Source: Glycomyces salinus | Lineage (GTDB): Bacteria; Actinomycetota; Actinomycetes; Mycobacteriales; Micromonosporaceae | NCBI RefSeq assembly: GCF_016428645.1 | Contig: NZ_JAELXW010000042.1 | Coordinates: 1-64,000 of the forward strand | Reading direction: 5' to 3' | Length of the DNA: 64,000 nt | In this document: positions 1-64,000 of the stretch, piece after piece | Position numbering within the stretch: position 1 is the stretch's first letter | Layout: every line of letters starts with the position of its first letter | Position numbers and translations under genes: made by a program | Notes under the pieces: generated by a model | What the model was told of the DNA's origin: nothing | Database searches by the model: none | What the model saw: the letters and a program-made list of their open reading frames with translations, nothing else

Positions 1-814
1 CTCCGCTGCGGCCGCCTCCGCCGCCACCGCCGGGGCGTCCGCCCCCGCGGCCGCCTCCGCGTCCACCGCGGCCTCCGCCACCGCCGTCACGGCCTCCGCC
101 GCCCGCCGGGCGGGAAGGCATCATGCCGGGGTTCGGGCGAGGCGGCATCATCCGCGGGCTGGGCCGCGGGCCGCCGGGTCGCTCGCCGCCGCCTTCAGAG
201 GACGGGCGCGACTTGGTGCCGCTGCCGCCGCTGACGCCGAACGGGTTCTTGGGCGCGGCCTTCGGGCCCGGCTTGGGCGCGGCCGGCTTGGGTCCTGGCT
301 TGGGGGCCGGCTTCTGAGCGGCGCGCTTGGCCGCTTCGGCCTGCTCCTCCTGGCGCTTGAGCAGTTCTTCGGCGCGCTTCTGCTCGGCGGCCACCTCGAT
401 GTCGCGGGCACTGGCGACCTTCGGGGCGGCCGGGGCCTTCGGGCCCGGCTTCGGTCCCGGCTTGGGGGCCGTCGCCTTCTGGGTCGCCGCGCGCTTCTTC
501 GCGGGCGCCTTCTTCGCGGCCTTGACGTCGGTCTTGGCCTTGGCGATCTTGGCGGGGCTGGGCGCCGCCGGACGCGGCGTGGAGGCCGCTTTCGCCGTCT
601 CCTTCGCCGGTTCGGCCTTCTCGGCCGTCGGCGCCGCCTGAGCACCCTTCTGCGAGTCGGCGTACTGCTGCCGCAGTCGACGCGCCACCGGCGCCTCGAC
701 CGTGCTGGACGCTGACTTCACGAACTCGCCCATGTCGCTGAGCTTGGCGAGCACTTCCTTGCTCGTGGTGCCCAACTCTTTTGCGAGCTCATGTACGCGG
801 GGCTTTGCTGCCAC
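1..814 (-). CDS. infB: Translation initiation factor IF-2, N-terminal part (runs off the left edge)
   Basis: This is the first 271 codons of IF-2, the GTPase that places initiator tRNA on the 30S subunit. It starts with GTG at 814, behind the Shine-Dalgarno sequence GAGGAG. The N-terminus reads [20 protein letters not shown], the IF2_N helix typical of the family. It is followed by an Ala/Lys/Pro-rich disordered linker and then a Gly/Arg-rich tract (about residues 215-271, many GGRGG repeats) reaching the window edge. Such a long N-terminal extension is usual for actinobacterial IF-2. The GTPase domains lie outside the window. The gene is last visible in the leftward rimP-nusA-ylxR-infB order. 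Identity is secure from the N-terminus and context, although the catalytic part is not seen. Confidence 0.93.
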
Positions 815-893
815 TGCACTCCTCACTTCGAGGTCGTGCGGGCAACCCCGCCGACCTCATCTACAGACTTGCAACCAGTTCATCGGACGAACT

Positions 894-1202
894 TCATCGC
901 GTGGTCTTCATTCGGTCTCTACCTGCTTCGTGTGCGGGAGCCGGCCTCTCGGCCGACTCCGACTCGACTAGGACTCGCACCGCCGCGACGTCTACCGGTT
1001 CCTCCGTTCTGAGGGCCCGGGCGAACGCACGCCTACGAACTGCCTGGTCGAGGCAGTTCAAATCGTGGTGCACATGGGCTCCGCGGCCGCTGAGGCGGCG
1101 ACGGGGGTCGGGCACCAATCGGGCCGGTGACCCCTCGGAGCGATGAACGACGACGCGCAGCAGCTCGAAAGCCGCGTCACGCCTTCGGCAGCCCACACAC
1201 AT
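894..1202 (-). CDS. ylxR: YlxR (DUF448) family RNA-binding protein
   Basis: This small basic protein of about 100 residues lies between nusA and infB, the standard place for YlxR. The family signature is visible: [19 protein letters not shown] at the start and LSGRGAHVH in the middle (the GRGA motif). YlxR is known as a nucleoid/RNA-binding protein, in some bacteria linked to RNase P. The start is uncertain. I give ATG 1202, directly at the CVGC motif. The frame stays open upstream into nusA (to 1307), and homologues often carry about 10-15 residues before CVGC, so a non-ATG start slightly upstream is possible. A GGGAGG at about 1240-1245 could serve such a start. Confidence 0.8.
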
Positions 1203-1254
1203 GCGGACTACCGCTGCGTTACGTTGCGATCCGATATTGAGTCTACCTCCCGGA

Positions 1255-2277
1255 CTAGCGACCGCCACCGGCCGGGCCCGTGCCCTCCTTCGCCCCACCC
1301 GCAACATGCGCGTCCGATTTGATGTCGATGCGCCAGCCGGTCAGGCGGGCGGCCAGCCGGGCGTTCTGGCCCTCGCGGCCGATCGCGAGCGACAGCTGGT
1401 AGTCGGGCACGACGACCTCGGTCGACCGGGTGGTCTCGTCGACCACCCGTACGGACAGCGTCTTCGCTGGTGAGAGCGCATTGGCGACGAATCTGGCCGG
1501 ATCGACGTCCCAGTCCACGATGTCGATCTTCTCGCCGCCGAGCTCGCTCATGACCGCCCGCACCCGCGAGCCCATCGGACCGATGCAGGCGCCCTTGGCG
1601 TTGACGTCCTTGGTTGTGGCGCGCACCGCGATCTTCGAACGGTGACCGGCCTCACGAGCAATGGCGGGGATCTCCACCGAGCCCTCTTCGATCTCGGGGA
1701 CCTCGAAGGCGAACAGCTTCTTGACCAGAGCCGGGTGGGTGCGGGAGAGGGTCACCTGGGGGCCGCGGGCGGTGCGGTTCACCTGGATGACGATGGCGCG
1801 GATCCGCTTGCCGTGGTCGTACGCCTCGCCGGGGACCTGCTCGTTGAGCGGCAGCGTGGCCTCGATCTTGCCGAGGTCGACGGTGACGATGCCCCGCTCG
1901 TTGCGCTCGCCGTGGGCCTGCACGACACCGGTGACGATGTCGCCCTCCTTGCCGGAGTACTCCCCGTAGTTCACCTCGTCGGCGGCCTCGCGCAGACGCT
2001 GGAGGATCACCTGCTTGGCGGTCTGGGCCGCGATGCGGCCGAAACCCTCGGGGGTGTCGTCGCGCTCCGAGACGACCTCGCCCTCGTCGTTCAACTCCGG
2101 CACCAAGACAGTGGCCACGCCCGAGGCCCGGTCCACGGCCACTCGCGCCCGCTCGTCCGCGCCCGGCGTGTGCTTATAGGCCGTCAGCAGCGCGGATTCG
2201 ATTGCGCCGAGGATTGTCTCGAAAGGGATGTCGCGCTCGCGTTCCAATGACCGCAGCGCTGCCAGGTCGATATGCAC
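1255..2277 (-). CDS. nusA: Transcription termination/antitermination factor NusA
   Basis: NusA binds RNA polymerase and nascent RNA and modulates pausing, termination and rRNA antitermination. The protein has 340 residues, the usual length for actinobacterial NusA, which lacks the C-terminal acidic repeats of E. coli. The order is an N-terminal RNAP-binding domain ([15 protein letters not shown]), an S1 domain (about 110-180, with GDIVTGVVQ), and two KH domains containing [10 protein letters not shown] and [17 protein letters not shown]. The start is GTG 2277 behind the strong Shine-Dalgarno AAGGAGAACGG. It lies 71 bp downstream of rimP in the same direction, as in the conserved rimP-nusA-ylxR-infB operon. 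Confidence 0.96.
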
Positions 2278-2348
2278 CCGTTCTCCTTAAAGTCTTGAGT
2301 TGTCCTCGCCGGAGTCGCAAGGCCGCGAGCCGCGGCATCGACCGATGC

Positions 2349-2822
2349 CTATTTCAGCTCGATCTGAACCTTGCCGGACCCCAGCTCGGCATAGGCAGCC
2401 GAACGGCGTGAGCCGTCGACTTCTAGTTCAATCCCCCGCTCGTCGGCGGCCACGACTCGCCCGGTCACGGGCTCCTCCCCGATGTGCACGGCCACCAAGC
2501 GCCCAATGTTACGCCGCCAGTGCCGGGGCTCGGTAAGCGGACGGTCGATGCCCGGAGAGGACACTTCCAGGGTATAGGCCGCCTCCGCGAACAGGCCACC
2601 TGTGCCGTCGGCCTCGTCCAGGGCCGCCGAGGCGGCCTTGGAGACCACCGCGATGTCGTCGAGATTCACTCCGTTGTCGGAGTCGACCAGTATGCGCACC
2701 AACAGTCTCCGGCCGACCTTCGTGACCGTCAGACCCTCCAGATCGAACCCCGCCCGCTCCACCGCGGGCTTCACCGCGGCCTCTACTTCGGCCCGCTGCT
2801 TCGATGTCATTCCGCGCTCCAT
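2349..2822 (-). CDS. rimP: Ribosome maturation factor RimP
   Basis: RimP assists 30S subunit assembly. The 157-residue protein shows the family pattern: an N-terminal alpha/beta domain with VRILVDSDNGVNLDDIA and the segment TLEVSSPGIDRPLTEPRHW, followed by a small C-terminal SH3-like domain. It heads the rimP-nusA-ylxR-infB transcription unit. The start is ATG 2822 (GGGGCGGAGA upstream). A second in-frame ATG at 2810 is also possible and would remove four residues. The gene is divergent from the lipoprotein gene at 2894; promoters for both must lie in the roughly 70 bp between them. Confidence 0.94.
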   Translation of the reverse strand: MERGMTSKQRAEVEAAVKPAVERAGFDLEGLTVTKVGRRLLVRILVDSDNGVNLDDIAVVSKAASAALDEADGTGGLFAEAAYTLEVSSPGIDRPLTEPRHWRRNIGRLVAVHIGEEPVTGRVVAADERGIELEVDGSRRSAAYAELGSGKVQIELK

Positions 2823-2893
2823 TCTCCGCCCCTGTTTCGCCGAGATTATCCGCCCGTCGACATGAACGAAAGAGAGCCTGGGAAACTGGGTGT

Positions 2894-3289
2894 GTGTTCA
2901 CGACCCGACGCGGACTCCTCATCGGCGCCGCCGCCCTCTCCGCGGCCGGCTGCACCCGGCCACCGGCCACGATCACCACCGCAGACACCGACCTGACCGC
3001 CGCGCTGCGGGCGGCCAGGGACCTCTCCGAAGCCGCCGAGACGCTCGGCTACAGCGACATCGCCGAGGACCACCGGACCCACGCGGCCACCTTGGAGCGG
3101 CTGCTCAAGCCCAATGTGGTCGAAGGAGGCGCGGGACTGGACATCGGCGACGACGCCGCCCTGGCCGAGGCCGAGTCCGAGGCCGGGGACGAGGCCCACC
3201 AGGCGTGCCTGACGACCGAGGGCGACTACGCGGTCGTGCTCGGCGAGATCGCGGCGAGCCGCGCGGCCCACGCGGCGGTGCTCGCATGA
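2894..3289 (+). CDS. Probable lipoprotein, partner of the downstream DUF4439 protein
   Basis: This is a 131-residue protein. With GTG 2894 as start it begins VFTTRRGLLIGAAALSAAGC: a short basic region with twin arginine, a hydrophobic stretch and a lipobox-like AAGC (the -3 residue is Ala, so the lipobox is weak). The mature part is Ala/Glu-rich and probably helical. Its stop overlaps the next start by 4 nt (ATGA), so the two are translationally coupled. In mycobacteria a similar unknown gene plus a DUF4439 gene sit divergently next to rimP (the Rv2843/Rv2844 neighbourhood), which supports a real gene pair. The function is unknown. Confidence 0.65.
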   Translation: MFTTRRGLLIGAAALSAAGCTRPPATITTADTDLTAALRAARDLSEAAETLGYSDIAEDHRTHAATLERLLKPNVVEGGAGLDIGDDAALAEAESEAGDEAHQACLTTEGDYAVVLGEIAASRAAHAAVLA

Positions 3290-3702
3290 GCGCCGTCGAC
3301 ACCGGACTGGCCGGCGAGTACGCGGCCATCTACGCCTACGGGACGGTCACAGTCCACCTCGACGGGCAGGCGCGCGAGACGGCCGAGGCCCTCGAATCCG
3401 AGCACCGGGAGCGGCGCGACACGCTGCTGGACTACTACGACACCCACGGCTGGGAGGCCGGGGCGGCCGAGCCCGGGTACGACATCGAGCGCGTCGCCGA
3501 CGCCGAGGCGGCGCAGACGCTGCTGCTGGAGGTCGAGGAGCGCCTGACGACCGCATGGCGAGCCGGAGTGGCCTCGACCGAGCCGGCCGAGCGCCAGATC
3601 TGCCTGGACATGTACACCGCCTCGGCCGAGGCGCTGGCGCGGCTGCGACTTGCGGCCGGCCGGCCGGTCGCCGACCCGTGGCCCGGTCGACCGGAGGACT
3701 GA
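3286..3702 (+). CDS. DUF4439 ferritin-like domain protein
   Basis: This is a 138-residue, probably all-helical protein starting at the ATG that overlaps the previous stop. The sequence (for example YAAIYAYGTVTVHL, ESEHRERRDTLLDYY and a C-terminal helix ending in RLRLAAGRP) fits DUF4439, a ferritin-like fold found next to rimP in many actinobacteria. Family members carry scattered Glu/His residues, but I cannot assign a metal site with confidence. There is no signal peptide; it may act with the lipoprotein encoded just upstream. The biological role is not established. Confidence 0.75.
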   Translation: MSAVDTGLAGEYAAIYAYGTVTVHLDGQARETAEALESEHRERRDTLLDYYDTHGWEAGAAEPGYDIERVADAEAAQTLLLEVEERLTTAWRAGVASTEPAERQICLDMYTASAEALARLRLAAGRPVADPWPGRPED

Positions 3703-3734
3703 CCCCGGGCAGCCTCACTGACGACCTGGAATAA

Positions 3735-3789
3735 TACCGAGTAGGCACCGCGTATGGCGAACCATACTCGATATGGCATACTCGGTATC
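3735..3789 (+). promoter_or_regulatory. Operator array in front of the PadR-controlled ABC exporter
   Basis: The 110 bp before padR hold nested symmetry. ATACCGAGTA (3735-3744) is the exact reverse complement of TACTCGGTAT (3780-3789). A one-mismatch copy, TACTCGATAT, lies at 3766-3775, 14 bp from the last one. Between them GTATGG-CGAA-CCATAC (3753-3768) is a perfect 6-4-6 palindrome. PadR-family repressors usually bind AT-containing palindromes at their own promoter, so this is the likely autoregulatory site controlling padR and the exporter genes. Confidence 0.7.
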
Positions 3790-3814
3790 TCCAATTGGCT
3801 TTGCGAGGTTGCAC

Positions 3815-4399
3815 ATGAGTGTCAAACACAGTCTGCTGGCGCTTCTCGAACGCGGGCCCGCCTACGGCTACCAGCTGCGGGCCGCGTTCGAGAACGCCAC
3901 CGGGCACACCTGGCCGCTCAACATCGGGCAGGTCTACACGACCCTCTCCCGACTCGAGCGCGACGAGATGGTCGAGGCGCTCCCGGAGAACGAGTCCGGC
4001 CAGCGGCCGTATCAGATCACCGACTCGGGAAAGCGCCACCTGGCAGGATGGTTCGCCGCCCCGGTGCGCGCCGCCGACCGGCCACGCGACGAGCTGACGA
4101 TCAAACTCGCGCTGGCCGTCACCACCCCCGGCGTCGACGTCGCCCAGGTCATCCAGCGCCAGCGGGCCTCGACCCTGCGTACGCTTCAGGAGTACACCCG
4201 CCTGAAGGCCGGCGACGGGGACCTGGCCTGGAAGCTGGTGCTGGAGTCGATGATCTTCCGCGCCGAGGCCGAGATCCGCTGGCTCGACCACACCGAGGCG
4301 GTGGTAGCCCGCTCGGGGCCGCAGACCCCTCCCCCTTTCGATGAGCTCGCAGCCTCCTCCCCCGAATCCGAATCCGAATCCCTAAGAGAGAAGCGGTAA
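3815..4399 (+). CDS. PadR family transcriptional regulator
   Basis: This is a 194-residue regulator. The N-terminal winged helix is clear: SVKHSLLALLERGPAYGYQL, then NIGQVYTTLSRLERDEMV and RPYQITDSGK, all standard PadR features. A C-terminal helical (Vir_act_alpha-like) region for dimerisation follows to about residue 165, then a Pro/Ser/Glu tail. I chose ATG 3815, preceded by GCGAGG, over the upstream ATG at 3773 because the earlier start would place the operator inside the gene. It is followed after 6 bp by an ABC ATPase and its permease, a common arrangement in which PadR represses a drug or peptide exporter and is released by the exported compound or by membrane stress. Confidence 0.92.
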   Translation: MSVKHSLLALLERGPAYGYQLRAAFENATGHTWPLNIGQVYTTLSRLERDEMVEALPENESGQRPYQITDSGKRHLAGWFAAPVRAADRPRDELTIKLALAVTTPGVDVAQVIQRQRASTLRTLQEYTRLKAGDGDLAWKLVLESMIFRAEAEIRWLDHTEAVVARSGPQTPPPFDELAASSPESESESLREKR

Positions 4400-4405
4400 G
4401 CACCC

Positions 4406-5125
4406 ATGACCGTCCTGCACCTCCGGGGAGTGAGCCGTGTCCACGGCACCGGCGAGACCGCCGTGCACGCCCTCATCGACGCCGACCTCACCATCGAAGC
4501 CGGGGAGCTGGTGGCCATCATGGGCCCCTCCGGCTCCGGCAAGTCCACCCTCCTCAACCTCGCCGGCGGGCTCGACTCCCCCACCTCCGGCGAAGTGGTC
4601 GTCGAAGGCACCGGCCTGTCGACCCTCTCGAAGAAGAAGCTCGCCGCGCTGCGCCGCCGCAGCATCGGCTACGTGTTCCAGGACTACAACCTGGTGCCGA
4701 GCCTGACCGCGGCCGAGAACGCCGCCCTGCCGCTCGAACTGGACGGCTGGGGCGTCGGCAAGGCCCGCAAGGCCGCCTTGGCCGCGCTCGAGGAGGTCGG
4801 ACTCGAGCTCTCGGTCGCCGACCGGTTCCCCGACGAGATCTCCGGCGGCCAGGCCCAGCGCACCGCCATCGCCCGCGCGCTGATCGGCGACCGGCGCCTG
4901 GTGCTGGCCGACGAGCCAACCGGCGCGCTCGACTCGGTCACCGGCGAGGAGGTGCTCAAGCTGCTGCGAGGGCGCTGCGACGACGGCGCCGCGGGCCTGC
5001 TGGTCACCCACGACGCCCGCCACGCGGGCTGGGCCGACCGGGTGGTGTTCCTGCGCGACGGCCGAGTCGTGGACGCCTCCGAGCCGCTCGCCGATGCCGA
5101 CTCTCTGCTCAAGGAGGCCTCCTGA
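4406..5125 (+). CDS. ABC transporter ATP-binding protein (MacB/LolD type)
   Basis: This 239-residue nucleotide-binding subunit pairs with the FtsX-type permease downstream. Motifs: Walker A GPSGSGKST (from residue 40), Q-loop FQDYNLVPSL (Q92), signature SGGQ (146-149), Walker B LVLADEP (165-171), D-loop and H-loop His (LVTHDARHA, H202). All catalytic residues are present. The family usually exports peptides, lipids or macrolides, or works as a mechanotransducing complex. The stop overlaps the permease start by one base (TGATG), so stoichiometric coupled translation is expected. Regulation is probably by PadR. Confidence 0.94.
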   Translation: MTVLHLRGVSRVHGTGETAVHALIDADLTIEAGELVAIMGPSGSGKSTLLNLAGGLDSPTSGEVVVEGTGLSTLSKKKLAALRRRSIGYVFQDYNLVPSLTAAENAALPLELDGWGVGKARKAALAALEEVGLELSVADRFPDEISGGQAQRTAIARALIGDRRLVLADEPTGALDSVTGEEVLKLLRGRCDDGAAGLLVTHDARHAGWADRVVFLRDGRVVDASEPLADADSLLKEAS

Positions 5126-7932
5126 TGCCGCGCGGCCTCGGACTGACCTTCAGGATCGCGCGGCGCGAAGCGCTGCGGCACCGGGGTCGGTCGATCCTGT
5201 CGATCACACTGCTGGGCCTGCCGCTGCTGGGAGCGGCGGCGGCCGTCACCGCCATCGACACCTCCACTCTCTCCCCTGACCAGCAGCTGGAGCAGATAGC
5301 GGGCGACGCCGACGCCTACGTCGAGTCCTACGACGCCGGTCCGGTCACCCAGACCTCATGGACGGGCGAGTATCCGGACTTCGAATGGAACCCTGACGAG
5401 GAGGACGACGAGGAATACGAGGAGCGTCCGGCGCCCGAGGCCGACGACGTCCTGGCCGTGCTCCCCGAGGGCAGCCGCGTCGTGCCCTTCTCATCGTATA
5501 TGGACGGCCCGTCGCGGCAGGTCAGGACTCCCGACGGCGTCGCCGGATCCAGCTTCTTGGATCTCGACCTCTCCGACCCTCTGTACGAGACCGGCAACCT
5601 GGTCACCATCGAGGGCGAGGCCCCGGGGAGCGGCCAGGTGGCCGTCTCCACCGAGGTCGCCAGGTATCTGGGAGTCGAGGTCGGCGACGACCTCGAGGTG
5701 GTCGAGGACGAGGAGGACGTCGAATACGAGATCACCGCGATCGTCGAACGCCCGAGCCAGCTCAGAGCGTGGTTCGTCATCGGCCCGGATTTCGATGAGC
5801 CCGGCCCCGGGAGCTGGCTGGTCGAGGTGCCCGGCGAGCTCACCGGCGAACAGGCTCTGGCGCTCAACGAGCTGGGCTTCGCCGTGTGGTCGCGGGCCAT
5901 GGCGGCCGATCCCCCCACCGAGGCCCGGGATTCGGGTGAGAGCGGCGGTACTGGGACGGACGCCAACGCCGTCGCCGTCGTCGGGCTGCTGGTGACGCTC
6001 GTGGTGCTCGAAGTGGTGCTGCTGGCCGGACCGGCGTTCGCAATCAGCGTCAAGCAGCGGACCCGCGAGTTCGCGCTGATGAGCGCCGCCGGAGCGAATC
6101 CCGCCCAGATCCGCTCCACCGTCCTGGCCGGGGGACTGCTGTTCGGGATCATCGCAGCCGTCATCGGCATCTCGCTCGGTCTCCTGGGGACGTGGCTCGC
6201 GCTGCCGCTCCTGGAGCGCATGAACGGATACCGGTCCATGGGCTTCGAGATCTGGCCCGAACTGCAGCTCCTGATAGCCCTGTTCGCGATCGTCACGGGC
6301 GTGATGTCGGCGCTGGCCGCCGCCATCGCGGCGTCGAAGATCAACGTCTGCGCCGCGCTGGCGGGTCGCCGGGCCCAGCCGCGGGCGAAGAAACGGTGGA
6401 CGTTCATCGGGCTCGGACTCATCGCGGCGGGGGCGCTGGCCGGGCTCGCCGGAGTGGTCACCAACACGACCATCGGCATGGTCGTCGGGTTGGCGGCACT
6501 CCAGATCGGCCTGGTGTGCTGCACTCCCGGCCTGGTCGCGGCCATATCGAGGCTCGGCAAGAGGCTCGGGCTGGCGCCGCGCATGGCGCTGCGCGAGGCC
6601 GGACGCAACCGCAGCGCTGCCGCCCCGGCCGTCGCGGCGATCATGGCGGTGGTGGCCGGCGGCCTGGCCATCACCATGTTCGCGGTCGTCGACGGAAACC
6701 GGTGGGACGAGACGACCATGTACTCCACCCCCGAGGGCATGGCCGAGGTCCAAATCAGTTACTGGTCCGCCGAGGAGGGCGACGAGGGGCCGAGCCCCGA
6801 GGAATTCGCCTCGGGCACCGAGGCGGTCTTCTCCGTGCTGGATCGGGTGCTCGACGATCCCGAAACGCACCCGTACACGACCGCCAGCGACTGCGGCGCC
6901 GGCTTCTTCTGCGAGATCAGAGTCGTACGGCCCGAGGCGAACGTCTGCCCCTACGACCCGACCGGGGACGTGGAGACCGACTTGAGCGAGGCCGATCAGC
7001 GCGCCGCCGTCGAGGACGATCGCTGCAACTACAGCAACGACTACTGGAACTCCTGGAACAACGGCGCGCTCGTCACCGACGATCCGTTCGTGGTCTCCTC
7101 GTACACCGGTCTGGGGGGCGACGATCTCGATGAGGCCATGGCGTTCCTCGCGGACGGCGGCGTCCTCACCGGCGACCCGCTCGCGGTGACCGACGAGGGC
7201 ACGGTCAGGATCTCTCGGCTGATGGAGGGAATCGTCGATCAGGACGGAACGGATTCGACGTCCCGCGAGGAGTTCACGTTCCCGGCGATGGTCCCCGACG
7301 CCCCCCGGATGACGACTCCGGACCTGGTCATGGCTCCCGAGTCGATGGCCGCCATGGGCGCAGTGGAGACTCCGGCCTCGCAGCAGTACCTGGTCTCGGC
7401 CCAGACCCCGATCACGGCCCAGGACATCCAGGCCCTCGACGAGGCGCTGCTGGAGGCCGGTCTCTCCGGAACCGAGGACGGGCTCTACGCCTACACTTGG
7501 CAGTCGTTCGGCGACAACAGGTTCGGAAACTACGTCGCGCTCATAGCGGCCGGGATCACCGGGATCGTGGCGCTCGGCGCGACCGCGGTCGCGACCGGGC
7601 TGGTGGTCACCGAGACCCGCAAGGACCTGACCACCCTCGGGGCGGTCGGGGCGACGCCGGGGCTGCGGCGGCGGCTGTCGATGTGGCAGTCGGCGGTGAT
7701 CTCGCTGCTGGGCGCCTCACTCGGCACGGCGGTCGGACTGGCCAGCTATGCGGGAATCGCGGCGGCCCTGAACCAGAACCTGAAGTGGCAGTATCCGCTG
7801 GTGGAGCTCTACGGGTTCACGGTGCCGTGGACGAACCTGCTGATCGTGCTCGTCGCGGTACCGGCGATCGCGATGGCGGGAGCCGCGCTGTTCACACGCT
7901 CCAGGCTGCCCTCGGAGCGACGCGCGACCTGA
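5125..7932 (+). CDS. FtsX/MacB-type ABC transporter permease
   Basis: This 935-residue membrane subunit belongs with the ATPase before it. It has an N-terminal membrane helix (about 15-40, [19 protein letters not shown]), then a large extracytoplasmic acidic domain (about 45-275, with a run of Asp/Glu near 90). Three FtsX-core helices follow (about 280-410), then more helices (about 425-525), a second large extracellular region (about 535-780, with several Cys, Tyr and Asn residues) and a last FtsX core (about 790-930). This duplicated layout in one chain is typical of Gram-positive actinobacterial exporters. The substrate cannot be read from the sequence. The 3' end overlaps the convergent map frame by 41 bp. 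Confidence 0.9.
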
Positions 7933-8929
7933 GCGCACGGAGGCGGCGCCGGCTCAACCCCTCGGAGACTGTCACATCTCTTCCGACCGGCGCCGCTTCC
8001 CGCAGTCTAGGAACGGCCCGCCAACGCCGCCCGGAGCCCGATAAGGCCGGGGTGCCTGCCGGGACGCCGCCCGAGGGCATGGTCAGGATCTCGGCGCCGT
8101 CCTCGGTGACCAGGAGGGTGTGCTCGAACTGGGCCGACCACTTCCGGTCGCGGGTGACGGCGGTCCACCCGTCGTCCCACATCTCCGGCTCGGCGGTGCC
8201 CAGGTTGATCATCGGTTCGATGGTGAAGGTCATGCCGGTCTCGATCACCGTCTCGAGCCGGGGGTCGTCGTAGTGGGGCACGTAGAGCCCGGAGTGGAAG
8301 CTGGTGCCGATGCCGTGGCCGGTGAACTGGCGGACCACCCCGTAGTCGAAGCGGGAGGCGTAGGCCTCGATGACCTTGCCGACCACGTTCAGCCGCCGAC
8401 CCGGTTTGACGGCCTTGATGCCGCGCATCGTGGCCTTCCAGGTGCGCTCGACCAGGTCGCGCGCCTCCTGCGAGACGTCGCCGGCCAAGAAGGTGGCGTT
8501 GCAGTCACCGTGGACGCCGCCGATGAACGCGGTGATGTCGATGTTGACGATGTCGCCGTCGGCGACCACCGTCGAGTCGGGGATGCCGTGGCAGATGACC
8601 TCGTTCAGCGAGGTGCAGCAGGACTTCGGGAAGTCCTTGTAGCCCAGGGTCGAGGGGTAGGCGCCGTGGTCGCACAGGTACTCGTGGACGATCCGGTCGA
8701 GTTCGTCGGTGGTCACGCCGGGGGCGACGGCCTTGCCGACCTCGACCAGCGAGTCGGCGGCCAGGCGGGCGGCCGCGCGCATCTTCTCGATCGTCTCGGC
8801 GTCCTTGACCTCCGAGCCGCGGAACGGGCTCGGGCCCGGTCTGCCGACGTACTCGGGCCGTTCGATCGAGTCGGGGACGGGGCGGCGGGGGCTCTGCTTG
8901 CCGGGTCGCAGAACGGGACGAACACTCAT
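7892..8929 (-). CDS. map: Type I methionine aminopeptidase, with C-terminal extension
   Basis: This enzyme removes the initiator Met from nascent proteins. The start is ATG 8929 behind GGTGGAGCG. The N-terminus has the short Pro/Arg-rich lead common in actinobacterial MAPs ([20 protein letters not shown]). The pita-bread fold carries the metal ligands in [17 protein letters not shown] (both Asp), the GHGIGTSFH segment (His), the FTIEPM segment (Glu) and [11 protein letters not shown]. The usual end of the family comes right after [10 protein letters not shown], at about 8080. Here the frame continues for about 60 more residues, rich in Arg/Ala, and overlaps the last 41 bp of the permease gene. 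Either a stop codon was lost or the tail is genuinely translated. Confidence 0.93.
7943..7996. terminator. Long inverted repeat after the ABC permease gene
   Basis: GCGGCGCCGG (7943-7952) pairs perfectly with CCGGCGCCGC (7987-7996) across a 34-nt loop, 10 bp after the permease stop. No T-run follows. It is a possible terminator for the permease operon and lies inside the C-terminal extension of the convergent map gene. Confidence 0.4.
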
Positions 8930-9332
8930 CGCTCCACCCTATCGTTCGGGGGTGCGGGGGGCTTTGAGACGTCGGTGACACGACTGGTCGGTCACGGCCG
9001 GAATTCTCGCATCTGGACAGGAAAATCCCTTGCGTTCGGCGGGAATTCGCAGCATGCTGAGGGACACCGGTGTCCGCCCTCGCGGCTCCGCCGGGTTACG
9101 CCTCGCCGGCTTCGGCGAGGGGACCCGCGAGCCGAGAACCGGTCCGGACACCGCGAAGCCTCAGGACCGAGCCGGTGCGGGGCGCAGCTCCCGTGGCAGT
9201 TCCGCGGCCGGTGACATCGCACGGGCCGCGGAGTACGACACCTCCCGCGGTCGCAGCGCCCCGCCTGTCCAACCCAGGCGACTGCGGCAGTCGTCCCGCG
9301 CCGGCTCACACCTCGGGCGGGTCCGGGCGCGC
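8930..9332. other. Non-coding stretch before map
   Basis: I find no convincing gene in these 403 bp. They hold the map promoter region, a perfect 14-bp palindrome GGACACCGGTGTCC (9062-9075), a perfect 8-4-8 hairpin CCTCGCCG-GCTT-CGGCGAGG (9101-9120), and two GGAATTC motifs about 40 bp apart. The hairpin could end transcription of the leftward gene at 9333-9857. Confidence 0.5.
9062..9120. repeat. Perfect palindrome and adjacent hairpin
   Basis: GGACACCGGTGTCC at 9062-9075 is fully self-complementary, a typical dimeric-repressor site in form. CCTCGCCG-GCTT-CGGCGAGG at 9101-9120 is an 8-bp stem with a 4-nt loop. Neither lies in a recognised gene. Confidence 0.5.
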
Positions 9333-9857
9333 TCAGGCGGCCTCGAGTTCCTTGGTCTCGGGCTCCTCTTCGGGCTCGGGCGCCGATTCCCCGCCGCCCA
9401 CCTCCTGGGACATGCGTTCCCAGAGCATCCCGCCGGAGTGGGCCAGCGCTCCGACCACGCTGGGCACGAACGGCAGGATCCAGTCGGCAATGAACCCGCT
9501 GTGCGGCACGTTGAGCACCAGCATGGCCGATCCGGCGCACAGCAGGCCCTGGAGCGTCCCGCGCCAGGCGGCGCGGGTGCCGTCGCCGATGGCGGCGCGG
9601 CGCTCGGCGGTCGGGTCGTGGAACTCGTTGATCCCGGCGGCGTCGCGGCGGCCGAGGTAGGCGCCGACGACGGCCTGCACCGCGGTGCCGGAGACGACGG
9701 CGGCGATCAGGCTGTTCTTGGTGACGACGTAGACCAGGGCGAACAGCAGTCCGCCTCCGGCGAGCGTCAGGATGCCCCGGATGTAGTCGGTCTTCTCACC
9801 GGGGTACCAGTAGTACTTGGTGACCCCTTCGGACACCTGGCGGACGATCTTCCCCAT
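9333..9857 (-). CDS. Integral membrane protein of unknown function
   Basis: The protein has 174 residues and starts at ATG 9857 (GGGGAGCCACCGCC before it). It has an N-terminal cytoplasmic part (MGKIVRQVSEGVTKYYWYPG), two adjacent hydrophobic segments (about 30-65), a polar linker with an Arg-rich stretch, then two more hydrophobic segments (about 98-140), and an acidic Glu/Pro tail. This gives roughly four membrane spans. I recognise no family motif. It stands alone between map and ispG. The acidic C-terminal tail could be cytoplasmic. No function is proposed. Confidence 0.75.
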   Translation of the reverse strand: MGKIVRQVSEGVTKYYWYPGEKTDYIRGILTLAGGGLLFALVYVVTKNSLIAAVVSGTAVQAVVGAYLGRRDAAGINEFHDPTAERRAAIGDGTRAAWRGTLQGLLCAGSAMLVLNVPHSGFIADWILPFVPSVVGALAHSGGMLWERMSQEVGGGESAPEPEEEPETKELEAA

Positions 9858-9970
9858 GGCGGTGGCTCCCCTTTCGCGGGTGGCGGCGACAAAGGTCTAC
9901 GCCCTGGCGGCGCGGAATTCATTATCGGCCGCCGCGGGCCGCGGGCACGCCGAATCCAACGAGTCACTTT

Positions 9971-10052
9971 TGTGCAATTAAGCACATAATGAGTCTAATG
10001 TCGGATTCTCAGTGGCGCTGAAACCGCGGGACCTGCGGCCGCAGTTTCAGCG
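9971..10052. repeat. Inverted repeats between the membrane-protein gene and ispG
   Basis: TGTGC-AATTAA-GCACA (9971-9986) sits in an AT-rich patch upstream of the 9857 start and may be an operator or promoter element. CGCTGAAAC (10016-10024) and GTTTCAGCG (10044-10052) form a perfect 9-bp stem; the interval also contains the palindrome CTGCGGCCGCAG (10033-10044). The second structure follows the ispG stop (10106, leftward) and may end that operon, although no T-run follows. Confidence 0.45.
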
Positions 10053-10105
10053 TAATGACAACCGGTAGCGGCGTAAGTCGCACATCCGACAGTCCGAGCG
10101 GCCGA

Positions 10106-11284
10106 TCAGCGGACCTCGACGACCGGCCCGGCCAGCTCCTTGAGCTCCTCGGGCAGATCGGCGCCCATCTCCTCGGCCAGGCGCACGGCCTCCTCGATCA
10201 GGGTCTCGACGATCTGCGACTCCGGCACGGTCCGGATGACCTCGCCCTTGACGAAGATCTGGCCCTTGCCGTTGCCGCTGGCCACCCCCAGGTCGGCCTC
10301 GCGGGCCTCGCCGGGCCCGTTGACCACGCAGCCCATGACCGCCACCCGCAGCGGCACCGGCAGGCCCTCGAGCCCGGCGGTGACCTCCTCCGCCAGCTTG
10401 TAGACGTCGACCTGGGCCCGCCCGCACGAGGGGCAGGAGACGATCTCCAGCCCGCGCTCCTTGAGCCCCAGGGACTCCAGGATCTGGTTGCCGACCTTGA
10501 CCTCCTCGACCGGCGGGGCCGACAGCGAGACGCGGATGGTGTCGCCGATCCCCTCGGCCAGGAGCGCCCCGAAGGCCGCCGCGGACTTGATCGTGCCCTG
10601 GAAAGTTGGGCCGGCTTCGGTCACGCCCAAGTGCAGCGGGTAGTCGCACTGCTCGGACAGCTGCCGGTACGCCTTGATCATCACCACCGGGTCGTGGTGC
10701 TTGACCGAGATCTTGATGTCGCGGAAGCCGTGCTCCTCGAACAGCGAGGCCTCCCACAGCGCGGATTCGACCAGGGCCTCGGGCGTGGCCTTGCCGTACT
10801 TGGCCAACAACCGCTTGTCCAGGCTCCCGGCGTTGACGCCGATGCGGATCGGGGTGCCGGCGGCCTTCGCGGCCCTGGCGATCTCACCGACCTTGTCGTC
10901 GAACTTCTTGATGTTGCCGGGGTTGACCCGGACCGCCGCGCACCCGGCGTCGATGGCCGCGAAGACGTACTTCGGGTTGAAGTGGATGTCGGCGATGACC
11001 GGGATCTGCGACTTCTTGGCGATGACCGGCAGCGCGTCGGCGTCGTCCTGGGTCGGACAGGCCACGCGCACGATCTGGCAGCCCGAGGCGGTCAGCTCGG
11101 CGATCTGCTGGAGGGTCGGTCCGATGTCGGAGGTGCGGGTGGTGGTCATCGACTGCACGCTCACGGGCGCGCCGCCGCCCACGAGCACCCCGCCGACGTT
11201 CAGCTGCCGCGTCTTGCGGCGTTCGGCGAGCGGTTCGGCTTCTTCGGGGCGTTTCGTGGGAATACCGAGGTTCACAGCGGTCAT
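10106..11284 (-). CDS. ispG: 4-hydroxy-3-methylbut-2-en-1-yl diphosphate synthase (flavodoxin)
   Basis: IspG (GcpE) converts methylerythritol cyclodiphosphate to HMBPP in the MEP isoprenoid pathway, using a [4Fe-4S] cluster. The 392-residue protein has the TIM-barrel N-terminus ([18 protein letters not shown]), the conserved VNPGNI segment, and the C-terminal cluster ligands in CPSCGR (two Cys) and [11 protein letters not shown] (third Cys), followed by the conserved Glu-containing region. It is the last gene of a dxr-rseP-ispG unit, matching the mycobacterial order. The start is ATG 11284. Confidence 0.96.
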
Positions 11285-11314
11285 AGGTGCCAGTCTCCCC
11301 CCAGACGGCGCGGA

Positions 11315-12574
11315 CTAGTTGAAGATTGTGATGGGATTGACGATGTCCGCGGTGATCGTCAGCAGCATGAAGCCGCCCAGCACGATGATCACAGCGTAAG
11401 TCAGCGGCATCAGCTTCAAGTAGTCCACTCGGCCCGGGTCGGGCTTGCCACGCCGGGCCGCCAGCCACGAGCGCACCCGCTCGAACCAGGCGATGGCGAT
11501 GTGCCCGCCGTCCATCGGCAGCAGCGGCAGCAGGTTGAACACGCCGATGAAGTAGTTCAGGACCACCAGGAGCATGAAGAACATCGCCCACTGGTCGTAC
11601 TGGACCATCTCGCCGCCCAGCCGGGAGGCGCCCACGACGCTCACGGGGGTGTCCTCGGCGCGCTCGGCGCCGAAGATCGAGTCCCACAGCGGCGGGATCT
11701 TCGACGGCAGCTGGCCGAGGGCGATGAAGGTCTCACGGAACATGTCACCGGTGTAGGAGGCGGTCTCGTCGATGCCCCCGATCGGCCCGGCCACCAGGAC
11801 CGGGTCGATGCTCGGGTCCAGGTAGGGGGTGACGCCGATGCGGGCGACGGTCTCGGTGGTGCCGTCGGCCAGCTCCACCTCGGCGGCGTAGGGGGTGATC
11901 TGGAGGTCCACGCTCTCGCCGTCGCGGTCGACGGTGACGTCGACCGCTTCGCCCGGCTCCAGGTCGGAGACCACGGCGATCAGGGAGTCCCAGTCGGTGA
12001 CCTCCTGGCCGGCCACGCCGGTGATCTGGTCGCCGTCGCGCATGCCGGCGGCGATGGCCGGGGCGGGCTCATCGCTCGCCGAGCAGGTGAAGTCGGCGTC
12101 GGCGTCCTCGGGCGGAACGCACTCGGAGACGTCGACCGCGGCGGTGTTCTGCGAGTGCTCGTACGACTCGGCCCAGGCCGGGTTGGTGACGCCCACGAAG
12201 GAGACCAGGACCCACAGCACGGCGAAGCCGAGGATGAAGTGGGTGACCGAGCCGGCCGCCAGCACGACCGTGCGCTGCCACAGGGGCTTGCGCCAGAAGA
12301 CGCGCTTTTTGTCGCGCTCGTCGAGTTCCTCCTCTTCCTCCTCCAGGGGGGTCATGCCGACGATCTTGACGAAGCCGCCGAGCGGAATGCCTTTGAGGCC
12401 GTATTCGGTCTCGCCCTTGCGGAACGACCACAGGGTCGGCCCGAAGCCCACGAAATACCTGGTCACCTTCATCTTGAAGGCCTTGGCGGTGAGCATATGC
12501 CCGAATTCGTGCAGGCTCACGGAGATCAGGATCGCGAGCGCGAACAGGATGATCCCGGTGGTGTATGCCAGCAA
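11315..12574 (-). CDS. Site-2 intramembrane metalloprotease (RseP/Rip1 family)
   Basis: This 419-residue membrane protease cuts transmembrane anti-sigma factors and related substrates. The zinc motif HEFGH is in the first membrane helix (residues 22-26). GFGPTLWSF and the PLGGFVKIVGM segment are family hallmarks. A PDZ domain lies at about 165-250, and the third metal ligand is in the LLPLLPMDGGH segment near residue 355. An insert in the periplasmic region (about 140-165) has two Cys and many acidic residues. The start is TTG 12574, behind the excellent Shine-Dalgarno AGAAGGAG. It sits between dxr and ispG, as Rip1 does in mycobacteria. Confidence 0.94.
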   Translation of the reverse strand: MLAYTTGIILFALAILISVSLHEFGHMLTAKAFKMKVTRYFVGFGPTLWSFRKGETEYGLKGIPLGGFVKIVGMTPLEEEEEELDERDKKRVFWRKPLWQRTVVLAAGSVTHFILGFAVLWVLVSFVGVTNPAWAESYEHSQNTAAVDVSECVPPEDADADFTCSASDEPAPAIAAGMRDGDQITGVAGQEVTDWDSLIAVVSDLEPGEAVDVTVDRDGESVDLQITPYAAEVELADGTTETVARIGVTPYLDPSIDPVLVAGPIGGIDETASYTGDMFRETFIALGQLPSKIPPLWDSIFGAERAEDTPVSVVGASRLGGEMVQYDQWAMFFMLLVVLNYFIGVFNLLPLLPMDGGHIAIAWFERVRSWLAARRGKPDPGRVDYLKLMPLTYAVIIVLGGFMLLTITADIVNPITIFN

Positions 12575-12587
12575 GGCGTGACTCCTT

Positions 12588-13793
12588 CTATCGCTTAGTC
12601 GCGTCCAACACTAGCTGGCGGGCGCGAGCCCTCGCCCAGTTCTCGGCCTCCAGTACGTCTGCGACGCTTCCGGGTCGCCCGAACTCGGGGGCGGCCTCCA
12701 GGACGGCCGAGACGGTGTCGACGATACCGAGGAACGGCAGGGTGCCAGCGCGGAAGGCCGTGACCGCCTCTTCGTTGGCGGCGTTGTAGATCGCGGGGTT
12801 GACACCGCCGGCGCGGCCGGCCTCCTTGGCGAGTTCGACCGCCGGGAACGCCTCGCGGTCGAGCGGCTCGAAGTGCCAGTCGTGGGTCCGGGTCCAGTCG
12901 ACCGGCCTGGCGGCCGCGGGGACGCGGTCGGGCCAGGCCAGCGCGTGGGCGATCGGCAGGCGCATGTCGGGCGGGGACGCCTGGGCGATGGTGGAGCCGT
13001 CGGTGAACTCGACCATGGAGTGGATCATCGACTGGGGGTGGACGGCGACCTCGATGCGGTCGTAGTCGACGTCGAACAGCTCGTGGGCCTCGATGACCTC
13101 CAGGGACTTGTTGACCATGGTCGCGGAGTTGATGGTGACCACCGGTCCCATGTCCCAGGTGGGGTGGGCCAGGGCGTCCTCGAGGGTGACGTCGGCGAGC
13201 TGGTCGCGGGTCCGGCCGCGGAAGGGACCGCCGGAGGCGGTCAGCACGAGCTTCGCGACCCGCTCGGCGGTGCCCGAGCGCAGGCACTGGGCCAGCGCGG
13301 AGTGCTCGGAGTCGACCGGGACGATCTGGCCGGGCCCGGCGATCTCGCGGACCAGGGGGCCGCCCGCGACCAGGGACTCCTTGTTGGCCAGCGCGAGGGT
13401 CCGCCCTGCCTTGAGGGCGGCGAGGGTCGGCTCCAGGCCGATCGAGCCGTCCATGGCGTTGAGGACCGTGTCGGCCGGCCAGGCGGCGAGCTCGGTCATG
13501 GCGCCCCGTCCGGCCAGGATCTTGGGGATGCGGGCGTCGCCGGAGGTCCAGCCCCGCTTGGTGGCCGCGGCGAACAGGCGCAGCTGCACGTCTTCGACGG
13601 CGGTGGCGTCGGCCACGGCGACCGCCTCGGCCTCCAGTTCGATCGCCTGCTCGGCCAGGAGCGCGGGCCGGGTGCCGCCGGCGCCGACCGCGACCACGCG
13701 GAAGCGGTCGGGGTTGGCGCGGACTATGTCGATGACCTGGGTGCCGATCGAGCCGGTCGAGCCCAGCAGCACGATCTCGCGGAGTTTCGTCAC
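12588..13793 (-). CDS. dxr: 1-deoxy-D-xylulose-5-phosphate reductoisomerase
   Basis: Dxr makes 2-C-methyl-D-erythritol 4-phosphate, the committed step of the MEP pathway, with NADPH. The 401-residue protein has the Rossmann motif [10 protein letters not shown] near the start, [13 protein letters not shown], the catalytic [11 protein letters not shown] region (Asp and Glu metal ligands), and [12 protein letters not shown] with the flexible-loop residues. The start is GTG 13793. It is first of three leftward genes with rseP (13 bp gap) and ispG, so the unit couples two isoprenoid steps to a membrane protease. Confidence 0.96.
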
Positions 13794-13818
13794 TCCGACA
13801 TTATGGGCCCCGCCGGCC

Positions 13819-14664
13819 TCAGCGGAACACCACCGTCTTGGAACCGTTGAGCAGGATGCGCTGGTCCAGGTGGGCGGCCAGGCCGCGGGCCAGGCACGTG
13901 GACTCGAGGTCGCGGCCGGCGGCGACCAGGTCGGCCGGGCTCATCGAGTGGTCGACGCGGGCGACCTCCTGGTCGATGATGGGGCCCTCGTCCAGGTCGG
14001 AGGTCACGTAGTGGCAGGTGGCGCCGATGAGCTTGACGCCGCGCTCATGGGCCTGGTGGTAGGGCTTGGCGCCCTTGAAGCTGGGCAGGAAGGAGTGGTG
14101 GATGTTGAGGATGCGGCCCGGCAGTTTGTCGCAGAACTCGGGCGAGAGGATCTGCATGTAGCGGGCCAGGACCACCACGTCGATGCGCTCGGTCTCGATC
14201 AGGTCGAGGACGCGCTGCTCCTGGGCGGACCTGCCGTCGGGGCCGACCGGCAGGTGGTGGAAGGGCACGCCTGAGGACGCGGCGAGGTCGGACCAGTCGG
14301 GGTGGTTGGAGGCGACCGCGGCGGCCTCGCCGTGGAGGGCGCCGATGCGGAAGCGGTAGAGCAGGTCGTTGAGGCAGTGGCCCTGTTTGGAGGCCATGAT
14401 GAGCACCCGGGGCTTGACGGCGCGGTCGTGGAGCTGCCAGTCCATGTCGAATCCGCGGGCGATCTCGTCGAACCCGACCGCCAGCTCGTTCCGGGTGGCC
14501 TCGGCCCTGAACTCCACGCGCATGAAGAACCGGCCCGATCCGTGCTCGGAGAACTGCTGGGAGTCCTCGATGTTGGCGTCGCGGCGGGTGAGGAACCCCG
14601 AGACGGCGTAGACGATGCCGAGGCGGTCGGGGCACGAGAGCGTGAGCACGAACTGGCTGGTCAT
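13819..14664 (-). CDS. purU: Formyltetrahydrofolate deformylase
   Basis: PurU hydrolyses 10-formyl-THF to THF plus formate, balancing the one-carbon pool and feeding formate to purine synthesis. The order is an N-terminal ACT domain ([18 protein letters not shown]) and a C-terminal formyltransferase-like domain with the catalytic set Asn-His-Asp: [18 protein letters not shown] (Asn, His) and [14 protein letters not shown] (Asp). The length is about 281 residues, normal for the family. I use ATG 14664 (MTSQFVLTL). An in-frame ATG four codons upstream at 14676 is possible but fits the family N-terminus less well. Confidence 0.95.
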
Positions 14665-14757
14665 TCCGCCAATCATACGAGGTGGTGCGGGCCGTGGCGA
14701 GCCGAGGAGCGCGGCGGGGGCGGGGCCGGCCGGCCCCGCCCCCGCAGACGGCGTTCG

Positions 14758-16062
14758 CTAGCCGATGGCCGACTCGGCCTCGGTCATGAAGGCCTCGGTC
14801 GTCTCCTCGGGGCTGGCGTCCCCGAACAGGAGCGGCTCGTAGACCCGCAGCGCGACGTCGGCGATCTGGCCGGCGCCGATCGGAGGCACGGGCGGGCCCT
14901 CGACCAGGTCCGGGGTCAGGTCGGCGATGAACTGCGCGCCCTTCTGGTCGGACTCGGGCAGGTCCGGCAGGATTCGCTCACGCTGCTCCAGGTTGGCCGG
15001 CAGGCCGCGGTCGGTCAGCATCAGGTCGATGGACTCGTCGCTGTTGAGCAGGAAGTCGATGAGCAGCCCGGCGTTCTCCGGGTCGGCCTCGGCCGAGGCG
15101 GCCCAGAACATGGCCGGCTTGAGGTACAGGCCGGGCTGGGAGCCCTCGGTCTCGCCGGGGACGCGCAGGATCTGCAGCTCCGAGCCGAGCGTCGCCTCGA
15201 GCCCTCCGATCTGGTTGGTCCAGTAGAACTCGGTGGCGCCGTTGCCGGTCGCCAGCGGGGCCGCGTCCTGTCCGGCCGCGTAGGCCTCGACGATCTCGGT
15301 GGCCGTCGGGATCGCCTGGGCCTCGAGCAGGTCGGTGACCATGGTCCACCAGGCGGTCATGGTCTCGGCGCTGAAGCCGAGCTGGCCCTCGGGGGTGTAG
15401 AGGCTCTCTCCCCGCTGGCGGGCGAAGACGTTGAACAGGGCCTCGTTGTTGAACGAGATGGCCGAGTTCCCCACCTTGCCGGTGGCCGCGGCGATGTCGG
15501 TGATGAACGCCGCGAAGTCGTCCCAGGTCCACGTGGTGTCGTCGGGCATGTCCATGCCCGCCTCTTCGACGATGGCCGGGTTGACCAGCAGGCACAGCGA
15601 GTTCACGCCGGTGCCGATGCCGTAGGTCGTGCCGTCGAGCTGTCCGCCTCCCAGGACCGCCTCGTCCAGGTTCGCGAAGTCGATGCCGACGTCGTCGAGG
15701 GCCAGGAGCGTGCTGCGGTCGGCGTACTCGCGCAGGTAGCGCTCCTCGTGCTGCATCACGTCGGGTGCGTTGCCGCCCGACACCGAGACGTTGAGGGCGT
15801 CCCAGTAGCCGGACCAGTCCGCGATGGACTCCGAGACCGTGATGCCGTCGTTGGCGGACTGGAAGGCCTCGATGATTTCGCGGGTGTAGGTGTGGCGCTC
15901 GTCGCCGCCCCACCACATGAAGGTCATCTCCCCGGAATCGCCCGAGTCATCGTCGTTGCCGCAGGCGGCCAGCAGCGGGGCGCCGGCGACGCCGGCGGCT
16001 CCGAGCAGACCGGCCTTGGCGAGCGTTCGCCGGCTCAGGCCCGAGGGGTTGTATGACTGCAT
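14758..16062 (-). CDS. Extracellular sugar-binding lipoprotein of an ABC importer (predicted oligogalacturonide/pectin-fragment type)
   Basis: This 434-residue family-1 solute-binding protein has a twin-arginine-like signal SRRTLAKAGLLGAAG and the lipobox LAAC (Cys34), followed by an acidic Asn/Asp/Ser linker. The mature start FMWWGGDERHTYTREII and the later DWSGYWDALNVSVSGGNAPD resemble binding proteins of pectin-derived oligosaccharide importers (TogB/YtcQ/YesO-like), as I recall those families; this is inference. It is the last gene of a leftward unit with two permeases. A LacI-type operator precedes the unit at 18044 and matches the operators of the pectate lyase and uronate operon in this window. 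The start is ATG 16062 after AAAGGACGG. Confidence 0.88.
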   Translation of the reverse strand: MQSYNPSGLSRRTLAKAGLLGAAGVAGAPLLAACGNDDDSGDSGEMTFMWWGGDERHTYTREIIEAFQSANDGITVSESIADWSGYWDALNVSVSGGNAPDVMQHEERYLREYADRSTLLALDDVGIDFANLDEAVLGGGQLDGTTYGIGTGVNSLCLLVNPAIVEEAGMDMPDDTTWTWDDFAAFITDIAAATGKVGNSAISFNNEALFNVFARQRGESLYTPEGQLGFSAETMTAWWTMVTDLLEAQAIPTATEIVEAYAAGQDAAPLATGNGATEFYWTNQIGGLEATLGSELQILRVPGETEGSQPGLYLKPAMFWAASAEADPENAGLLIDFLLNSDESIDLMLTDRGLPANLEQRERILPDLPESDQKGAQFIADLTPDLVEGPPVPPIGAGQIADVALRVYEPLLFGDASPEETTEAFMTEAESAIG

Positions 16063-16098
16063 TTGTATCCGTCCTTTCGGGAGGGATTGCCGGATTTA

Positions 16099-17004
16099 CT
16101 ACTTGATGCCGGTGGTGGCGATGCCTCTGACGAGGTAGCGCTGACCGGCGAGGAAGAACCCGAAGATCGGGCCCAGCGCCACGATTGACATTGCGAACAT
16201 GGCGCCCCAGTTCGACTGGCCTTGGGCGTCGAGGAACAGGCGCAATGCCAGTGGCACGGTTTGCAGGTCGATGTCTCGGATGTAGATCAGCTGGGAGTAG
16301 AAATCGTTCCACGTCCAGATGAACGTGAAGATCGCGGTCGTGGCCAGCGCGGGTGTGCACAGCGGCATGATCACCCGCAGGTAGGTGCCCCAGTAGCTGC
16401 ACCCGTCGATCGAGGCGGCCTCGTCGAGTTCGCGCGGCAGGCCGCGGATGAACTGGACCATCAGGAAGATGAAGAAGGCGTCGGTCGCCAGGAGCTTGGG
16501 GACGATGAGGGGCCAGAAGGTGTTGATCCAGCCGAGGTTGTTGAACAGGATGTACTGCGGGATGATCACGACGTGGATCGGCAGCATGATGCTGGCGAGC
16601 ATGACCGAGAACAGCATCCCGCGCAGGGGGAACTTCAGCCTGGCGAAGGCGTAGGCGGCCATCGAGCAGGACACCAGGTTGCCGACGATCGCCCCGGCCA
16701 CGATGATCATCGAGTTGAAGATGTACTGGTGGAACGGGTGGGGCAGGGCGTTCCAGCCCTCGGTGTAGTTGCTCCACTCGAGACTCCGGGGGATAAGGCT
16801 CGGGTCCGAGAAGATCTGGTCGATGGGCTTGAGCGAGGCCGAGAGCATCCACAGCAGCGGGTAGATCATGACCATCGCGAAGACGATGAGGCCCAGGTGG
16901 ATCAGCAGGCGCTTCAGGCTTCCCAGCTCGCCGCGCCGGCGTTTGCGGGGCACCGGGTGCGGCTCGTGCTCGGCCCGTGCGGGAGTGGTCGTGTCAGTCA
17001 CCAT
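16099..17004 (-). CDS. Carbohydrate ABC transporter permease, MalG type
   Basis: This 301-residue inner-membrane permease has six predicted membrane helices after a basic cytoplasmic N-terminus (PRKRRRGELG). The EAA loop that contacts the ATPase is visible as ELDEAASIDGCSYWGTYLRVIMPL. It belongs to the MalG/binding-protein-dependent class and works with the permease encoded just upstream, whose stop it overlaps by 11 bp. No ATPase gene accompanies the set, so a shared MsmK-like ATPase encoded elsewhere must energise it. ATG 17004 is the start. Confidence 0.92.
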   Translation of the reverse strand: MVTDTTTPARAEHEPHPVPRKRRRGELGSLKRLLIHLGLIVFAMVMIYPLLWMLSASLKPIDQIFSDPSLIPRSLEWSNYTEGWNALPHPFHQYIFNSMIIVAGAIVGNLVSCSMAAYAFARLKFPLRGMLFSVMLASIMLPIHVVIIPQYILFNNLGWINTFWPLIVPKLLATDAFFIFLMVQFIRGLPRELDEAASIDGCSYWGTYLRVIMPLCTPALATTAIFTFIWTWNDFYSQLIYIRDIDLQTVPLALRLFLDAQGQSNWGAMFAMSIVALGPIFGFFLAGQRYLVRGIATTGIK

Positions 17005-17992
17005 AGAACACCCAGAATTTCGACATCAGGAAGTTGAGGGCGGTGAACAGCCCGATGATCATCAGCAACAGCCAGGCCAGGGCCGAGGCGTAGCCCATGT
17101 CGAAGGCCGTGAAGCCGCGGTCGTAGAGGTAGAGCGTGAAGAACAGCGTCGAGTCCGATGGCCCGCCCTTGCCTCCGGAGACGATGAACGCCTGGGTGAA
17201 CGCCTGGAAGGCGTTGATGATCTGGAGGACCAGGTTGAAGAAGATGATGGGCGTCAGCAGCGGGACGGTGATGTTCAGGAACCTGCGCACCGGTCCGGCT
17301 CCGTCGACGCGGGCCGCTTCGTAGTACATGGCCGGGATCTGCCGCAGGCCGGCCAGGAAGATGACCATCGGCGAGCCGAAGGTCCACACGTTCAGGATGA
17401 TCAGGGTGTCCAGGGCGTAGTCGGGGTGGGAGACCCATCCCTGGCCCTGGATCCCGACCATGGCCAGCAGCTGGTTGACCAGGCCGTCGGTGCCGAAGAC
17501 CTGCCGCCACATGATGGCGATCGCGACCGAGCCGCCCAGCAGGGACGGCAGGTAGAAGATCGATCGGTAGATGGGCAGACCGCGGACGCCTCGGTCGAGG
17601 ACCATCGCCAGGGCGAGCGCCATGGCCAGCTGCAGGGGCACTGAGACGAAGACGTACCGGAAGGTGACGCCGATGGAGGCCGCCAGCCGGGGGTCGTCGA
17701 ACATCCGCTGGTAGTTCTCCAGGCCGATCCAGTTGGCGTCGCCGATGAGGCTGTAGTCGGTGAACGACAGGTACAGCGAGGCGGCCATCGGCCCGATGGT
17801 GATCGCCACCAGTCCGAGGAGGAACGGCGCCAGGAAGCTCAGGGCCGCCCAGCGTTCGCGGCTTCGGGCGGATCTGCCGAAGCCCTTCCGCATGGTCGCG
17901 GGGGGCGGGGAGGCTTGGTTCGCCTCCGTCCGCGTCTGCGCGCCGGAGCCGCGCTGATCGGTCGGCGCAACAGCGACTTCGTTGTCGGTCAT
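16994..17992 (-). CDS. Carbohydrate ABC transporter permease, MalF type
   Basis: This 332-residue permease has a disordered cytoplasmic N-terminus (about 60 residues, Gln/Pro/Arg-rich) and then six membrane helices (first: AALSFLAPFLLGLVAITIG). The EAA loop reads YYEAARVDGAGPVRRFLNIT. It forms the heteromeric channel with the MalG-type permease. I chose ATG 17992 (MTDNEVAVAP); the frame remains open further upstream, but an earlier start would include the predicted operator at 18044 in coding sequence. It is first in the importer unit. Confidence 0.92.
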   Translation of the reverse strand: MTDNEVAVAPTDQRGSGAQTRTEANQASPPPATMRKGFGRSARSRERWAALSFLAPFLLGLVAITIGPMAASLYLSFTDYSLIGDANWIGLENYQRMFDDPRLAASIGVTFRYVFVSVPLQLAMALALAMVLDRGVRGLPIYRSIFYLPSLLGGSVAIAIMWRQVFGTDGLVNQLLAMVGIQGQGWVSHPDYALDTLIILNVWTFGSPMVIFLAGLRQIPAMYYEAARVDGAGPVRRFLNITVPLLTPIIFFNLVLQIINAFQAFTQAFIVSGGKGGPSDSTLFFTLYLYDRGFTAFDMGYASALAWLLLMIIGLFTALNFLMSKFWVFYGD

Positions 17993-18042
17993 TGAGTATT
18001 GAGGCCTTTCGGAGGGGGTTCGCTCCAGATCAACCAAGGCTA

Positions 18043-18056
18043 TGCAACCGCTTGCC
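18043..18056. promoter_or_regulatory. LacI-type operator before the sugar importer
   Basis: TGCAACCGCTTGCC contains a perfect copy of the 12-mer GCAANCGCTTGC found also at 55751 and 56086, with near copies at 48152 and 48176. It lies about 50 bp upstream of the MalF-type permease start. A central CG with flanking GCAA/TTGC arms is the usual form of LacI-family operators. Confidence 0.65.
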
Positions 18057-18163
18057 CAGATGTCAATGGCGCGACTTAAATTCCTGAATATCTTTGGCAC
18101 CCCTGAACTCATTAACATCATTCTGACTCACTGATCGACTACCGTCATATCAGAAACAAGAAA

Positions 18164-18189
18164 GGCCCGCCCCGACGACGGGGCGGGCC
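18164..18189 (-). terminator. Intrinsic terminator of the MMPL gene
   Basis: GGCCCGCCCCG (18164-18174) pairs perfectly with CGGGGCGGGCC (18179-18189) across the loop ACGA. In the leftward direction the stem is followed by TTTCTTGTTTC, a T-rich tail, so it fits a Rho-independent terminator 17 bp after the MMPL stop. Confidence 0.85.
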
Positions 18190-18205
18190 AGGTGTTCCGA
18201 CCAGG

Positions 18206-20362
18206 TCAAACTCGTGCCGGGACCTTCTCCTCGGCGGGCTCGGCCTCGTTCTCCTTGATGCCGTACTTCGAGTACAGGCGGCCCAACGGGCCCGGCACCC
18301 ACCAGTTGGCGCGCCCGAGCAGGCGCATGGTGGCCGGCACCAGCAGCATGCGGACGACGGTGGCGTCCAGGAAGATCGCCACGGCCATGCCGACGCCGAT
18401 CATCTGCATGAAGGTGATGCCGGCGGTCGCGAAGGCGCCCACGACCACGATGAGGATCGCCGCGGCGGCGGTGATGATCGAGCCGGTCTGCTGCATGCCC
18501 CGCAGCACGGCGGTGCGGTTGTCGGCCCCGCCGTCCCATTCCTCCCTGACGCGGGAGAGCAGGAAGACCTCGTAGTCGGTCGAGAGCGCGAACAGCAGCA
18601 CGGCCATCAGGACCAGGTTGGACGGACTCAAATACCCCGTGGGGGTGAAGCCCAGCAGGCCCGACAGGTGGCCCTCCTGGAAGATCCAGACCACCACGCC
18701 CATGGCCGCCGCGAGCGACACCAGGTTCATCAGGACGGCCTTGACCGGCAGGATGATCGAGCCGAAGGCCAGGAACAGGACGATCATCGTGACCGCCACG
18801 ATGTAGCCGACCATCGCCGGCAGGGCGTCAACGATCGCCTCGAACATGTCGACCAGGTCGGCCGGGCCGCCGGCGACGGCGATCTCGGCGCCGGTGTCGA
18901 GGCTGCGGATCTCTTCGACCAGCTCTCGGGCCTCACTGCTGAACGAGTCGGCGTCGTAAGCGACCGCCAGGAGGGTCGCGTCGCCGTCCTCTCCTGCCGG
19001 GGTGACGGCGGTGACGCCGTCGAGTCTTTCGAGCGCTTGCATAGATTCGCTGAGCGCGGCCGCTCCCCCGCCGGAGACCATGACGTCGAGCGTCGCGTCC
19101 TCGCCGCCGGGGAAGTCGGAGGCGAGCGTCTCGGTGACCACCCGCGCCTCGGCGTCCTCAGGCATGTCGCGCTCGTCGGTGCCGCCGAAGGCCGCTCCCA
19201 GGACCGGGGAGGCCAGCAGGGCCGTGAAGGCCAGGACCGGGAGCAGCACCAGCACCGGGCGGCGCATGACGCCCGCGCCGAGGCCGTGCCAGAAGCCGGT
19301 CTCGGTCTTGGCCGCCTTGCCCCTGCGCCAGGGAAGGCGCCCCTTGTCGACGCGGTGGCCGAGCAGGTAGAGGATCGCGGGCAGGACCACCAGGGCCGAG
19401 AGCATGGCCACGCCGACCGCGGACATGACGCCGTAGGCGATGCCGTGCAGGAACGGCACGTCCACGAACAGCAGGCCGGCCATGGACAGGACGATGATGA
19501 GCCCTGAGACCATGACGGTCCGACCGGCGGTGGCGACGGTGTTCAGCACGGCCAGGCGCTTGTCCCGCCCGGCCGCGATCTCCTCGCGGAATCGGCGGAG
19601 CACGAACAGCGAGTAGTCGATCGACATGCCCAAGCCGATGATGGTGATGACGTTGGCCGCGAAGATCGAAACCTCGGTGAACTCGGTAATCACGCGGGTG
19701 ATCGCGAAGCCGCCCAGGATCGACATGCCGCCGATGAGCAGCGGCAGCGAGGCCGCGACCAAGGCGCCGAAGACGATAATCATGATGACCAGCAGCAGCG
19801 GCAGCGAGATCATCTCGGCCAGTTCGAGGTCCTCCTGGACCTGCTCGTTGATCTCGTAGTTGATCGCCGCGTTCCCGCCGAGCGACGCCGAGACCTCGCC
19901 CGGGACTTCGATCTGCTCGTAGTGCTCGAGGAAGACCTCGTAGCTGTCGATGAGGTCGTCCATGGTGGATCCGGTCACGTCCAGCACGGCGATGGTGGCG
20001 CGGCCGTCCTTCGAGACCAGGTCGGGCAGCTCGGCGTCGTAGTAGGAGGTGACGCTCTCGACCACGCCGACGTCGGCGATGTCGTCCAGCGAGTCGGTGA
20101 CGGCCTGGGCGAACGCCGGGTCCTCGACGTTCAGGCCCTCGGACTCGAATAGGACCACGATGTCAGCGCTGGTCGAACCGAAGCGCTCCTCGATGGCGTC
20201 GGCGTCGGTCATCGACTCGGCCTCATCGGAGACGAAGCCGCCGTTGGTGAACGAGTCGAACACGCCGATGCCCCAGGTGGAGCCGATCGCGAAGACCGCC
20301 ACGACACCGGCGACGACGAACCATCGCGCCTTGATGACGGCGCGACCTAGCAGGGAATACAT
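18206..20362 (-). CDS. MMPL family (RND-type) membrane exporter
   Basis: This is a 718-residue transporter with two repeats. Each repeat has one membrane helix, a large extracytoplasmic domain (about 40-170 and about 375-490), and five further helices, giving 12 in all. Typical segments are GLGMSIDYSLFVLRRFREE in the first half and FALSTDYEVFLLSRVREEW in the second, both carrying the Asp-Tyr proton-relay pair. MMPL proteins export lipids, siderophores or toxic compounds. The start is ATG 20362, 6 nt behind AGGAG; an ATG at 20368 lies directly on that Shine-Dalgarno and is less likely. It is divergent from a TetR gene that probably represses it. Confidence 0.92.
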   Translation of the reverse strand: MYSLLGRAVIKARWFVVAGVVAVFAIGSTWGIGVFDSFTNGGFVSDEAESMTDADAIEERFGSTSADIVVLFESEGLNVEDPAFAQAVTDSLDDIADVGVVESVTSYYDAELPDLVSKDGRATIAVLDVTGSTMDDLIDSYEVFLEHYEQIEVPGEVSASLGGNAAINYEINEQVQEDLELAEMISLPLLLVIMIIVFGALVAASLPLLIGGMSILGGFAITRVITEFTEVSIFAANVITIIGLGMSIDYSLFVLRRFREEIAAGRDKRLAVLNTVATAGRTVMVSGLIIVLSMAGLLFVDVPFLHGIAYGVMSAVGVAMLSALVVLPAILYLLGHRVDKGRLPWRRGKAAKTETGFWHGLGAGVMRRPVLVLLPVLAFTALLASPVLGAAFGGTDERDMPEDAEARVVTETLASDFPGGEDATLDVMVSGGGAAALSESMQALERLDGVTAVTPAGEDGDATLLAVAYDADSFSSEARELVEEIRSLDTGAEIAVAGGPADLVDMFEAIVDALPAMVGYIVAVTMIVLFLAFGSIILPVKAVLMNLVSLAAAMGVVVWIFQEGHLSGLLGFTPTGYLSPSNLVLMAVLLFALSTDYEVFLLSRVREEWDGGADNRTAVLRGMQQTGSIITAAAAILIVVVGAFATAGITFMQMIGVGMAVAIFLDATVVRMLLVPATMRLLGRANWWVPGPLGRLYSKYGIKENEAEPAEEKVPARV

Positions 20363-20444
20363 GTGCATCTCCTATTCGGGAGGCCGTTGCCACTGTTGCG
20401 GACGGCCGGCCCGGCGGTAGGATGGTGAGCGGTAGAAATTTTGC

Positions 20445-20494
20445 TAACGCCGTTAACCCTAATGAACGGCAATAGTGAAATCAACACCGTTAAC
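20445..20494. promoter_or_regulatory. Probable TetR operators between MMPL and tetR
   Basis: TAACG-C-CGTTA (20445-20455) is a perfect palindrome, and the octamer CCGTTAAC occurs at 20450-20457 and again at 20487-20494, 37 bp apart. The second copy contains the palindrome GTTAAC. They lie in the divergent promoter region between the MMPL start (20362) and the TetR start (20517). Confidence 0.65.
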
Positions 20495-20516
20495 TTGGAT
20501 TCAGCAGAGGAGAACA

Positions 20517-21281
20517 GTGAGCTCCGACACCGCCGGGAAGCCGAGCCGCCGCGAACGGATGCGCGCCGAGACCATCACCGAGATCAAGGCCAGCGCGCGC
20601 CGCCAGTTGCTGGATCACGGGCCCAGCGGCATCTCGCTGCGAGCGGTCGCCCGAGACGTCGGCGTCTCCCCGGCCGCGCTCTACCGCTACTTCGACAGCC
20701 TCGACGCGCTGCTGACGGCGCTGTGCTGCGACTTCTACGACGAGCTTATCGACGAGACACGGGCGGCCATGGACGCCTCACCGCCCGAGCGGCACCTCGA
20801 ACGCATGAAGTCCTGGGTCTGGACCTTCCGCTCCTGGTCGGTGTCGCACAAGCGCGAATTCGAGCTGATGCTCAGCTTCCCCGAGGACCAGGGATCGCTC
20901 TCCGCGTGCCCGCCGAATCCGATCGAATCCCCCGACGACCTCGACCCGATCACGCAGAAGTCCATCGAGCACTCCAGGATGTGCGGGCTCGAGCTCGCCG
21001 AGTTCTACCGCCAGTCGGACGGCGAGGGCTTCGACTTCGGGCAGGTCGACATGCCCGAGCTGTCACCGGGACTCGAACGGGAACTGGTCGAGCAGTGCGC
21101 AACGCTCATCATCGGCGACACGGTGCCGCTCACCTGGACGTACGCGTTCATCTCCGGCTGGGTCCGCGTCTTCGGCCTGGTCGTGATGGAAGCGTTCGGG
21201 AACCTCCCGGTCACCGAGAACGTCGATGAGTTCTACAAGGCGCAGATCATGTCCATGCTCAAGGAATTCGGCCTGGACTAG
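20517..21281 (+). CDS. TetR family transcriptional repressor
   Basis: This is a 254-residue regulator. The N-terminal helix-turn-helix reads SLRAVARDVGVSPAALYRYF, followed by a C-terminal ligand-binding region matching the TetR_C domain that actinobacteria use in this subfamily (WTFRSWSVSHKREFELML). The start is GTG 20517 with a good Shine-Dalgarno (AGAGGAGAACA). An in-frame ATG at 20475 would overlap the operator half-site and has no ribosome-binding site. It is divergent from the MMPL exporter, so autorepression and control of the exporter are expected. The inducer is unknown. Confidence 0.92.
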   Translation: MSSDTAGKPSRRERMRAETITEIKASARRQLLDHGPSGISLRAVARDVGVSPAALYRYFDSLDALLTALCCDFYDELIDETRAAMDASPPERHLERMKSWVWTFRSWSVSHKREFELMLSFPEDQGSLSACPPNPIESPDDLDPITQKSIEHSRMCGLELAEFYRQSDGEGFDFGQVDMPELSPGLERELVEQCATLIIGDTVPLTWTYAFISGWVRVFGLVVMEAFGNLPVTENVDEFYKAQIMSMLKEFGLD

Positions 21282-21299
21282 GTTCCGGCCGGGTCGCGC

Positions 21300-22856
21300 T
21301 CACTCATCCTCGGCGCGAGCGCTTCGAATGTCGTGCCCGACCGAGGTCATGCATTTGCCGGACTTCAGATTCCACTTCCACCCGTGCATCTGGCAGGTCA
21401 GGACCCCGTCGTCGATCTTGCCGAACACCGACAGGTCGGCCTTGAGGTGCGGGCAGCGGCGCTGCATCGTCCAGCCCTGCATCGTGATGTCCTCGTCGTC
21501 GGGGCGCTGCTCGGCGTACCAGCCCTCGGCGTACTGGAGGCGCTCCTCGGACAGGCACTTGAAGAACGCGTAGACGTACTCGTTGTACTGGCCGATGCGC
21601 GCGGCCGTGAAGCGGCAGGACAGGAACAGCGAGTTGACCCAGTCGACCTCGCGGATGTGCAGCAGGTGCTCGATCAGGCGCCGCTCGGTGCGGAAGCGGT
21701 AGCGGACCTTGTCGCCCCGGTCGGGGTAGACCTTGCGCTCCAGGAAGTCGAAGATGATCGACTCCACGACCTCGTCGGAGTCCGGAGCGGTCAGGTCGAA
21801 CCGGACCGGTCCGCCCACACCGGTGGCGATGTGCTCGGCCTGCGCCATGAGCGGCTCGATGCGCTCCTGGAGCGTGGCCAGGACGTCGATCTCCGGGTGC
21901 GACCAGGACGCCTTCGCGGCGGCGATCCGGGGCGCCTGGCGCTCCTTGAAGGCGTCCAGGTGCTTCTTCTTGTTCGCGAACCACTCGCGCAGGTCGTCCA
22001 CGGGGTGGGTGACCTTGGCGCTGCCGTCCGCGGAGATCTCGGCGACCGAGCCGGGCAGCAGGATGATGTTGTTGTCGCGTCCCTGCTGCTCGAGCCAGTC
22101 AGCGTAGGCGAGCTGGTCGGGGAAGATGTTGCCCTCGTCGCCGAAGACGTCGTTGAACTGGTAGAGCTCGTCGTCGAGGAAGCAGGGCGGCCCGGCGATC
22201 GGGAAGACCCAGTCGCCGGCGACGTCGTCGATGTACCGCAGCGACCGGTCGAAGCCGCGCTCGCGCTTCTGCTTGCCGAAGGCCCGCTTGGCGTTGTCGG
22301 GCAGCTCGTAGACCATCGGGAACCAGATCGCGCCGGAGAACTGGAGCAGGTGGGCGTGGATCTTGCCGTGCTGGAGGAACACGCTCATGTCGGTGGGGCG
22401 GGCGTCGTTCTGGTTGAGCAGCCGGGTGCCGTCGGCGTCCTCGACCCACAGCGAGGAGTCGCCGATGGGTCCGTCGGTGGGGCTGGTCAGGGCCTGGATC
22501 ATGACCTTGACGCCGCCGGGCAGCTCCACGACCTCCTCGGAGACGGTCTTGATGAACTTGTGGAAGCCCAGGGCGCGCAGCTCGGCCTCCAGCTCGGAGG
22601 TGGGGTACTCGGGCAGCAGGACGGTCGTGTCCTTGCTGATGCGCTCGCGCAGGTTCTCCTCGTCGAAGTGGTCGCGGTGCAAGTGCGAGACGTAGAGGTA
22701 GTCGGCCCGGCCCAGGGTGTCCCAGTCGAGCTGCGAGTTGTCGGGGAAGGGGAACCACGAGGCGAAGTAGGCGGGATTGACCCAGGGATCGCAGAGGATG
22801 GTGCCGGCGGCAGTCTCGATGAACATGCTGGCGTGCCCAGTACCTGTGATGCGCAA
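21300..22856 (-). CDS. Metallo-beta-lactamase fold protein with C-terminal Rieske [2Fe-2S] domain
   Basis: This 518-residue protein has an N-terminal UlaG/NAPE-PLD-like MBL fold: MRITGTGHASMFIE, then SHLHRDHFD, whose H58/H60/D62/H63 form the HxHxDH metal site. A middle helical region follows (about 280-430). The C-terminal Rieske domain has C468-P-H470 and C488-Q-M-H491, the two Cys/His pairs that hold a [2Fe-2S] cluster. This combination recalls CMP-N-acetylneuraminate hydroxylase, but the order of domains is reversed. The start is probably TTG 22856, with GGGAAGGG 7 nt before it; the frame is open to 22892. No operon partner gives a substrate. A redox or oxygenase role is only inference. 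Confidence 0.85.
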   Translation of the reverse strand: MRITGTGHASMFIETAAGTILCDPWVNPAYFASWFPFPDNSQLDWDTLGRADYLYVSHLHRDHFDEENLRERISKDTTVLLPEYPTSELEAELRALGFHKFIKTVSEEVVELPGGVKVMIQALTSPTDGPIGDSSLWVEDADGTRLLNQNDARPTDMSVFLQHGKIHAHLLQFSGAIWFPMVYELPDNAKRAFGKQKRERGFDRSLRYIDDVAGDWVFPIAGPPCFLDDELYQFNDVFGDEGNIFPDQLAYADWLEQQGRDNNIILLPGSVAEISADGSAKVTHPVDDLREWFANKKKHLDAFKERQAPRIAAAKASWSHPEIDVLATLQERIEPLMAQAEHIATGVGGPVRFDLTAPDSDEVVESIIFDFLERKVYPDRGDKVRYRFRTERRLIEHLLHIREVDWVNSLFLSCRFTAARIGQYNEYVYAFFKCLSEERLQYAEGWYAEQRPDDEDITMQGWTMQRRCPHLKADLSVFGKIDDGVLTCQMHGWKWNLKSGKCMTSVGHDIRSARAEDE

Positions 22857-22982
22857 CGCTTGCCCTTCCCGATGAGGTCGACGGAACCTCAACTTTACAA
22901 CTCACATCGGAGGCGGTCAGGGGCTGAAGGGCGTTGTGGCGTGGCAGACTGTGGCCGGTACCGAAACTTCGAAGGAGTCCCC

Positions 22983-23201
22983 ATGGCAGCCGAAGAGCAG
23001 ATTGTCTCGCCCGATCAGCGCAAGCCTGTCAACCGCAAGGCCATGTACGCCGCCCTGCTGATCGGCGCCGCGATCATCCTGTCCTTCCTGTTCGGCAACC
23101 ACGTCGGCGGCGTCGAGGACGCCTTCCTGCTCATCTCCGCCGGAGGACTGGTCCTCTACGTCGCCGCCGACGCCTGGCTGCGCAAGTCCGGCCTGCGGTG
23201 A
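22983..23201 (+). CDS. Small membrane protein, DUF2631-like
   Basis: This is a 72-residue protein starting at ATG 22983 behind GAAGGAG. A polar N-terminus (VSPDQRKPVNRKA) is followed by two hydrophobic helices (about 21-39 and 46-64) and a basic end WLRKSGLR. The pattern with FGNHVGGVEDAFLL in the turn resembles DUF2631, a small actinobacterial membrane protein family often found near rlmN/cdsA. I make the family call from memory of the pattern and am moderately sure. A bidirectional terminator follows. The function is unknown. Confidence 0.72.
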   Translation: MAAEEQIVSPDQRKPVNRKAMYAALLIGAAIILSFLFGNHVGGVEDAFLLISAGGLVLYVAADAWLRKSGLR

Positions 23202-23220
23202 CCGGGCCAGAAACGAAAAG

Positions 23221-23243
23221 CGGGGCTGCCGAAGGCAGCCCCG
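23221..23243. terminator. Bidirectional intrinsic terminator
   Basis: CGGGGCTGCC-GAA-GGCAGCCCCG is a perfect 10-bp stem with a 3-nt loop. It is followed rightward by TTCGCTTTCG and leftward by CTTTTCGTTTC. It lies between convergent genes ending at 23201 and 23259 and can serve both. Confidence 0.88.
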
Positions 23244-23258
23244 TTCGCTTTCGTCCGC

Positions 23259-25214
23259 TCAGTTCATCATGCCCCGCCGGGCGAACATCTCCCTGACCTC
23301 GCGGAGCGCCGAGTCGACCTCGGCCTCGAAATAGCCGCCCTGCACCAGTGAGAACTGGCTGGTGTCGAGCTCGCGGTCGGACAGCGGCATCGGCGTGCGG
23401 CCGGTCATCGCCGCCGACACGGCGTCGAACATCTGGTCCACCTGGGCCGGGTCGTAGCCCGAGCCGAAGCGCCGCGGCTGGAAGGCGCGGCGCATCTGCT
23501 CCAGGCGCTGGACGTCGTCGGGCGTGAACGGCGAGTCCGACGCCCGCATCTCGGTGGTCATCTCTTCGCGGCCGTGGCGGCCCGGTGCCTCGAAGCCGCG
23601 GCCCTCGTACGGGTTGCGGCGGCCGAAGTCCGGCGGAGAGGCCGCTCCGCGCTGAGGACCGGGAGCAGGGGGCGCGAAACCGCCGCCGTCGCCGCCGACG
23701 GGAATGCCGCCGGTGTCCGGTCCCGCGGAGCCGTAGCCGCCTCCGTTGTCACTGGGTGGCGACCCGAAGCCGCCGCTCTCGTTCGCGGGCGGGCCGAAGC
23801 CGCCTCCGGCCGGCGGTCCGAAACCGCCGTTGTCGCTCGGCGGCGGAACGAAACCTCCGGCGGGCGGTGGCGGGGGCGGGCTCGGGGCGGCGGCGCGGCG
23901 GCCGAACCCCGTGTCCTCGCGGCTGGGGGTCTCGGGGGCGTAGCCGCGGCCGCGAGGCGAACCGTACTGCTGGTCCTGCTGCGGGCCCGGCTCCCCTGGC
24001 ATGGCCTGCGGGATCGCCTGGGTCGGCGGCGGCCCGGCGGGCATGCCGGGCTGCTGCACGGGCGGCGAGGGCCGCGGCGGCGGCTGCGGGATCGGACCGG
24101 TCGGCTCCGGCGGGCGCCCGACGGGTCCCTGCGGCTGCGGGGACTGACCGGGCGGCGGGACAGCGGCGCGGCGGCCGGTGTCGGACAGATTGTCGTCGTA
24201 GGCCGCGCCGAAGCCCGGGGCGGGTTCGGGAGCGCTGGGCGGGCCGAAGCCGCGCTCGCGCTGGTCGGCGGGAGGCGGGTAGGCGCCGCGACGCGGGTCG
24301 GACTGGAGCGGGAGCTGCTGGGTCGCGCCGTTCGGCGACGAGCCCGCCTGGGGTCCGTCGGGGACCGGTGGAGGGCCGCCGTGCGGGGGCCCGAAGTCCC
24401 CGGCCGGTCCAGGCACGGGTTCGGGAGCGCTGGGCGGGCCGAAGCCGCCGGGACCGGGCCCGAATTCCGGGTTGGCGCCGCGCATGGGGGCGGGCTCTTG
24501 GGGCGGGCCGCCGCGCGGCGCACCCGGATCCAGGTTCGGTGCACTGTGCTGTGCGCCGTACTCATGGCTCGCTCCGCTGTACTGCGGCGCACTGGGTTCG
24601 GGGTTCGCTCCGCTTCGCTGCGCACCGAACTCATTGTTCGCTCCGCTTCGCTGCGCGAACGGATCCTCATAGTCGTCACCGGGAGGCGCGGCGAGGAAGC
24701 CGAAGCCCTCGTCGTCGGGGCCGGCCCGCAGGTCGCCGAATCCCTCTGGATCGGGTTCGACGGCGGCGCGGGCGGCGCGGCCGACGGGTTCGCGCGCGGG
24801 CGGCGGAGGCGGCGGCGGGACTTCACGCGCCGCCATCATCTCGCTGGCGGGAATGGCCTGTGTCGGCGCCGGGTCGGGCTCGCGTCGCTGCGGCGCCGGC
24901 GGAGCGGCCGGGACCGAGCCCGTGCTCTCCGGCTTCCCGAAGTCGGGGGCCGGGGCGGTGCCGAGCACGCCCCGTTCCTCGAGCTCGGCGAGCTGCCTCG
25001 CGACCCGGTCAAGGTAGACGTCGACCTGCCATTCGTCATAGCCGCCGAACCGGACGCGGAAGACGACGTCGTCGACTTCATCGGCCGAGACCGGGCTGCC
25101 GACGGGCTCACCGGCGAGGGTGGCCTCGACGCGGTCCAAGAACGCGTCCACTTCGTCGACCTTGTAGCCCCGGCTCAATGCCCGGCGCCGGAATCGATCC
25201 CCATGACTCGCCAC
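23259..25214 (-). CDS. DivIVA-motif protein with long proline/glycine-rich linker
   Basis: The protein has about 651 residues. Two DivIVA-like motifs lie near the N-terminus (FRRRALSRGYKVDEVDAFLD and FRVRFGGYDEWQVDVYLDRV) and two near the C-terminus (RAFQPRRFGSGYDPAQVDQM and QGGYFEAEVDSALREV). Between about 100 and 530 it is low-complexity Pro/Gly/Ala/Gln sequence with internal repeats. DivIVA-motif proteins sit at poles or septa and scaffold growth machinery in actinobacteria, so a cell-envelope scaffold role is plausible. There is no membrane segment. Start codons TTG 25220 and GTG 25214 both follow GGAGAAGGG; GTG has the better spacing. It lies just downstream of rlmN on the same strand. 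Confidence 0.88.
   Translation of the reverse strand: MASHGDRFRRRALSRGYKVDEVDAFLDRVEATLAGEPVGSPVSADEVDDVVFRVRFGGYDEWQVDVYLDRVARQLAELEERGVLGTAPAPDFGKPESTGSVPAAPPAPQRREPDPAPTQAIPASEMMAAREVPPPPPPPAREPVGRAARAAVEPDPEGFGDLRAGPDDEGFGFLAAPPGDDYEDPFAQRSGANNEFGAQRSGANPEPSAPQYSGASHEYGAQHSAPNLDPGAPRGGPPQEPAPMRGANPEFGPGPGGFGPPSAPEPVPGPAGDFGPPHGGPPPVPDGPQAGSSPNGATQQLPLQSDPRRGAYPPPADQRERGFGPPSAPEPAPGFGAAYDDNLSDTGRRAAVPPPGQSPQPQGPVGRPPEPTGPIPQPPPRPSPPVQQPGMPAGPPPTQAIPQAMPGEPGPQQDQQYGSPRGRGYAPETPSREDTGFGRRAAAPSPPPPPPAGGFVPPPSDNGGFGPPAGGGFGPPANESGGFGSPPSDNGGGYGSAGPDTGGIPVGGDGGGFAPPAPGPQRGAASPPDFGRRNPYEGRGFEAPGRHGREEMTTEMRASDSPFTPDDVQRLEQMRRAFQPRRFGSGYDPAQVDQMFDAVSAAMTGRTPMPLSDRELDTSQFSLVQGGYFEAEVDSALREVREMFARRGMMN
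24221..24447 (-). repeat. 32-bp direct repeat inside the DivIVA-motif gene
   Basis: The same 32 bases occur at 24221-24252 and 24416-24447, encoding the peptide GFGPPSAPEP twice. A further 21-bp unit is repeated at 24603-24623 and 24636-24656, 33 bp apart, encoding an 11-residue unit of the type AQRSGANxExx. The repeats are in phase with the reading frame, so unit gain or loss would only change linker length. Confidence 0.8.
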
Positions 25215-25235
25215 TACCAAGCCACCCTTCTCCGC

Positions 25236-26390
25236 CTAACTCGCGGCGTCGCTGGAGGTCAGCCCGCCGGGCTCCGGTTCGGCAGCGCTGGACGAACCAG
25301 CCTCCCGGACCGAAGCGGCCAACTGCCCGCAGGCGCCGTCGATCTCTTGGCCGCGCGTATCACGTACCGTCGTCGGTACGCCCGCAGCGCGCAGCCGCCG
25401 CACGAATTCCGCCTCCACCGCTTTGGGACTGGCGTCCCAGCGGCTCCCCGGCGTGGGGTTGAGCGGGATGAGGTTGACATGAGCCAGCCTACCCGCCAGT
25501 AGCTCACCGAGCAGATCCGCCCGCCACGGCTGATCGTTGACGTCCCTGATCATCGCGTATTCGATCGAGACGCGCCGCTTGGTCACCTCCGCGTAGTCCC
25601 AGGCGGCCGCCAGCACCTCGGCGACCTTCCAACGGGTGTTGATCGGGACGAGTTCGTCCCGGAGTTCGTCGTCGGGGGCGTGGAGCGAGACCGCGAGGGT
25701 CACCGGCAGCTCCTCGGCCGTCAGTTTCCGGATCTGGGGCACCAGGCCGACGGTCGAGACCGTCACGTGCCGGGCCGACAGGCCCACCCCGTCGGGGACC
25801 GGGGAGGTGATCAGACGCAGGGCCTTCTGGAGCCGGGGCCAGTTCGCCATCGGCTCGCCCATGCCCATGAAGACGATGTGGGACAGGCGCCCCAGGCCGC
25901 GCTCGGCGGCGATGCGGGCGCAGGCCACGACCTGGTCGACGATCTCGGCGGTGGTGAGGTTGCGTGTCAGGCCGCCCTGGCCGGTGGCGCAGAACGGGCA
26001 GGCCATCCCGCAGCCGGCCTGAGAGGACACGCAGGCGGTCACCCGGTCCGGATACGCCATGATGACGCTCTCGACCAGGGCGCCGTCGTGGAGCCTCCAG
26101 ACCGCCTTGACGGTCTTCCCGCCGTCGCAGTCGTCGAGGCGCACCGCGTCCAGCAGGCGCGGCAGCAGGGCCTCGCCGATCGTCTCGCGGGCGGCGGCGG
26201 GCAGGTCGGTCATCAGGGTCGCGTCGCCGACGTGGCGCCCGAAGTACTGGTTGCGCAGTTGCTTGGCTCGGAAGGCGGGCTGCCCGATCTCGGACAGCGC
26301 AGACTCGCACCCCGCCAGGTCCAGGTCGGCGAGGTGCACAGGCGCCTTCTTGCGCGGGCGCGGCTCGGTCAACGTGAGTGCTATAGACAT
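25236..26390 (-). CDS. rlmN: Dual-specificity 23S rRNA/tRNA adenine-C2 methyltransferase
   Basis: RlmN is a radical-SAM enzyme methylating A2503 of 23S rRNA and A37 of some tRNAs. The cluster motif C127-GMA-C131-PF-C134 is visible within [30 protein letters not shown] and [11 protein letters not shown] are family hallmarks. The methyl-carrying C-terminal Cys is in [11 protein letters not shown]. The length of 384 is normal, with a Ser/Glu/Pro tail after the last Cys. It lies leftward in the rpsB-tsf-pyrH-frr-cdsA-rlmN order usual for actinobacteria. Confidence 0.97.
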
Positions 26391-26489
26391 GTCATGACCT
26401 AGTCTCGCATGCGACGCGCCAAGCCCGCCAACCCCAGATCGCGGTTTTCACCCCGAGCTCTCCTCCCTCTGCTCCACCGATCAGGACAA

Positions 26490-27449
26490 TCACCCGAGTA
26501 GGTAGCCGAACCACACATAGGCCACCGGCGCGACCATGAGGATGGAGTCCAGGCGGTCCATGACCCCGCCGTGCCCCGGGATGAGATTGCTCATGTCCTT
26601 GATGCCGAGGTCCCGCTTCAGCAGCGAGACGGACAGATCCCCCAACGTAGCGGCCAGGGCCGCGCAGACGCCGAACGCCACGCCCATCGGAAGGCTGACC
26701 CCGAACACGAGCCAGAGGGTCAGACCGGCCCCGGCGGCTGCCGCCACGACCGACCCGGCCAGGCCCTCCCAGGACTTCTTAGGGCTGATCTTGGGCGTCA
26801 TCTGGTGGCGGCCGAACAGGACACCGGCGGTGTAGCCGCCGGTGTCGGACAGGACCACGGTGAACAGCATGATCAGCACCTGGGCGGCGCCGGTCTCGAG
26901 GCCGAAGCCGAACAGTTCGGCCTCCCCGGCGGTCGAGGTGGCGAGCAGCATCACGAACCCGGCCAGGAACGGCACCTGCACCAGCACCAGCGAGCCGGCC
27001 GGGACGTCGGCCCGGTAGCCGGTGGCGCCCTCGGCCAGGCGCCACACGAACAGGGCCGCCACGCCCACGGCGGTGCCGAGCAGCAGCCCGGTGGCGCCGC
27101 CGTACCAGGCCAGGACCACGATGAGCGCACCGGCGGCGGCCAGCGGGATCACCGGGACGTTCCTGCCGCCCCTGCGCATCGCCGATCCCGTCTCCCAGCA
27201 GGCGACCGCCACGGCGATCATGGCCAGGCCGAGGAAGGCGATCGGGCGGATCAGCAGGGAGGCGAGGACGACGGCGGCCAGTCCTAGGCCGACGCCGATC
27301 GCCACCGGCAGGTTGCGGCCGGGCGAAGGGCGGCGCCGGCCCTCGGGGGCTGGATCGGGGTCGGGCTCGGCGGTGTCGGAGTGCCGCCCCTCCCCGTCGG
27401 GCGACGGGTGGGAGCGACCGCCGGGGGGACCGTCGGGGAGTGCGCTCAT
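26490..27449 (-). CDS. cdsA: Phosphatidate cytidylyltransferase
   Basis: CdsA makes CDP-diacylglycerol from phosphatidate and CTP, the branch point of phospholipid synthesis. The 319-residue protein has a hydrophilic N-terminus (about 45 residues, Pro/Asp/Arg-rich), about eight membrane helices, and the C-terminal signature built from KRDLGIKDMSNLIPGHGG followed by DRLDS. Its start ATG overlaps the frr stop by one base (TGATG), so translation is coupled to ribosome recycling factor. This pairing is common in actinobacteria. Confidence 0.95.
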   Translation of the reverse strand: MSALPDGPPGGRSHPSPDGEGRHSDTAEPDPDPAPEGRRRPSPGRNLPVAIGVGLGLAAVVLASLLIRPIAFLGLAMIAVAVACWETGSAMRRGGRNVPVIPLAAAGALIVVLAWYGGATGLLLGTAVGVAALFVWRLAEGATGYRADVPAGSLVLVQVPFLAGFVMLLATSTAGEAELFGFGLETGAAQVLIMLFTVVLSDTGGYTAGVLFGRHQMTPKISPKKSWEGLAGSVVAAAAGAGLTLWLVFGVSLPMGVAFGVCAALAATLGDLSVSLLKRDLGIKDMSNLIPGHGGVMDRLDSILMVAPVAYVWFGYLLG

Positions 27450-28018
27450 CAGATCTCGAGCAGTTCGGACTCTTTGGAGCTCATCAACTCGTCGACCATG
27501 CCGGTGAAGCGGCCGGTGAGGTCGTCGAGTTCCCTCTCCGCGGTGTGGCCCTCGTCCTCGGACGCCTCGCCGTCCTTGACGAACTTGCCGATCTCGTCCT
27601 TGGCCCGGCGGCGGATGTTGCGGATGGCGATCTTGGCGTCCTCGCCCTTGGTGCGGGCGACCTTGACCATCTCGCGACGGCGCTCCTCGGTCATCGGCGG
27701 GAGGTTCAGTCGCAGCTGGGTTCCCTCGTTGGAGGGGTTGACGCCGAGGTCGGAGTTGCGGATGGCGTCCTCGATGTCCTTGATCTGCGAGGCGTCGAAC
27801 GGCTTGACCAGCACCATCCGAGGCTCGGGGATGGCGATCGAGGCCACCTGGTTGAGCGGCGTCTGTGCGCCGTAGTACTGGACGGTGACCCGGTTGAACA
27901 TGGCAGAGGAGGCGCGGCCCGTCCGAATGGCGCCGAACTCCTCCTTGGCGTGCTCGATGGCCCGCTCCATTTTCTCCTCGGCTTCGAGGAGGCTATCGTC
28001 GATCACGGCTCTACTCAC
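27449..28018 (-). CDS. frr: Ribosome recycling factor
   Basis: Frr, with EF-G, splits post-termination ribosomes. The 189-residue protein matches the full family length: the N-terminal helix EEKMERAIEHAKEEFGAIRTG, the beta domain containing RVTVQYYGAQTPLNQVASI, and the C-terminal helical bundle (LPPMTEERRREMVKVARTKG). The start is GTG 28018. It lies 80 bp after pyrH on the same strand and overlaps cdsA by one base. Confidence 0.97.
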   Translation of the reverse strand: MSRAVIDDSLLEAEEKMERAIEHAKEEFGAIRTGRASSAMFNRVTVQYYGAQTPLNQVASIAIPEPRMVLVKPFDASQIKDIEDAIRNSDLGVNPSNEGTQLRLNLPPMTEERRREMVKVARTKGEDAKIAIRNIRRRAKDEIGKFVKDGEASEDEGHTAERELDDLTGRFTGMVDELMSSKESELLEI

Positions 28019-28098
28019 ATTCTCTTGCGGCCTGACAGCACTTCTGACCGTACCGTTCTGCTATGGCCCGTCTGCACAAGGAAGAGCGTTCACTCTGA

Positions 28099-28839
28099 CT
28101 AGGGGTGCGGGTGGGGCGACAGTTGTGGGTGGATGAGGGTGCCGAGTTTCTCGCCGACTATGGCGCGGCGGAGGTTGCCCTCGCCCTCGACGCCGAACAC
28201 CAGCATCGGCAGGCCGTTGTCCTTGCAGAGGCTGAAGGCGGTCTGGTCGACGACCATGAGCTCGCGCTTGAGGGCCTCCTCGAAGGTGAGGTCGTCGAGC
28301 CGCTGGGCGTCCCGGTCGACCCGGGGGTCGGCGGTGTAGACCGCGTCGACGCCGTTCTTGCTCACCAGCACGACCTTGGCGCCGATCTCGAGGGCGCGCT
28401 GGGCGGCGACGGTGTCGGTGGAGAAGTAGGGCAGGCCGGCTCCGGCGCCGAAGATGACCACCCGGCCCTTCTCGAGGTGGCGGATGGCGCGGCGCGGGAT
28501 GTAAGCCTCGGCCACCTGGGCCATGGAGATGGCGGTCTGGACGCGGGTGTCGACGCCCTCCTGCTCCAGGAAGTCCTGGAGGGCCAGCGAGTTCATGACG
28601 GTGCCGAGCATGCCCATGTAGTCGGCGCGGGCCCGGTCCATGCCGCGCCGCTGGAGCTCGGCGCCCCGGAAGAAGTTGCCGCCGCCGACGACCACGGCGA
28701 CCTGCACTCCGGCGGCCACGCCGGCGGCGATCTGGCGGGCCACCCCCTGGACGATGTCGGGGTCGACGCCGACGGCGCCGCCGCCGAAGGCCTCCCCGGA
28801 CAGTTTCAGCACGACCCGGCGGTATGTGGCTTCACTCAT
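28099..28839 (-). CDS. pyrH: Uridylate kinase (UMP kinase)
   Basis: PyrH phosphorylates UMP to UDP and is the hexameric bacterial type, regulated by GTP and UTP. The 246-residue amino-acid-kinase fold shows [13 protein letters not shown] at the start, [20 protein letters not shown], and the nucleotide-binding region ([13 protein letters not shown]). The start is ATG 28839 after GGGGGAGC. It lies between tsf and frr in the conserved order. A strong hairpin at 28882-28909 separates it from tsf. Confidence 0.97.
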
Positions 28840-28881
28840 GGCGCTCCCCCTGCTGTGGCTGCTCGGCTCCGGACATGGAAC

Positions 28882-28909
28882 GAGGCGGCGGCATCTACGC
28901 CGCCGCCTC
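28882..28909 (-). terminator. Strong hairpin between tsf and pyrH
   Basis: GAGGCGGCGGC (28882-28892) pairs perfectly with GCCGCCGCCTC (28899-28909) around ATCTAC. It comes about 54 bp after the tsf stop in the direction of transcription. There is no T-run, so it may act as a partial terminator or attenuator that lowers pyrH-frr-cdsA expression relative to rpsB-tsf. Confidence 0.6.
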
Positions 28910-28962
28910 CTCCATATGCAATACGGCTGGAGCCAGTGTAGTCGGCGGTCTATGACCGGAGA

Positions 28963-29775
28963 CTACTCCTGGCCGACCTCGAAGCGGAGGAAGCCCGTCA
29001 CCTCGGTGCCGGCCTCCTTCAGGACCTGCTGCACGGACTTCTTGTTCTCCTTGACGGAGGCCTGCTCGAGCAGGCAGAAGTCCTTGAAGTAGGCGTTGAC
29101 CTTGCCTTCGACGATCTTGTCCCAGGCGCGCTCGGGCTTGCCCTCTTCCTTGGCGGTCTCGAGGGCGATGCGCTTCTCGTTCTCGATCACGTCGGCGGGC
29201 ACCTCGTCGCGGGCCAGGTACTTCGGACGCATGGCGGCGGCCTGCATGCCGACCTGGCGGGCGACCTCGACGTCGCCGGAGTAGGCGACGAGGATGCCGA
29301 CCGCCGGAGGCAGGTCGGCGGCCTTGCGGTGCATGTAGACGGCGACCTCGCCCTCGAGCGAGCCGACGCGGCCCACGACGATCTTCTCGCCGAGCTTCGC
29401 GGACTCCTCGGCGACGGTCTCGGCCACGGTCTTGTCGCCGAGCTTGGCCTCGGCGAAGGCCGCGGTGTCGGCCGGGCGGGTCTCGGCGGCGAGCTCGACC
29501 AGGGTCTGGGCGAGCTCGATGAAGGGTCCGCTCTTGGCGACGAAGTCGGTCTCGCAGAGCAGTTCCAGCAGCGTGCCGTCCGACTGCGCCACCAGCCCCT
29601 GGGCGGTGGTGCGCTCGGCCCGCTTGCCGACGTCCTTGGCTCCCTTGATGCGCAGGGCCTCGAGGGCGACGTCGTAGTCGCCGTCCGCCTCTTCGAGGGC
29701 CTTCTTGACGTCCATCATCCCCGAGCCGGTGGCTTCGCGGAGCTTCTTGACGTCAGCCATCGTGAAGTTGGCCAT
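28963..29775 (-). CDS. tsf: Elongation factor Ts
   Basis: EF-Ts is the nucleotide exchange factor for EF-Tu. The 270-residue protein starts at ATG 29775. It has the UBA-like N-terminus ([20 protein letters not shown]) and the core [10 protein letters not shown] that inserts into EF-Tu, followed by the two-part dimerisation/core region. The C-terminus ends in FLRFEVGQE. The open frame continues upstream in phase through rpsB, but that is only GC-rich antisense-free frame space, not a fusion. It lies 11 bp after rpsB. Confidence 0.97.
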
Positions 29776-29786
29776 TGCTCCCCTTC

Positions 29787-30620
29787 TTACTTCTTGTCGG
29801 ATTCTTCGACGACCGCTTCGCCCGCGGGCTCGACGACCTTCTCCGTGTCTTCCTTGTTCTCGGCCTCGAGGAGGTCCTTCTCCCATTCGGCCAGGGGCTC
29901 GCCTTCGGCCTTGCCGGCCTCGGCCTCGCCGCCGCCGGAGCGGGCCATCAGGCCCTCGGCGACGCCGTCGGCGATGATCTTGGTCAGCAGCGCGACCGAG
30001 CGGATCGCGTCGTCGTTGCCGGGGACCGGGTGGTCGACCTCGTCGGGGTCGCAGTTGGTGTCGAGGATCGCGACGACGGGGATGCCCAGCTTGCGGGCCT
30101 CGTCGACGGCGATGTGCTCTTTCTTGGTGTCGACGATCCAGATCGCCTGCGGGGTCTTCTCCATGTCGCGGAGGCCGCCGAGCGTGCGCTCGAGCTTGTC
30201 CTTCTCGCGCATGAGCTGGAGCATTTCCTTCTTGGTGCGGTTGGCCGCACCGTTGGCCTCGAGGATCTCGAGCTCCTTGAGACGCATCAGGCGCTTCTGG
30301 ATGGTCTGGAAGTTGGTGAGCATGCCGCCGAGCCAACGGTGGTTGACGTAGGGCATGCCGACGCGGGTGGCCTGCTCGGCGACGGCCTCCTGGGCCTGCT
30401 TCTTGGTGCCGACGAAGAGGACCTCGCCGCCCTCGGCGACGACGTTCTTGACGAAGTCGTGGGCCTTCTCGGCGTAGTCGACCGTCTGGCGCAGGTCGAT
30501 GACGTAGATCCCGTTGCGATCGGTGAGGATGTAACGCTTCATCTTCGGGTTCCAGCGACGGGTCTGGTGCCCGAAGTGCACGCCGCTCTCGAGCAGCGCC
30601 CTCATGGTGACAACCGACAC
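29787..30620 (-). CDS. rpsB: 30S ribosomal protein S2
   Basis: S2 (uS2) is a late-assembling small-subunit protein. The 277-residue protein starts at GTG 30620, with AAAGGA placed 9 nt upstream. The core is typical: [54 protein letters not shown] and [16 protein letters not shown]-terminal tail of about 45 residues is acidic and Glu/Lys-rich, a feature of actinobacterial S2. It heads the rpsB-tsf unit. Confidence 0.97.
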
Positions 30621-31026
30621 GGTTGTAGTCCTTTCTTTCCCTGGTTGACAGCGGGAGCGCCCCGGATCGGGGCTCCCGCACCTGGCGCCCGCCTCGGCGG
30701 TCATGCAACCGGAAATTCCGGACCTGGGAGACCGCTACGGCCAGACCTCGCCCTTTGCTGGAATGCATTGGATTGGTTCGACCGCGGCGAGCGCGCGAAG
30801 TCGGTGCGGCACGCGGAGGTGCCATACCGCTGATGACAGTGTACTCAGGGGCCGGGTCCTGGCGCGCGGGCGGTGGAGCCCAGTGATTGGAGATACGCGG
30901 GACCCGAACCCGAAAAGGCCACGTATATCGTTATGTATCAGCAGGTCGCAAAGGTGATATTAGGAGTTATCCACAGGCAAGGACTTTTTCTTGCCGATCG
31001 GGGACGAACGGCCGGACCATTGAGCC
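30621..31026. other. Divergent intergenic region between rpsB and the M23-like gene
   Basis: No gene is supported in these 406 bp. They hold the rpsB leader with a hairpin (30651-30679), an unannotatable GC-rich middle, and an AT-richer segment (about 30925-30995) likely to contain the promoter of the rightward M23-yraN-comM-dprA unit. That segment has a single DnaA-box-like TTATCCACA (30967-30975) and the stem GGCAAG/CTTGCC (30976-30995). Confidence 0.6.
30651..30679 (-). promoter_or_regulatory. Hairpin in the rpsB leader
   Basis: GCGGGA pairs with TCCCGC, then after a small internal loop CCCCG pairs with CGGGG around GAT. It lies 30-60 nt upstream of the rpsB start, in the 5' untranslated region. 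S2 autoregulates rpsB-tsf through leader RNA in many bacteria, so this could be part of such a site; that link is inference. Confidence 0.4.
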
Positions 31027-31563
31027 ATGCGTCGACTACACACAGCGATCGTCACGATATTGGTCACCGGTTCCCTGCTGGCCGCGACCGCGATTCTCCA
31101 CCCGACCGTCGCCGAGGCCGCCGCCGGCCCGGCCGATGCGGTCCCCGGCACGCCCAGCGGGACCTGGCCGGCCCCGGCGGGCCCGCTCGATCCGGTGGTC
31201 GGATTCGACCCGCCGCCCGCGCCGTGGCTGGCCGGCCACCGGGGGGTCGACCTCGCCGCGGCCGCCGGGCGCGAAGTGGTCGCGGCCGGTCCCGGGACGG
31301 TCGTGTTCGCCGACGAGCTGGCCGGGCGGGGAGTGGTCAGCATCGACCATCCCGGCGGCCTGCGCACCACCTACGAACCGGTCGCGCCAGTCGTGAAGCC
31401 GGGCGAGCCGGTCTCGGCCGGGCAGGTGATCGGGCTCCTGGAACCCGGTCACGCCTCCTGCCCCGGCCGGTCCTGCCTGCACCTGGGCCTCAAGCGCGGC
31501 CCGGTCTACCTCGACCCGATGCTGCTGTTCGGGTCGGGCCTGGTCCGGCTGCTCCCGCGATGA
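31027..31563 (+). CDS. Secreted M23-like (LytM-fold) peptidase, possibly degenerate
   Basis: This is a 178-residue exported protein. A basic N-terminus and hydrophobic core (IVTILVTGSLLAATAIL) with an AEA cleavage site near residue 31 form a signal peptide. The LytM fold follows, with the first zinc-ligand pair in GHRGVDLA (H71, D75). The second motif, normally HxH, reads CLHLGLKRGPVYLDP, so the first His of the pair is Cys. This C/S-L-H form is one I recall from small actinobacterial M23 proteins beside rpsB. Activity is doubtful; it may regulate other cell-wall hydrolases. The stop overlaps yraN by 4 nt. Confidence 0.82.
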   Translation: MRRLHTAIVTILVTGSLLAATAILHPTVAEAAAGPADAVPGTPSGTWPAPAGPLDPVVGFDPPPAPWLAGHRGVDLAAAAGREVVAAGPGTVVFADELAGRGVVSIDHPGGLRTTYEPVAPVVKPGEPVSAGQVIGLLEPGHASCPGRSCLHLGLKRGPVYLDPMLLFGSGLVRLLPR

Positions 31564-31958
31564 GCATCCGGCAGGTCAGCCCGAGCCGCCTGGGGCGGCT
31601 CGGCGAGCAGTACGCGGCGCTGCACCTGCGCCGCGACCGGATGCAGGTCCTCGACCGCAACTGGCGGCACCGGCTCGGCGAGATCGACCTCGTGGCCCGG
31701 CAAAAGGACACGGTCGTCTTCTGCGAGGTCAAGACCCGCCGCTCGACCCGCTACGGCGGCCCGCTGGAGTCGGTCGACGCCGCAAAGCTCGACCGCGTCG
31801 AGCGCCTGGCGCGGGCCTGGCTGCGCGAGCACTGCCGCCACGACCAGCCCTGGCGCGTCGACCGGATCGCGCTGACCGTCGTCGACGCCCGCCGCATCAA
31901 GCTCGAACACCACTGGGGGAAGCAATGGGATACAGCCGCACCGACACCGTCTGCATGA
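31560..31958 (+). CDS. yraN: YraN family (UPF0102) predicted endonuclease
   Basis: This is a 132-residue protein with the restriction-endonuclease-like fold of UPF0102: LGRLGEQYAALHLRRDRM at the start, RLGEIDLVARQKDTVVFCEVK (the Glu-Asp...Glu-x-Lys nuclease core), and TRRSTRYGGPLESV. The family is implicated in processing recombination intermediates. It is coupled to the preceding gene by a 4-nt overlap, and its 3' end overlaps the start of comM by 34 bp. The yraN-comM-dprA order is widespread in actinobacteria. Confidence 0.92.
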   Translation: MSIRQVSPSRLGRLGEQYAALHLRRDRMQVLDRNWRHRLGEIDLVARQKDTVVFCEVKTRRSTRYGGPLESVDAAKLDRVERLARAWLREHCRHDQPWRVDRIALTVVDARRIKLEHHWGKQWDTAAPTPSA

Positions 31959-33463
31959 TCGGCACCGCCGGGGTCGTGGTCACCGTCGAGGCCTCGGTCT
32001 TCAAGTCCGGCGGCAAGCACGCCGACACCGTCCGCATGTCGGGCCTGCCCGACAGCGTCGTCAACCAGGCCCAGACCCGGGTCCGCTCGGCCATGGCCAA
32101 CTCGTCACTACGCTTCCCGGACAAGTCGGTCTCGGTGAACTTCGTCCCGGCCTCGCTGCCGACCACGGGTTCGGCCGCCGACCTGGCGCTGGCGATCACG
32201 ATCATGACCGCCGACGAGATGGTCCCCGGGGACCGGCTGACCGGCGCGGTCCTGCTCGCCGAGCTCGGCCTCGACGGGAGCCTGCGGTCGGTGCCCGGCA
32301 CGCTCCCGGCGCTGCTGGAGGCCCGCCGGGCCGGGTTCGCCACCGCGATCGTCTCGCCCGAGAACGCCGACGAGGCCGCCCTGGTCGACGGCCTCACCGT
32401 CCTGGCCCCGCGCAACCTGGCGGCCCTGGTCGCCTGGCTGCACGGGCAGGCCGACCTGGAGCCGGCCGCGCCGGGCCGGACCGCCCCGGCCCCCGCCCTG
32501 CCGGACCTGGCCGACCTGCGCGGCCAGCCGCGGGCCCGGCGCGCGCTGGAGATCGCCGCCGCCGGCGGCCACCACATGTTCATGGTCGGGCCGCCGGGAG
32601 CCGGGAAGACCATGCTGGCCGAGCGGCTGCCTTCGATCCTGCCGCCGCTGACCGACGACGAGGCGGTCGAGGTGACCTCGCTGTACTCGCTGCGGGGCCG
32701 CTTCACCGGCGGATCGGCCGAGCTGATCCGGGCCGCCCCGTTCGAGGCCCCGCACCATTCGATGACCATCCAGGCGCTCATCGGCGGCGGCCGCCACCCC
32801 GGCCCCGGCTCGCTGGCCCTGGCCCACCGGGGCGTCCTGTTCGTGGACGAGGCCCCCGAGTGGCGGCGGGAGGTCCTCGATTCGCTGCGGCAGCCGCTGG
32901 AGAGCGGCGAAGTGCTGGTGCGCCGGGCCGAGAGCACGCTCAGGTATCCGGCCCGGATGCTGCTGGTGCTGGCCGCCAATCCGTGCCCGTGCGCGCCGAC
33001 CCGGCCGATCGAATGCCGATGTCCCCCAGGGGAGCGCAAACGCTATTTCGGGCGCATCTCCAGACCACTGCGCGACCGGATCGATCTGCGCATCGACGTG
33101 GAGGCGCCAGCGGCTTCGGCGATCCTGGCCGACGTGGCCGACGCCGAGCCGTCCGGGCCGGTGGCCAAGCGGGTCGCGCTCGCCCGCGAGATCGCCGCCG
33201 CCCGCTGGTCCGGGGCCGGGGAGAGCTGGAGGCTCAACAGCGAGGTCCCGGGCCCGGCGCTGCGTTCGCCGCAGTGGCGGCTCCCGGCCGCGGCCACCGG
33301 GACCGCCGACGGGCTGCTGCGCAAGGAGCGCATCACCGCTCGCGGCTACGACCGCATCCTCAAGCTCGCATGGACCCTCGCCGACCTGCGCGGCCACGAC
33401 CGGCCGACCGCCGACGACATCGATTCCGCCGCCGAGCTGCGCCTCGGCTACACGATCACCTAG
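31925..33463 (+). CDS. comM: ComM/YifB family AAA+ ATPase (Mg-chelatase-like)
   Basis: This is a 512-residue hexameric helicase-like ATPase. ComM promotes branch migration during natural transformation in proteobacteria. It has an N-terminal Lon-protease-like domain (about 1-170), then the AAA core with Walker A GPPGAGKT, Walker B GVLFVDEAPEW, and a Zn-like segment NPCPCAPTRPIECRC. A C-terminal Mg_chelatase_C domain follows (SRPLRDRIDLRIDVE and ARGYDRILKLAWTLADL). The start is ATG 31925 after GGGGGAAGC. It is cotranscribed with dprA, which follows 8 bp later, consistent with DNA-uptake or recombination roles. Other competence genes are not seen here. Confidence 0.93.
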   Translation: MGYSRTDTVCMIGTAGVVVTVEASVFKSGGKHADTVRMSGLPDSVVNQAQTRVRSAMANSSLRFPDKSVSVNFVPASLPTTGSAADLALAITIMTADEMVPGDRLTGAVLLAELGLDGSLRSVPGTLPALLEARRAGFATAIVSPENADEAALVDGLTVLAPRNLAALVAWLHGQADLEPAAPGRTAPAPALPDLADLRGQPRARRALEIAAAGGHHMFMVGPPGAGKTMLAERLPSILPPLTDDEAVEVTSLYSLRGRFTGGSAELIRAAPFEAPHHSMTIQALIGGGRHPGPGSLALAHRGVLFVDEAPEWRREVLDSLRQPLESGEVLVRRAESTLRYPARMLLVLAANPCPCAPTRPIECRCPPGERKRYFGRISRPLRDRIDLRIDVEAPAASAILADVADAEPSGPVAKRVALAREIAAARWSGAGESWRLNSEVPGPALRSPQWRLPAAATGTADGLLRKERITARGYDRILKLAWTLADLRGHDRPTADDIDSAAELRLGYTIT

Positions 33464-33471
33464 GAGGGTCC

Positions 33472-34623
33472 GTGACGAGTCTTCCCGACGACCCGCGCCA
33501 GGCGCTGATGCTGCTGTCCTCGATCGTCGAGCCCGGCGACGGCGAGCTCGACGACCTGCTGGGCGAGGTCGGGCCGGTGGCGGCGGTCGAACGCATCTGG
33601 TCGGGGGACGTCCCCGAACGGCTGGGCCGCATCACCGGCGCGACCGTGGCGTGCACTCCGAATCCGGCCGGGCGCGCCGCCGACCTGGTCTCGGCGACCG
33701 AGCACGCCGGGGCGAGGGTCCTCGTCCCCGGCGACCCGGACTGGCCCGAGCAGCTGCGCGATCTGCTGCTGGTCTGCGACGCCGACGAGCCGCATCTGCG
33801 GCCGCCGCGGTGCCTGTGGGTGAAGGGCCGGGGCTCGCTGGCGTCCGTGTGCCGGCGGTCGGTGGCCATCGTGGGCGCGCGGGTCGCCAGCGAGTACGGC
33901 GAGCACCTGGCGGACGACTTGGCCGCGGACCTGTCCGAGGCGGGCTGGACGATCGTCTCCGGCGGCGCGCTGGGCATCGACCGGGCCGCCCATCTGGGTG
34001 CGATCGCGCGCGGCGGGCCGACGGTGTCGGTCGTGGCCTCCGGGGTCGAGCAGCCATATCCGGCGGCGAACCGCTCGATGTTCGACCTGGTGGTCGAGTG
34101 CGGGCTGCTGGTCAGCGAGTGGCCGCCGGGGGCCTCGCCGATGCGGCACCGGTTCCTGACCCGCAATCGGGTGATCGCGGCCCTGGCGGCCGGGACGGTC
34201 GTGGTCGAGGCCGGGGTGCGCTCGGGAGCCCGGAACACCGCCCGGCACGCGGCCGAGCTGGGGCGGGTGCTGATGTTCACGCCGGGCCCGGTGACCTCCT
34301 CGCATTCGGTGGGCGTGCATCAGTTGGCGCGCGAGCCGTGGGAGGCGCGGCTGGTGACCCGCGCCGAGGAGGTGATCGAGGACCTGACCGGGATCGCCGG
34401 GCCGATGGCGACGCCGCCGCCCTCGCCACGGAGGCCGTTCGACAGCCTGACCGAGATCGAGGCCCGGCTGGTCGAGGCGCTGCCGCGAGGCTACGTGGTC
34501 GAGGACGTCAGGCTCGCGGCCGCGGCGGGCGTGCCGGTGCCCAAGGCGGCCGAGGCGCTGGAGAAGCTGCGCTCGGACGGGTGGGTCGAGCTGCTGGAAG
34601 GGAGGTGGCGACTGGCCAGATGA
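33472..34623 (+). CDS. dprA: DNA-processing protein DprA
   Basis: DprA loads RecA on incoming single-stranded DNA. The 383-residue protein starts at GTG 33472 behind TAGGAGGG. It has an N-terminal SAM-like region, a Rossmann core (VAIVGARVASEYGEHLADDL, then IVSGGALGIDRAAHLGAI, then RFLTRNRVIAAL and EAGVRSGARNTARHA), and a C-terminal winged-helix (DML1-like) domain (about 320-383). All family motifs are present. It follows comM closely and is convergent with an unknown gene. Confidence 0.95.
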   Translation: MTSLPDDPRQALMLLSSIVEPGDGELDDLLGEVGPVAAVERIWSGDVPERLGRITGATVACTPNPAGRAADLVSATEHAGARVLVPGDPDWPEQLRDLLLVCDADEPHLRPPRCLWVKGRGSLASVCRRSVAIVGARVASEYGEHLADDLAADLSEAGWTIVSGGALGIDRAAHLGAIARGGPTVSVVASGVEQPYPAANRSMFDLVVECGLLVSEWPPGASPMRHRFLTRNRVIAALAAGTVVVEAGVRSGARNTARHAAELGRVLMFTPGPVTSSHSVGVHQLAREPWEARLVTRAEEVIEDLTGIAGPMATPPPSPRRPFDSLTEIEARLVEALPRGYVVEDVRLAAAAGVPVPKAAEALEKLRSDGWVELLEGRWRLAR

Positions 34624-34641
34624 GGGACGTGCCCCGAGCGG

Positions 34642-35865
34642 TCAGCAGGGACCGTCCTCGCCGTGGGGGTAGTCCACGGTGACGGTGCGGGGGTTCTCGA
34701 GTTCGGCGCGGGGCGCCCAGCATTCGTAGACGCCTCGTTCGACGCAGGCGGCGCCGGTGGTCATGGCCGACTCGACGTCGGGCTGACGCAGCCGCAGCCG
34801 CACCCAGTCCTCGTTGCGGCCCAGGACCAGGACTTCGGTGTCGCGCCAGCGGGCCTTGGTGTAGAACCGCTGGGGCCGCTTGACCGGATTGCGGCTGGCG
34901 GCGCCGCGCACGTAGGCGCTGAAGCCGTGACCGGGGTCGGCGGTGACCGGGACGCGGTCGCCCTCGTGCTCGCCGGTGAGCCCGGCGTGGATGGCCGGGT
35001 CGACCCGGAACAGGGCCCGCCCGCTCTCGGTGCCGGGGATGCGGCTGACCAGGTCGCGGTGCCGGGCTCCGGACACGCGGTCCCAGACGTTGGTCTGCGG
35101 CTGGTACTGGAACAGCGCGATCTGGTGGCCCTCGGCGGTGTAGGCGAGGATCTCGGCCCGCGCCGTCAGCGGCAGGTCGGCCAGGTTCGCGCTGGCGAAC
35201 TCGGGGATCAGATGGTTGCCGCTGGGCACGAAGCCGGTGCCCAGGACCATCGAGCCGCGCCGCTCGCGGCCGGGCATGGACACCAGGCCCGGGAAGTGGA
35301 CCGCCTCGGTGCTGACGTAGTCGCACGAGCATATGGCCTTCCAGCGCAGGGCGAAGACGACGTCGGAGACGTTGTCCGGATCGCCCGCCAGGATCACCCG
35401 GTCGGCGGGGGTGCGCAGGTGGGCCACGTCGAACTCGCGGAAGCACACGCCGCTGACCAGCGGCGAACTGGTCAGCTGCCGGGCGACCTGGTGGCGGCTC
35501 AACGGCTTGATCATGCGGGTGCCGACGTCGATGAAGGCCGTCGCGCGCACGGTCGAGACCAGGGCGCGCTCGGCGCCCTCGATGCGCGGGTTCTGGCTGA
35601 ACTGGTGAACGGTCTGGAAATCGGCGCCCGGCATGACCGGGACCGAGACCGGGGCGACCCCGGCCCGCAGCAGCTCCGCGCCGGCACTGGCCACTTCGGA
35701 GGCGTGGACGTACCGGTGGAAGGACCGGCCGCTGGGCTGGAATCCGTTCTCCTGGGTGTCCGAATAGAGTTCGAACGCCGCGCCTCCGGCGACGGGTCGG
35801 GCCGAATAGCGCCTGTCGTGCCAGACGATCTCGGTGATTGAACTCGAGGTTGCCGGGGCCTGCAT
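34642..35865 (-). CDS. Conserved-looking protein of unknown function
   Basis: This is a 407-residue soluble protein with strong GC3 bias, so it is very likely coding. It starts at ATG 35865. There is no signal peptide or membrane helix, and I recognise no domain. Visible features: many Arg/Val beta-rich segments (VHASEVASAGAELLRAG, RALVSTVRATAFIDVGTRMI), a CSC pair in ALRWKAICSCDYVSTEAVHF, a Tyr/Gln-rich segment IALFQYQPQTNVWDRV, and a C-terminal domain (about 300-400) resembling a small beta fold (DTEVLVLGRNEDWVRLRLR). It lies alone between dprA (convergent) and the SIS gene (same strand, 79 bp apart). No function is proposed. Confidence 0.8.
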   Translation of the reverse strand: MQAPATSSSITEIVWHDRRYSARPVAGGAAFELYSDTQENGFQPSGRSFHRYVHASEVASAGAELLRAGVAPVSVPVMPGADFQTVHQFSQNPRIEGAERALVSTVRATAFIDVGTRMIKPLSRHQVARQLTSSPLVSGVCFREFDVAHLRTPADRVILAGDPDNVSDVVFALRWKAICSCDYVSTEAVHFPGLVSMPGRERRGSMVLGTGFVPSGNHLIPEFASANLADLPLTARAEILAYTAEGHQIALFQYQPQTNVWDRVSGARHRDLVSRIPGTESGRALFRVDPAIHAGLTGEHEGDRVPVTADPGHGFSAYVRGAASRNPVKRPQRFYTKARWRDTEVLVLGRNEDWVRLRLRQPDVESAMTTGAACVERGVYECWAPRAELENPRTVTVDYPHGEDGPC

Positions 35866-35944
35866 ATTGCGGAGCCTATCGAGATCGGGGAAAGCTCAGG
35901 TTAACCGAGATTGAACAGCACAATCCGGGTACGACTCGGAGCGC

Positions 35945-37033
35945 TCACATGGTCTCCGTGACCTTTTTGAGACCGCGTGGCGCATCGGGATTCTCGCCGC
36001 GCCCTATCGCCAGATGGAGCGCGAGTTGCTGCAGGGGAAGAATGTCGAGAATAGCCGCTAGGCGCTCGTCGACCGCGGGGGTCCTCAGCCTGGCGGTCTG
36101 ACCAGGAAGATCGGCCGCCCCGACCACGACCACGTCGGCGCGCTGGCGGCCGAGCTGGCTGAGCACGTTCCACATGGCGTGGCCGCCGGGGCCGGAGCCG
36201 ACCACGGCCAGCACCGGCACACCGGGGTCGGTCATGGCCAGCGGCCCGTGGAGCAGGTCGGCGCCGGAGAAGGCCAGCGACGGCAGGTAGGAGGTCTCCA
36301 TGAGCTTGAGCGCGGTCTCGCGAGCGGTGGGGTAGGCGTAGCCGCGGCCGGTGGTCACGAACCGCTCGGCGAAGCGGTAGCGGCCGGCCAGCTCGTCGGC
36401 GTCGGAGCCGTCGAGGACGTCGTGGGCGAGCTCGGGGAGTTTCTCGAGCGCGGCCGACTCGGCGGGGTCGACGCGGCCGGTGCCGCTGCGCACGCCCTCA
36501 ATGAGCAGCAGGAGGGTGAGCAGCTCGGCGGTGTAGGTCTTGGTGGCGGCGACGGCGCGCTCGTGGCCGGCGCGGACGTCGAGGTGGAGTTCGGCCTCGG
36601 CCGCCAGGGGCGAGTCGGGGGCGTTGGTCACGGCCAGGGTGAGCGCGCCCGAGGCGCGGGCGGCGGCCAGGACTTGGGCGAGGTCGGGCGAGCCGCCGGA
36701 CTGGCTGACGGCGATGACGAGGCTGCCGGACCAGTCGGGCCGCGAGTCGTAGACGGTGACCACCGAGGGGCTGGCGAGTCCGGCGGGCAGGCCGAGGCGG
36801 ATCTCGGTCAGGTAGGCGGCGTAGAGGGCGGCGTGGTCCGAGGTGCCGCGGGCGGTGAACACGATCGACCGGGGGCGGTATTCGGCGATGCGGGCGGCCA
36901 CGGCGGCGATCTCGTCGGAGCCGCGGTCGAGGATGCCGGCCAGGACCTCGGGCTGCTCGGCGATGTCGGCGGCCATGCCTGCGCCGGGGGTCGGCGCGGT
37001 CGCCTCGGTTTCGCCGCTGGGGGGCTGGTTCAC
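35945..37033 (-). CDS. SIS-domain sugar-phosphate isomerase/deaminase (GlmS-like, NagB-II type)
   Basis: This 362-residue protein has two SIS domains, the isomerase half of glucosamine-6-phosphate synthase without the glutaminase half. The first SIS motifs are IVFTARGTSDHAALYAAYL and VIAVSQSGGSPDL, with the conserved Ser/Gln/Ser sugar-phosphate site. ATKTYTAELLTLLLL and the second SIS (TTGRGYAYPTARETALKLME) follow, and the C-terminus contains KKVTE, as in GlmS. Such stand-alone proteins are usually amino-sugar-6-phosphate deaminases. The start is ATG 37033 after CAAGACGTG. The AT-rich segment upstream (37050-37085) probably holds the promoter. Confidence 0.9.
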   Translation of the reverse strand: MNQPPSGETEATAPTPGAGMAADIAEQPEVLAGILDRGSDEIAAVAARIAEYRPRSIVFTARGTSDHAALYAAYLTEIRLGLPAGLASPSVVTVYDSRPDWSGSLVIAVSQSGGSPDLAQVLAAARASGALTLAVTNAPDSPLAAEAELHLDVRAGHERAVAATKTYTAELLTLLLLIEGVRSGTGRVDPAESAALEKLPELAHDVLDGSDADELAGRYRFAERFVTTGRGYAYPTARETALKLMETSYLPSLAFSGADLLHGPLAMTDPGVPVLAVVGSGPGGHAMWNVLSQLGRQRADVVVVGAADLPGQTARLRTPAVDERLAAILDILPLQQLALHLAIGRGENPDAPRGLKKVTETM

Positions 37034-37253
37034 GTCTTGCTCCTCGTGCGCGTACTGCCAAATATTAAATAAACCTTCATAATGAGCGTAGTCGACCCGC
37101 CGACGCGGCGTCCACCTGCCACCCAGACGAGATTAGCTCCGCCTCGGCGGCGCCCGGGCGGCGATTTGGACAAGCTTGTGCTCACGCCTTCGGAGTCGCC
37201 GGGACAATGCCGGTATGGTTGACCCCTGCAAAACCACCGACCAAGGAGGAGCG

Positions 37254-37328
37254 ATGGCCAAAGCCGCTCGCAAGCGCAAGGCGCGCAAGAAGAAGTCCGC
37301 GAACCACGGGAAGCGGCCGAACAGCTAG
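37254..37328 (+). CDS. Ribosomal protein bL37 (24 residues)
   Basis: This is a tiny, very basic protein starting at ATG 37254 behind the strong Shine-Dalgarno AAGGAGGAGCG. It begins MAKAARKRKARKKK and ends SANHGKRPNS. The NHGKRPN end and the Lys/Arg-rich body match bL37, the short actinobacterial large-subunit protein first seen in mycobacterial ribosome structures. It is easily missed because of its length. A perfect 9-bp stem (37335-37343 with 37361-37369) follows the stop. It lies upstream of a TetR gene and next to rsrA-sigR. Confidence 0.85.
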   Translation: MAKAARKRKARKKKSANHGKRPNS

Positions 37329-37334
37329 CGGATT

Positions 37335-37369
37335 GCGGGGCGGATTCGCGGTAATCCTGCCCGCCCCGC
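37335..37369 (+). terminator. Inverted repeat after bL37
   Basis: GCGGGGCGG (37335-37343) pairs with CCGCCCCGC (37361-37369) across 17 nt, 6 bp after the bL37 stop. No T-run follows. It could terminate or attenuate transcription between bL37 and the downstream TetR gene. Confidence 0.5.
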
Positions 37370-37410
37370 GATTGCACCGGCCGGACCAGGTCACGAACGA
37401 AATTGCCCAG

Positions 37411-38016
37411 ATGACTGAAGCGCCGCGCGAAGCGCGCGACAAGAACCAGCCCAGCACCCGCGAGCGAATTCAGCAAATAGCTATTTCGCTGTTCAGCGAG
37501 ATGGGGTATGAACGCACGTCCCTACGGGAGATCGCCGAGCGTCTCGGTGTGACCAAGGCCGCCCTCTATTACCACTTCAAGACGAAGGAAGACATCGCGG
37601 CCAGCTTCTTCGACTCCTACGCCGAAGATGTCGACCGGATCTGCGAATGGGGCGAGGCGGAGCCTCGGACCATCGAGACGCGCATCGAGATCCTGCGACG
37701 CTACGCGGAGGTCATCCGCACCCACGTCGAGGTCCTGCGGTTCCAGCAGTTCAACCTGGCCGCCCTGACGCGCCTGGACCGGGGTTCGCTCTTCCGCCAG
37801 CGCCTGCTCAGGCTTCACTCGCTGCTGGCCGACGAGGACGACGAGCTGCTCCACCGCATGCGGGCCTGGGACGCCCTGACGACCCTCTACAGCAACTGGA
37901 TCACCTTCCCGCGCACGGTCGACTCCGACCAGGAGGTGCGGGAGGCGTCGCTCCGGATCGCCATCCGGCTGCTGGAGGCGAACGAACGCGAGAAGAAAGA
38001 GCCGAGCGCCGGCTGA
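37411..38016 (+). CDS. TetR/AcrR family transcriptional regulator
   Basis: This is a 201-residue regulator. The helix-turn-helix is clear: ERTSLREIAERLGVTKAALYYHF. An effector domain follows (about 70-190, helical) with FQQFNLAALTRL and a Lys/Glu-rich end. I use ATG 37411; the frame is open far upstream, but that part contains bL37 in another frame and lacks homology-like sequence. The target genes are not evident: neighbours are bL37 upstream and rsrA-sigR convergent downstream. Confidence 0.9.
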   Translation: MTEAPREARDKNQPSTRERIQQIAISLFSEMGYERTSLREIAERLGVTKAALYYHFKTKEDIAASFFDSYAEDVDRICEWGEAEPRTIETRIEILRRYAEVIRTHVEVLRFQQFNLAALTRLDRGSLFRQRLLRLHSLLADEDDELLHRMRAWDALTTLYSNWITFPRTVDSDQEVREASLRIAIRLLEANEREKKEPSAG

Positions 38017-38029
38017 ACCCGAGGCACGG

Positions 38030-38048
38030 CCGGCGGCCGGGCCGCCGG
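38030..38048. terminator. Hairpin between convergent tetR and rsrA
   Basis: CCGGCGGC-CGG-GCCGCCGG is a perfect 8-bp stem with a 3-nt loop, in the 39-bp gap between the TetR stop and the rsrA stop. It may serve both directions. Confidence 0.55.
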
Positions 38049-38055
38049 TCGGTCT

Positions 38056-38355
38056 CTAGCGTTCGCGCTCGGCGGTCTCGGTGAGCGTCTCGCGGGCCTG
38101 CTCTATGGCGTTCAGCTTCGCGCGGAGGCGCTCTTTGACGTCGCCCGGGGCCTTCTCCTGGCTGCAGCACCGGTGGACCAGCGAGCGCACTTCCTGCTCG
38201 ATGCCGTACTCCGAGAGACACGGCGAGCACTCGTCCAGGTGGGCCCGGATGACCGAGCGCCGGACTTCGGAGCACTCGTTGTCGATGTAGAGGTAGACCT
38301 CTTCGAGCACCTCGCGACAGTCGACTTCCGGCTTCGCCGATTCTGGGCCGATCAC
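38056..38355 (-). CDS. rsrA: RsrA-type zinc-binding redox anti-sigma factor
   Basis: This is a 99-residue ZAS-family anti-sigma factor. The zinc motif H39-DE-C43-SP-C46 lies within [10 protein letters not shown], and further Cys are at 13, 63 and 64. Compared with RsrA of Streptomyces (C11, H37, C41, C44, C61, C62) the set is conserved with an offset of two residues; the non-essential C3 is absent. Disulfide stress is expected to release zinc and free SigR. The start is GTG 38355 behind GGGAGGGAC, overlapping the sigR stop (GTGA), so the two are made in step. Confidence 0.93.
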
Positions 38356-39128
38356 TGCTGTCCCTCCCGTGCGGTCGAGAGGCCACGCTCGGAGGCGTAG
38401 GCGCTCAGCATCTCGCGCAGTTGACGGCGGCCCCGGTGGAGCCGCGACATGACCGTGCCGATCGGGGTCCTCATGATGTCGGCGATCTCCTTGTAGGAGA
38501 AACCCTCGACGTCGGCCAGGTAGACGGTGAGCCGGAAGTCCTCGCCGAGGCGCTGGAGCGCCTCCTTGACGTCCGAGTCCGGCAGGTGGTCGAGCGCTTC
38601 GGCCTCGGCCGAGCGCAGGCCGGTCGGGCTGTGGGATTCGGCGTCGGCCAGTTGCCAGTCGGTGATCTCGTCGGTCGGCGAGGTCTGCGGCTGACGCTTC
38701 TTCTTGCGGTAGGAGTTGATGTAGGTGTTGGTGAGGATCCGGTACAGCCACGCCTTGAGGTTGGTGCCCTCGCGGAACTGGTGGAACTTGGAGTAGGCCT
38801 TGAGGTAGGTCTCCTGCACCAGGTCCTCGGCGTCGGCCGGGTTCCGGGTCATGCGCAGCGCCGCACCGTAAAGCTGGTCGATCAGGGGCATGGCGTCGCG
38901 CTCGAAGCGCTTGCGCCGCTCCTGGGCCGTCTCGCTGCTTGGCTCCGACACCGTCTCCCTCTCGTCGAGCATCGTCTCCGAGCCTACGGCAGCGGTGTCG
39001 GTACCGACTGAGGAAATACGCGTGGCAGTGACGTCGTCCTCGGCACTGGGGGCCCACTCGGGCCCGCGCAGCAGCGCCGCCACGCGCTCGTCGTCGCTGC
39101 GCCGAGACTGTCGCACAGTCATCATCAT
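38352..39128 (-). CDS. sigR: ECF sigma factor SigR/SigH (thiol-oxidative stress)
   Basis: This is a 258-residue group-IV sigma factor. Region 2 begins at [20 protein letters not shown] and continues [20 protein letters not shown] and [20 protein letters not shown]. Region 4 reads [20 protein letters not shown] and [15 protein letters not shown]. The first about 80 residues are a variable extension. The start is ATG 39128, first of three successive ATGs, with GAAGGAG 10 nt upstream, and it agrees with the SigR promoter at 39163-39189. An internal ATG at 38972 would give a protein of about classical SigR length, so two isoforms are possible, as described for Streptomyces. rsrA follows with an overlap. 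Confidence 0.95.
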
Positions 39129-39516
39129 GCGGGTGCGCTCCTTCCGGGAGACTCGAACCGAACAACGCACCGACCCCTCCGTTCATTCCGCGACCCCGGC
39201 CACACCCCGCCGACCAGGCCGCAAGTCGGCGACTCTCGAGAGAATTCTCCGAGAAGGTGACTTTTTGGAGTGAATGAGTGACTTTGCGTACCGAGGCTCG
39301 TTATGTTGATTGGGCCCTCGAGGGGCCCTTGCGCGCGGCGAGATTTCGACGTGCGAACTCCCAGTACCTGCCCCGGGTCGGCGGACCTGACACCGCCGTC
39401 GGCCCGGGGAGGTCTCCCACTCCGAATCCCCCCTCCCGCTCGAGAGACCCAGAGGAACAAGAGACCGCGACGCCCGGGGAGGGCATCGCGGCCGTTCTCT
39501 TGGTTCCCTTCCGAGA
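39129..39516. other. Intergenic region upstream of sigR
   Basis: No gene is supported in these 388 bp. They contain the SigR promoter (39163-39189), an AT-richer zone at 39260-39315 suited to a further promoter, and a near-perfect hairpin GGGCCC-TCGA-GGGGCCC (39312-39328) that may end the leftward whiB transcript. Confidence 0.6.
39163..39189 (-). promoter_or_regulatory. SigR-dependent promoter of sigR (autoregulation)
   Basis: On the minus strand GGAAT (39189-39185) and GTTG (39166-39163) are separated by exactly 18 nt. GGAAT-N18-GTT is the known SigR/SigH promoter consensus. Transcription would start roughly 30 nt before the sigR ATG at 39128, leaving room for its Shine-Dalgarno. This gives positive autoregulation after disulfide stress. 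Confidence 0.88.
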
Positions 39517-39867
39517 TCAAGCCCCCACAGCAAGGGGGTTGATGTCCTTCCACGCCTCGATCATGGCCCGGCGCTCGCGGGGGGCGGTCGCCCCCCAGAT
39601 GCCGTGGCGGTCTCGGGCCTCGAGGGCCCTGACCAGGCATGGGGTTCTGACCGGGCAGGACGCGCAGATGGCGAGGGCCTCATCCACGGGCTCCCGGGGC
39701 TCGGGGAACATCACGTCCGGATCGGCCTCGGCGCAGTTTCCCTGGCGCAACCAGTGGTCCGCGCTCATCCGGTAGCTGCCCTTGACCTCGTTCCGGTACT
39801 TGGTCGCGTCGAGCAACCGGGGGTCCGTCCGGACTCTGTCGACCTCTTCGGCTCGGATACGCCGCAT
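39517..39867 (-). CDS. WhiB family iron-sulfur transcription factor
   Basis: This is a 116-residue WhiB-like protein. The [4Fe-4S] ligands are C45 (GNCAEADPD), C68 and C71 (ICASCPV), and C77 (RTPC). The turn GIWGATAPRERR is the family beta-turn motif. A short N-terminal extension (RRIRAEEVDRVRTDP) precedes the core. There is no AT-hook, so it is not WhiB7. I chose ATG 39867, preceded by AAAGGGAGG, over an open frame reaching 39936. WhiB proteins respond to NO, O2 or redox state and bind the major sigma factor; the location next to sigR-rsrA fits stress control. Which WhiB subclass it is cannot be fixed here. Confidence 0.93.
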   Translation of the reverse strand: MRRIRAEEVDRVRTDPRLLDATKYRNEVKGSYRMSADHWLRQGNCAEADPDVMFPEPREPVDEALAICASCPVRTPCLVRALEARDRHGIWGATAPRERRAMIEAWKDINPLAVGA

Positions 39868-40003
39868 CTCTGCCTCCCTTTGCCGTAGCCGCCGACCTCC
39901 CACTCCAGGGCACCGGGGGGATCCGCTACTCACCATCGGCGGCTTCTAACACGAAAGATCGACGTCGTGGGCCCCAGATACCGTTCAGGGTGAGTGACAG
40001 ATC

Positions 40004-40711
40004 TCACAACCCAGGAAGGGTGGATGGGCCTTCGGGGGCATCAACCGGGCGAATCAAATCCGGCCCGTCGTTGCCCGTGCGGCCGACCGCACGGCCTACC
40101 TTTCGGATCTCCAGCTCCTCGGGCACCGTCGGCTCGGGGCCCGCCAGCAGCTCGGCCTCATCGGCGTCCTCCTCCCCCAGCCAGGCCGAGAACCGTTCGG
40201 GCGGAAGGATGTACGGCATCCGGTCGTGCACGGACTCCATCGCCTCCCCCATCGCCGGACAGGTCAGGATCGTGAAGCTCAGCAGGCTCGCGTCACCGCG
40301 GTTCCAGCTCTCCCACAGTCCGGCGAACACGACTCCACCCGGACGAGTGAAGAAATAGGGCTGCTTGCCGCCGCCGGGGAGCTTGCGCCACTCGTACCAC
40401 CCGTCGGCCGGGACCAGCGCGCGCCGCGCGGCGAACGGCCGCCGATATGCCTTCGAGGTGGCCACGGTCTCGATGCGGGCGTTGAACATCCGGGTGCCGA
40501 TCCCCGGGTCCGAGGCCCACGGCGGGATCAGGCCCCACCGGGCCGACTCCAGCACGGTCCCGTCCCGGCTCTTCGAGCGCCGCACCACCGGGGCCGGCGA
40601 GGTCGGCGCTATGTTCCAGCTCGGCGACCACTCGCCGCCGATGAGGTCCTCGACTTCGAACAGCGCCGCCATCGAGGCGCTGGACTTGCTGTTGGCGTAC
40701 CTTCCGCACAT
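40004..40711 (-). CDS. SRAP-domain DNA-protein crosslink protein (YedK/HMCES)
   Basis: This is a 235-residue SOS-response-associated protein. Cys2 directly after Met (MCGRYANSK) is the residue that forms a covalent link with abasic sites in single-stranded DNA. Other active-site parts are visible: WNIAPTSPAPVV, the Asn in MFNARIETV, the Glu in ADGWYEWRK, and the His in VHDRMPYIL. A roughly 20-residue C-terminal tail is variable. It is divergent from aroA, the same neighbourhood as Rv3226c-aroA in mycobacteria. The stop lies 137 bp before whiB. Confidence 0.95.
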   Translation of the reverse strand: MCGRYANSKSSASMAALFEVEDLIGGEWSPSWNIAPTSPAPVVRRSKSRDGTVLESARWGLIPPWASDPGIGTRMFNARIETVATSKAYRRPFAARRALVPADGWYEWRKLPGGGKQPYFFTRPGGVVFAGLWESWNRGDASLLSFTILTCPAMGEAMESVHDRMPYILPPERFSAWLGEEDADEAELLAGPEPTVPEELEIRKVGRAVGRTGNDGPDLIRPVDAPEGPSTLPGL

Positions 40712-40776
40712 GAGCCCACGCTAACGCCGGACACCGACAATCCGGTCGGCCGACGCCAAGACACTAGAATGGCCGA

Positions 40777-42090
40777 GTGACAGGAACCGCCGCTCCGAAA
40801 CAACGCCGCTGGACTCCGCCGTACGCGACCGACCGGCTCGACGCCGTCGTGCGCGTGCCCGGCTCCAAGTCGATGACCGCCCGCGCCCTCGTCCTCTCCG
40901 CCCTCGCCGAGGGCCCCTCAACGATCCGGCGACCCCTGCACTCGCGCGACACGCTCCTGATGGTCGAGGCGCTCCGCTCCCTCGGCGTCACCGTCGACAC
41001 CGCCGACCCCGAGCTGTGGCGGGTCGAGCCAGGCCCGCTGCGCGGCGGGACCGATGTCGACTGCGGCCTGGCCGGGACCGTCATGCGCTTCCTGCCGCCG
41101 GTGGCCGCCCTCGCGGACGGCCCGGTCGCCTTCGACGGCGACCCGCACGCCCGCAAGCGCCCCAACGACGGCGTCATCTGGGCCCTGCGCGATCTCGGTG
41201 TCAAGGTCGACGACGGCGACCGGGCCGCCCTGCCGTTCACCGTCAAGGCCAAAGGCGGCGTCACCGGCGGCGGACTGGAGGTCGACGCTTCCAAGACCTC
41301 GCAGCTGATCAGCGCCCTGCTGATGGCCGCCCCCCGCTTCAAGCGCGGGCTCGACCTGCGCCACGTCGGCGACCGCCCGGTTCCCAGCCGGCCCTACCTC
41401 GACATGGTCGTCCAGATGCTCCGGCAGGCCGGGGCCGAGGTCGACGACTCCGAGGAGGACCGCTGGCGGGTCGAGCCGGGAAGCCTGCGCGGACGCGAAT
41501 GGGTCATCGAGCCCGACCTACAGAACGCCGCGCCGTTCCTGTGCGCCGCAGTCGCCGCCGGCGGCCGCGTCACCGTGCTGGACTGGCCCACCGAGACCAC
41601 CCAGGCCGGTGACCGCATCCGCGAGATCCTCGTGGAGATGGGCTCCCGCGTGGAGTGGGCCCGCGGCGGTCTCACCATCGTGGGCGCGCCCGCGGTCCTG
41701 CCGGTCCACCTCGACCTGGCCGACGCCTCCGAGCTGACCCCCTCGCTGGCGGCGCTGTTCGGCATCAACCGCGGTCCCTCCTCGATCCACGGCGTCGCCC
41801 ACATCAGGGGCCACGAGACCGACCGCATCGCCGCCCTGGCCAAGGAGCTCACCAAGCTCGGCGCCGACGTCGTCGAATACGACGACGGCCTCAAGATCGG
41901 CGGCCACGCCACCCGCCCGATGACCTGGGAGACCTACGCCGACCACCGCATGGCCCACGCCGGCGCCATCGTCGGCCTGGTCACCCCCGACTTCGAGGTC
42001 TCCGACGTCGCGTGCACCTCCAAGACCTGGCCGGAGTTCGCCGCCGTCTGGGAGCAGGCCATCCTCGGCCGAGGGAACGGTGCCGTTTGA
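40777..42090 (+). CDS. aroA: 3-phosphoshikimate 1-carboxyvinyltransferase (EPSP synthase)
   Basis: AroA joins shikimate-3-phosphate and PEP in aromatic amino-acid synthesis. The 437-residue protein has the two-domain inside-out fold. VRVPGSKSMTARALVLSAL is the phosphate-binding N-terminus (Lys and Ser). CGLAGTVMRFLPPVAAL, DGDPHARKRP and SKTSQLISALLM follow. The C-terminal part has IRGHETDRIAALAKEL and YADHRMAHAGA. The start is GTG 40777. It heads aroA-rsgA-hisN, all rightward. The GLAGT segment replaces the more common GNAGT; this is usual in this actinobacterial group and does not suggest loss of function. Confidence 0.96.
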   Translation: MTGTAAPKQRRWTPPYATDRLDAVVRVPGSKSMTARALVLSALAEGPSTIRRPLHSRDTLLMVEALRSLGVTVDTADPELWRVEPGPLRGGTDVDCGLAGTVMRFLPPVAALADGPVAFDGDPHARKRPNDGVIWALRDLGVKVDDGDRAALPFTVKAKGGVTGGGLEVDASKTSQLISALLMAAPRFKRGLDLRHVGDRPVPSRPYLDMVVQMLRQAGAEVDDSEEDRWRVEPGSLRGREWVIEPDLQNAAPFLCAAVAAGGRVTVLDWPTETTQAGDRIREILVEMGSRVEWARGGLTIVGAPAVLPVHLDLADASELTPSLAALFGINRGPSSIHGVAHIRGHETDRIAALAKELTKLGADVVEYDDGLKIGGHATRPMTWETYADHRMAHAGAIVGLVTPDFEVSDVACTSKTWPEFAAVWEQAILGRGNGAV

Positions 42091-42130
42091 TGGTCCGCGG
42101 ACTCCAGCGATCCGAGGAGGCCGGTGCCTA

Positions 42131-43129
42131 GTGCCGGGCCGTGACTGGGACCTCGACGAGGAGGACGTGCCGGTCCGCGCCGCGAGGCGCTCCCGGCCCC
42201 GGACCAAGATCCGCCCCAAGCACGAGCACGCCCGCACGGGCTTCGTGACCGCCGTCGACCGCGGCAGGTACACCTGTCTGGTCGACGGCACCGCCGTCAC
42301 CGCCATGAAGGCCCGAGAGCTCGGCAAGCAGTCGATCGTCGTCGGCGACCGGGCCTTCCTGGTGGGCGACCTGTCCGGCCGAGAGGGCACCCTCGCGCGG
42401 GTCGTGCGCATCGCCGAGCGCCACGGCGAGCTGCGGCGCTCGGCCGACGACGAGAGCGCCACCGAGCGCGTCGTGGTCGCCAACGTCGACCAGCTGGTCA
42501 TCGTCGCCAGCCTCATCGACCCGCCGCTGCGCTACGGCTTCGTCGACCGGTGCCTGGTGGCCGCCTACGACGCCGGGGTCGCCCCCGTGCTGTGCCTGAC
42601 CAAGGCCGACCTGGGGCCCGAACTGATCGCCGAGGCCGAGTCCTACTACTCCCAGCTCGATCTGACCATGGTCACCATGCGGCCCGACGCTTCTCTGGAC
42701 GAGTTGACCGATCTCCTGGCCGACAAGGAGAACGTGTTCTTCGGGCACTCCGGGGTCGGCAAGTCCACGCTCATCAACCGGCTCGTGCCCGGCGCCGACC
42801 GCGCCACCGCCGAGGTCCGCTCGATCGGCAAGGGCAGCCACACCTCCACCAGCACCGTCGCGCTCCACCTGCCCGGCGGCGGCTGGGTGATCGACACCCC
42901 CGGCGTGCGCTCGCTCGGGCTGGCCCATGTCACGGCCGACTCGATCATCAAGGCGTTCCCCGAGCTCGAGCGGATCGCCGCCGACTGCCCCCGGGGCTGC
43001 ACGCACACCCCCGAGATCGGCGACTGCGCCCTCGACGCCGAGATCGGCCCCGACGACCCGCTGGGCGGCCGTCTGGCGTCCTTCCGCCGCGTGCTCGCCT
43101 CGCTGGCAGAGGCCGAGAACCGTTATTAA
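42131..43129 (+). CDS. rsgA: Ribosome small subunit-dependent GTPase A
   Basis: RsgA is a late 30S-assembly checkpoint GTPase. The 332-residue protein has an N-terminal OB domain (GFVTAVDRGRYTCLVDG), then the circularly permuted GTPase motifs: G4 CLTKADLG, G1 FGHSGVGKSTL, G3 DTPG within WVIDTPGVRSLGL. The C-terminal zinc site is CPRGCTHTPEIGDCAL. I chose GTG 42131 with GAGGAGG upstream. The frame is open from 42080, overlapping aroA, but the extra residues do not fit the family. It follows aroA by 40 bp. Confidence 0.95.
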   Translation: MPGRDWDLDEEDVPVRAARRSRPRTKIRPKHEHARTGFVTAVDRGRYTCLVDGTAVTAMKARELGKQSIVVGDRAFLVGDLSGREGTLARVVRIAERHGELRRSADDESATERVVVANVDQLVIVASLIDPPLRYGFVDRCLVAAYDAGVAPVLCLTKADLGPELIAEAESYYSQLDLTMVTMRPDASLDELTDLLADKENVFFGHSGVGKSTLINRLVPGADRATAEVRSIGKGSHTSTSTVALHLPGGGWVIDTPGVRSLGLAHVTADSIIKAFPELERIAADCPRGCTHTPEIGDCALDAEIGPDDPLGGRLASFRRVLASLAEAENRY

Positions 43130-43143
43130 GTAGGATGAGCGCC

Positions 43144-43938
43144 ATGTCCTCCTCTTATAACGACGATCTCGGGCTCGCCCACCTCTTGGCCGACTCCGCC
43201 GCCAGGATCGCCTCCGACCGGTTCCGCTCCTCGGATCTGCGGGTCTCCACCAAACCCGACATGACCGAGGTCTCGGACGCCGACACCTCCATCGAGGAGG
43301 TCATCCGCTCCACGCTCTCGCGCGCCCGCCCGAGGGACGGGGTGTTCGGGGAGGAGTACGGGGACAACCCCGGCGCCTCGGGCCGGAAGTGGATCGTCGA
43401 CCCGATCGACGCGACCCGCAACTTCGTGCGCGGCGTGCCGATCTGGGCCACGCTCATCGCCCTGTTCGACCGCGGCGAGCCGGTCGTGGGCGTCGTCAGC
43501 GCCCCCGCGCTCGGGCGGCGCTGGTGGGCCATGAAGGGCGCCGGGGCCTTCGCCGGGCGCGATCAGCGCGCCGGCAAGAGGATCGAGGTCTCCAAGGTCG
43601 CCAAGCTGAGCGACGCCGCGGTGAGCATCTCCTCGATCAGCAGCTGGGACAAGGTCGACCGGCAGGGCGCGATGCTGGCGCTGCTGCACGAGGCCTGGCG
43701 CGAGCGGGGCTTCGGCGACTTCTACTCCTACTGCCTGCTGGCCGAGGGCAGCGTCGACATCGCCGCCGAGCCCGAGGTGGCGCTGTGGGACCTGGCGCCG
43801 CTGGCGCTGCTGGTCGAGGAGGCCGGAGGGACCTTCACCGACCTCAAGGGCCGCCCGGGGCCGGACGGCGGCACCGCGTTGGCCACCAACGGCCTGCTGC
43901 ACGACCAGGCGCTGGAGCGCCTCGGCATCCGCAGCTGA
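43144..43938 (+). CDS. hisN: Histidinol-phosphatase (IMPase family)
   Basis: This is a 264-residue inositol-monophosphatase-fold enzyme. The metal motifs are FGEEYGDNPG, WIVDPIDATRNFVRG (Asp-Pro-Ile-Asp) and ALWDLAPLALLVEEAGG (Trp-Asp). The wording of these motifs is that of actinobacterial HisN, which removes phosphate from L-histidinol phosphate. IMPase activity on other sugar phosphates cannot be excluded from sequence. The start is ATG 43144 with AGGA 9 nt upstream; the ATG at 43135 lies on the Shine-Dalgarno. It is the third gene after aroA and rsgA. Confidence 0.9.
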   Translation: MSSSYNDDLGLAHLLADSAARIASDRFRSSDLRVSTKPDMTEVSDADTSIEEVIRSTLSRARPRDGVFGEEYGDNPGASGRKWIVDPIDATRNFVRGVPIWATLIALFDRGEPVVGVVSAPALGRRWWAMKGAGAFAGRDQRAGKRIEVSKVAKLSDAAVSISSISSWDKVDRQGAMLALLHEAWRERGFGDFYSYCLLAEGSVDIAAEPEVALWDLAPLALLVEEAGGTFTDLKGRPGPDGGTALATNGLLHDQALERLGIRS

Positions 43939-43993
43939 CGGTGCTACCGGCGGCTGTGGCGTCCGCCTCAAGCGCAAACGTCCATTCCAGGAT

Positions 43994-44012
43994 TTAGGTG
44001 AGCCTCGCCTAA
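43994..44012. promoter_or_regulatory. DtxR/IdeR-type iron box
   Basis: TTAGGTGAGCCTCGCCTAA is a 19-bp palindrome (arms TTAGGTGAG and CTCGCCTAA, one mismatch), close to the classical TTAGGTTAGGCTAACCTAA iron box. It lies about 56 bp before the binding-protein start, so the importer is predicted to be repressed by iron-loaded DmdR/IdeR. Confidence 0.9.
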
Positions 44013-44067
44013 GCTCCTCGCGGAAAGCGGTCGCCAAGGCCGCTTCGCCCGGAGTGAGGAATGATCG

Positions 44068-45117
44068 GTGAACGCAGGAGTGCGAACGAGAACCGCCGCC
44101 GTCGGCGCGGCCGTGCTGTCGGCGGTGGCCCTGGCCGGCTGCGGCGAGTCCGAGCCGGTACCGGAGGCGATCGACGCGGCCGGCGAAGGTGAGACGGCCT
44201 ATCCGCTGGTCGTCGACAACTGCGGCCAGGAGGTGACCTTCGACGCCGCCCCGCAGCGGGTGGTCTCCCTCGACCAGGACACCACCGAGATCCTGCTGTC
44301 CCTGGGCCTCGAAGACCGCATGGTCGGCACCGCCTCCTGGACCGACCCGGTCCGCGAGAACCTGGCCGAGGCCAACGCCGAGGTGCCGCGCCTGGCCGAC
44401 GAGGCCCCGACCTACGAGATCGTCCTCGACACCGATCCGGACTTCGTGACCGCCGCCCACGGCCGCCACTACGTCGAGGGCGGCGTCGCCGAGCGCAGCC
44501 GCTTCGCCGAGACCGGGATCGAGACCTACCTCTCGCCGACCGACTGCGACGGCGACGTCAGCATCAACGGCGGCGGCACCCGCACCCGGCCGCTCACCGT
44601 CGACGTCATCTATCGGACGATCCGCGAACTCGCCGAGATCTTCGACGTCCAGAGCCGAGGCGAGACCCTGATCGCCGACCTCGAAGAGCGCCGCCAGACC
44701 GCCCTCGAGAGCATCGACGACTCCGGGCGGACGGTCGCGTTCTGGTTCGCCGACCTGAAGACCCCCTACATCGCCGGCGGACTGGGCTCGGCCGACCTGA
44801 TGGCCACCGAGGTCGGCGCCGTCAACGTCTTCGCCGACCTCGACGACGACTGGCCCACCACCACCTGGGAGGAACTCGTCGAACGCGACCCCGACGTCCT
44901 CGTCCTCGGAGACCTGAGCCGGGAACGCTGGCCCGGCGACCAGTTGCAGGAGAAGATCGACTTCCTCCAGTCCGACCCGGTCGCTCAGAACCTCACCGCC
45001 GTCACCGAGGAGCGCTTCATCGCCCTCCACGGGGCCGAACTGAACCCGTCGATACGGACCATCGACGGCATCGAGGACCTCGCCGCAGGACTGGCCTCGT
45101 TCGAGGCCGAGCGGTGA
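44068..45117 (+). CDS. Iron-siderophore ABC transporter substrate-binding lipoprotein
   Basis: This is a 349-residue class-III (FecB/BtuF) binding protein. The signal peptide ends in the lipobox ALAGC (Cys25). The Peripla_BP_2 fold begins with QEVTFDAAPQRVVSLDQDTTEILLSLG (in parts), and a long backbone helix follows in the middle. Two Cys (NCGQEV and TDCDGD) may form a disulfide. The start is GTG 44068. An iron box precedes it and a permease plus ATPase follow with 4-nt overlaps, so it delivers ferric siderophore or heme-like ligand. The exact ligand cannot be read. Confidence 0.9.
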   Translation: MNAGVRTRTAAVGAAVLSAVALAGCGESEPVPEAIDAAGEGETAYPLVVDNCGQEVTFDAAPQRVVSLDQDTTEILLSLGLEDRMVGTASWTDPVRENLAEANAEVPRLADEAPTYEIVLDTDPDFVTAAHGRHYVEGGVAERSRFAETGIETYLSPTDCDGDVSINGGGTRTRPLTVDVIYRTIRELAEIFDVQSRGETLIADLEERRQTALESIDDSGRTVAFWFADLKTPYIAGGLGSADLMATEVGAVNVFADLDDDWPTTTWEELVERDPDVLVLGDLSRERWPGDQLQEKIDFLQSDPVAQNLTAVTEERFIALHGAELNPSIRTIDGIEDLAAGLASFEAER

Positions 45118-46184
45118 CACCGAGCCCGGTCCGGGACGCGGCCGAGACCGACCGGCCGCCCCCGACCGGGTCGCGGCCGCGGTTCCCGGGCGTCGGCCTG
45201 GGCGCGGCCGCGCTGCTGCTGGCCTCGATCGGGGCGGCGATCACCCTGGGCCCGGCCGACGTCTCCCTGGTCAATGTGCGCGACGTCCTCTTCAACCACC
45301 TCGGAGGCGCGGAGATCCCCGTGAGGGTCTCGAAGGAGGCGATCGTCTGGGACGACCGCTTGCCGCGCGCGCTGGTGGCCGCCGCCTGCGGTGCCGGTCT
45401 GGGCCTGTGCGGGGTCGTCCTCCAGTCGCTGCTGCGCAATCCGCTGGCCGATCCGTACGTGCTCGGGATCTCGTCGGGTGCTTCGACCGGCGCGGTCGTC
45501 GTCGGGATCCTGGGCGTCGGCGGGGCCGCGCTCGGCATCCCCGGGGGCGCGTTCATCGGCTCCGTGCTCGCCTTCGCCGTCGTCCTGCTGATCGCGCGGC
45601 TCGCCGGCGGGGGCGACGACAAGGTGATCCTGGCCGGGATCGCGGTCACTCAGTTGTTCTCGGCGCTGACCTCGTTCGTCATCTTCGCCTTCGCCGACTC
45701 GGACGCGACCCGCGGCGTGATGTTCTGGCTGCTGGGCTCGCTCGAGGGGATGCGGTGGAACGACGTCTGGCTGTGCGGCGCCGCTGTCGCCGCCGGGACG
45801 ATGTTCTGCCTGTTCCGGGCCCCGGTCCTCGACGCGTTCGCGTTCGGCGACGACGTCGCCTCCTCCTTGGGCGTCTCCGTCCGGCGTTCGCGCGTCATGT
45901 TCATGACCGTCACCGCGCTGTTGACGGCGACGCTGGTCAGCATCTGCGGCGCCATCGGATTCGTCGGCCTCGTGCTCCCGCACGCGGCCCGCTTCCTCGT
46001 CGGACCGCTCCATGTGCGCCTGGTGCCGGTCACCGCGCTCATCGGAGCGGCCTTCATGGTGTGGGTCGACGCCGTGTCGCGGGTCGCCTTCTCTCCGTCG
46101 CCGCTGCCGGTCGGCGTCGGCACCGCCCTGGTCGGCGTGCCGATGTTCATCGCCATCATGTTCCGCCGCAGGAGGGCCGCGTGA
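45114..46184 (+). CDS. FecCD family ABC transporter permease
   Basis: This is a 356-residue permease with about ten membrane helices. Family segments: WDDRLPRALVAAACGAGLGL, GVVLQSLLRNPLADPYVLGISSGA (in two parts), and IGFVGLVLPHAARFLVGP near the C-terminus. A single gene implies a homodimeric channel, as in BtuC. It starts at GTG 45114, overlapping the binding-protein stop by 4 nt, and overlaps the ATPase by 4 nt at its end. Confidence 0.95.
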   Translation: MTPSPVRDAAETDRPPPTGSRPRFPGVGLGAAALLLASIGAAITLGPADVSLVNVRDVLFNHLGGAEIPVRVSKEAIVWDDRLPRALVAAACGAGLGLCGVVLQSLLRNPLADPYVLGISSGASTGAVVVGILGVGGAALGIPGGAFIGSVLAFAVVLLIARLAGGGDDKVILAGIAVTQLFSALTSFVIFAFADSDATRGVMFWLLGSLEGMRWNDVWLCGAAVAAGTMFCLFRAPVLDAFAFGDDVASSLGVSVRRSRVMFMTVTALLTATLVSICGAIGFVGLVLPHAARFLVGPLHVRLVPVTALIGAAFMVWVDAVSRVAFSPSPLPVGVGTALVGVPMFIAIMFRRRRAA

Positions 46185-46969
46185 CACTCCAGACTCGCGA
46201 GGTCACCTGGAACCGCGGCGGCCGTCTCGTCGTCGACGGCGTCACGTTGCGCCCGCGGCAGGGGGAGACCATCGGACTGCTCGGCCCCAACGGGTCGGGG
46301 AAGTCCTCGCTCATCCGCCTGCTCTCCGGTGCGGTGAAGCCCTCCGCCGGGGTCGTCACGCTCGACGACAGGTCGCTCACGGCCGTCGCCCGGCGGGAGG
46401 CGGCGCGCGCCATCGCCACCGTGACCCAGCACGCCGACACGGTCGTCGACATCACGGTGCGCGACATCGTCGCCCTCGGTCGCATCCCGCACCGGGGCGT
46501 CTTCGGCGGCGACCGGCGATCGGACGCCGCGGCCGTCTCGGACGCCTTGGCGCGCACCGGGCTCGCGGACAAGGCGGCGGAGTTGTGGCACCGCCTCTCC
46601 GGCGGTGAGCGCCAGCGCGTCCACATCGCCCGCGCGCTGGCTCAGGAACCGCGGGAGCTGCTCCTCGACGAGCCCACCAACCACCTCGACATCCGCTACC
46701 AGCTCGAACTGCTCCAGTTGATCACCGAGCTGCCCGTCACCTCGGTCGTGGCGCTCCACGACCTCAATCTGGCCGGGATGTACTGCGACTCGCTGCTGGT
46801 CCTCAAAGATGGCCGCGCGGTGGCGGCGGGCGCCCCGGCCGAGGTCCTGACCCCCGATCTCATCGCCCACGTCTATGAGGTCGACGCCGCCGTCGCCGTC
46901 GACGAGGGCACGGGGCGGCCAACGATCGCCTTCAGTCCGCCCGGACGGAGGGCGAGCGCCGGCCGTTGA
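46181..46969 (+). CDS. Iron-siderophore ABC transporter ATP-binding protein
   Basis: This is a 262-residue FecE-type ATPase. Walker A is LLGPNGSGKSSLI (from residue 34). The Q-loop lies in TVTQHADTVVD, the signature is LSGGERQRVHIARAL, Walker B is ELLLDEPTNHLDI, and the H-loop is ALHDLNLA. All residues needed for ATP hydrolysis are present. The start is GTG 46181 after AGGAGGG, overlapping the permease stop. It completes the iron-regulated importer. The end is convergent with the esterase gene, 15 bp away. Confidence 0.95.
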   Translation: MTLQTREVTWNRGGRLVVDGVTLRPRQGETIGLLGPNGSGKSSLIRLLSGAVKPSAGVVTLDDRSLTAVARREAARAIATVTQHADTVVDITVRDIVALGRIPHRGVFGGDRRSDAAAVSDALARTGLADKAAELWHRLSGGERQRVHIARALAQEPRELLLDEPTNHLDIRYQLELLQLITELPVTSVVALHDLNLAGMYCDSLLVLKDGRAVAAGAPAEVLTPDLIAHVYEVDAAVAVDEGTGRPTIAFSPPGRRASAGR

Positions 46970-46984
46970 CTCAGCGGCCCGGGA

Positions 46985-47950
46985 CTACCGCTCGGCGAGG
47001 AACTTCAGGTGCTCGCCGCGCTGGTGGACTCCGCCGCCTTCGTGCTTGTTCCACGGCCACTCGGTGATGCGCTTCTCGCCCCGCCACCGGTTGTAGGCGG
47101 CGAAGACCGTCGAGGGCGGGCAGATGTCGTCCATCAGGCCGACCGAGTACAGCGCCGGGGCGGTGCCTCGGGCGGCGAAGTGGACGCCGTCGAAGTAGGC
47201 GAGGGTTCCGAAGACCTCCTCCTCGCGCAGGCGCTGCCCGGCCAGGAACTCGACCAGCTCCTGGTAGGGGAAGCCGTCGGTGATCTCGACGGCGCGGCGG
47301 AAGTGGGTCAGGAACGGCACGTCGACGATCGCCCCGGCCAGGTCGTCGCGCAGTCCGCCGACGGCCTGGGTGATGCCGCCGCCCTGGCTGCCGCCGGCCA
47401 CGACCACGCGGTCGGCGTCGATCGCCTCGTGGCCCTTGGCGACGTCCACCGCGCGGTAGGCGTCGGTGAACACGCGCCGGTAGTAGTAGTGCTCGGGGGA
47501 CTCGATGCCCTGGGTCATCCAGCCCTTGTTGGTCGGGCCGGTGCCTCCGTAGGGGTCGCCGGTGTCGCCGGGCTGCCAGTTGCCGTAGCCCTGGCCGCGC
47601 GTGTCCATCACCAGGTGGGCCCAGCCGGCCGCGGCGTACATGGTGTGGGCCCACGGCACCGAACGGCCGCCGGAGTAGCCGATGTACTCGACCACGCACG
47701 GCAGCGGCCGGTCGAGCCCCTTGGGCAGGACCAGCCAGCCCTTGATGGGGTGCCCGGCGAAACCCGCGAAGGTCAGGTCGAAGATCTCGACGGTCGTCAG
47801 GGCGGCGTCGACCGGTTCGAGCCGGACGTCCAGGTCGCCCGCGCCGGCTTCACCCAGGGTCCGCTTCCAGAACTCGTCGAAGTCGGCCGGTTCGGGGACT
47901 TCGGGGCGGTACTCGCGGAGTTCTTCGAGCGGTAGATCGAAAAGTGCCAT
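46985..47950 (-). CDS. Acetyl esterase of the CE7 family (acetyl xylan esterase/cephalosporin deacetylase type)
   Basis: This is a 321-residue alpha/beta hydrolase. The nucleophile elbow is VVAGGSQGGGIT (Ser in GGSQGG). The CE7 hallmarks RGQGYGNWQPGD and the catalytic Asp region SVGLMDDICPPSTVFAAYNR are present, and the final His is in NKHEGGG. There is no signal peptide, so it acts inside the cell on imported acetylated oligosaccharides. It is divergent from the pectate lyase and probably shares its control region, where two LacI-type sites lie. Acetylated pectin or xylan fragments are both possible substrates. Confidence 0.92.
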   Translation of the reverse strand: MALFDLPLEELREYRPEVPEPADFDEFWKRTLGEAGAGDLDVRLEPVDAALTTVEIFDLTFAGFAGHPIKGWLVLPKGLDRPLPCVVEYIGYSGGRSVPWAHTMYAAAGWAHLVMDTRGQGYGNWQPGDTGDPYGGTGPTNKGWMTQGIESPEHYYYRRVFTDAYRAVDVAKGHEAIDADRVVVAGGSQGGGITQAVGGLRDDLAGAIVDVPFLTHFRRAVEITDGFPYQELVEFLAGQRLREEEVFGTLAYFDGVHFAARGTAPALYSVGLMDDICPPSTVFAAYNRWRGEKRITEWPWNKHEGGGVHQRGEHLKFLAER

Positions 47951-48151
47951 GGCGTGTTTTTAGCACAGCTGTCATCAGAAAGCCACATGCGTAAACATGG
48001 AAACTCCCGTGGCACGGGCGGTTCCCGCGCCGCGAGCGGCCGACCGCGGACATTCGCACCGAGCGCAACTCCGGCCACAGCCGGTGGAATGCGCACGACG
48101 GGACCGGCCCCGCACCGGCGGCCACGTTCAGCTCCGCCGAACCAATTTGGA

Positions 48152-48163
48152 GCGAACGCTTGC
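48152..48163. promoter_or_regulatory. LacI-type operator, copy 1 of the pectate lyase promoter
   Basis: GCGAACGCTTGC differs at one position from GCAANCGCTTGC. It lies 105 bp before the lyase start and about 200 bp before the divergent esterase start. Confidence 0.6.
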
Positions 48164-48174
48164 AGAGGAGATTA

Positions 48175-48188
48175 TGCAAGCGCTAGCA
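48175..48188. promoter_or_regulatory. LacI-type operator, copy 2 of the pectate lyase promoter
   Basis: TGCAAGCGCTAGCA differs at one position from the fully symmetrical TGCAAGCGCTTGCA. It lies 24 bp from copy 1 (centre to centre about two helical turns), which suggests cooperative repressor binding. Confidence 0.65.
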
Positions 48189-48256
48189 TGTAGTTCCTAT
48201 ATCGAGATGTCTAAATATATCGGCATCTCACTCCTCATCATGAAAGGTACTCCGAT

Positions 48257-49672
48257 ATGGAGAAATTCCTCAGCAGCAGACACTCCAGACGAGGCTTCTG
48301 GAAGGTCGCCGGCCTCTCCGCGGTCGGCGCGGGAGCGGCGGGCACCGGACTGCTCGCGGTCGGCCCGGCACAGGCCGTCGAGACTGGTACCTGGTACAAC
48401 ATCCAGAGCCGTCACTCCGGGCTCTACCTGGACATCCTCGACCTCTCCACCGAGGGCGGCGCCGAACTCATCCAATGGAACGGCACCGGCAACACCAACC
48501 AGCAGTTCCGCTTCCTCGACTCCGGCGACGGCTACTACCGCATCCAAGCCCGACACTCCGGCCTCGTCCTCGACGTCTGGGAATGGAACGCCGACAACGG
48601 CGCCACCATCGCCCAATGGGACGACCTCGGCGGCACCAACCAGCAATGGCAGGTCAACGAATCCGGCGGCTACGCCACCTTCATCAACCGCTTCTCCGGC
48701 AAAGCCCTCGACGTCTGGGAGAACTCCACCGAACCCGGCACCCGCATCTCCCAATACGACCCCACCGGCGGCAACAACCAACAATTCCAACTCGTGCCGG
48801 TCGACGACAACGGCGAGCCGAACCCGGGCGGCCTGGAAGGCTGGGCGACTCAGAACGGCGGCACCACCGGCGGCGCCGGCGGATCCGAGACCACCGTGTC
48901 CTCGGGCTCGGCCCTGATCTCGGCGATCAGCGGCAATTCCCCGAAGGTGGTCCGGGTCAGCGGAACCGTCAGCATCTCGGGAATGAACGACATCGGCTCC
49001 AACACCACGCTCATCGGCAACCCCGGAGCGCGGATCACCGGCGGCGGCGGTATCGACGTCGACGGGGTCAGCAACGTCATCATCCAGAACCTGACCTTCA
49101 GCGACTACTCCGACGACGGCATCAACGTCCAGGACGGGTCGACCAACATCTGGATCGACCACAACACGTTCGAACCCGGCTACGACGGCGCGTGCGACAT
49201 CAAGCGCGGCTCGGACTTCATCACCGTGTCCTGGAACCGGTTCAACGGCACCGACAAGACCTGCCTGCTGGGCCACTCCGACTCCAACGGCGGCCAGGAC
49301 CGGGGCCACCTGCGGGTGAGCTACCACCACAACTACTTCAACGGGACCAACCAGCGCACCCCGCGCGTCAGGTTCGGCAACCCGGTCCACGTCTACAACA
49401 ACTACTACCGCAACATCGGCAGCTACTGCATCGCCACGACGCAGGAGGCCGGCGTCATCGTCGAAGGCAACTACTTCGAGAACTGCAACCGCACCATCGA
49501 CCTCGGACAGGGCTCCTCGCCCGCCGGCAGCGTCGTCTCGCGGAACAACCACGTCGTCAGCTCCCCGAACCCCGTCTCCAGCGGGTCGGTCGGGAGCGTC
49601 CCGTACGGCTTCAACCTGGACACGCCCTCGCAGATCAACTCCATCGTCAGCAACGGAGCGGGCGCGAGCTGA
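48257..49672 (+). CDS. Secreted pectate lyase (PL1) with N-terminal ricin-type lectin domain
   Basis: This is a 471-residue exported enzyme that cleaves polygalacturonate by beta-elimination. A Tat signal (S10-R11-R12-GFWK, cleavage after AQA at 40) is followed by a RicinB-like trefoil (about 44-182) with three QxF/QxW repeats (NQQFRF, NQQWQV, NQQFQL). A linker with Gly/Thr leads to the PL1 right-handed beta-helix (about 210-465). Lyase marks: IWIDHNTF, GACDIKRGSDFITVSWNRF (Ca-binding Asp), and NQRTPRVRFG (catalytic Arg). The start is ATG 48257. Codon usage differs between the lectin and lyase parts. Confidence 0.93.
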   Translation: MEKFLSSRHSRRGFWKVAGLSAVGAGAAGTGLLAVGPAQAVETGTWYNIQSRHSGLYLDILDLSTEGGAELIQWNGTGNTNQQFRFLDSGDGYYRIQARHSGLVLDVWEWNADNGATIAQWDDLGGTNQQWQVNESGGYATFINRFSGKALDVWENSTEPGTRISQYDPTGGNNQQFQLVPVDDNGEPNPGGLEGWATQNGGTTGGAGGSETTVSSGSALISAISGNSPKVVRVSGTVSISGMNDIGSNTTLIGNPGARITGGGGIDVDGVSNVIIQNLTFSDYSDDGINVQDGSTNIWIDHNTFEPGYDGACDIKRGSDFITVSWNRFNGTDKTCLLGHSDSNGGQDRGHLRVSYHHNYFNGTNQRTPRVRFGNPVHVYNNYYRNIGSYCIATTQEAGVIVEGNYFENCNRTIDLGQGSSPAGSVVSRNNHVVSSPNPVSSGSVGSVPYGFNLDTPSQINSIVSNGAGAS

Positions 49673-49756
49673 GGCGGGCGAGTCATTCGAGGTTGAGCAC
49701 CCGGCGGTCGGGGCCCTTCGAGGGCTTCGGCCGCCCGCGCGGTGCCGCCGAAGCCA

Positions 49757-49774
49757 CTCCCGTCCCCGCGGGAG
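49757..49774. terminator. Small hairpin between pectate lyase and the uronate operon
   Basis: CTCCCG-TCCCCG-CGGGAG is a 6-bp stem in the 111-bp gap between convergent transcripts ending at 49672 and 49784. No T-run follows; terminator function is weakly supported. Confidence 0.35.
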
Positions 49775-49783
49775 GGGTCCCGG

Positions 49784-50899
49784 TCAGGCCCAGGGAAGGT
49801 CGAGTTCGCTGAACAGGGACGCGCTCCTGGCGGCGCGTTCGACCGCGGTGTCGGCTCCGGACAGGACCGAGACCGGGTCGTCGCCGATCCGCTCGACGTG
49901 GGCCGGGTCGACCAGTCGCGGCATGGGGTCGCTCAGGACCCGCTCCAGGACGCCGGTGAAGGTCTTGGACCGGCGCAGGCCGGAGATGAGGCCGACGCCG
50001 CGCTGGCGGTGGTGGACGAGGTTGTCCAGCAGGTTGGTGCGGCCGTACTGCTTCGGCTCGTCCTCGCCGGGGAGCAGCAGCCGGTCGGTCGGGTACTCGA
50101 GCCAGGCTTCGCCCTCGCTGCCCTTGACCCACACGTCGCCTTCGAGTTTGCGCTCGCCGCACAGGGTCACGGCGACGGTGACGCTCACGCCGCCCTTGTT
50201 CCTCCCGCGCCACACGGCCGTGTCGTCGACCTCGATCTCGGAGCGGCACCGCAGCCGTTCGAGCTCGATGGAGCCGTCCAGTGGCCAGTCCCCCGCGATG
50301 GCCAGGGCCTGCTGGGAGGCGTGCGCGAACGGGTTGGCCAGGGCCCCGTCGGCCACGGGAGCCCCGTTCAGCTCGCGCTTGCCCGCCCACGGCGAGCGCC
50401 GGTAGTACGAGTCGGGGCGCTGCCATGATCCCGCCACGCCGACCGCTTCCAGGCGACCGAGCTTCCCGGCGTCGAGCGCGTCCCGCAGCGCGTTGATCGC
50501 GTGCGAGCCGAGCGCCTGGAAGCCGACCTGCACGGCCCGTCCGGTCTCGGTCATGACCTCGTAGAGCCGCCGGTACTCCTCCAGCGAGGCGACCGGCGGC
50601 TTCTCCAGGTAGACGTCGGAGCCGTGGCGCATGGCCGCGCTCGCGATCGGCAGGTGCGTGGGCGGCGGGGTGGCGATGACGACGATGTGCGGGTCGGTCT
50701 CGGCCAGCATCCGCTCGTAGTCGTCGAAGACGGCGGCGTCGCCGATCGGGATCTGGTCGTCCTCGATGATCTCGGCGGTGTCGCACAGCGCCGCCAGTTC
50801 GACCTTCCCGGCTTGCCGCCGGGCCTCGATGTCGTGCCGGTGGTGGAGGCCGTATCCGTTGGCGCCTACGATGGCGATGCGCGGAATGGTCAGATCCAT
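49784..50899 (-). CDS. Gfo/Idh/MocA family oxidoreductase (last gene of uronate operon)
   Basis: This is a 371-residue NAD(P)-dependent sugar dehydrogenase-like protein. The Rossmann start is PRIAIVGANGYGLHHRHD. The dinucleotide-site continuation VVIATPPPTHLPIA and DVYLEKPPVAS (the EKP motif with catalytic Lys) are clear. A C-terminal alpha/beta domain follows with an Arg/Glu-rich substrate region. The start is ATG 50899, one base after the stop of the reductase gene. I rejected an upstream ATG at 50929 that would overlap that gene. The substrate is unknown; a sugar acid or lactone fits the operon. Confidence 0.88.
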   Translation of the reverse strand: MDLTIPRIAIVGANGYGLHHRHDIEARRQAGKVELAALCDTAEIIEDDQIPIGDAAVFDDYERMLAETDPHIVVIATPPPTHLPIASAAMRHGSDVYLEKPPVASLEEYRRLYEVMTETGRAVQVGFQALGSHAINALRDALDAGKLGRLEAVGVAGSWQRPDSYYRRSPWAGKRELNGAPVADGALANPFAHASQQALAIAGDWPLDGSIELERLRCRSEIEVDDTAVWRGRNKGGVSVTVAVTLCGERKLEGDVWVKGSEGEAWLEYPTDRLLLPGEDEPKQYGRTNLLDNLVHHRQRGVGLISGLRRSKTFTGVLERVLSDPMPRLVDPAHVERIGDDPVSVLSGADTAVERAARSASLFSELDLPWA

Positions 50900-50900
50900 T

Positions 50901-52274
50901 TTAGAGTTTCTCCAGGGTTCGGGCCACACCGTGCCGGTCCAGTTCGCCGAGCCAGGCCGTGGCGGCCCGGCGCAGCCGGTGATCGGACGCGACCGGTTCT
51001 GGTACGACCTGCCGGATGCCGAGGATCGCGTCGACGCGGGCCGAGGCCCGGTCTCCGGCGGCGGCCAGACTCTGGCGCAGGACCGGCGCGAGGGGGTCGT
51101 CGAGGGGCAGCTCGGTGCCGTCGTCGGCCTTTCCTCCGCAGAAGCGGATCCATGCGGCCAGGGGCAGGGCTATGAGGTCGAGCGCCCGTCCGGCCTCGGC
51201 GAGGTCGGCGATGGTGCCCAGCAGCCGTTGCGGGAGCTTCTGGCTGCCGTCCATGGCGATCTGCAGGCAGCGGTGCCTGATCCCTGGGTTGGCGAAGCGC
51301 TCGAGCACGCTTCGACCGTACGCCACGACGTCTTGACCGTTCGGAGGCGTCAGGCTGGGGGCGATCTGCTCGGCCACCAGCCGTTCGGCGAAGCTCCGGG
51401 CGCCCGGCAGCGCGAGGGTCTCGCTGATCGTCTCGGCTCCGGCGAGCGCGCCGAGGTAGGCGAGGCTGGAGTGCACGCCGTTGAGGGTGCGGAGCTTGAG
51501 CTTCTCCCAGCCGGCGACGTCGGTGGTGAACGTGGCGTTCCAGTCCGGCCGCGGGCCGGCGAAGTCGTCCTCGATGACCCATTGGAGGAACGGTTCGGCC
51601 TCGACGGCGGCGGCGTCGACCAGGCCGAGGGTCTCGATGGCCCGGTCGTACGTCGCCCGGGTGGAGGCGGGCACGATGCGGTCGACCATGGTGGACGGGA
51701 AGGTGACGTGTTCGGCGGCCCATGCGCGGGTGGGGCCGTCGAGCAGCGGTTCGACGGCGGCCCGGGTGGTCTTGCCGTTGTCGGGCAGGTTGTCGCAGCA
51801 CAGGATCGTCAGCGGCGGCCCACCGCGGCGGGCCCGGCGGGCCAGGCCCTCGGCGAGGAGCCCGGGGACGCCCTCGGGGTCGCGGTAGGCCTTCTCGGTG
51901 ACGGTGAGCGTGACGATGTGGATGTCGTCGGAGGCGATGAGTTCGAGCGCGCGCTCGGTCTCGGTGGCCAGGTGCAGCGTGTCGACGATGGAGCCGATGA
52001 CGCGGAGCTCGGCGCCGTCGGGGCCGAGCGTGGCGACGGTGAACAGCCCGTCCTGGGCGGCGAGGGCGTCGATGACCTCGCGGGAGCGCGGCGCGGCGCA
52101 GATGATGCCCCAGTCGGTGTCGTCGGTGTAGACGGCCTGGTGGGCGCGGTGGAACGCGCCGGCGCCTATATGCAGGATGCCGGCCTTCTCAGGCCGGGGG
52201 CCCGGGACGCGGACGTCCTCGGGCACCCCTTTGACGGATTCGTTGTTCAGTGCGGTGTGTGTCAGTTGCGCCAT
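50901..52274 (-). CDS. Mannitol dehydrogenase family protein, probable fructuronate/tagaturonate reductase
   Basis: This is a 457-residue long-chain dehydrogenase. The family hallmark ILHIGAGAFHRAHQAVYTDD, the second motif LTVTEKAYR, and LKLRTLNGVHSSLAYLG (catalytic Lys and Asn-His region) are visible. The family includes UxuB, UxaB and MtlD. Next to UxaC it most likely reduces fructuronate to mannonate or tagaturonate to altronate. The start is ATG 52274, overlapping the dehydratase stop by 13 bp. The open frame upstream to 53168 is antisense-free frame space only. Confidence 0.88.
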   Translation of the reverse strand: MAQLTHTALNNESVKGVPEDVRVPGPRPEKAGILHIGAGAFHRAHQAVYTDDTDWGIICAAPRSREVIDALAAQDGLFTVATLGPDGAELRVIGSIVDTLHLATETERALELIASDDIHIVTLTVTEKAYRDPEGVPGLLAEGLARRARRGGPPLTILCCDNLPDNGKTTRAAVEPLLDGPTRAWAAEHVTFPSTMVDRIVPASTRATYDRAIETLGLVDAAAVEAEPFLQWVIEDDFAGPRPDWNATFTTDVAGWEKLKLRTLNGVHSSLAYLGALAGAETISETLALPGARSFAERLVAEQIAPSLTPPNGQDVVAYGRSVLERFANPGIRHRCLQIAMDGSQKLPQRLLGTIADLAEAGRALDLIALPLAAWIRFCGGKADDGTELPLDDPLAPVLRQSLAAAGDRASARVDAILGIRQVVPEPVASDHRLRRAATAWLGELDRHGVARTLEKL

Positions 52275-53590
52275 GCCGGTCCGTTGGGATAGCTGTATCG
52301 GGCGATCGATTCGTCCTTGAGTGTGACCGAGTATCCCGGTTGAGTGGGCACCTGGTACCGGCCGTCGACGACGGTCACCGGATCGGTGTAGTGCTCGTGC
52401 AGGTGGTCGACGTACTCGATCATGCGGCCCTCGAGTGTCTTGCCGACCCGGAGGTACTCGAACATGCCCAGGTGCTGGACGTATTCGCACAGTCCCACGC
52501 CGCCGGAGTGGGGGCAGACCTCGACGCCGCGCTTGGCGGCCATGAGCAGGGTGGCCACGACTTCGGGGATGCCGCCGACGCGGCAGGCGTCGATCTGGCA
52601 CACGCGGATGGCCTCGGCCTGGAGGAGCTGCTTGAAGATGACGCGGTTGGCCGCGACTTCGCCGGTGGCGACGCGGATCGGCGCGACGGCGGCGGCGATC
52701 TTGGCGTGGCCGAGGATGTCGTCGGGGTGGGTGGGCTCCTCGATCCAGTAGGGGTCGAAGGCGGCCAGGCGCTTCATGTTCTCGACGGCCTCGGGCACGG
52801 ACCAGATCTGGTTGGCGTCCATCATCAGCAGCCGGTCGGGGCCGAGGATGTCGCGGATGATGCCGGCGCGGCGGACATCGTCGGCCACGTCGGGCGAGCC
52901 GACCTTCATCTTGGCGGCGCTCCAGCCGTCGGCGACGGCCTGCTCGGTCAGGGCCCGGACCTTGTCGTCGGAGTAGCCGAGCCAGCCGACCGAGGTCGTG
53001 TAGGCGGGGAAGCCGTCGCGTTCGAGGGTCGCCAGGCGGTCCTCGTAGCCCTTGCGGCCGTCGTCGAGGATGGCCTCGGCTTCGGCCGGAGTCAGCTCGT
53101 CGACGATGTGGCGGTAGTCGATCTGGGCGGCCAGTTCGGCGGAGTCCATTTCGGCCAGCAGCCGCCACATCGGCTTGCCTTCGAGTTTGGCGCGCAGGTC
53201 CCAGACGGCGTTGACGATGGCGCCGACGGCCATGTGGGTCGCGCCCTTCTCGGGGCCGAGCCAGCGGATCTGGGGTTCTTGGACGATGGAGCGCCAGAAC
53301 TCGACCGGGTTCGCGAAGATCCCCTCGACGGTCCTGCCGACGACCAGGTGGGCGTAGGCGCGGCAGGCGGCGGCGCAGATCTCGTTGCCGCGGCCGCCGG
53401 TGAAGGTGAACCCGGTGCCGACCGGTCCGCCGTCGGTGAACAGCTCGACGTAGCAGGCCGAGTAGTCGGCCCGGTTGATCGAGTCGGAGCCGTCGGCGTC
53501 CGCCGCGGTCGGGAAGCGGACGTCGTGGACTTCGAGGCGTTCGATCCTCGCGCTGACGCCTGCGGAAGCGTAAGTTGGCACGGTCGACAT
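52262..53590 (-). CDS. Enolase-superfamily sugar-acid dehydratase, L-fuconate dehydratase type
   Basis: This is a 442-residue protein. The family wording is that of L-fuconate dehydratase (FucD/ENOSF1): TSVGWLGYSDDKVRALTEQ followed by SAAKMKVG (the KxK general base), metal ligands in LLMMDANQIW (Asp), YWIEEPTHPDD (Glu) and VATGEVAANR (Glu), and the catalytic His in EVCPHSGGVGLCEYVQHLGM. The start ATG 53590 follows the uxaC stop directly. In this operon no UxaA or UxuA is present, so this enzyme is the best candidate to dehydrate altronate/mannonate to KDG. FucD-type enzymes are known to accept several sugar acids including altronate at a low level. Confidence 0.88.
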   Translation of the reverse strand: MSTVPTYASAGVSARIERLEVHDVRFPTAADADGSDSINRADYSACYVELFTDGGPVGTGFTFTGGRGNEICAAACRAYAHLVVGRTVEGIFANPVEFWRSIVQEPQIRWLGPEKGATHMAVGAIVNAVWDLRAKLEGKPMWRLLAEMDSAELAAQIDYRHIVDELTPAEAEAILDDGRKGYEDRLATLERDGFPAYTTSVGWLGYSDDKVRALTEQAVADGWSAAKMKVGSPDVADDVRRAGIIRDILGPDRLLMMDANQIWSVPEAVENMKRLAAFDPYWIEEPTHPDDILGHAKIAAAVAPIRVATGEVAANRVIFKQLLQAEAIRVCQIDACRVGGIPEVVATLLMAAKRGVEVCPHSGGVGLCEYVQHLGMFEYLRVGKTLEGRMIEYVDHLHEHYTDPVTVVDGRYQVPTQPGYSVTLKDESIARYSYPNGPAWRN

Positions 53591-55024
53591 TTACTTTTCC
53601 AATCCGTAGATCCTGCGCGGCAGGTTATAGGCCAGGTCCACCGCCACTTCGCCGGCCTCGTCCTCGGTCATGCGGTGCTCGGCGACCAGGCGGGCGAGGA
53701 ACGCGGCGTCGATGCGGCGGGCCACGTCGTGGCGGGCCGGGATGGAGCAGAACGCGCGCGTGTCGTCGACGAACCCGGCGGTGTTGTAGAACCCGGCGGT
53801 CTCGTGGATCGCCTCGCGGAAGCGCATCATGCCTTCGGGCGAGTCGAGGAACCACCAGGGGGCGCCGGCGAAGACCGCGGAGTAGCCGCCGGCGAGGGGG
53901 GCGATCTCGCGGCTGAAGCTGGTCTCGTCGAGGGTGTAGACGACCAGGCGGAAGCGCGGGTCGTTGCCGAAGGCGTCCAGGAGCGGTTTGAGTTCCAGGG
54001 TGTACTCGTTCGAGGAGGGGATGTCGCCGCCGACGTCGCGGCCCCAGCCTTCGTACAGCCACTTGTTGTGGTTGCGGTCCGAACCCGGGTGCAGCTGCAT
54101 GACCAGGCCGTCCTCGACGCTCATGCGGGCGAACTCGACCAGCATGTACGCCGGGAACTGCAGGATCTCCGTCTCGTCGGCCTCGCCGTTGAGCGCCTTG
54201 TGGAAGATCTCCGCGGCCTTCTTGGGGTCGTCGAGCGTGCCGGCGGTCCGGTTGCCGTGGTCCGAGCAGGTCGCTCCCGCCGCGATGAAGTCCCGGCGGC
54301 GGGCCCGCAGCGCGGAGAGGAAGCCGTCGAATGTGGAGGTGTCGACTCCGGTGATCTCGGCCAGCCGCTCCACCCGCTCCTTCCAGCCGGGCCAGCCGGG
54401 CTCGACGAGGTTGTCCGGACGGAACGTGGTGACCACCTTGCCGCCGGGCCCGCCCCATTTGCGGCCGTTCTCGGCGGGCATGGCCTCGAGTTCGGCGTGC
54501 GGGTCGAGGGAGTCCACCGGGCTCTCGGTGGTCGCCAGGACCTCGATGTTGAACTTGTCGAACAGCGCGCGCGGCAGGTAGTCCGGTTCGGTGAGCCGGG
54601 CCGAGAGGTGGTCGTAGAAATCGTCGGCGGTCTCGCCGCTCAGCGGCTTGTAGATCCCGAAGACCTCCGCGAAGGTGTAGTCGAGCCACAGTCTCGAGGG
54701 GGTGCCGCGGAAGAGGTGGTAGTTCTCGGCGAAGCGGCGCCAGATCGCGCGGCCGTCGGCCTCGGACGGGCTCCCGTCGGCCGAGGGCACGCCGAGCTGG
54801 TCGGGCGTGTAGCCCTGGCTGTAGAGCATCCGCGTCAGGTAGTGGTCGGGGACCACGAACAGCCGCGCGGGGTCGGGGAAGGGCTCGTTGCGGGACATCA
54901 GCCGGGGGTCGACGTGTCCGTGGGGGCTCACCAGCGGCAGACCGGTGGTGCGCCGGTGGAGCTCTCGGGCGATCGCGCGGGTCCGGTCGTCGGCCGGGAA
55001 GAGCCGGTCGGGATGCAAACTCAT
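53591..55024 (-). CDS. uxaC: Glucuronate/galacturonate isomerase
   Basis: UxaC isomerises D-galacturonate to tagaturonate and D-glucuronate to fructuronate. The 477-residue protein has the amidohydrolase-like metal motif VSPHGHVDPR, then RTPSRLWLDYTFAEVFGI-type segments, TTESPVDSLDPHAE, the RNHN segment in GSDRNHNKWLYEG, and a conserved C-terminus YNLPRRIYG. The start is ATG 55024. It is second in the leftward operon, 53 bp after the Gfo/Idh/MocA gene, and the next gene begins right at its stop. Confidence 0.95.
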   Translation of the reverse strand: MSLHPDRLFPADDRTRAIARELHRRTTGLPLVSPHGHVDPRLMSRNEPFPDPARLFVVPDHYLTRMLYSQGYTPDQLGVPSADGSPSEADGRAIWRRFAENYHLFRGTPSRLWLDYTFAEVFGIYKPLSGETADDFYDHLSARLTEPDYLPRALFDKFNIEVLATTESPVDSLDPHAELEAMPAENGRKWGGPGGKVVTTFRPDNLVEPGWPGWKERVERLAEITGVDTSTFDGFLSALRARRRDFIAAGATCSDHGNRTAGTLDDPKKAAEIFHKALNGEADETEILQFPAYMLVEFARMSVEDGLVMQLHPGSDRNHNKWLYEGWGRDVGGDIPSSNEYTLELKPLLDAFGNDPRFRLVVYTLDETSFSREIAPLAGGYSAVFAGAPWWFLDSPEGMMRFREAIHETAGFYNTAGFVDDTRAFCSIPARHDVARRIDAAFLARLVAEHRMTEDEAGEVAVDLAYNLPRRIYGLEK

Positions 55025-55077
55025 CGGTGTCTACTCCGGGTCGTGGTCGGGGTGTCGTTGCGGTTCACTGCGGTTTC

Positions 55078-56385
55078 CTACTTGAGCAGATCCGCCACCG
55101 CAATCGGTTGCCCGGTTGCGATGGACTCGTTCGACGCCAGGCCGGCCGCCAGCGCGTTGACGCCGTCCTGGGCGGTGGCCGAGCGGTCGTGAGGGTCGGT
55201 GTCGCCGTCGAAGAGCACGCCGAGCATGCGGCGGTCGCCGCCGCCGTGGCCCTTGCGCTCGTACTCCCCCACGTCGATGCGGTTCGGCTTGGCCCAGAAG
55301 GGGTGGACGGTCAGTTCGTACCAGCCCTCCTCGGGCGAGGCGGCCGAGCCGTGCAGTTGGGCGCCGTTGGGGCCGTGCTGGTCCGGGTTGACGTGGTCGT
55401 TCTCGACCACGAGCAGCTCCAGGCGGCCCTCGGTGCCGTTGAAGTGGACCCGGTAGCCCTCCCAGGGCGAGTAGGCGGTGAGCCGGTACGACAGGGTCGC
55501 GCCGTTCTCGTAGTCGACCAGCGCCATCATGTCGTCGTAGATGGTCACGCCCGGGGCGAAGACGTTCTGGTCGCGGATGTAGCCGTCGGCCTCCTCGGCG
55601 TCGAGGTAGAGGGCCTTGAGCTGCTCGTTCTCCTTCATGTCGAGGGCGAACGGGTCTCCGGATGCCTGCGGGGCGCCGTTGGCGCGCTCGTAGCCGCGGT
55701 CGTGGCCGTGGCGTTCGCCGTTCTCGCCGTAGAACGCGAGCTTCCCTCTAGCAAACGCTTGCACAGGTGCGGAGTCGAGCCACCAGTTGACCAGGTCGAA
55801 GTGGTGGCCGGACTTGTGGACCAGCAGGCCGCCGGACTGGTCGGCCAGGCGGTGCCAGCGGCGGAAGTAGTCGGCGCCGTGGCGGGTGTCGAGGAGCCAG
55901 TCGAACCCGACCGAGACGACTTCGCCGACCGCGCCCTCGCGGAGGAGGTCGGCCACCTTCTCGTGGATCGGGTTGTAGCGGTAGTTGAAGGTGACCGTGA
56001 CCGCCCCGGCCGATTTCCGCTCGGCTTCGAGGATGGCGGCGGCGTGCTCGCCGGTCGTGGTCAGGGGCTTCTCGCAGATGACGTTGCAATCGCTTGCGAG
56101 CGCGGCGAGGATGTACTCGTGGTGGTAGGCGTCGACGCAGGTGACGATGACCGTGTCGGGTTCGGTCTCGGTCAGCAGTCGGTCGAAGTCGGCCGCGGCG
56201 TAGGCGGCCGGCCTGGGGGCTCCGGCGGCCTCGACGGCCGCGGCGTGGTGTTCGATGCGGTGGGGGTTGGTGTCGGCCAGCGCGACGAGCCGCGCTTTGT
56301 CGCTGCGTTCGACCACGGCGTTTGTATACATCGTGGCCCGAGCGCCGGTACCGACCAGAGCGTAGCGATGCGGCGTGCCTGACAT
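55078..56385 (-). CDS. Gfo/Idh/MocA family oxidoreductase (first gene of uronate operon)
   Basis: This is a 435-residue NAD-dependent oxidoreductase-like protein. The Rossmann N-terminus is RYALVGTGARATMYTNAVV. VIVTCVDAYHHEYILAAL and VICEKPLTTTGEHA (EKP with catalytic Lys) follow, then NYRYNPIHEKVADLL and the LLVHKSGHHFDLVNWWLD segment with two His. Such WWLDS/HxxHHFD members occur in plant-polysaccharide clusters. The substrate is unknown. Two perfect copies of GCAANCGCTTGC lie inside the gene, and the codons there (CAA, TTT, GCT, AGA) are atypical of the neighbourhood. The start is ATG 56385 with GAAGGAG upstream. Confidence 0.9.
   Translation of the reverse strand: MSGTPHRYALVGTGARATMYTNAVVERSDKARLVALADTNPHRIEHHAAAVEAAGAPRPAAYAAADFDRLLTETEPDTVIVTCVDAYHHEYILAALASDCNVICEKPLTTTGEHAAAILEAERKSAGAVTVTFNYRYNPIHEKVADLLREGAVGEVVSVGFDWLLDTRHGADYFRRWHRLADQSGGLLVHKSGHHFDLVNWWLDSAPVQAFARGKLAFYGENGERHGHDRGYERANGAPQASGDPFALDMKENEQLKALYLDAEEADGYIRDQNVFAPGVTIYDDMMALVDYENGATLSYRLTAYSPWEGYRVHFNGTEGRLELLVVENDHVNPDQHGPNGAQLHGSAASPEEGWYELTVHPFWAKPNRIDVGEYERKGHGGGDRRMLGVLFDGDTDPHDRSATAQDGVNALAAGLASNESIATGQPIAVADLLK
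55751..55762. promoter_or_regulatory. LacI-type operator inside the first uronate gene, copy 1
   Basis: GCAAACGCTTGC is a perfect match to the shared 12-mer. It lies 623 bp inside the gene. The codons read GTG CAA GCG TTT GCT AGA, mostly A/T-ending in a gene that otherwise prefers G/C-ending codons. Confidence 0.6.
56086..56097. promoter_or_regulatory. LacI-type operator inside the first uronate gene, copy 2
   Basis: GCAATCGCTTGC is a perfect match to the shared 12-mer, 288 bp inside the gene and 335 bp from copy 1. The codons include GCA and GAT, unusual for the region. Confidence 0.6.
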
Positions 56386-56411
56386 GTGGCTCCTTCGTCT
56401 GCGAGGTTCTG

Positions 56412-56423
56412 GTAAACGCTATC
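56412..56423. promoter_or_regulatory. Weak LacI-like site at the uronate operon promoter
   Basis: GTAAACGCTATC retains the AAACGCT core but differs from the shared motif at three positions. It lies 27 bp upstream of the operon's first start codon, where a promoter operator would be expected. Its symmetry is poor. Confidence 0.35.
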
Positions 56424-56644
56424 GAACTCGGGGGTCGAACACAAGACAGAGGACCCGAGACAAACGATTGCCGAGGTTGCGACCACTGTATCCTCCTCCC
56501 GCACTTCCGGCGAACCGGTCCGATGCACGCGAGCCGCCTCGAACTCGCCTATATGAGTTGCGCGCGCCCGATAACCTCGTTCAGCGACGCCCCGCCTCGA
56601 CCTGTCCGTGAACTCCCGGAACGAAGCAGAGAGCTCGACTTGAC

Positions 56645-57265
56645 ATGACCCACTACCCCGGCCCCGCCCCTCAGCCTGCCCCGCCTCGGCCGTCCCGGCG
56701 CCTCACCCGGGACCAGGCCGCCATGCTCACGGTCGCGATCAGCGTCTTCGCGATCCTCGGCGCGATGGTCTTCCTCGGCGTCAGGGAACTGCCCGACGCC
56801 TTGGCCGAGCCCACTCCCGAGCCCGAACCACCGGTGGCCGCCGACGAGACCACCGCAGCGGGCGACGATGACGAGACCGAGGAACAGCTGGAGTACGTGC
56901 TCGCCAGCGAGGCCGAGCCCGAGACTCCCGAGCACATCGCTCTGAGCTGGAACATCGCGTCTCAGAACTACGACGAGGAGACGCTGGAGGAGCTCACGTG
57001 CGCCAGTCCGCCCGCGAACATTGCGGGCCACCTTCAAACCGCCGCGGACACGGAGACGACGGACTATGAACCCGCGGCCTTCCCATACGTGACCTCCCGC
57101 GAGGTCGAGGGAGCCACCGAGGTGGCGTTCTTCCTGAACGACCAGGATCCGACCTACGAATACATCTGGGCGAAAGAGTCGCGGCCAGACGACACCATCG
57201 CCATCTTCACGGTCGTCGAGGAAGACGGCGCATGGGCGGTCTGCGGCCTCGAGGCGCTCATGTGA
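56645..57265 (+). CDS. Membrane-anchored protein with extracytoplasmic domain, unknown function
   Basis: This is a 206-residue protein. A Pro-rich cytoplasmic N-terminus (about 18 residues), one membrane helix (about 27-47, MLTVAISVFAILGAMVFLGV), an acidic Glu/Pro/Thr linker (about 55-85), and a compact extracytoplasmic domain (about 90-206) with two Cys (ELTCASPP and WAVCGLE). The domain is rich in Glu/Asp and aromatic residues and resembles the small NTF2-like/DUF4878-style folds often exported in actinobacteria, but I cannot confirm that. ATG 56645. It stands alone between the uronate operon (divergent) and gcvT (convergent). Confidence 0.75.
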   Translation: MTHYPGPAPQPAPPRPSRRLTRDQAAMLTVAISVFAILGAMVFLGVRELPDALAEPTPEPEPPVAADETTAAGDDDETEEQLEYVLASEAEPETPEHIALSWNIASQNYDEETLEELTCASPPANIAGHLQTAADTETTDYEPAAFPYVTSREVEGATEVAFFLNDQDPTYEYIWAKESRPDDTIAIFTVVEEDGAWAVCGLEALM

Positions 57266-57282
57266 CGCCCTGAGACACCGCG

Positions 57283-58377
57283 TCAGGAATTGGGACTGGA
57301 CTCGCTGAACGGCGGCTTGACCACCTTCACCGGGAGCCTGCGCCCCCGCACGTCCAGCTCCAGCTCGGCGCCGGGCTTGTACTCGGCGTCGAGCAGCGCC
57401 AGGGCGATGCCCCGCTTGAGCGTGGGCGCGAACCCGCCGGAAGTCGTCTCGCCGGCGGTCCGCTCGCCGTCGAGCACGCTCATGTGAGCTCGCGGGACGC
57501 CGCGCCCGGCCGCCTCCAGGCCCCACAGCTTCCGCTTCGGGCCGGCCGCGCGTTCGGCCTCCAGGGCCGATTTGCCCCAGAACTCGGGCTTCTTCCAGCC
57601 GACCGCCCAGTTCAGACGGGCCTGGACCGGCGTGATCTCGAGGCTGAGGTCCTGGCCGTGGAGGGGGTAACCCATCTCCAGGCGGAGCGTGTCGCGCGCG
57701 CCGAGCCCGCACGGTACGGCCCCTGCGACCAGCATGCCGTCCCAGAAGTCTCCGGCGGCCTCGGCGGGCAGGACGAGTTCGAACCCGGTCTCTCCGGTGT
57801 AGCCGGAGCGGCAGACGACGACGGCCGCATCGTCGACCAAGCGTTCGGCGAAGGTCATGAAGTCGTGGCCGTGCGGCAGTCCGAGGTATTCGAGGATGCG
57901 CGGCGACTCAGGACCTTGGACGGCCAGGACCGCCAGGGACCGGTGGGCGTCGCGGATCTCGATCTCGCGCGGAGCGGCGTCGGTGAGCCTGCGGGCGACC
58001 TCGGCAGCGTTGGCGGCGTTGGGGATCAGCAGGATCTTCTCGCTGGAGAGCCGGTAGGCGATGAGGTCGTCGACCACGCCGCCGGAGGCGTCGCAGCAGA
58101 GTGTGTACTGGGCGCCGCCGTCGCCGATGCGGTCGAGGTCACCGGTCAGGCAGCGGTTGACGAAGTCGGCTGCACCCGGACCGGACACCCACACCTTGCC
58201 GAGGTGCGAGACGTCGAAGACTCCGACCCGATGGCGCACCGCGGCGTGCTCGGCGAGCACCCCGCTCGGGTACTGGAGGGGCATCTCCCATCCGGCGAAC
58301 TCCGCGAACTTCGCGCCCTGTTCCAGGTGGCGAGGGTGGAGAGGCGAGACCATGAGTGACGGTGCGGGCTCAGACAT
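57283..58377 (-). CDS. gcvT: Glycine cleavage system T protein (aminomethyltransferase)
   Basis: GcvT transfers the aminomethyl group from the lipoyl H protein to tetrahydrofolate. The 364-residue protein has the family N-terminus SPLHPRHLEQGAKFAEFAGW and MPLQYPSGVLAEHAAVRHRV, FDVSHLGKVWVSGPGA, and the folate region (CRSGYTGETGFELVLP, then LGARDTLRLEMGYPLHGQDL). The key Asp is in the RDTLRLE part. The start is ATG 58377. No GcvP or GcvH lies next to it. It is divergent from pepA with a 74-bp gap, and I see no glycine riboswitch in that short gap. Confidence 0.95.
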   Translation of the reverse strand: MSEPAPSLMVSPLHPRHLEQGAKFAEFAGWEMPLQYPSGVLAEHAAVRHRVGVFDVSHLGKVWVSGPGAADFVNRCLTGDLDRIGDGGAQYTLCCDASGGVVDDLIAYRLSSEKILLIPNAANAAEVARRLTDAAPREIEIRDAHRSLAVLAVQGPESPRILEYLGLPHGHDFMTFAERLVDDAAVVVCRSGYTGETGFELVLPAEAAGDFWDGMLVAGAVPCGLGARDTLRLEMGYPLHGQDLSLEITPVQARLNWAVGWKKPEFWGKSALEAERAAGPKRKLWGLEAAGRGVPRAHMSVLDGERTAGETTSGGFAPTLKRGIALALLDAEYKPGAELELDVRGRRLPVKVVKPPFSESSPNS

Positions 58378-58451
58378 GGCTTAGACACTATCGCGAGATT
58401 CTCAACCCTTAGGATCGGTCCGTTTGCACTCACTTGATGTAGGGACGGAAT

Positions 58452-59903
<1,452 letters not shown>

Positions 59904-59911
59904 GTTCCGGG

Positions 59912-59952
59912 GCCGCACCGTCCCTCACGGCCAAGTGGCGGGACGGTGCGGC
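59912..59952. terminator. Strong hairpin between convergent pepA and the small basic-protein gene
   Basis: GCCGCACCGTCCC (59912-59924) pairs perfectly with GGGACGGTGCGGC (59940-59952), a 13-bp stem with a 15-nt loop, 8 bp after the pepA stop. There is no T-run, but position and stability suit a bidirectional terminator. Confidence 0.7.
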
Positions 59953-59979
59953 AACAGTTGTGCAACCGTTATCGGAGCC

Positions 59980-60312
59980 TCAGGAGCGGCGCTGCCGCTC
60001 CAGCTTCCTCCGCTGGTCGTAGTCACGCTTGCGCTGGGGATACCCGGTCTTGGCGACCTCGTACACGGGGATGTCGTGCTTGCGGCCCAAGGCGAAGGCC
60101 CCGGACGGACCGTCGACGCGGCGCCGCGTCCACTCCCCGTCATGCGCGATGAGCATGACCGTGGTCTCGGTGACCGTCGTCTTCGGCTCGATGTATGCCT
60201 CGACGCCCGTCCGCGACTTGATGAACTCGACCAGATGCCGCTGGTCCCCGTTGTCGGGGGCACGGTCGAGCGTCCCGTTGTTCTTCTTCTTCCTGCGTCC
60301 AAACCAGCCCAC
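59980..60312 (-). CDS. Small conserved actinobacterial protein, unknown function
   Basis: This is a 110-residue soluble protein with a basic N-terminus (GWFGRRKKKNNGT) and C-terminus (YDQRRKLERQRRS). The middle is a small alpha/beta domain: HLVEFIKSRTGVEAYIEPKT, then TVMLIAHDGEWTRRRVDGP, GAFALGRKHDIPVYEVAKTG and YPQRKRDYD. I recall a protein of this kind beside pepA in Streptomyces and relatives, so it looks like a conserved gene, but its role is not known. The start is ATG 60312, with AAGGAGCC upstream. Confidence 0.82.
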   Translation of the reverse strand: MGWFGRRKKKNNGTLDRAPDNGDQRHLVEFIKSRTGVEAYIEPKTTVTETTVMLIAHDGEWTRRRVDGPSGAFALGRKHDIPVYEVAKTGYPQRKRDYDQRRKLERQRRS

Positions 60313-60560
60313 GGCGGCTCCTTCCGCACCGTTGAGGTGTCAACTAACAAGCGTACACACGCCCGAGATCGGCTGTGTCCAGCCGCACACGAACCGCTCT
60401 TTCAGAAGACGGCACCAAGCGGTTGAATGGTGTTGCACACTCCAATCCATCGGGTCTGTTCGACTCCGAGCCGTTCCCGGTGGAAGGATGGACTTCGTAC
60501 CAAGGCACCCACGGCGACGCTTGCGGAGCCGTAAATTTGCACAGTTAAGTGGGGAGAGCA

Positions 60561-61946
60561 ATGAGCGACCCGAACGCAGGATACGACGTAGTGATCCTGG
60601 GCGGCGGCAGCGGCGGCTACGCGACCGCGTTCCGCGCGGCCGGGCTGGGCATGTCCGTGGCCCTGATCGAGAAGGACAAGGTCGGCGGCACGTGCCTGCA
60701 TCGCGGCTGCATCCCCACCAAGGCGCTGCTCCACGCCGGCGAGGTCGCCGACACCGCTCGCGACGCCGGGGACTTCGGGATCCTGGCCGAGCTCAAGGGC
60801 GTCGACATCGAGGCGGTCAACAAGTACAAGGACGGCGTCGTCGCCAAGATGTACAAGGGCCTCCAGGGCCTGTTCAAGGCCAACAAGGTCGAGGTAATCA
60901 ACGGCACCGGCAAGCTGGTCGGCCCGAATTCGGTCGAGGTCGACGGCCGCACCGTGACCGGCCGCAACATCGTCCTCGCCACCGGCTCGTACTCCAAGAC
61001 CCTCCCGGGCCTGGACATCGACGGCGAGAAGGTCATCACCTCCGAGCACGCCCTCAACCTCACCGAGCTGCCGAACAAGGCCATCGTCATCGGCGGCGGC
61101 GTCATCGGCGCCGAGTTCGCCTCCGCGTGGAAGTCCCTGGGCGTCGAGGTCGAGATCGTCGAGGGCCTGCCGCGGCTGCTGGCCGCCGAGGACGCCGACA
61201 CCTCCAAGATGATCGAGCGGGCGTTCCGCAAGCGCGGCATCAAGTTCCACACCGGCAAGTTCTTCGAGAAGATCGAGAAGACCGACACCGGCGTCCAGGT
61301 CTCCATCCAGGGCGGCACCGTCATCGACGGCGACCTGGTGCTGGTCGCGGTCGGCCGCGGCCCGGTCACCGACGGCTGCGGCTACGACGAGCAGGGCGTC
61401 GAGATGGACCGCGGCTTCGTGCTCACCAACGAGTACCTCCAGACCAACCTGCCGAACGTCTACGCGGTCGGCGACATCGTCCCGGGCGTGCAGCTGGCCC
61501 ACCGCGGCTTCCTCCAGGGCGTCTTCGTGGCCGAGCACATCGCCGGGATGAACCCGGCCGTGATCGACGAGGCCGGCATCCCGCGGGTCACCTTCACCGA
61601 GCCCGAGGTCGCCTCCATGGGCCTGAACGAGGACAAGGCCAAGGAGCAGTACGGGGCCGACAACATCAAGTCGGTCAACTACAACCTCGCGGGCAACGGC
61701 AAGTCGAACATCCTCAAGACCCAGGGCTTCATCAAGCTCGTCTCCGTCGAGGACGGCCCGATCGTCGGCGTTCACATGGTGGGCGCGCGCATCTCCGAGC
61801 AGATCGGCGAGGCCGAGCTCATCTACAACTGGGAGGGCTACGCCTCGGACGTCGCGCAGCTCATCCACATGCACCCCACTCAGAACGAAGCGATCGGCGA
61901 AGCGGCCATGGCCCTGGCCGGCAAGCCGCTGCACGTCCACGACTAG
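60561..61946 (+). CDS. lpdA: Dihydrolipoyl dehydrogenase (E3)
   Basis: E3 reoxidises the lipoyl groups of 2-oxoacid dehydrogenases and the glycine cleavage H protein. The 461-residue protein has the FAD motif VVILGGGSGGYATAFRAAGLG, the redox disulfide GGTCLHRGCIPTK (C45, C50), the NAD motif IVIGGGVIGAEFASAW, and the C-terminal catalytic His-Glu in HMHPTQNEAIGEA. I use ATG 60561 (Shine-Dalgarno GGGGAGAGC) rather than the GTG at 60549, which would overlap that site. sucB follows after 37 bp, so E3 and E2 are made together. Confidence 0.96.
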   Translation: MSDPNAGYDVVILGGGSGGYATAFRAAGLGMSVALIEKDKVGGTCLHRGCIPTKALLHAGEVADTARDAGDFGILAELKGVDIEAVNKYKDGVVAKMYKGLQGLFKANKVEVINGTGKLVGPNSVEVDGRTVTGRNIVLATGSYSKTLPGLDIDGEKVITSEHALNLTELPNKAIVIGGGVIGAEFASAWKSLGVEVEIVEGLPRLLAAEDADTSKMIERAFRKRGIKFHTGKFFEKIEKTDTGVQVSIQGGTVIDGDLVLVAVGRGPVTDGCGYDEQGVEMDRGFVLTNEYLQTNLPNVYAVGDIVPGVQLAHRGFLQGVFVAEHIAGMNPAVIDEAGIPRVTFTEPEVASMGLNEDKAKEQYGADNIKSVNYNLAGNGKSNILKTQGFIKLVSVEDGPIVGVHMVGARISEQIGEAELIYNWEGYASDVAQLIHMHPTQNEAIGEAAMALAGKPLHVHD

Positions 61947-61983
61947 GTCTTAATAACAGCCAGGACAGGAGCTGAACAGAACG

Positions 61984-63687
61984 ATGCCGACATCGGTAAC
62001 GATGCCCGCCCTCGGTGAGTCTGTCACCGAGGGGACCGTCACGCAGTGGTTGAAGAAGGAAGGCGACTCGGTCGAGGTCGACGAGCCGCTGCTCGAGGTC
62101 TCGACCGACAAGGTCGACACCGAGGTGCCCTCACCGGTCGCGGGCGTGGTGCTCAAGATCGTGGCCCCCGAGGACTCCGATGTGGAGGTCGGCGGCGAGC
62201 TGGCCGTCATCGGCGACCCGTCCGAGTCCGGGCAGTCCTCTGAGCCCTCCTCGCCGGCGCCCGCCCAGGAGAAGCTTCCCGAACCTGAACCTGAATCTGA
62301 ACCAGAGCAGCCTGCCGCCGAGTCCGCTTCGAGCGGGTCCGAGTCCGCCGAAGCGAGCCCGGCCTCCGGTGGCGCCGAAGGCACCGAGGTGACCCTTCCC
62401 GAGCTGGGCGAGTCGGTCACCGAGGGCACGGTGACGGCCTGGCTCAAGCAGATCGGCGACTCCGTGGAGGTCGACGAGCCGCTGCTGGAGATCTCGACCG
62501 ACAAGGTCGACACCGAGATCCCCTCCCCGGCCGCGGGGACGCTGCTGGAGATCAAGGTCAACGAGGACGAGACCGCCGAGGTCGGATCCGTGCTGGCGAT
62601 CGTCGGCAGCGGTTCGGCCGCCCCGGCGCCCGCCGCTCCGGAGCCGACCCCGGCGCCCGAGCCGGCCGCCGCGCCCGAGCCTCCGGCGGCGCCAGAGGCT
62701 CCCGCGGCCCCTGCCGCGCCCTCGGCCCCCGCCGCGCCGTCGGCCACCAAGCCGAACAGCTCGTACGTGACGCCGCTGGTCCGCAAGCTCGCCTCGGAGA
62801 ACGACGTGAACCTCGACGAGGTCGCGGGGACCGGCGTCGGCGGACGCATCCGCAAGCAGGACGTGCAGGCCGTCATCGACGAGCGCAAGGCCAAGGCCCC
62901 GGCCGCTTCCGAAGGGACGACCCCGAGCTCCCCGAAGCCTGCGGCTCCGGTCGAGGTCAGCCCGCTGCGCGGCCGCACCGAGAAGCTGAGCCGCCTGCGC
63001 CAGTCGGCGGCCAAGGCCCTGCACGAGTCGATGACCACCATGGCCCAGCTGACCACGGTGCGCGAGGTCGACGTGACCAAGGTGGCCAAGCTGCGCGCGG
63101 CCAAGAAGGACGAGTTCCTCGCCCGCCACGGCGTGAAGCTGTCCTTCCTGCCGTTCTTCTCGGTCGCCGCGATCGAGGCACTCCAGCAGTACCCGATCAT
63201 CAACGCCTCCATGAACCTGGAGGAGAAGACGCTCACCTACCCCGAGGCCGAGAACGTCGGCTTCGCGGTGGACACGCCCAAGGGCCTGATCGTCCCGGTC
63301 ATCAAGAACGCCGGGGACCTGAACATCCCGGGCCTGGCCAAGCGGATCGCCGAGATCGCGGACAAGGCCCGCAACGGCGGGCTGGCGCCCGACGATCTGA
63401 GCGGCGGGACGTTCTCGATCACCAACACCGGTTCGGTGGGCGCGCTGTTCGACACGCCGATCGTGCCGCTGGGCATGTCGGCGATCCTCGGCACCGCCGC
63501 GATCGTCAAGCGCCCGCGCGTGATCAACGACCCCGAGCTGGGTGAGGTCATCGCGGTCCGCTCGGTCATGCACCTGACGCTGAGCTACGACCACCGCCTG
63601 ATCGACGGCGCCGACGCCGCCCGCTACTTGGAGGCGGTCACCAAGCGCATCGAGGACGGCAACTTCGAACACCAGCTGGGTCTCTAG
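61984..63687 (+). CDS. sucB: 2-oxoglutarate dehydrogenase E2 (dihydrolipoamide succinyltransferase)
   Basis: This is a 567-residue E2 component. Two lipoyl domains are present, each with the lipoylated Lys in a DKVDTE motif (first at K43; second in the copy ending DKVDTEIPS). Each is followed by a flexible Pro/Ala/Glu/Ser linker. The peripheral subunit-binding domain ([18 protein letters not shown]) comes next, then the CoA-dependent acyltransferase domain with [15 protein letters not shown] (catalytic His and Asp). The two lipoyl domains share long identical stretches. Actinobacterial E2 of this form serves pyruvate and/or 2-oxoglutarate dehydrogenase. A 12-bp inverted repeat follows at 63701-63747. 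Confidence 0.96.
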
Positions 63688-63700
63688 ACCCGACCGAATC

Positions 63701-63747
63701 GGAGCGGGCGGCGCAGCCGAGGTTTCCCCGGCCGTGCCGCCCGCTCC
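63701..63747 (+). terminator. Hairpin after sucB
   Basis: GGAGCGGGCGGC (63701-63712) pairs perfectly with GCCGCCCGCTCC (63736-63747), a 12-bp stem with a 23-nt loop, 14 bp after the sucB stop. There is no T-run. It is a likely end of the lpdA-sucB transcript. Confidence 0.65.
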
Positions 63748-63934
63748 GTGTACGCCGCCTGCGGCACGGTGTACTCGCCGGTGAGGCACCGCCGCCATCC
63801 TTGAATCCGACCTCGCCCGAAGTGCGGATAGGGCTCTCGTCAACACTGGTCACCTGCCCGTAACCATGCGGCTTGTGTCCTCGTTGTTCCTGCAACCCAC
63901 AGTTTGCGACCCCACGCGGCAGTTAGGAACTCGA

Positions 63935-64000
63935 ATGCCTAGCGAGTACAACGAGCTTCTGGCGATTCTGATGGAGGCCCGCCCCGAATTCGCCACCGAC
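63935..64000 (+). CDS. Start of an unidentified gene (runs off the right edge)
   Basis: ATG 63935 is preceded by TTAGGAAC and opens a frame of 22 codons to the window end, beginning MPSEYNELLAILMEARPEFA. The region is too short to recognise. It is included because of the plausible ribosome-binding site, the codon composition, and a helical-looking start; it could be a false start. Confidence 0.4.
   Translation, partial: MPSEYNELLAILMEARPEFATD

Follow-up and report, generated by a model that had tools for sequence, protein, structure and literature searches.

The DNA analysed in this study is a stretch of 64,000 nucleotides (the window) from a soil actinobacterium of the genus Glycomyces. It carries genes of a sugar ABC importer, a divergent pair encoding a CE7-type esterase and a PL1-type pectate lyase, and the gene run gfoA-uxaC-dehydratase-reductase-gfo2, together with copies of a putative operator (Table 1).

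Table 1. Genes, putative operators and promoter of the window
Feature	Position	Strand	Remarks
Importer substrate-binding protein (SBP_bac_8)	14758..16062	-	sugar ABC importer; best solved relative YesO
Importer permease B (BPD_transp_1)	16099..17004	-
Importer permease A (BPD_transp_1)	16994..17992	-	start at 17992 preferred by us
Perfect putative operator GCAACCGCTTGC	18044..18055		about 50 bp before the permease A start
CE7-type esterase (AXE1)	46985..47950	-
Operator-like site, one mismatch	48152..48163		divergent CE7/PL1 intergenic region
Operator-like site, one mismatch	48176..48187		24 bp nearer PL1 than the 48152 site
PL1-type pectate lyase	48257..49672	+	ricin-type lectin domains
gfo2, second Gfo/Idh/MocA dehydrogenase	49784..50929	-	last gene of the run
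Fructuronate/tagaturonate reductase-like gene (UxuB/UxaB type)	50901..52262	-	below NCBIfam cut-offs; start approximate
Enolase-superfamily sugar-acid dehydratase	52262..53590	-	L-fuconate dehydratase match over nearly full length
uxaC, uronate isomerase	53591..55024	-	NCBIfam equivalog cut-off passed
gfoA, Gfo/Idh/MocA dehydrogenase	55078..56385	-	first gene of the run; three perfect operators within coding sequence
Perfect putative operator, gfoA 3' end	55100..55111		offset 1274; 76 bp before uxaC
Perfect intragenic putative operator, mid-gene	55751..55762		gfoA offset 623
Perfect intragenic putative operator	56086..56097		gfoA offset 288
Putative gfoA promoter, TTGTGT-17 bp-TAGCGT	56411..56444	-	read by eye
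Operator-like site, one mismatch	56460..56471		just upstream of putative gfoA promoter; perfect there in G079

UxaC scores 513.9 bits against the NCBIfam equivalog cut-off of 387. The interpretation offered by an earlier, sequence-only reading of this DNA is supported, but its “dehydratase” is nearest by sequence to L-fuconate dehydratase and a human homologue (closest solved chains: human enolase superfamily member 1 and L-fuconate dehydratases). A ManD mannonate dehydratase assignment was dropped for this gene (55.1 bits, equivalog cut-off 550). YesO has a role in rhamnogalacturonan uptake. It is the best match of the importer binding protein among solved structures, as judged by sequence (PDB 5z6b, a putative ABC transporter substrate-binding protein; E 7.2e-49). 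The longest ORF of permease A extends to 18121, a start that would overlap the site at 18044. No promoter was found by a sigma-70 consensus scan of positions 49600-56700; TAGCGTTTACCA, located at the putative gfoA promoter, is kept in all 22 Glycomyces genomes.

The sequence-only reading connected these loci by the motif GCAANCGCTTGC, perfect at 18044, 55751 and 56086 and with one mismatch at 48152 and 48176. All five positions proved to be exact, but this pattern is not symmetric; the true palindrome is the 12-mer GCAANCGNTTGC, the putative operator. With this form, a perfect copy at 55100 and a one-mismatch copy at 56460, both overlooked previously, are gained, which brings the window to four perfect and three one-mismatch copies. 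The sites at 55751 and 56086 do lie in what had been called the first uronate gene, although this gene encodes a Gfo/Idh/MocA dehydrogenase and its coding sequence holds three sites.

The seven window sites with at most one mismatch compare with a mean of 1.79 and a maximum of 5 in 100 dinucleotide shuffles. Far less than one perfect copy per 64 kb had formerly been estimated to arise by chance; Markov models predict 0.04 (order 1 and 2) or 0.017 copies (order 3), against the four present. The whole genome (5.37 Mb) contains 10 perfect copies, with 3.4, 3.4 and 1.4 expected under orders 1, 2 and 3, respectively; the GC content is 69.6%. It might still be argued that the palindrome reflects chance or base composition and that the sites do not serve as operators. 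With up to one mismatch allowed, the own genome has fewer sites than a reversed control gives (96 versus 229), and while its perfect sites exceed the control (10 versus 3), the control equals or surpasses the motif in 14 of the remaining 21 Glycomyces genomes. Motif counts were for this reason rejected as evidence. Since the raw counts are weak, the evidence lies in where the sites are located. Each of the 10 perfect genomic sites is located at a gene of pectin/uronate type, at the associated importer or at a single LacI-family gene, and the functional bias of the motif thus withstood a genome-wide scan. Other genera, moreover, contribute 36 divergent loci, each with a site pair (see below). 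Given these locations, we regard an origin by chance as highly improbable.

The sequence-only reading had noted that the window contains no LacI-family repressor; a LacI-family gene preceded by two operators of its own (one perfect, one with a single mismatch) was located elsewhere in the genome (LacI-A; contig C144, 44260-45249). Its product belongs to the LacI family by the domains PF00356 (54.5 bits), PF13377 (106 bits) and PF00532 (79.6 bits), all above cut-off, and the 18 models of named NCBIfam LacI subfamilies that it matches (RbsR, CcpA, CytR, GalR, GalS, PurR, GntR and others) all score below their cut-offs. At least one site was found upstream of all seven LacI-A genes of Glycomyces, and in six cases it is perfect.

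In related genera, a homologous repressor is encoded in one block together with the uronate operon and an importer, and two sites occupy the common intergenic region. Out of 586 relatives, the best 80 gfoA loci were kept and fetched; in 36 of them, a LacI homologue (50% or more) and gfoA face each other at a distance of no more than 700 bp. Every one of these loci has, between the LacI-A homologue and the uronate operon, two sites that deviate by one mismatch or less, at least one of them perfect, which supports the interpretation of the sites as a LacI-repressor regulon. Both sites are perfect in six loci, and in 27 the second one lacks the central CG (GCAAACCTTTGC in 22, GCAAAGGTTTGC in five). 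The Glycomyces arrangement differs in that LacI-A is located apart from the uronate genes. The window importer shares 25-30% identity (binding protein) and 48-58% identity (permeases) with the importer of the block. Because LacI-A has its own operators and operators lie between its homologues and the uronate operon in 36 of 36 divergent loci, we identify it, from sequence comparison and with good confidence, as the candidate for the missing repressor.

The window loci would very probably belong to a dispersed pectin/uronate regulon controlled by LacI-A through GCAANCGNTTGC, intragenic operators included. LacI-A would bind before the importer, the CE7/PL1 pair and its own gene, at and inside gfoA and, in other parts of the genome, upstream of additional pectin lyases and a GH42 galactosidase. 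A perfect site was also observed at a distance of 11-53 bp upstream of the called start codon of a permease A homologue in five of the six other LacI-A genomes (not in G075), as well as in the three LacI-B-only genomes examined (LacI-B is described below). In these six LacI-A genomes, 43 of 60 perfect sites lie at genes homologous to the pectin queries, a raw tally which leaves out the own genome as the query source; the query set includes ABC-transporter and LacI proteins, rich in paralogues. Further genes at such sites were recognised by Pfam: a rhamnosidase, two genes of rhamnogalacturonan-lyase type and a KDPG aldolase. The three LacI-B-only genomes have 31 sites, 14 of them at similar kinds of genes. 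The Fisher value for the site tally (0.021) carries little weight, as it assumes independent sites and sets one clade against another. The count of at least 44/61 was obtained by scoring at most 35 candidates per genome.

LacI-B is a second LacI-family protein, 39% identical to LacI-A, which is encoded in all 15 Glycomyces genomes devoid of LacI-A and also in the own genome, which has both. Specificity of the motif for LacI-A was rejected: the surroundings of the sites, inspected in three of the 15 LacI-B-only genomes (G061, G062 and G063; gfoA was inspected in all 22), revealed the motif before homologues of PL9, PL1, CE7 or permease genes. Moreover, nine of the 17 LacI-B genes, the own one among them, are preceded by one or two one-mismatch sites at a distance of up to 450 bp. 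Of the LacI matches, 30 were taken as loci, so that the check for upstream sites covered part of the other LacI proteins in the LacI-B-only genomes. Since the own genome has a LacI-B gene with similar upstream sites, some of its sites could belong to LacI-B, and this protein might even exert the main control over the pectin operators there, with LacI-A in a secondary role. We consider this unlikely. The six other LacI-A genomes, one of which (G075) is given as 92% complete, gave no LacI-B match and still have sites at pectin genes. The sites upstream of LacI-B are never perfect (0/17) and are missing in 8 of the 17 cases, including G061. Finally, the own LacI-B faces a second uxaC/uxuB-like pair, sits on the longest branch within the LacI-B group and carries a changed residue in the recognition helix. 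LacI-A is therefore retained here as the principal candidate. The data nevertheless hint at a swap between LacI-A and LacI-B with retention of the motif copies, because these still precede pectin genes in three LacI-B-only genomes, a hint weakened by the modest number of LacI-B genes with an upstream site (nine of 17, none perfect).

The operators inside gfoA were analysed by synonymous recoding of the own gene. In 20,000 trials, no perfect site arose in 19,984 cases, one in 16 and never more, compared with the three observed. Since no recoding produced more than one site, the three operators look as if they were under selection. The codons at these sites include rare ones (TTT 0.8%, ATT 2.4%, GCA 3.1%, CAA 8%). 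The mid-gene site, with at most one mismatch, is present in all seven LacI-A genomes and in none of the 15 LacI-B-only genomes, and the two groups differ there both at silent positions and at positions that alter the protein. This does not represent many independent co-occurrences, a possibility which we rejected, since the tree (21 genomes; G075 gave no DXR match) places them in one phylogenetic split. Alternatively, the intragenic matches might be by-products of the protein sequence with no regulatory role, and the upstream sites alone would then matter. Such a view is consistent with the rarity of coding-region sites, below 1% in the part of a LacI-family survey considered here (PMC4052901), with the 3'-end site being perfect in seven of the 15 LacI-B-only genomes, and with the offset-288 site being perfect in the own genome alone (one mismatch in G063 and G049). 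The recoding result, the rare codons and the retained mid-gene site argue against it, as do perfect sites inside the dehydratase gene, seen in three relatives, and we judge it to be improbable. No site is present within gfoA in the 36 divergent loci. In G064, G066, G075, G076 and G077, the 330 bp preceding gfoA gave no site, even with up to two mismatches allowed.

As most operators of the uronate genes lie within coding sequence, repression there would most likely occur by blocking the elongating RNA polymerase and covering the DNA before uxaC. Contacts between repressors may perhaps assist, and both a roadblock and looping are conceivable. The repressor would be released by a product of pectin degradation, which is probably either a uronate or an oligogalacturonide. 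A more far-reaching interpretation remains tentative and, in our opinion, rather doubtful as a whole: that the uronate operon of one Glycomyces clade is mainly under the control of intragenic roadblocks, with codons and some amino acids bent to keep the operators, and that the repressor was exchanged across the genus for a LacI-family protein reading nearly the same word, while the operators were retained.

To conclude, this analysis names, for Glycomyces and related genera, a candidate repressor of pectin use and a set of candidate operators, of which we found no description among open-licence PubMed Central papers. It also points to two oddities: operators that persist within coding sequence in spite of codon bias, and a possible regulator swap with unchanged operators. 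The regulon is of a known kind, and the intragenic operators are a variation on it. The core of the PurR operator is GCAAACGTTTGC, which is identical to GCAANCGNTTGC for one choice of the two N; LacI-A, however, reaches 143.3 bits against the NCBIfam PurR cut-off of 501, and the targets differ.

The closest parallels are the LacI-family uronate regulator groups ExuR, KdgR, UxaR and UxuR (Ravcheev et al. 2014, PMC4052901). As far as the relevant parts of this survey extend, LacI-family sites are even palindromes with a central CG, a form also seen in the putative LacI-A sites of Glycomyces, and non-orthologous sucrose regulators have clearly different motifs. The proposed Glycomyces system resembles these groups in its LacI-family protein, its even central-CG palindrome, its autoregulatory sites and its predicted control of uronate catabolic genes. 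It differs in being dispersed and in having operators within coding sequence, and the same parts of the survey name no actinobacterial uronate group. Repressor sites in coding sequence are described there for E. coli (a LacI site within lacZ and a PurR site in purB; PMC4052901). In comparison with these, Glycomyces has up to three perfect sites per gene, and five relatives lack a site, with up to two mismatches, over 330 bp before gfoA.

The pectin and uronate genes of Glycomyces salinus probably form a dispersed regulon of the LacI type. The operator sites, the kinds of gene at which they lie, the degree to which they are conserved and a codon signal are seen in the sequence. A literature search of open-licence papers found no published description of this regulon. 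A LacI-type protein would bind at the sites and repress these genes, and an inducer would presumably release it.

Re-scanning of the window bore out all five site coordinates of the sequence-only reading; the sites of its palindrome stood, but the exact form did not, the symmetric version being GCAANCGNTTGC. Seven sites with up to one mismatch are present in the window, compared with a mean of 1.79 and a maximum of 5 in 100 shuffles. Markov models of orders 1, 2 and 3, trained on 241 kb of the genome, predict 0.04, 0.04 and 0.017 perfect sites in the window (4 observed), and 3.4, 3.4 and 1.4 in the whole genome (10 observed). The reversed control motif has 3 perfect matches in this genome; with one mismatch allowed it is commoner than the motif (229 versus 96), and of 21 other Glycomyces genomes 14 have its perfect form at least as often as the motif. 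For this reason, site counts taken alone are weak evidence.

Putative operator sites and two LacI-family genes of G. salinus
Feature	Location	Strand	Description
Perfect site	window, 18044		
Perfect site	window, 55100		within gfoA (offset 1274)
Perfect site	window, 55751		within gfoA (offset 623)
Perfect site	window, 56086		within gfoA (offset 288)
One-mismatch site	window, 48152		between CE7 and PL1 genes
One-mismatch site	window, 48176		between CE7 and PL1 genes
One-mismatch site	window, 56460		offset -86 of gfoA
Perfect site	C13:12778		at start of Pel9A-like/CBM ORF
Perfect site	C13:65770		before CBM6-CBM35-Pel9A-like gene
Perfect site	C30:4703		between PL1-CBM gene and epimerase-type gene
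Perfect site	C44:1266		before GH42 galactosidase
Perfect site	C113:7893		before PL1 gene
Perfect site	C144:45436		before LacI-family gene (LacI-A)
LacI-A (P0001)	C144:44260-45249	-	LacI HTH and sugar-binding domains
LacI-B (P0004)	C178:23041-24003		39% identical to LacI-A

Six of the ten perfect sites lie outside the window. The pairing of a perfect with a one-mismatch site is repeated at 45299/45436 (LacI-A), 4594/4703 (C30), 65662/65770 (C13) and 7881/7893 (C113); both members of the window pair between the divergent CE7 esterase and PL1 lyase genes have one mismatch. Another one-mismatch site (C13:46901; L043, 6902) lies between a binding-protein gene and permease genes in divergent orientation, beside a gene for an MGH1-like glycoside hydrolase, and possibly marks a further target of the regulon. 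An argininosuccinate-synthase-like protein (L044, 12228-14210), whose gene adjoins an MFS transporter gene and is itself close to an operator-bearing PL9-like gene, has about 190 residues ahead of the matched domain.

The nearest solved structure to the importer's binding protein is YesO. The minus-strand run comprises gfoA (a Gfo/Idh/MocA gene), uxaC, an enolase-superfamily dehydratase gene, a fructuronate/tagaturonate reductase-like gene and gfo2. The dehydratase (52262-53590), which occupies the position expected for UxaA, UxuA or ManD, is L-fuconate-dehydratase-like: its matches to human enolase superfamily member 1 (E 2.9e-147) and to L-fuconate dehydratase (E near 1e-141) span almost the whole protein. 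D-arabinonate, a substrate of enolase-type L-fuconate dehydratases (PMC6336799), and D-altronate have the same C2-C4 configuration, and the enzyme may be the altronate dehydratase. In Glycomyces genome G079, the called start of a KDPG-aldolase gene is overlapped by a perfect site, which is consistent with the last step of the same pathway. A second uxaC/uxuB-like pair (48% and 36%) is divergent from LacI-B (L368 of C178, 6809-10501), and this locus has two one-mismatch sites, 9300 and 9368.

Of the 48 matches to the LacI HTH in this genome, one belongs to the candidate repressor, LacI-A. Its gene is flanked not by pectin genes but by those for a siderophore-interacting protein and for a biopterin-dependent hydroxylase. 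With at most 35 candidates scored per genome, LacI-A matches at E up to 1e-60 occur in at least 44 of 61 genomes of the family, and all 30 LacI loci fetched from this search, our own included, have at least two sites with up to one mismatch (a perfect site in 27). In the 450 bp upstream of each of the seven Glycomyces LacI-A genes there is one site or more, and six of these genes have a perfect one.

Among the best 80 of 586 gfoA relatives, all from named genomes, 36 loci have a LacI homologue of at least 50% facing gfoA. Every one has two intergenic sites with up to one mismatch, at least one of them perfect, spaced 129-162 bp apart, and no site was found in the gfoA coding sequence of these loci. 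Both sites are perfect in only 6 of 36; the second has lost its central CG, with both arms kept, in 27 (GCAAACCTTTGC in 22, GCAAAGGTTTGC in 5) and reads GCAAACGTTTGT in 3. uxaC and the binding protein gene are present in all 36, the reductase gene and each permease gene in 35, gfo2 in 34 and the dehydratase gene in 31, with the full set of seven in 30 (some contigs end early). The parts scattered in Glycomyces are therefore a single block in these relatives. Own gfoA is 78-80% identical to named Glycomyces records, which places the organism in this genus, and gfoA relatives of 46-48% identity occur in records of Lentisphaeria, Phycisphaerales, Verrucomicrobia, Victivallales and Spirochaetes (L095, L113, L118, L119, L122, L123, L129).

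Within Glycomyces, LacI-A (E up to 1e-80) is found in 7 of 22 genomes, and LacI-B in all 15 others plus G. salinus; the LacI-B search of the six other LacI-A genomes returned nothing except LacI-A itself at about 40%. In G065, LacI-B is duplicated (L325, L339), with identities of 74% and 66% to P0004. A single fully supported branch of a DXR-locus tree (21 genomes) parts LacI-A from LacI-B-only genomes, so this distribution amounts to one event. A regulator swap is possible. Homologues of the pectin query set accompany 14 of 31 perfect sites in three LacI-B-only genomes versus 43 of 60 in the six other LacI-A genomes, and 9 of 17 LacI-B genes have upstream one-mismatch sites (none perfect; eight have no site). 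Together with the similar recognition helices, these sites suggest that LacI-B recognises nearly the same DNA word as LacI-A. Another LacI protein could instead be responsible, especially in cases like that of G061, where LacI-B lacks an upstream site.

The codon signal of the regulon comes from gfoA. When its protein was held fixed and codons were sampled according to own-genome usage, 19,984 of 20,000 recodings had no perfect site, 16 had one and none had two or more, compared with the three observed. Rare codons fall within the sites (TTT 0.8%, ATT 2.4%, GCA 3.1%). Across the 22 Glycomyces genomes, the offset-623 site (up to one mismatch) is present in 7/7 with LacI-A (perfect in two) and 0/15 without it, an association which, resting on the same single split, is also one event. 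The offset-1274 site is perfect in 5/7 and 7/15, respectively; that at 288 is perfect in own genome only, and G063 and G049 each have it with one mismatch. The dehydratase gene of three relatives contains an additional perfect site.

A putative gfoA promoter with TAGCGTTTACCA, identified by eye, is kept in all 22 genomes. So is GATAGCGTTTACCA (56410-56423), which overlaps the putative -10 and may double as a binding site for another protein. Directly upstream of this promoter, the offset -86 site occurs only in own genome and G079 (perfect); the five other LacI-A genomes have no site with up to two mismatches in the 330 bp before gfoA. The intragenic operators would act as a roadblock, with DNA looping as a possible alternative. 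A roadblock study states that a range comparable to promoter repression may need multiple roadblocks (PMC4132739), and the several operators of gfoA are consistent with such a requirement.
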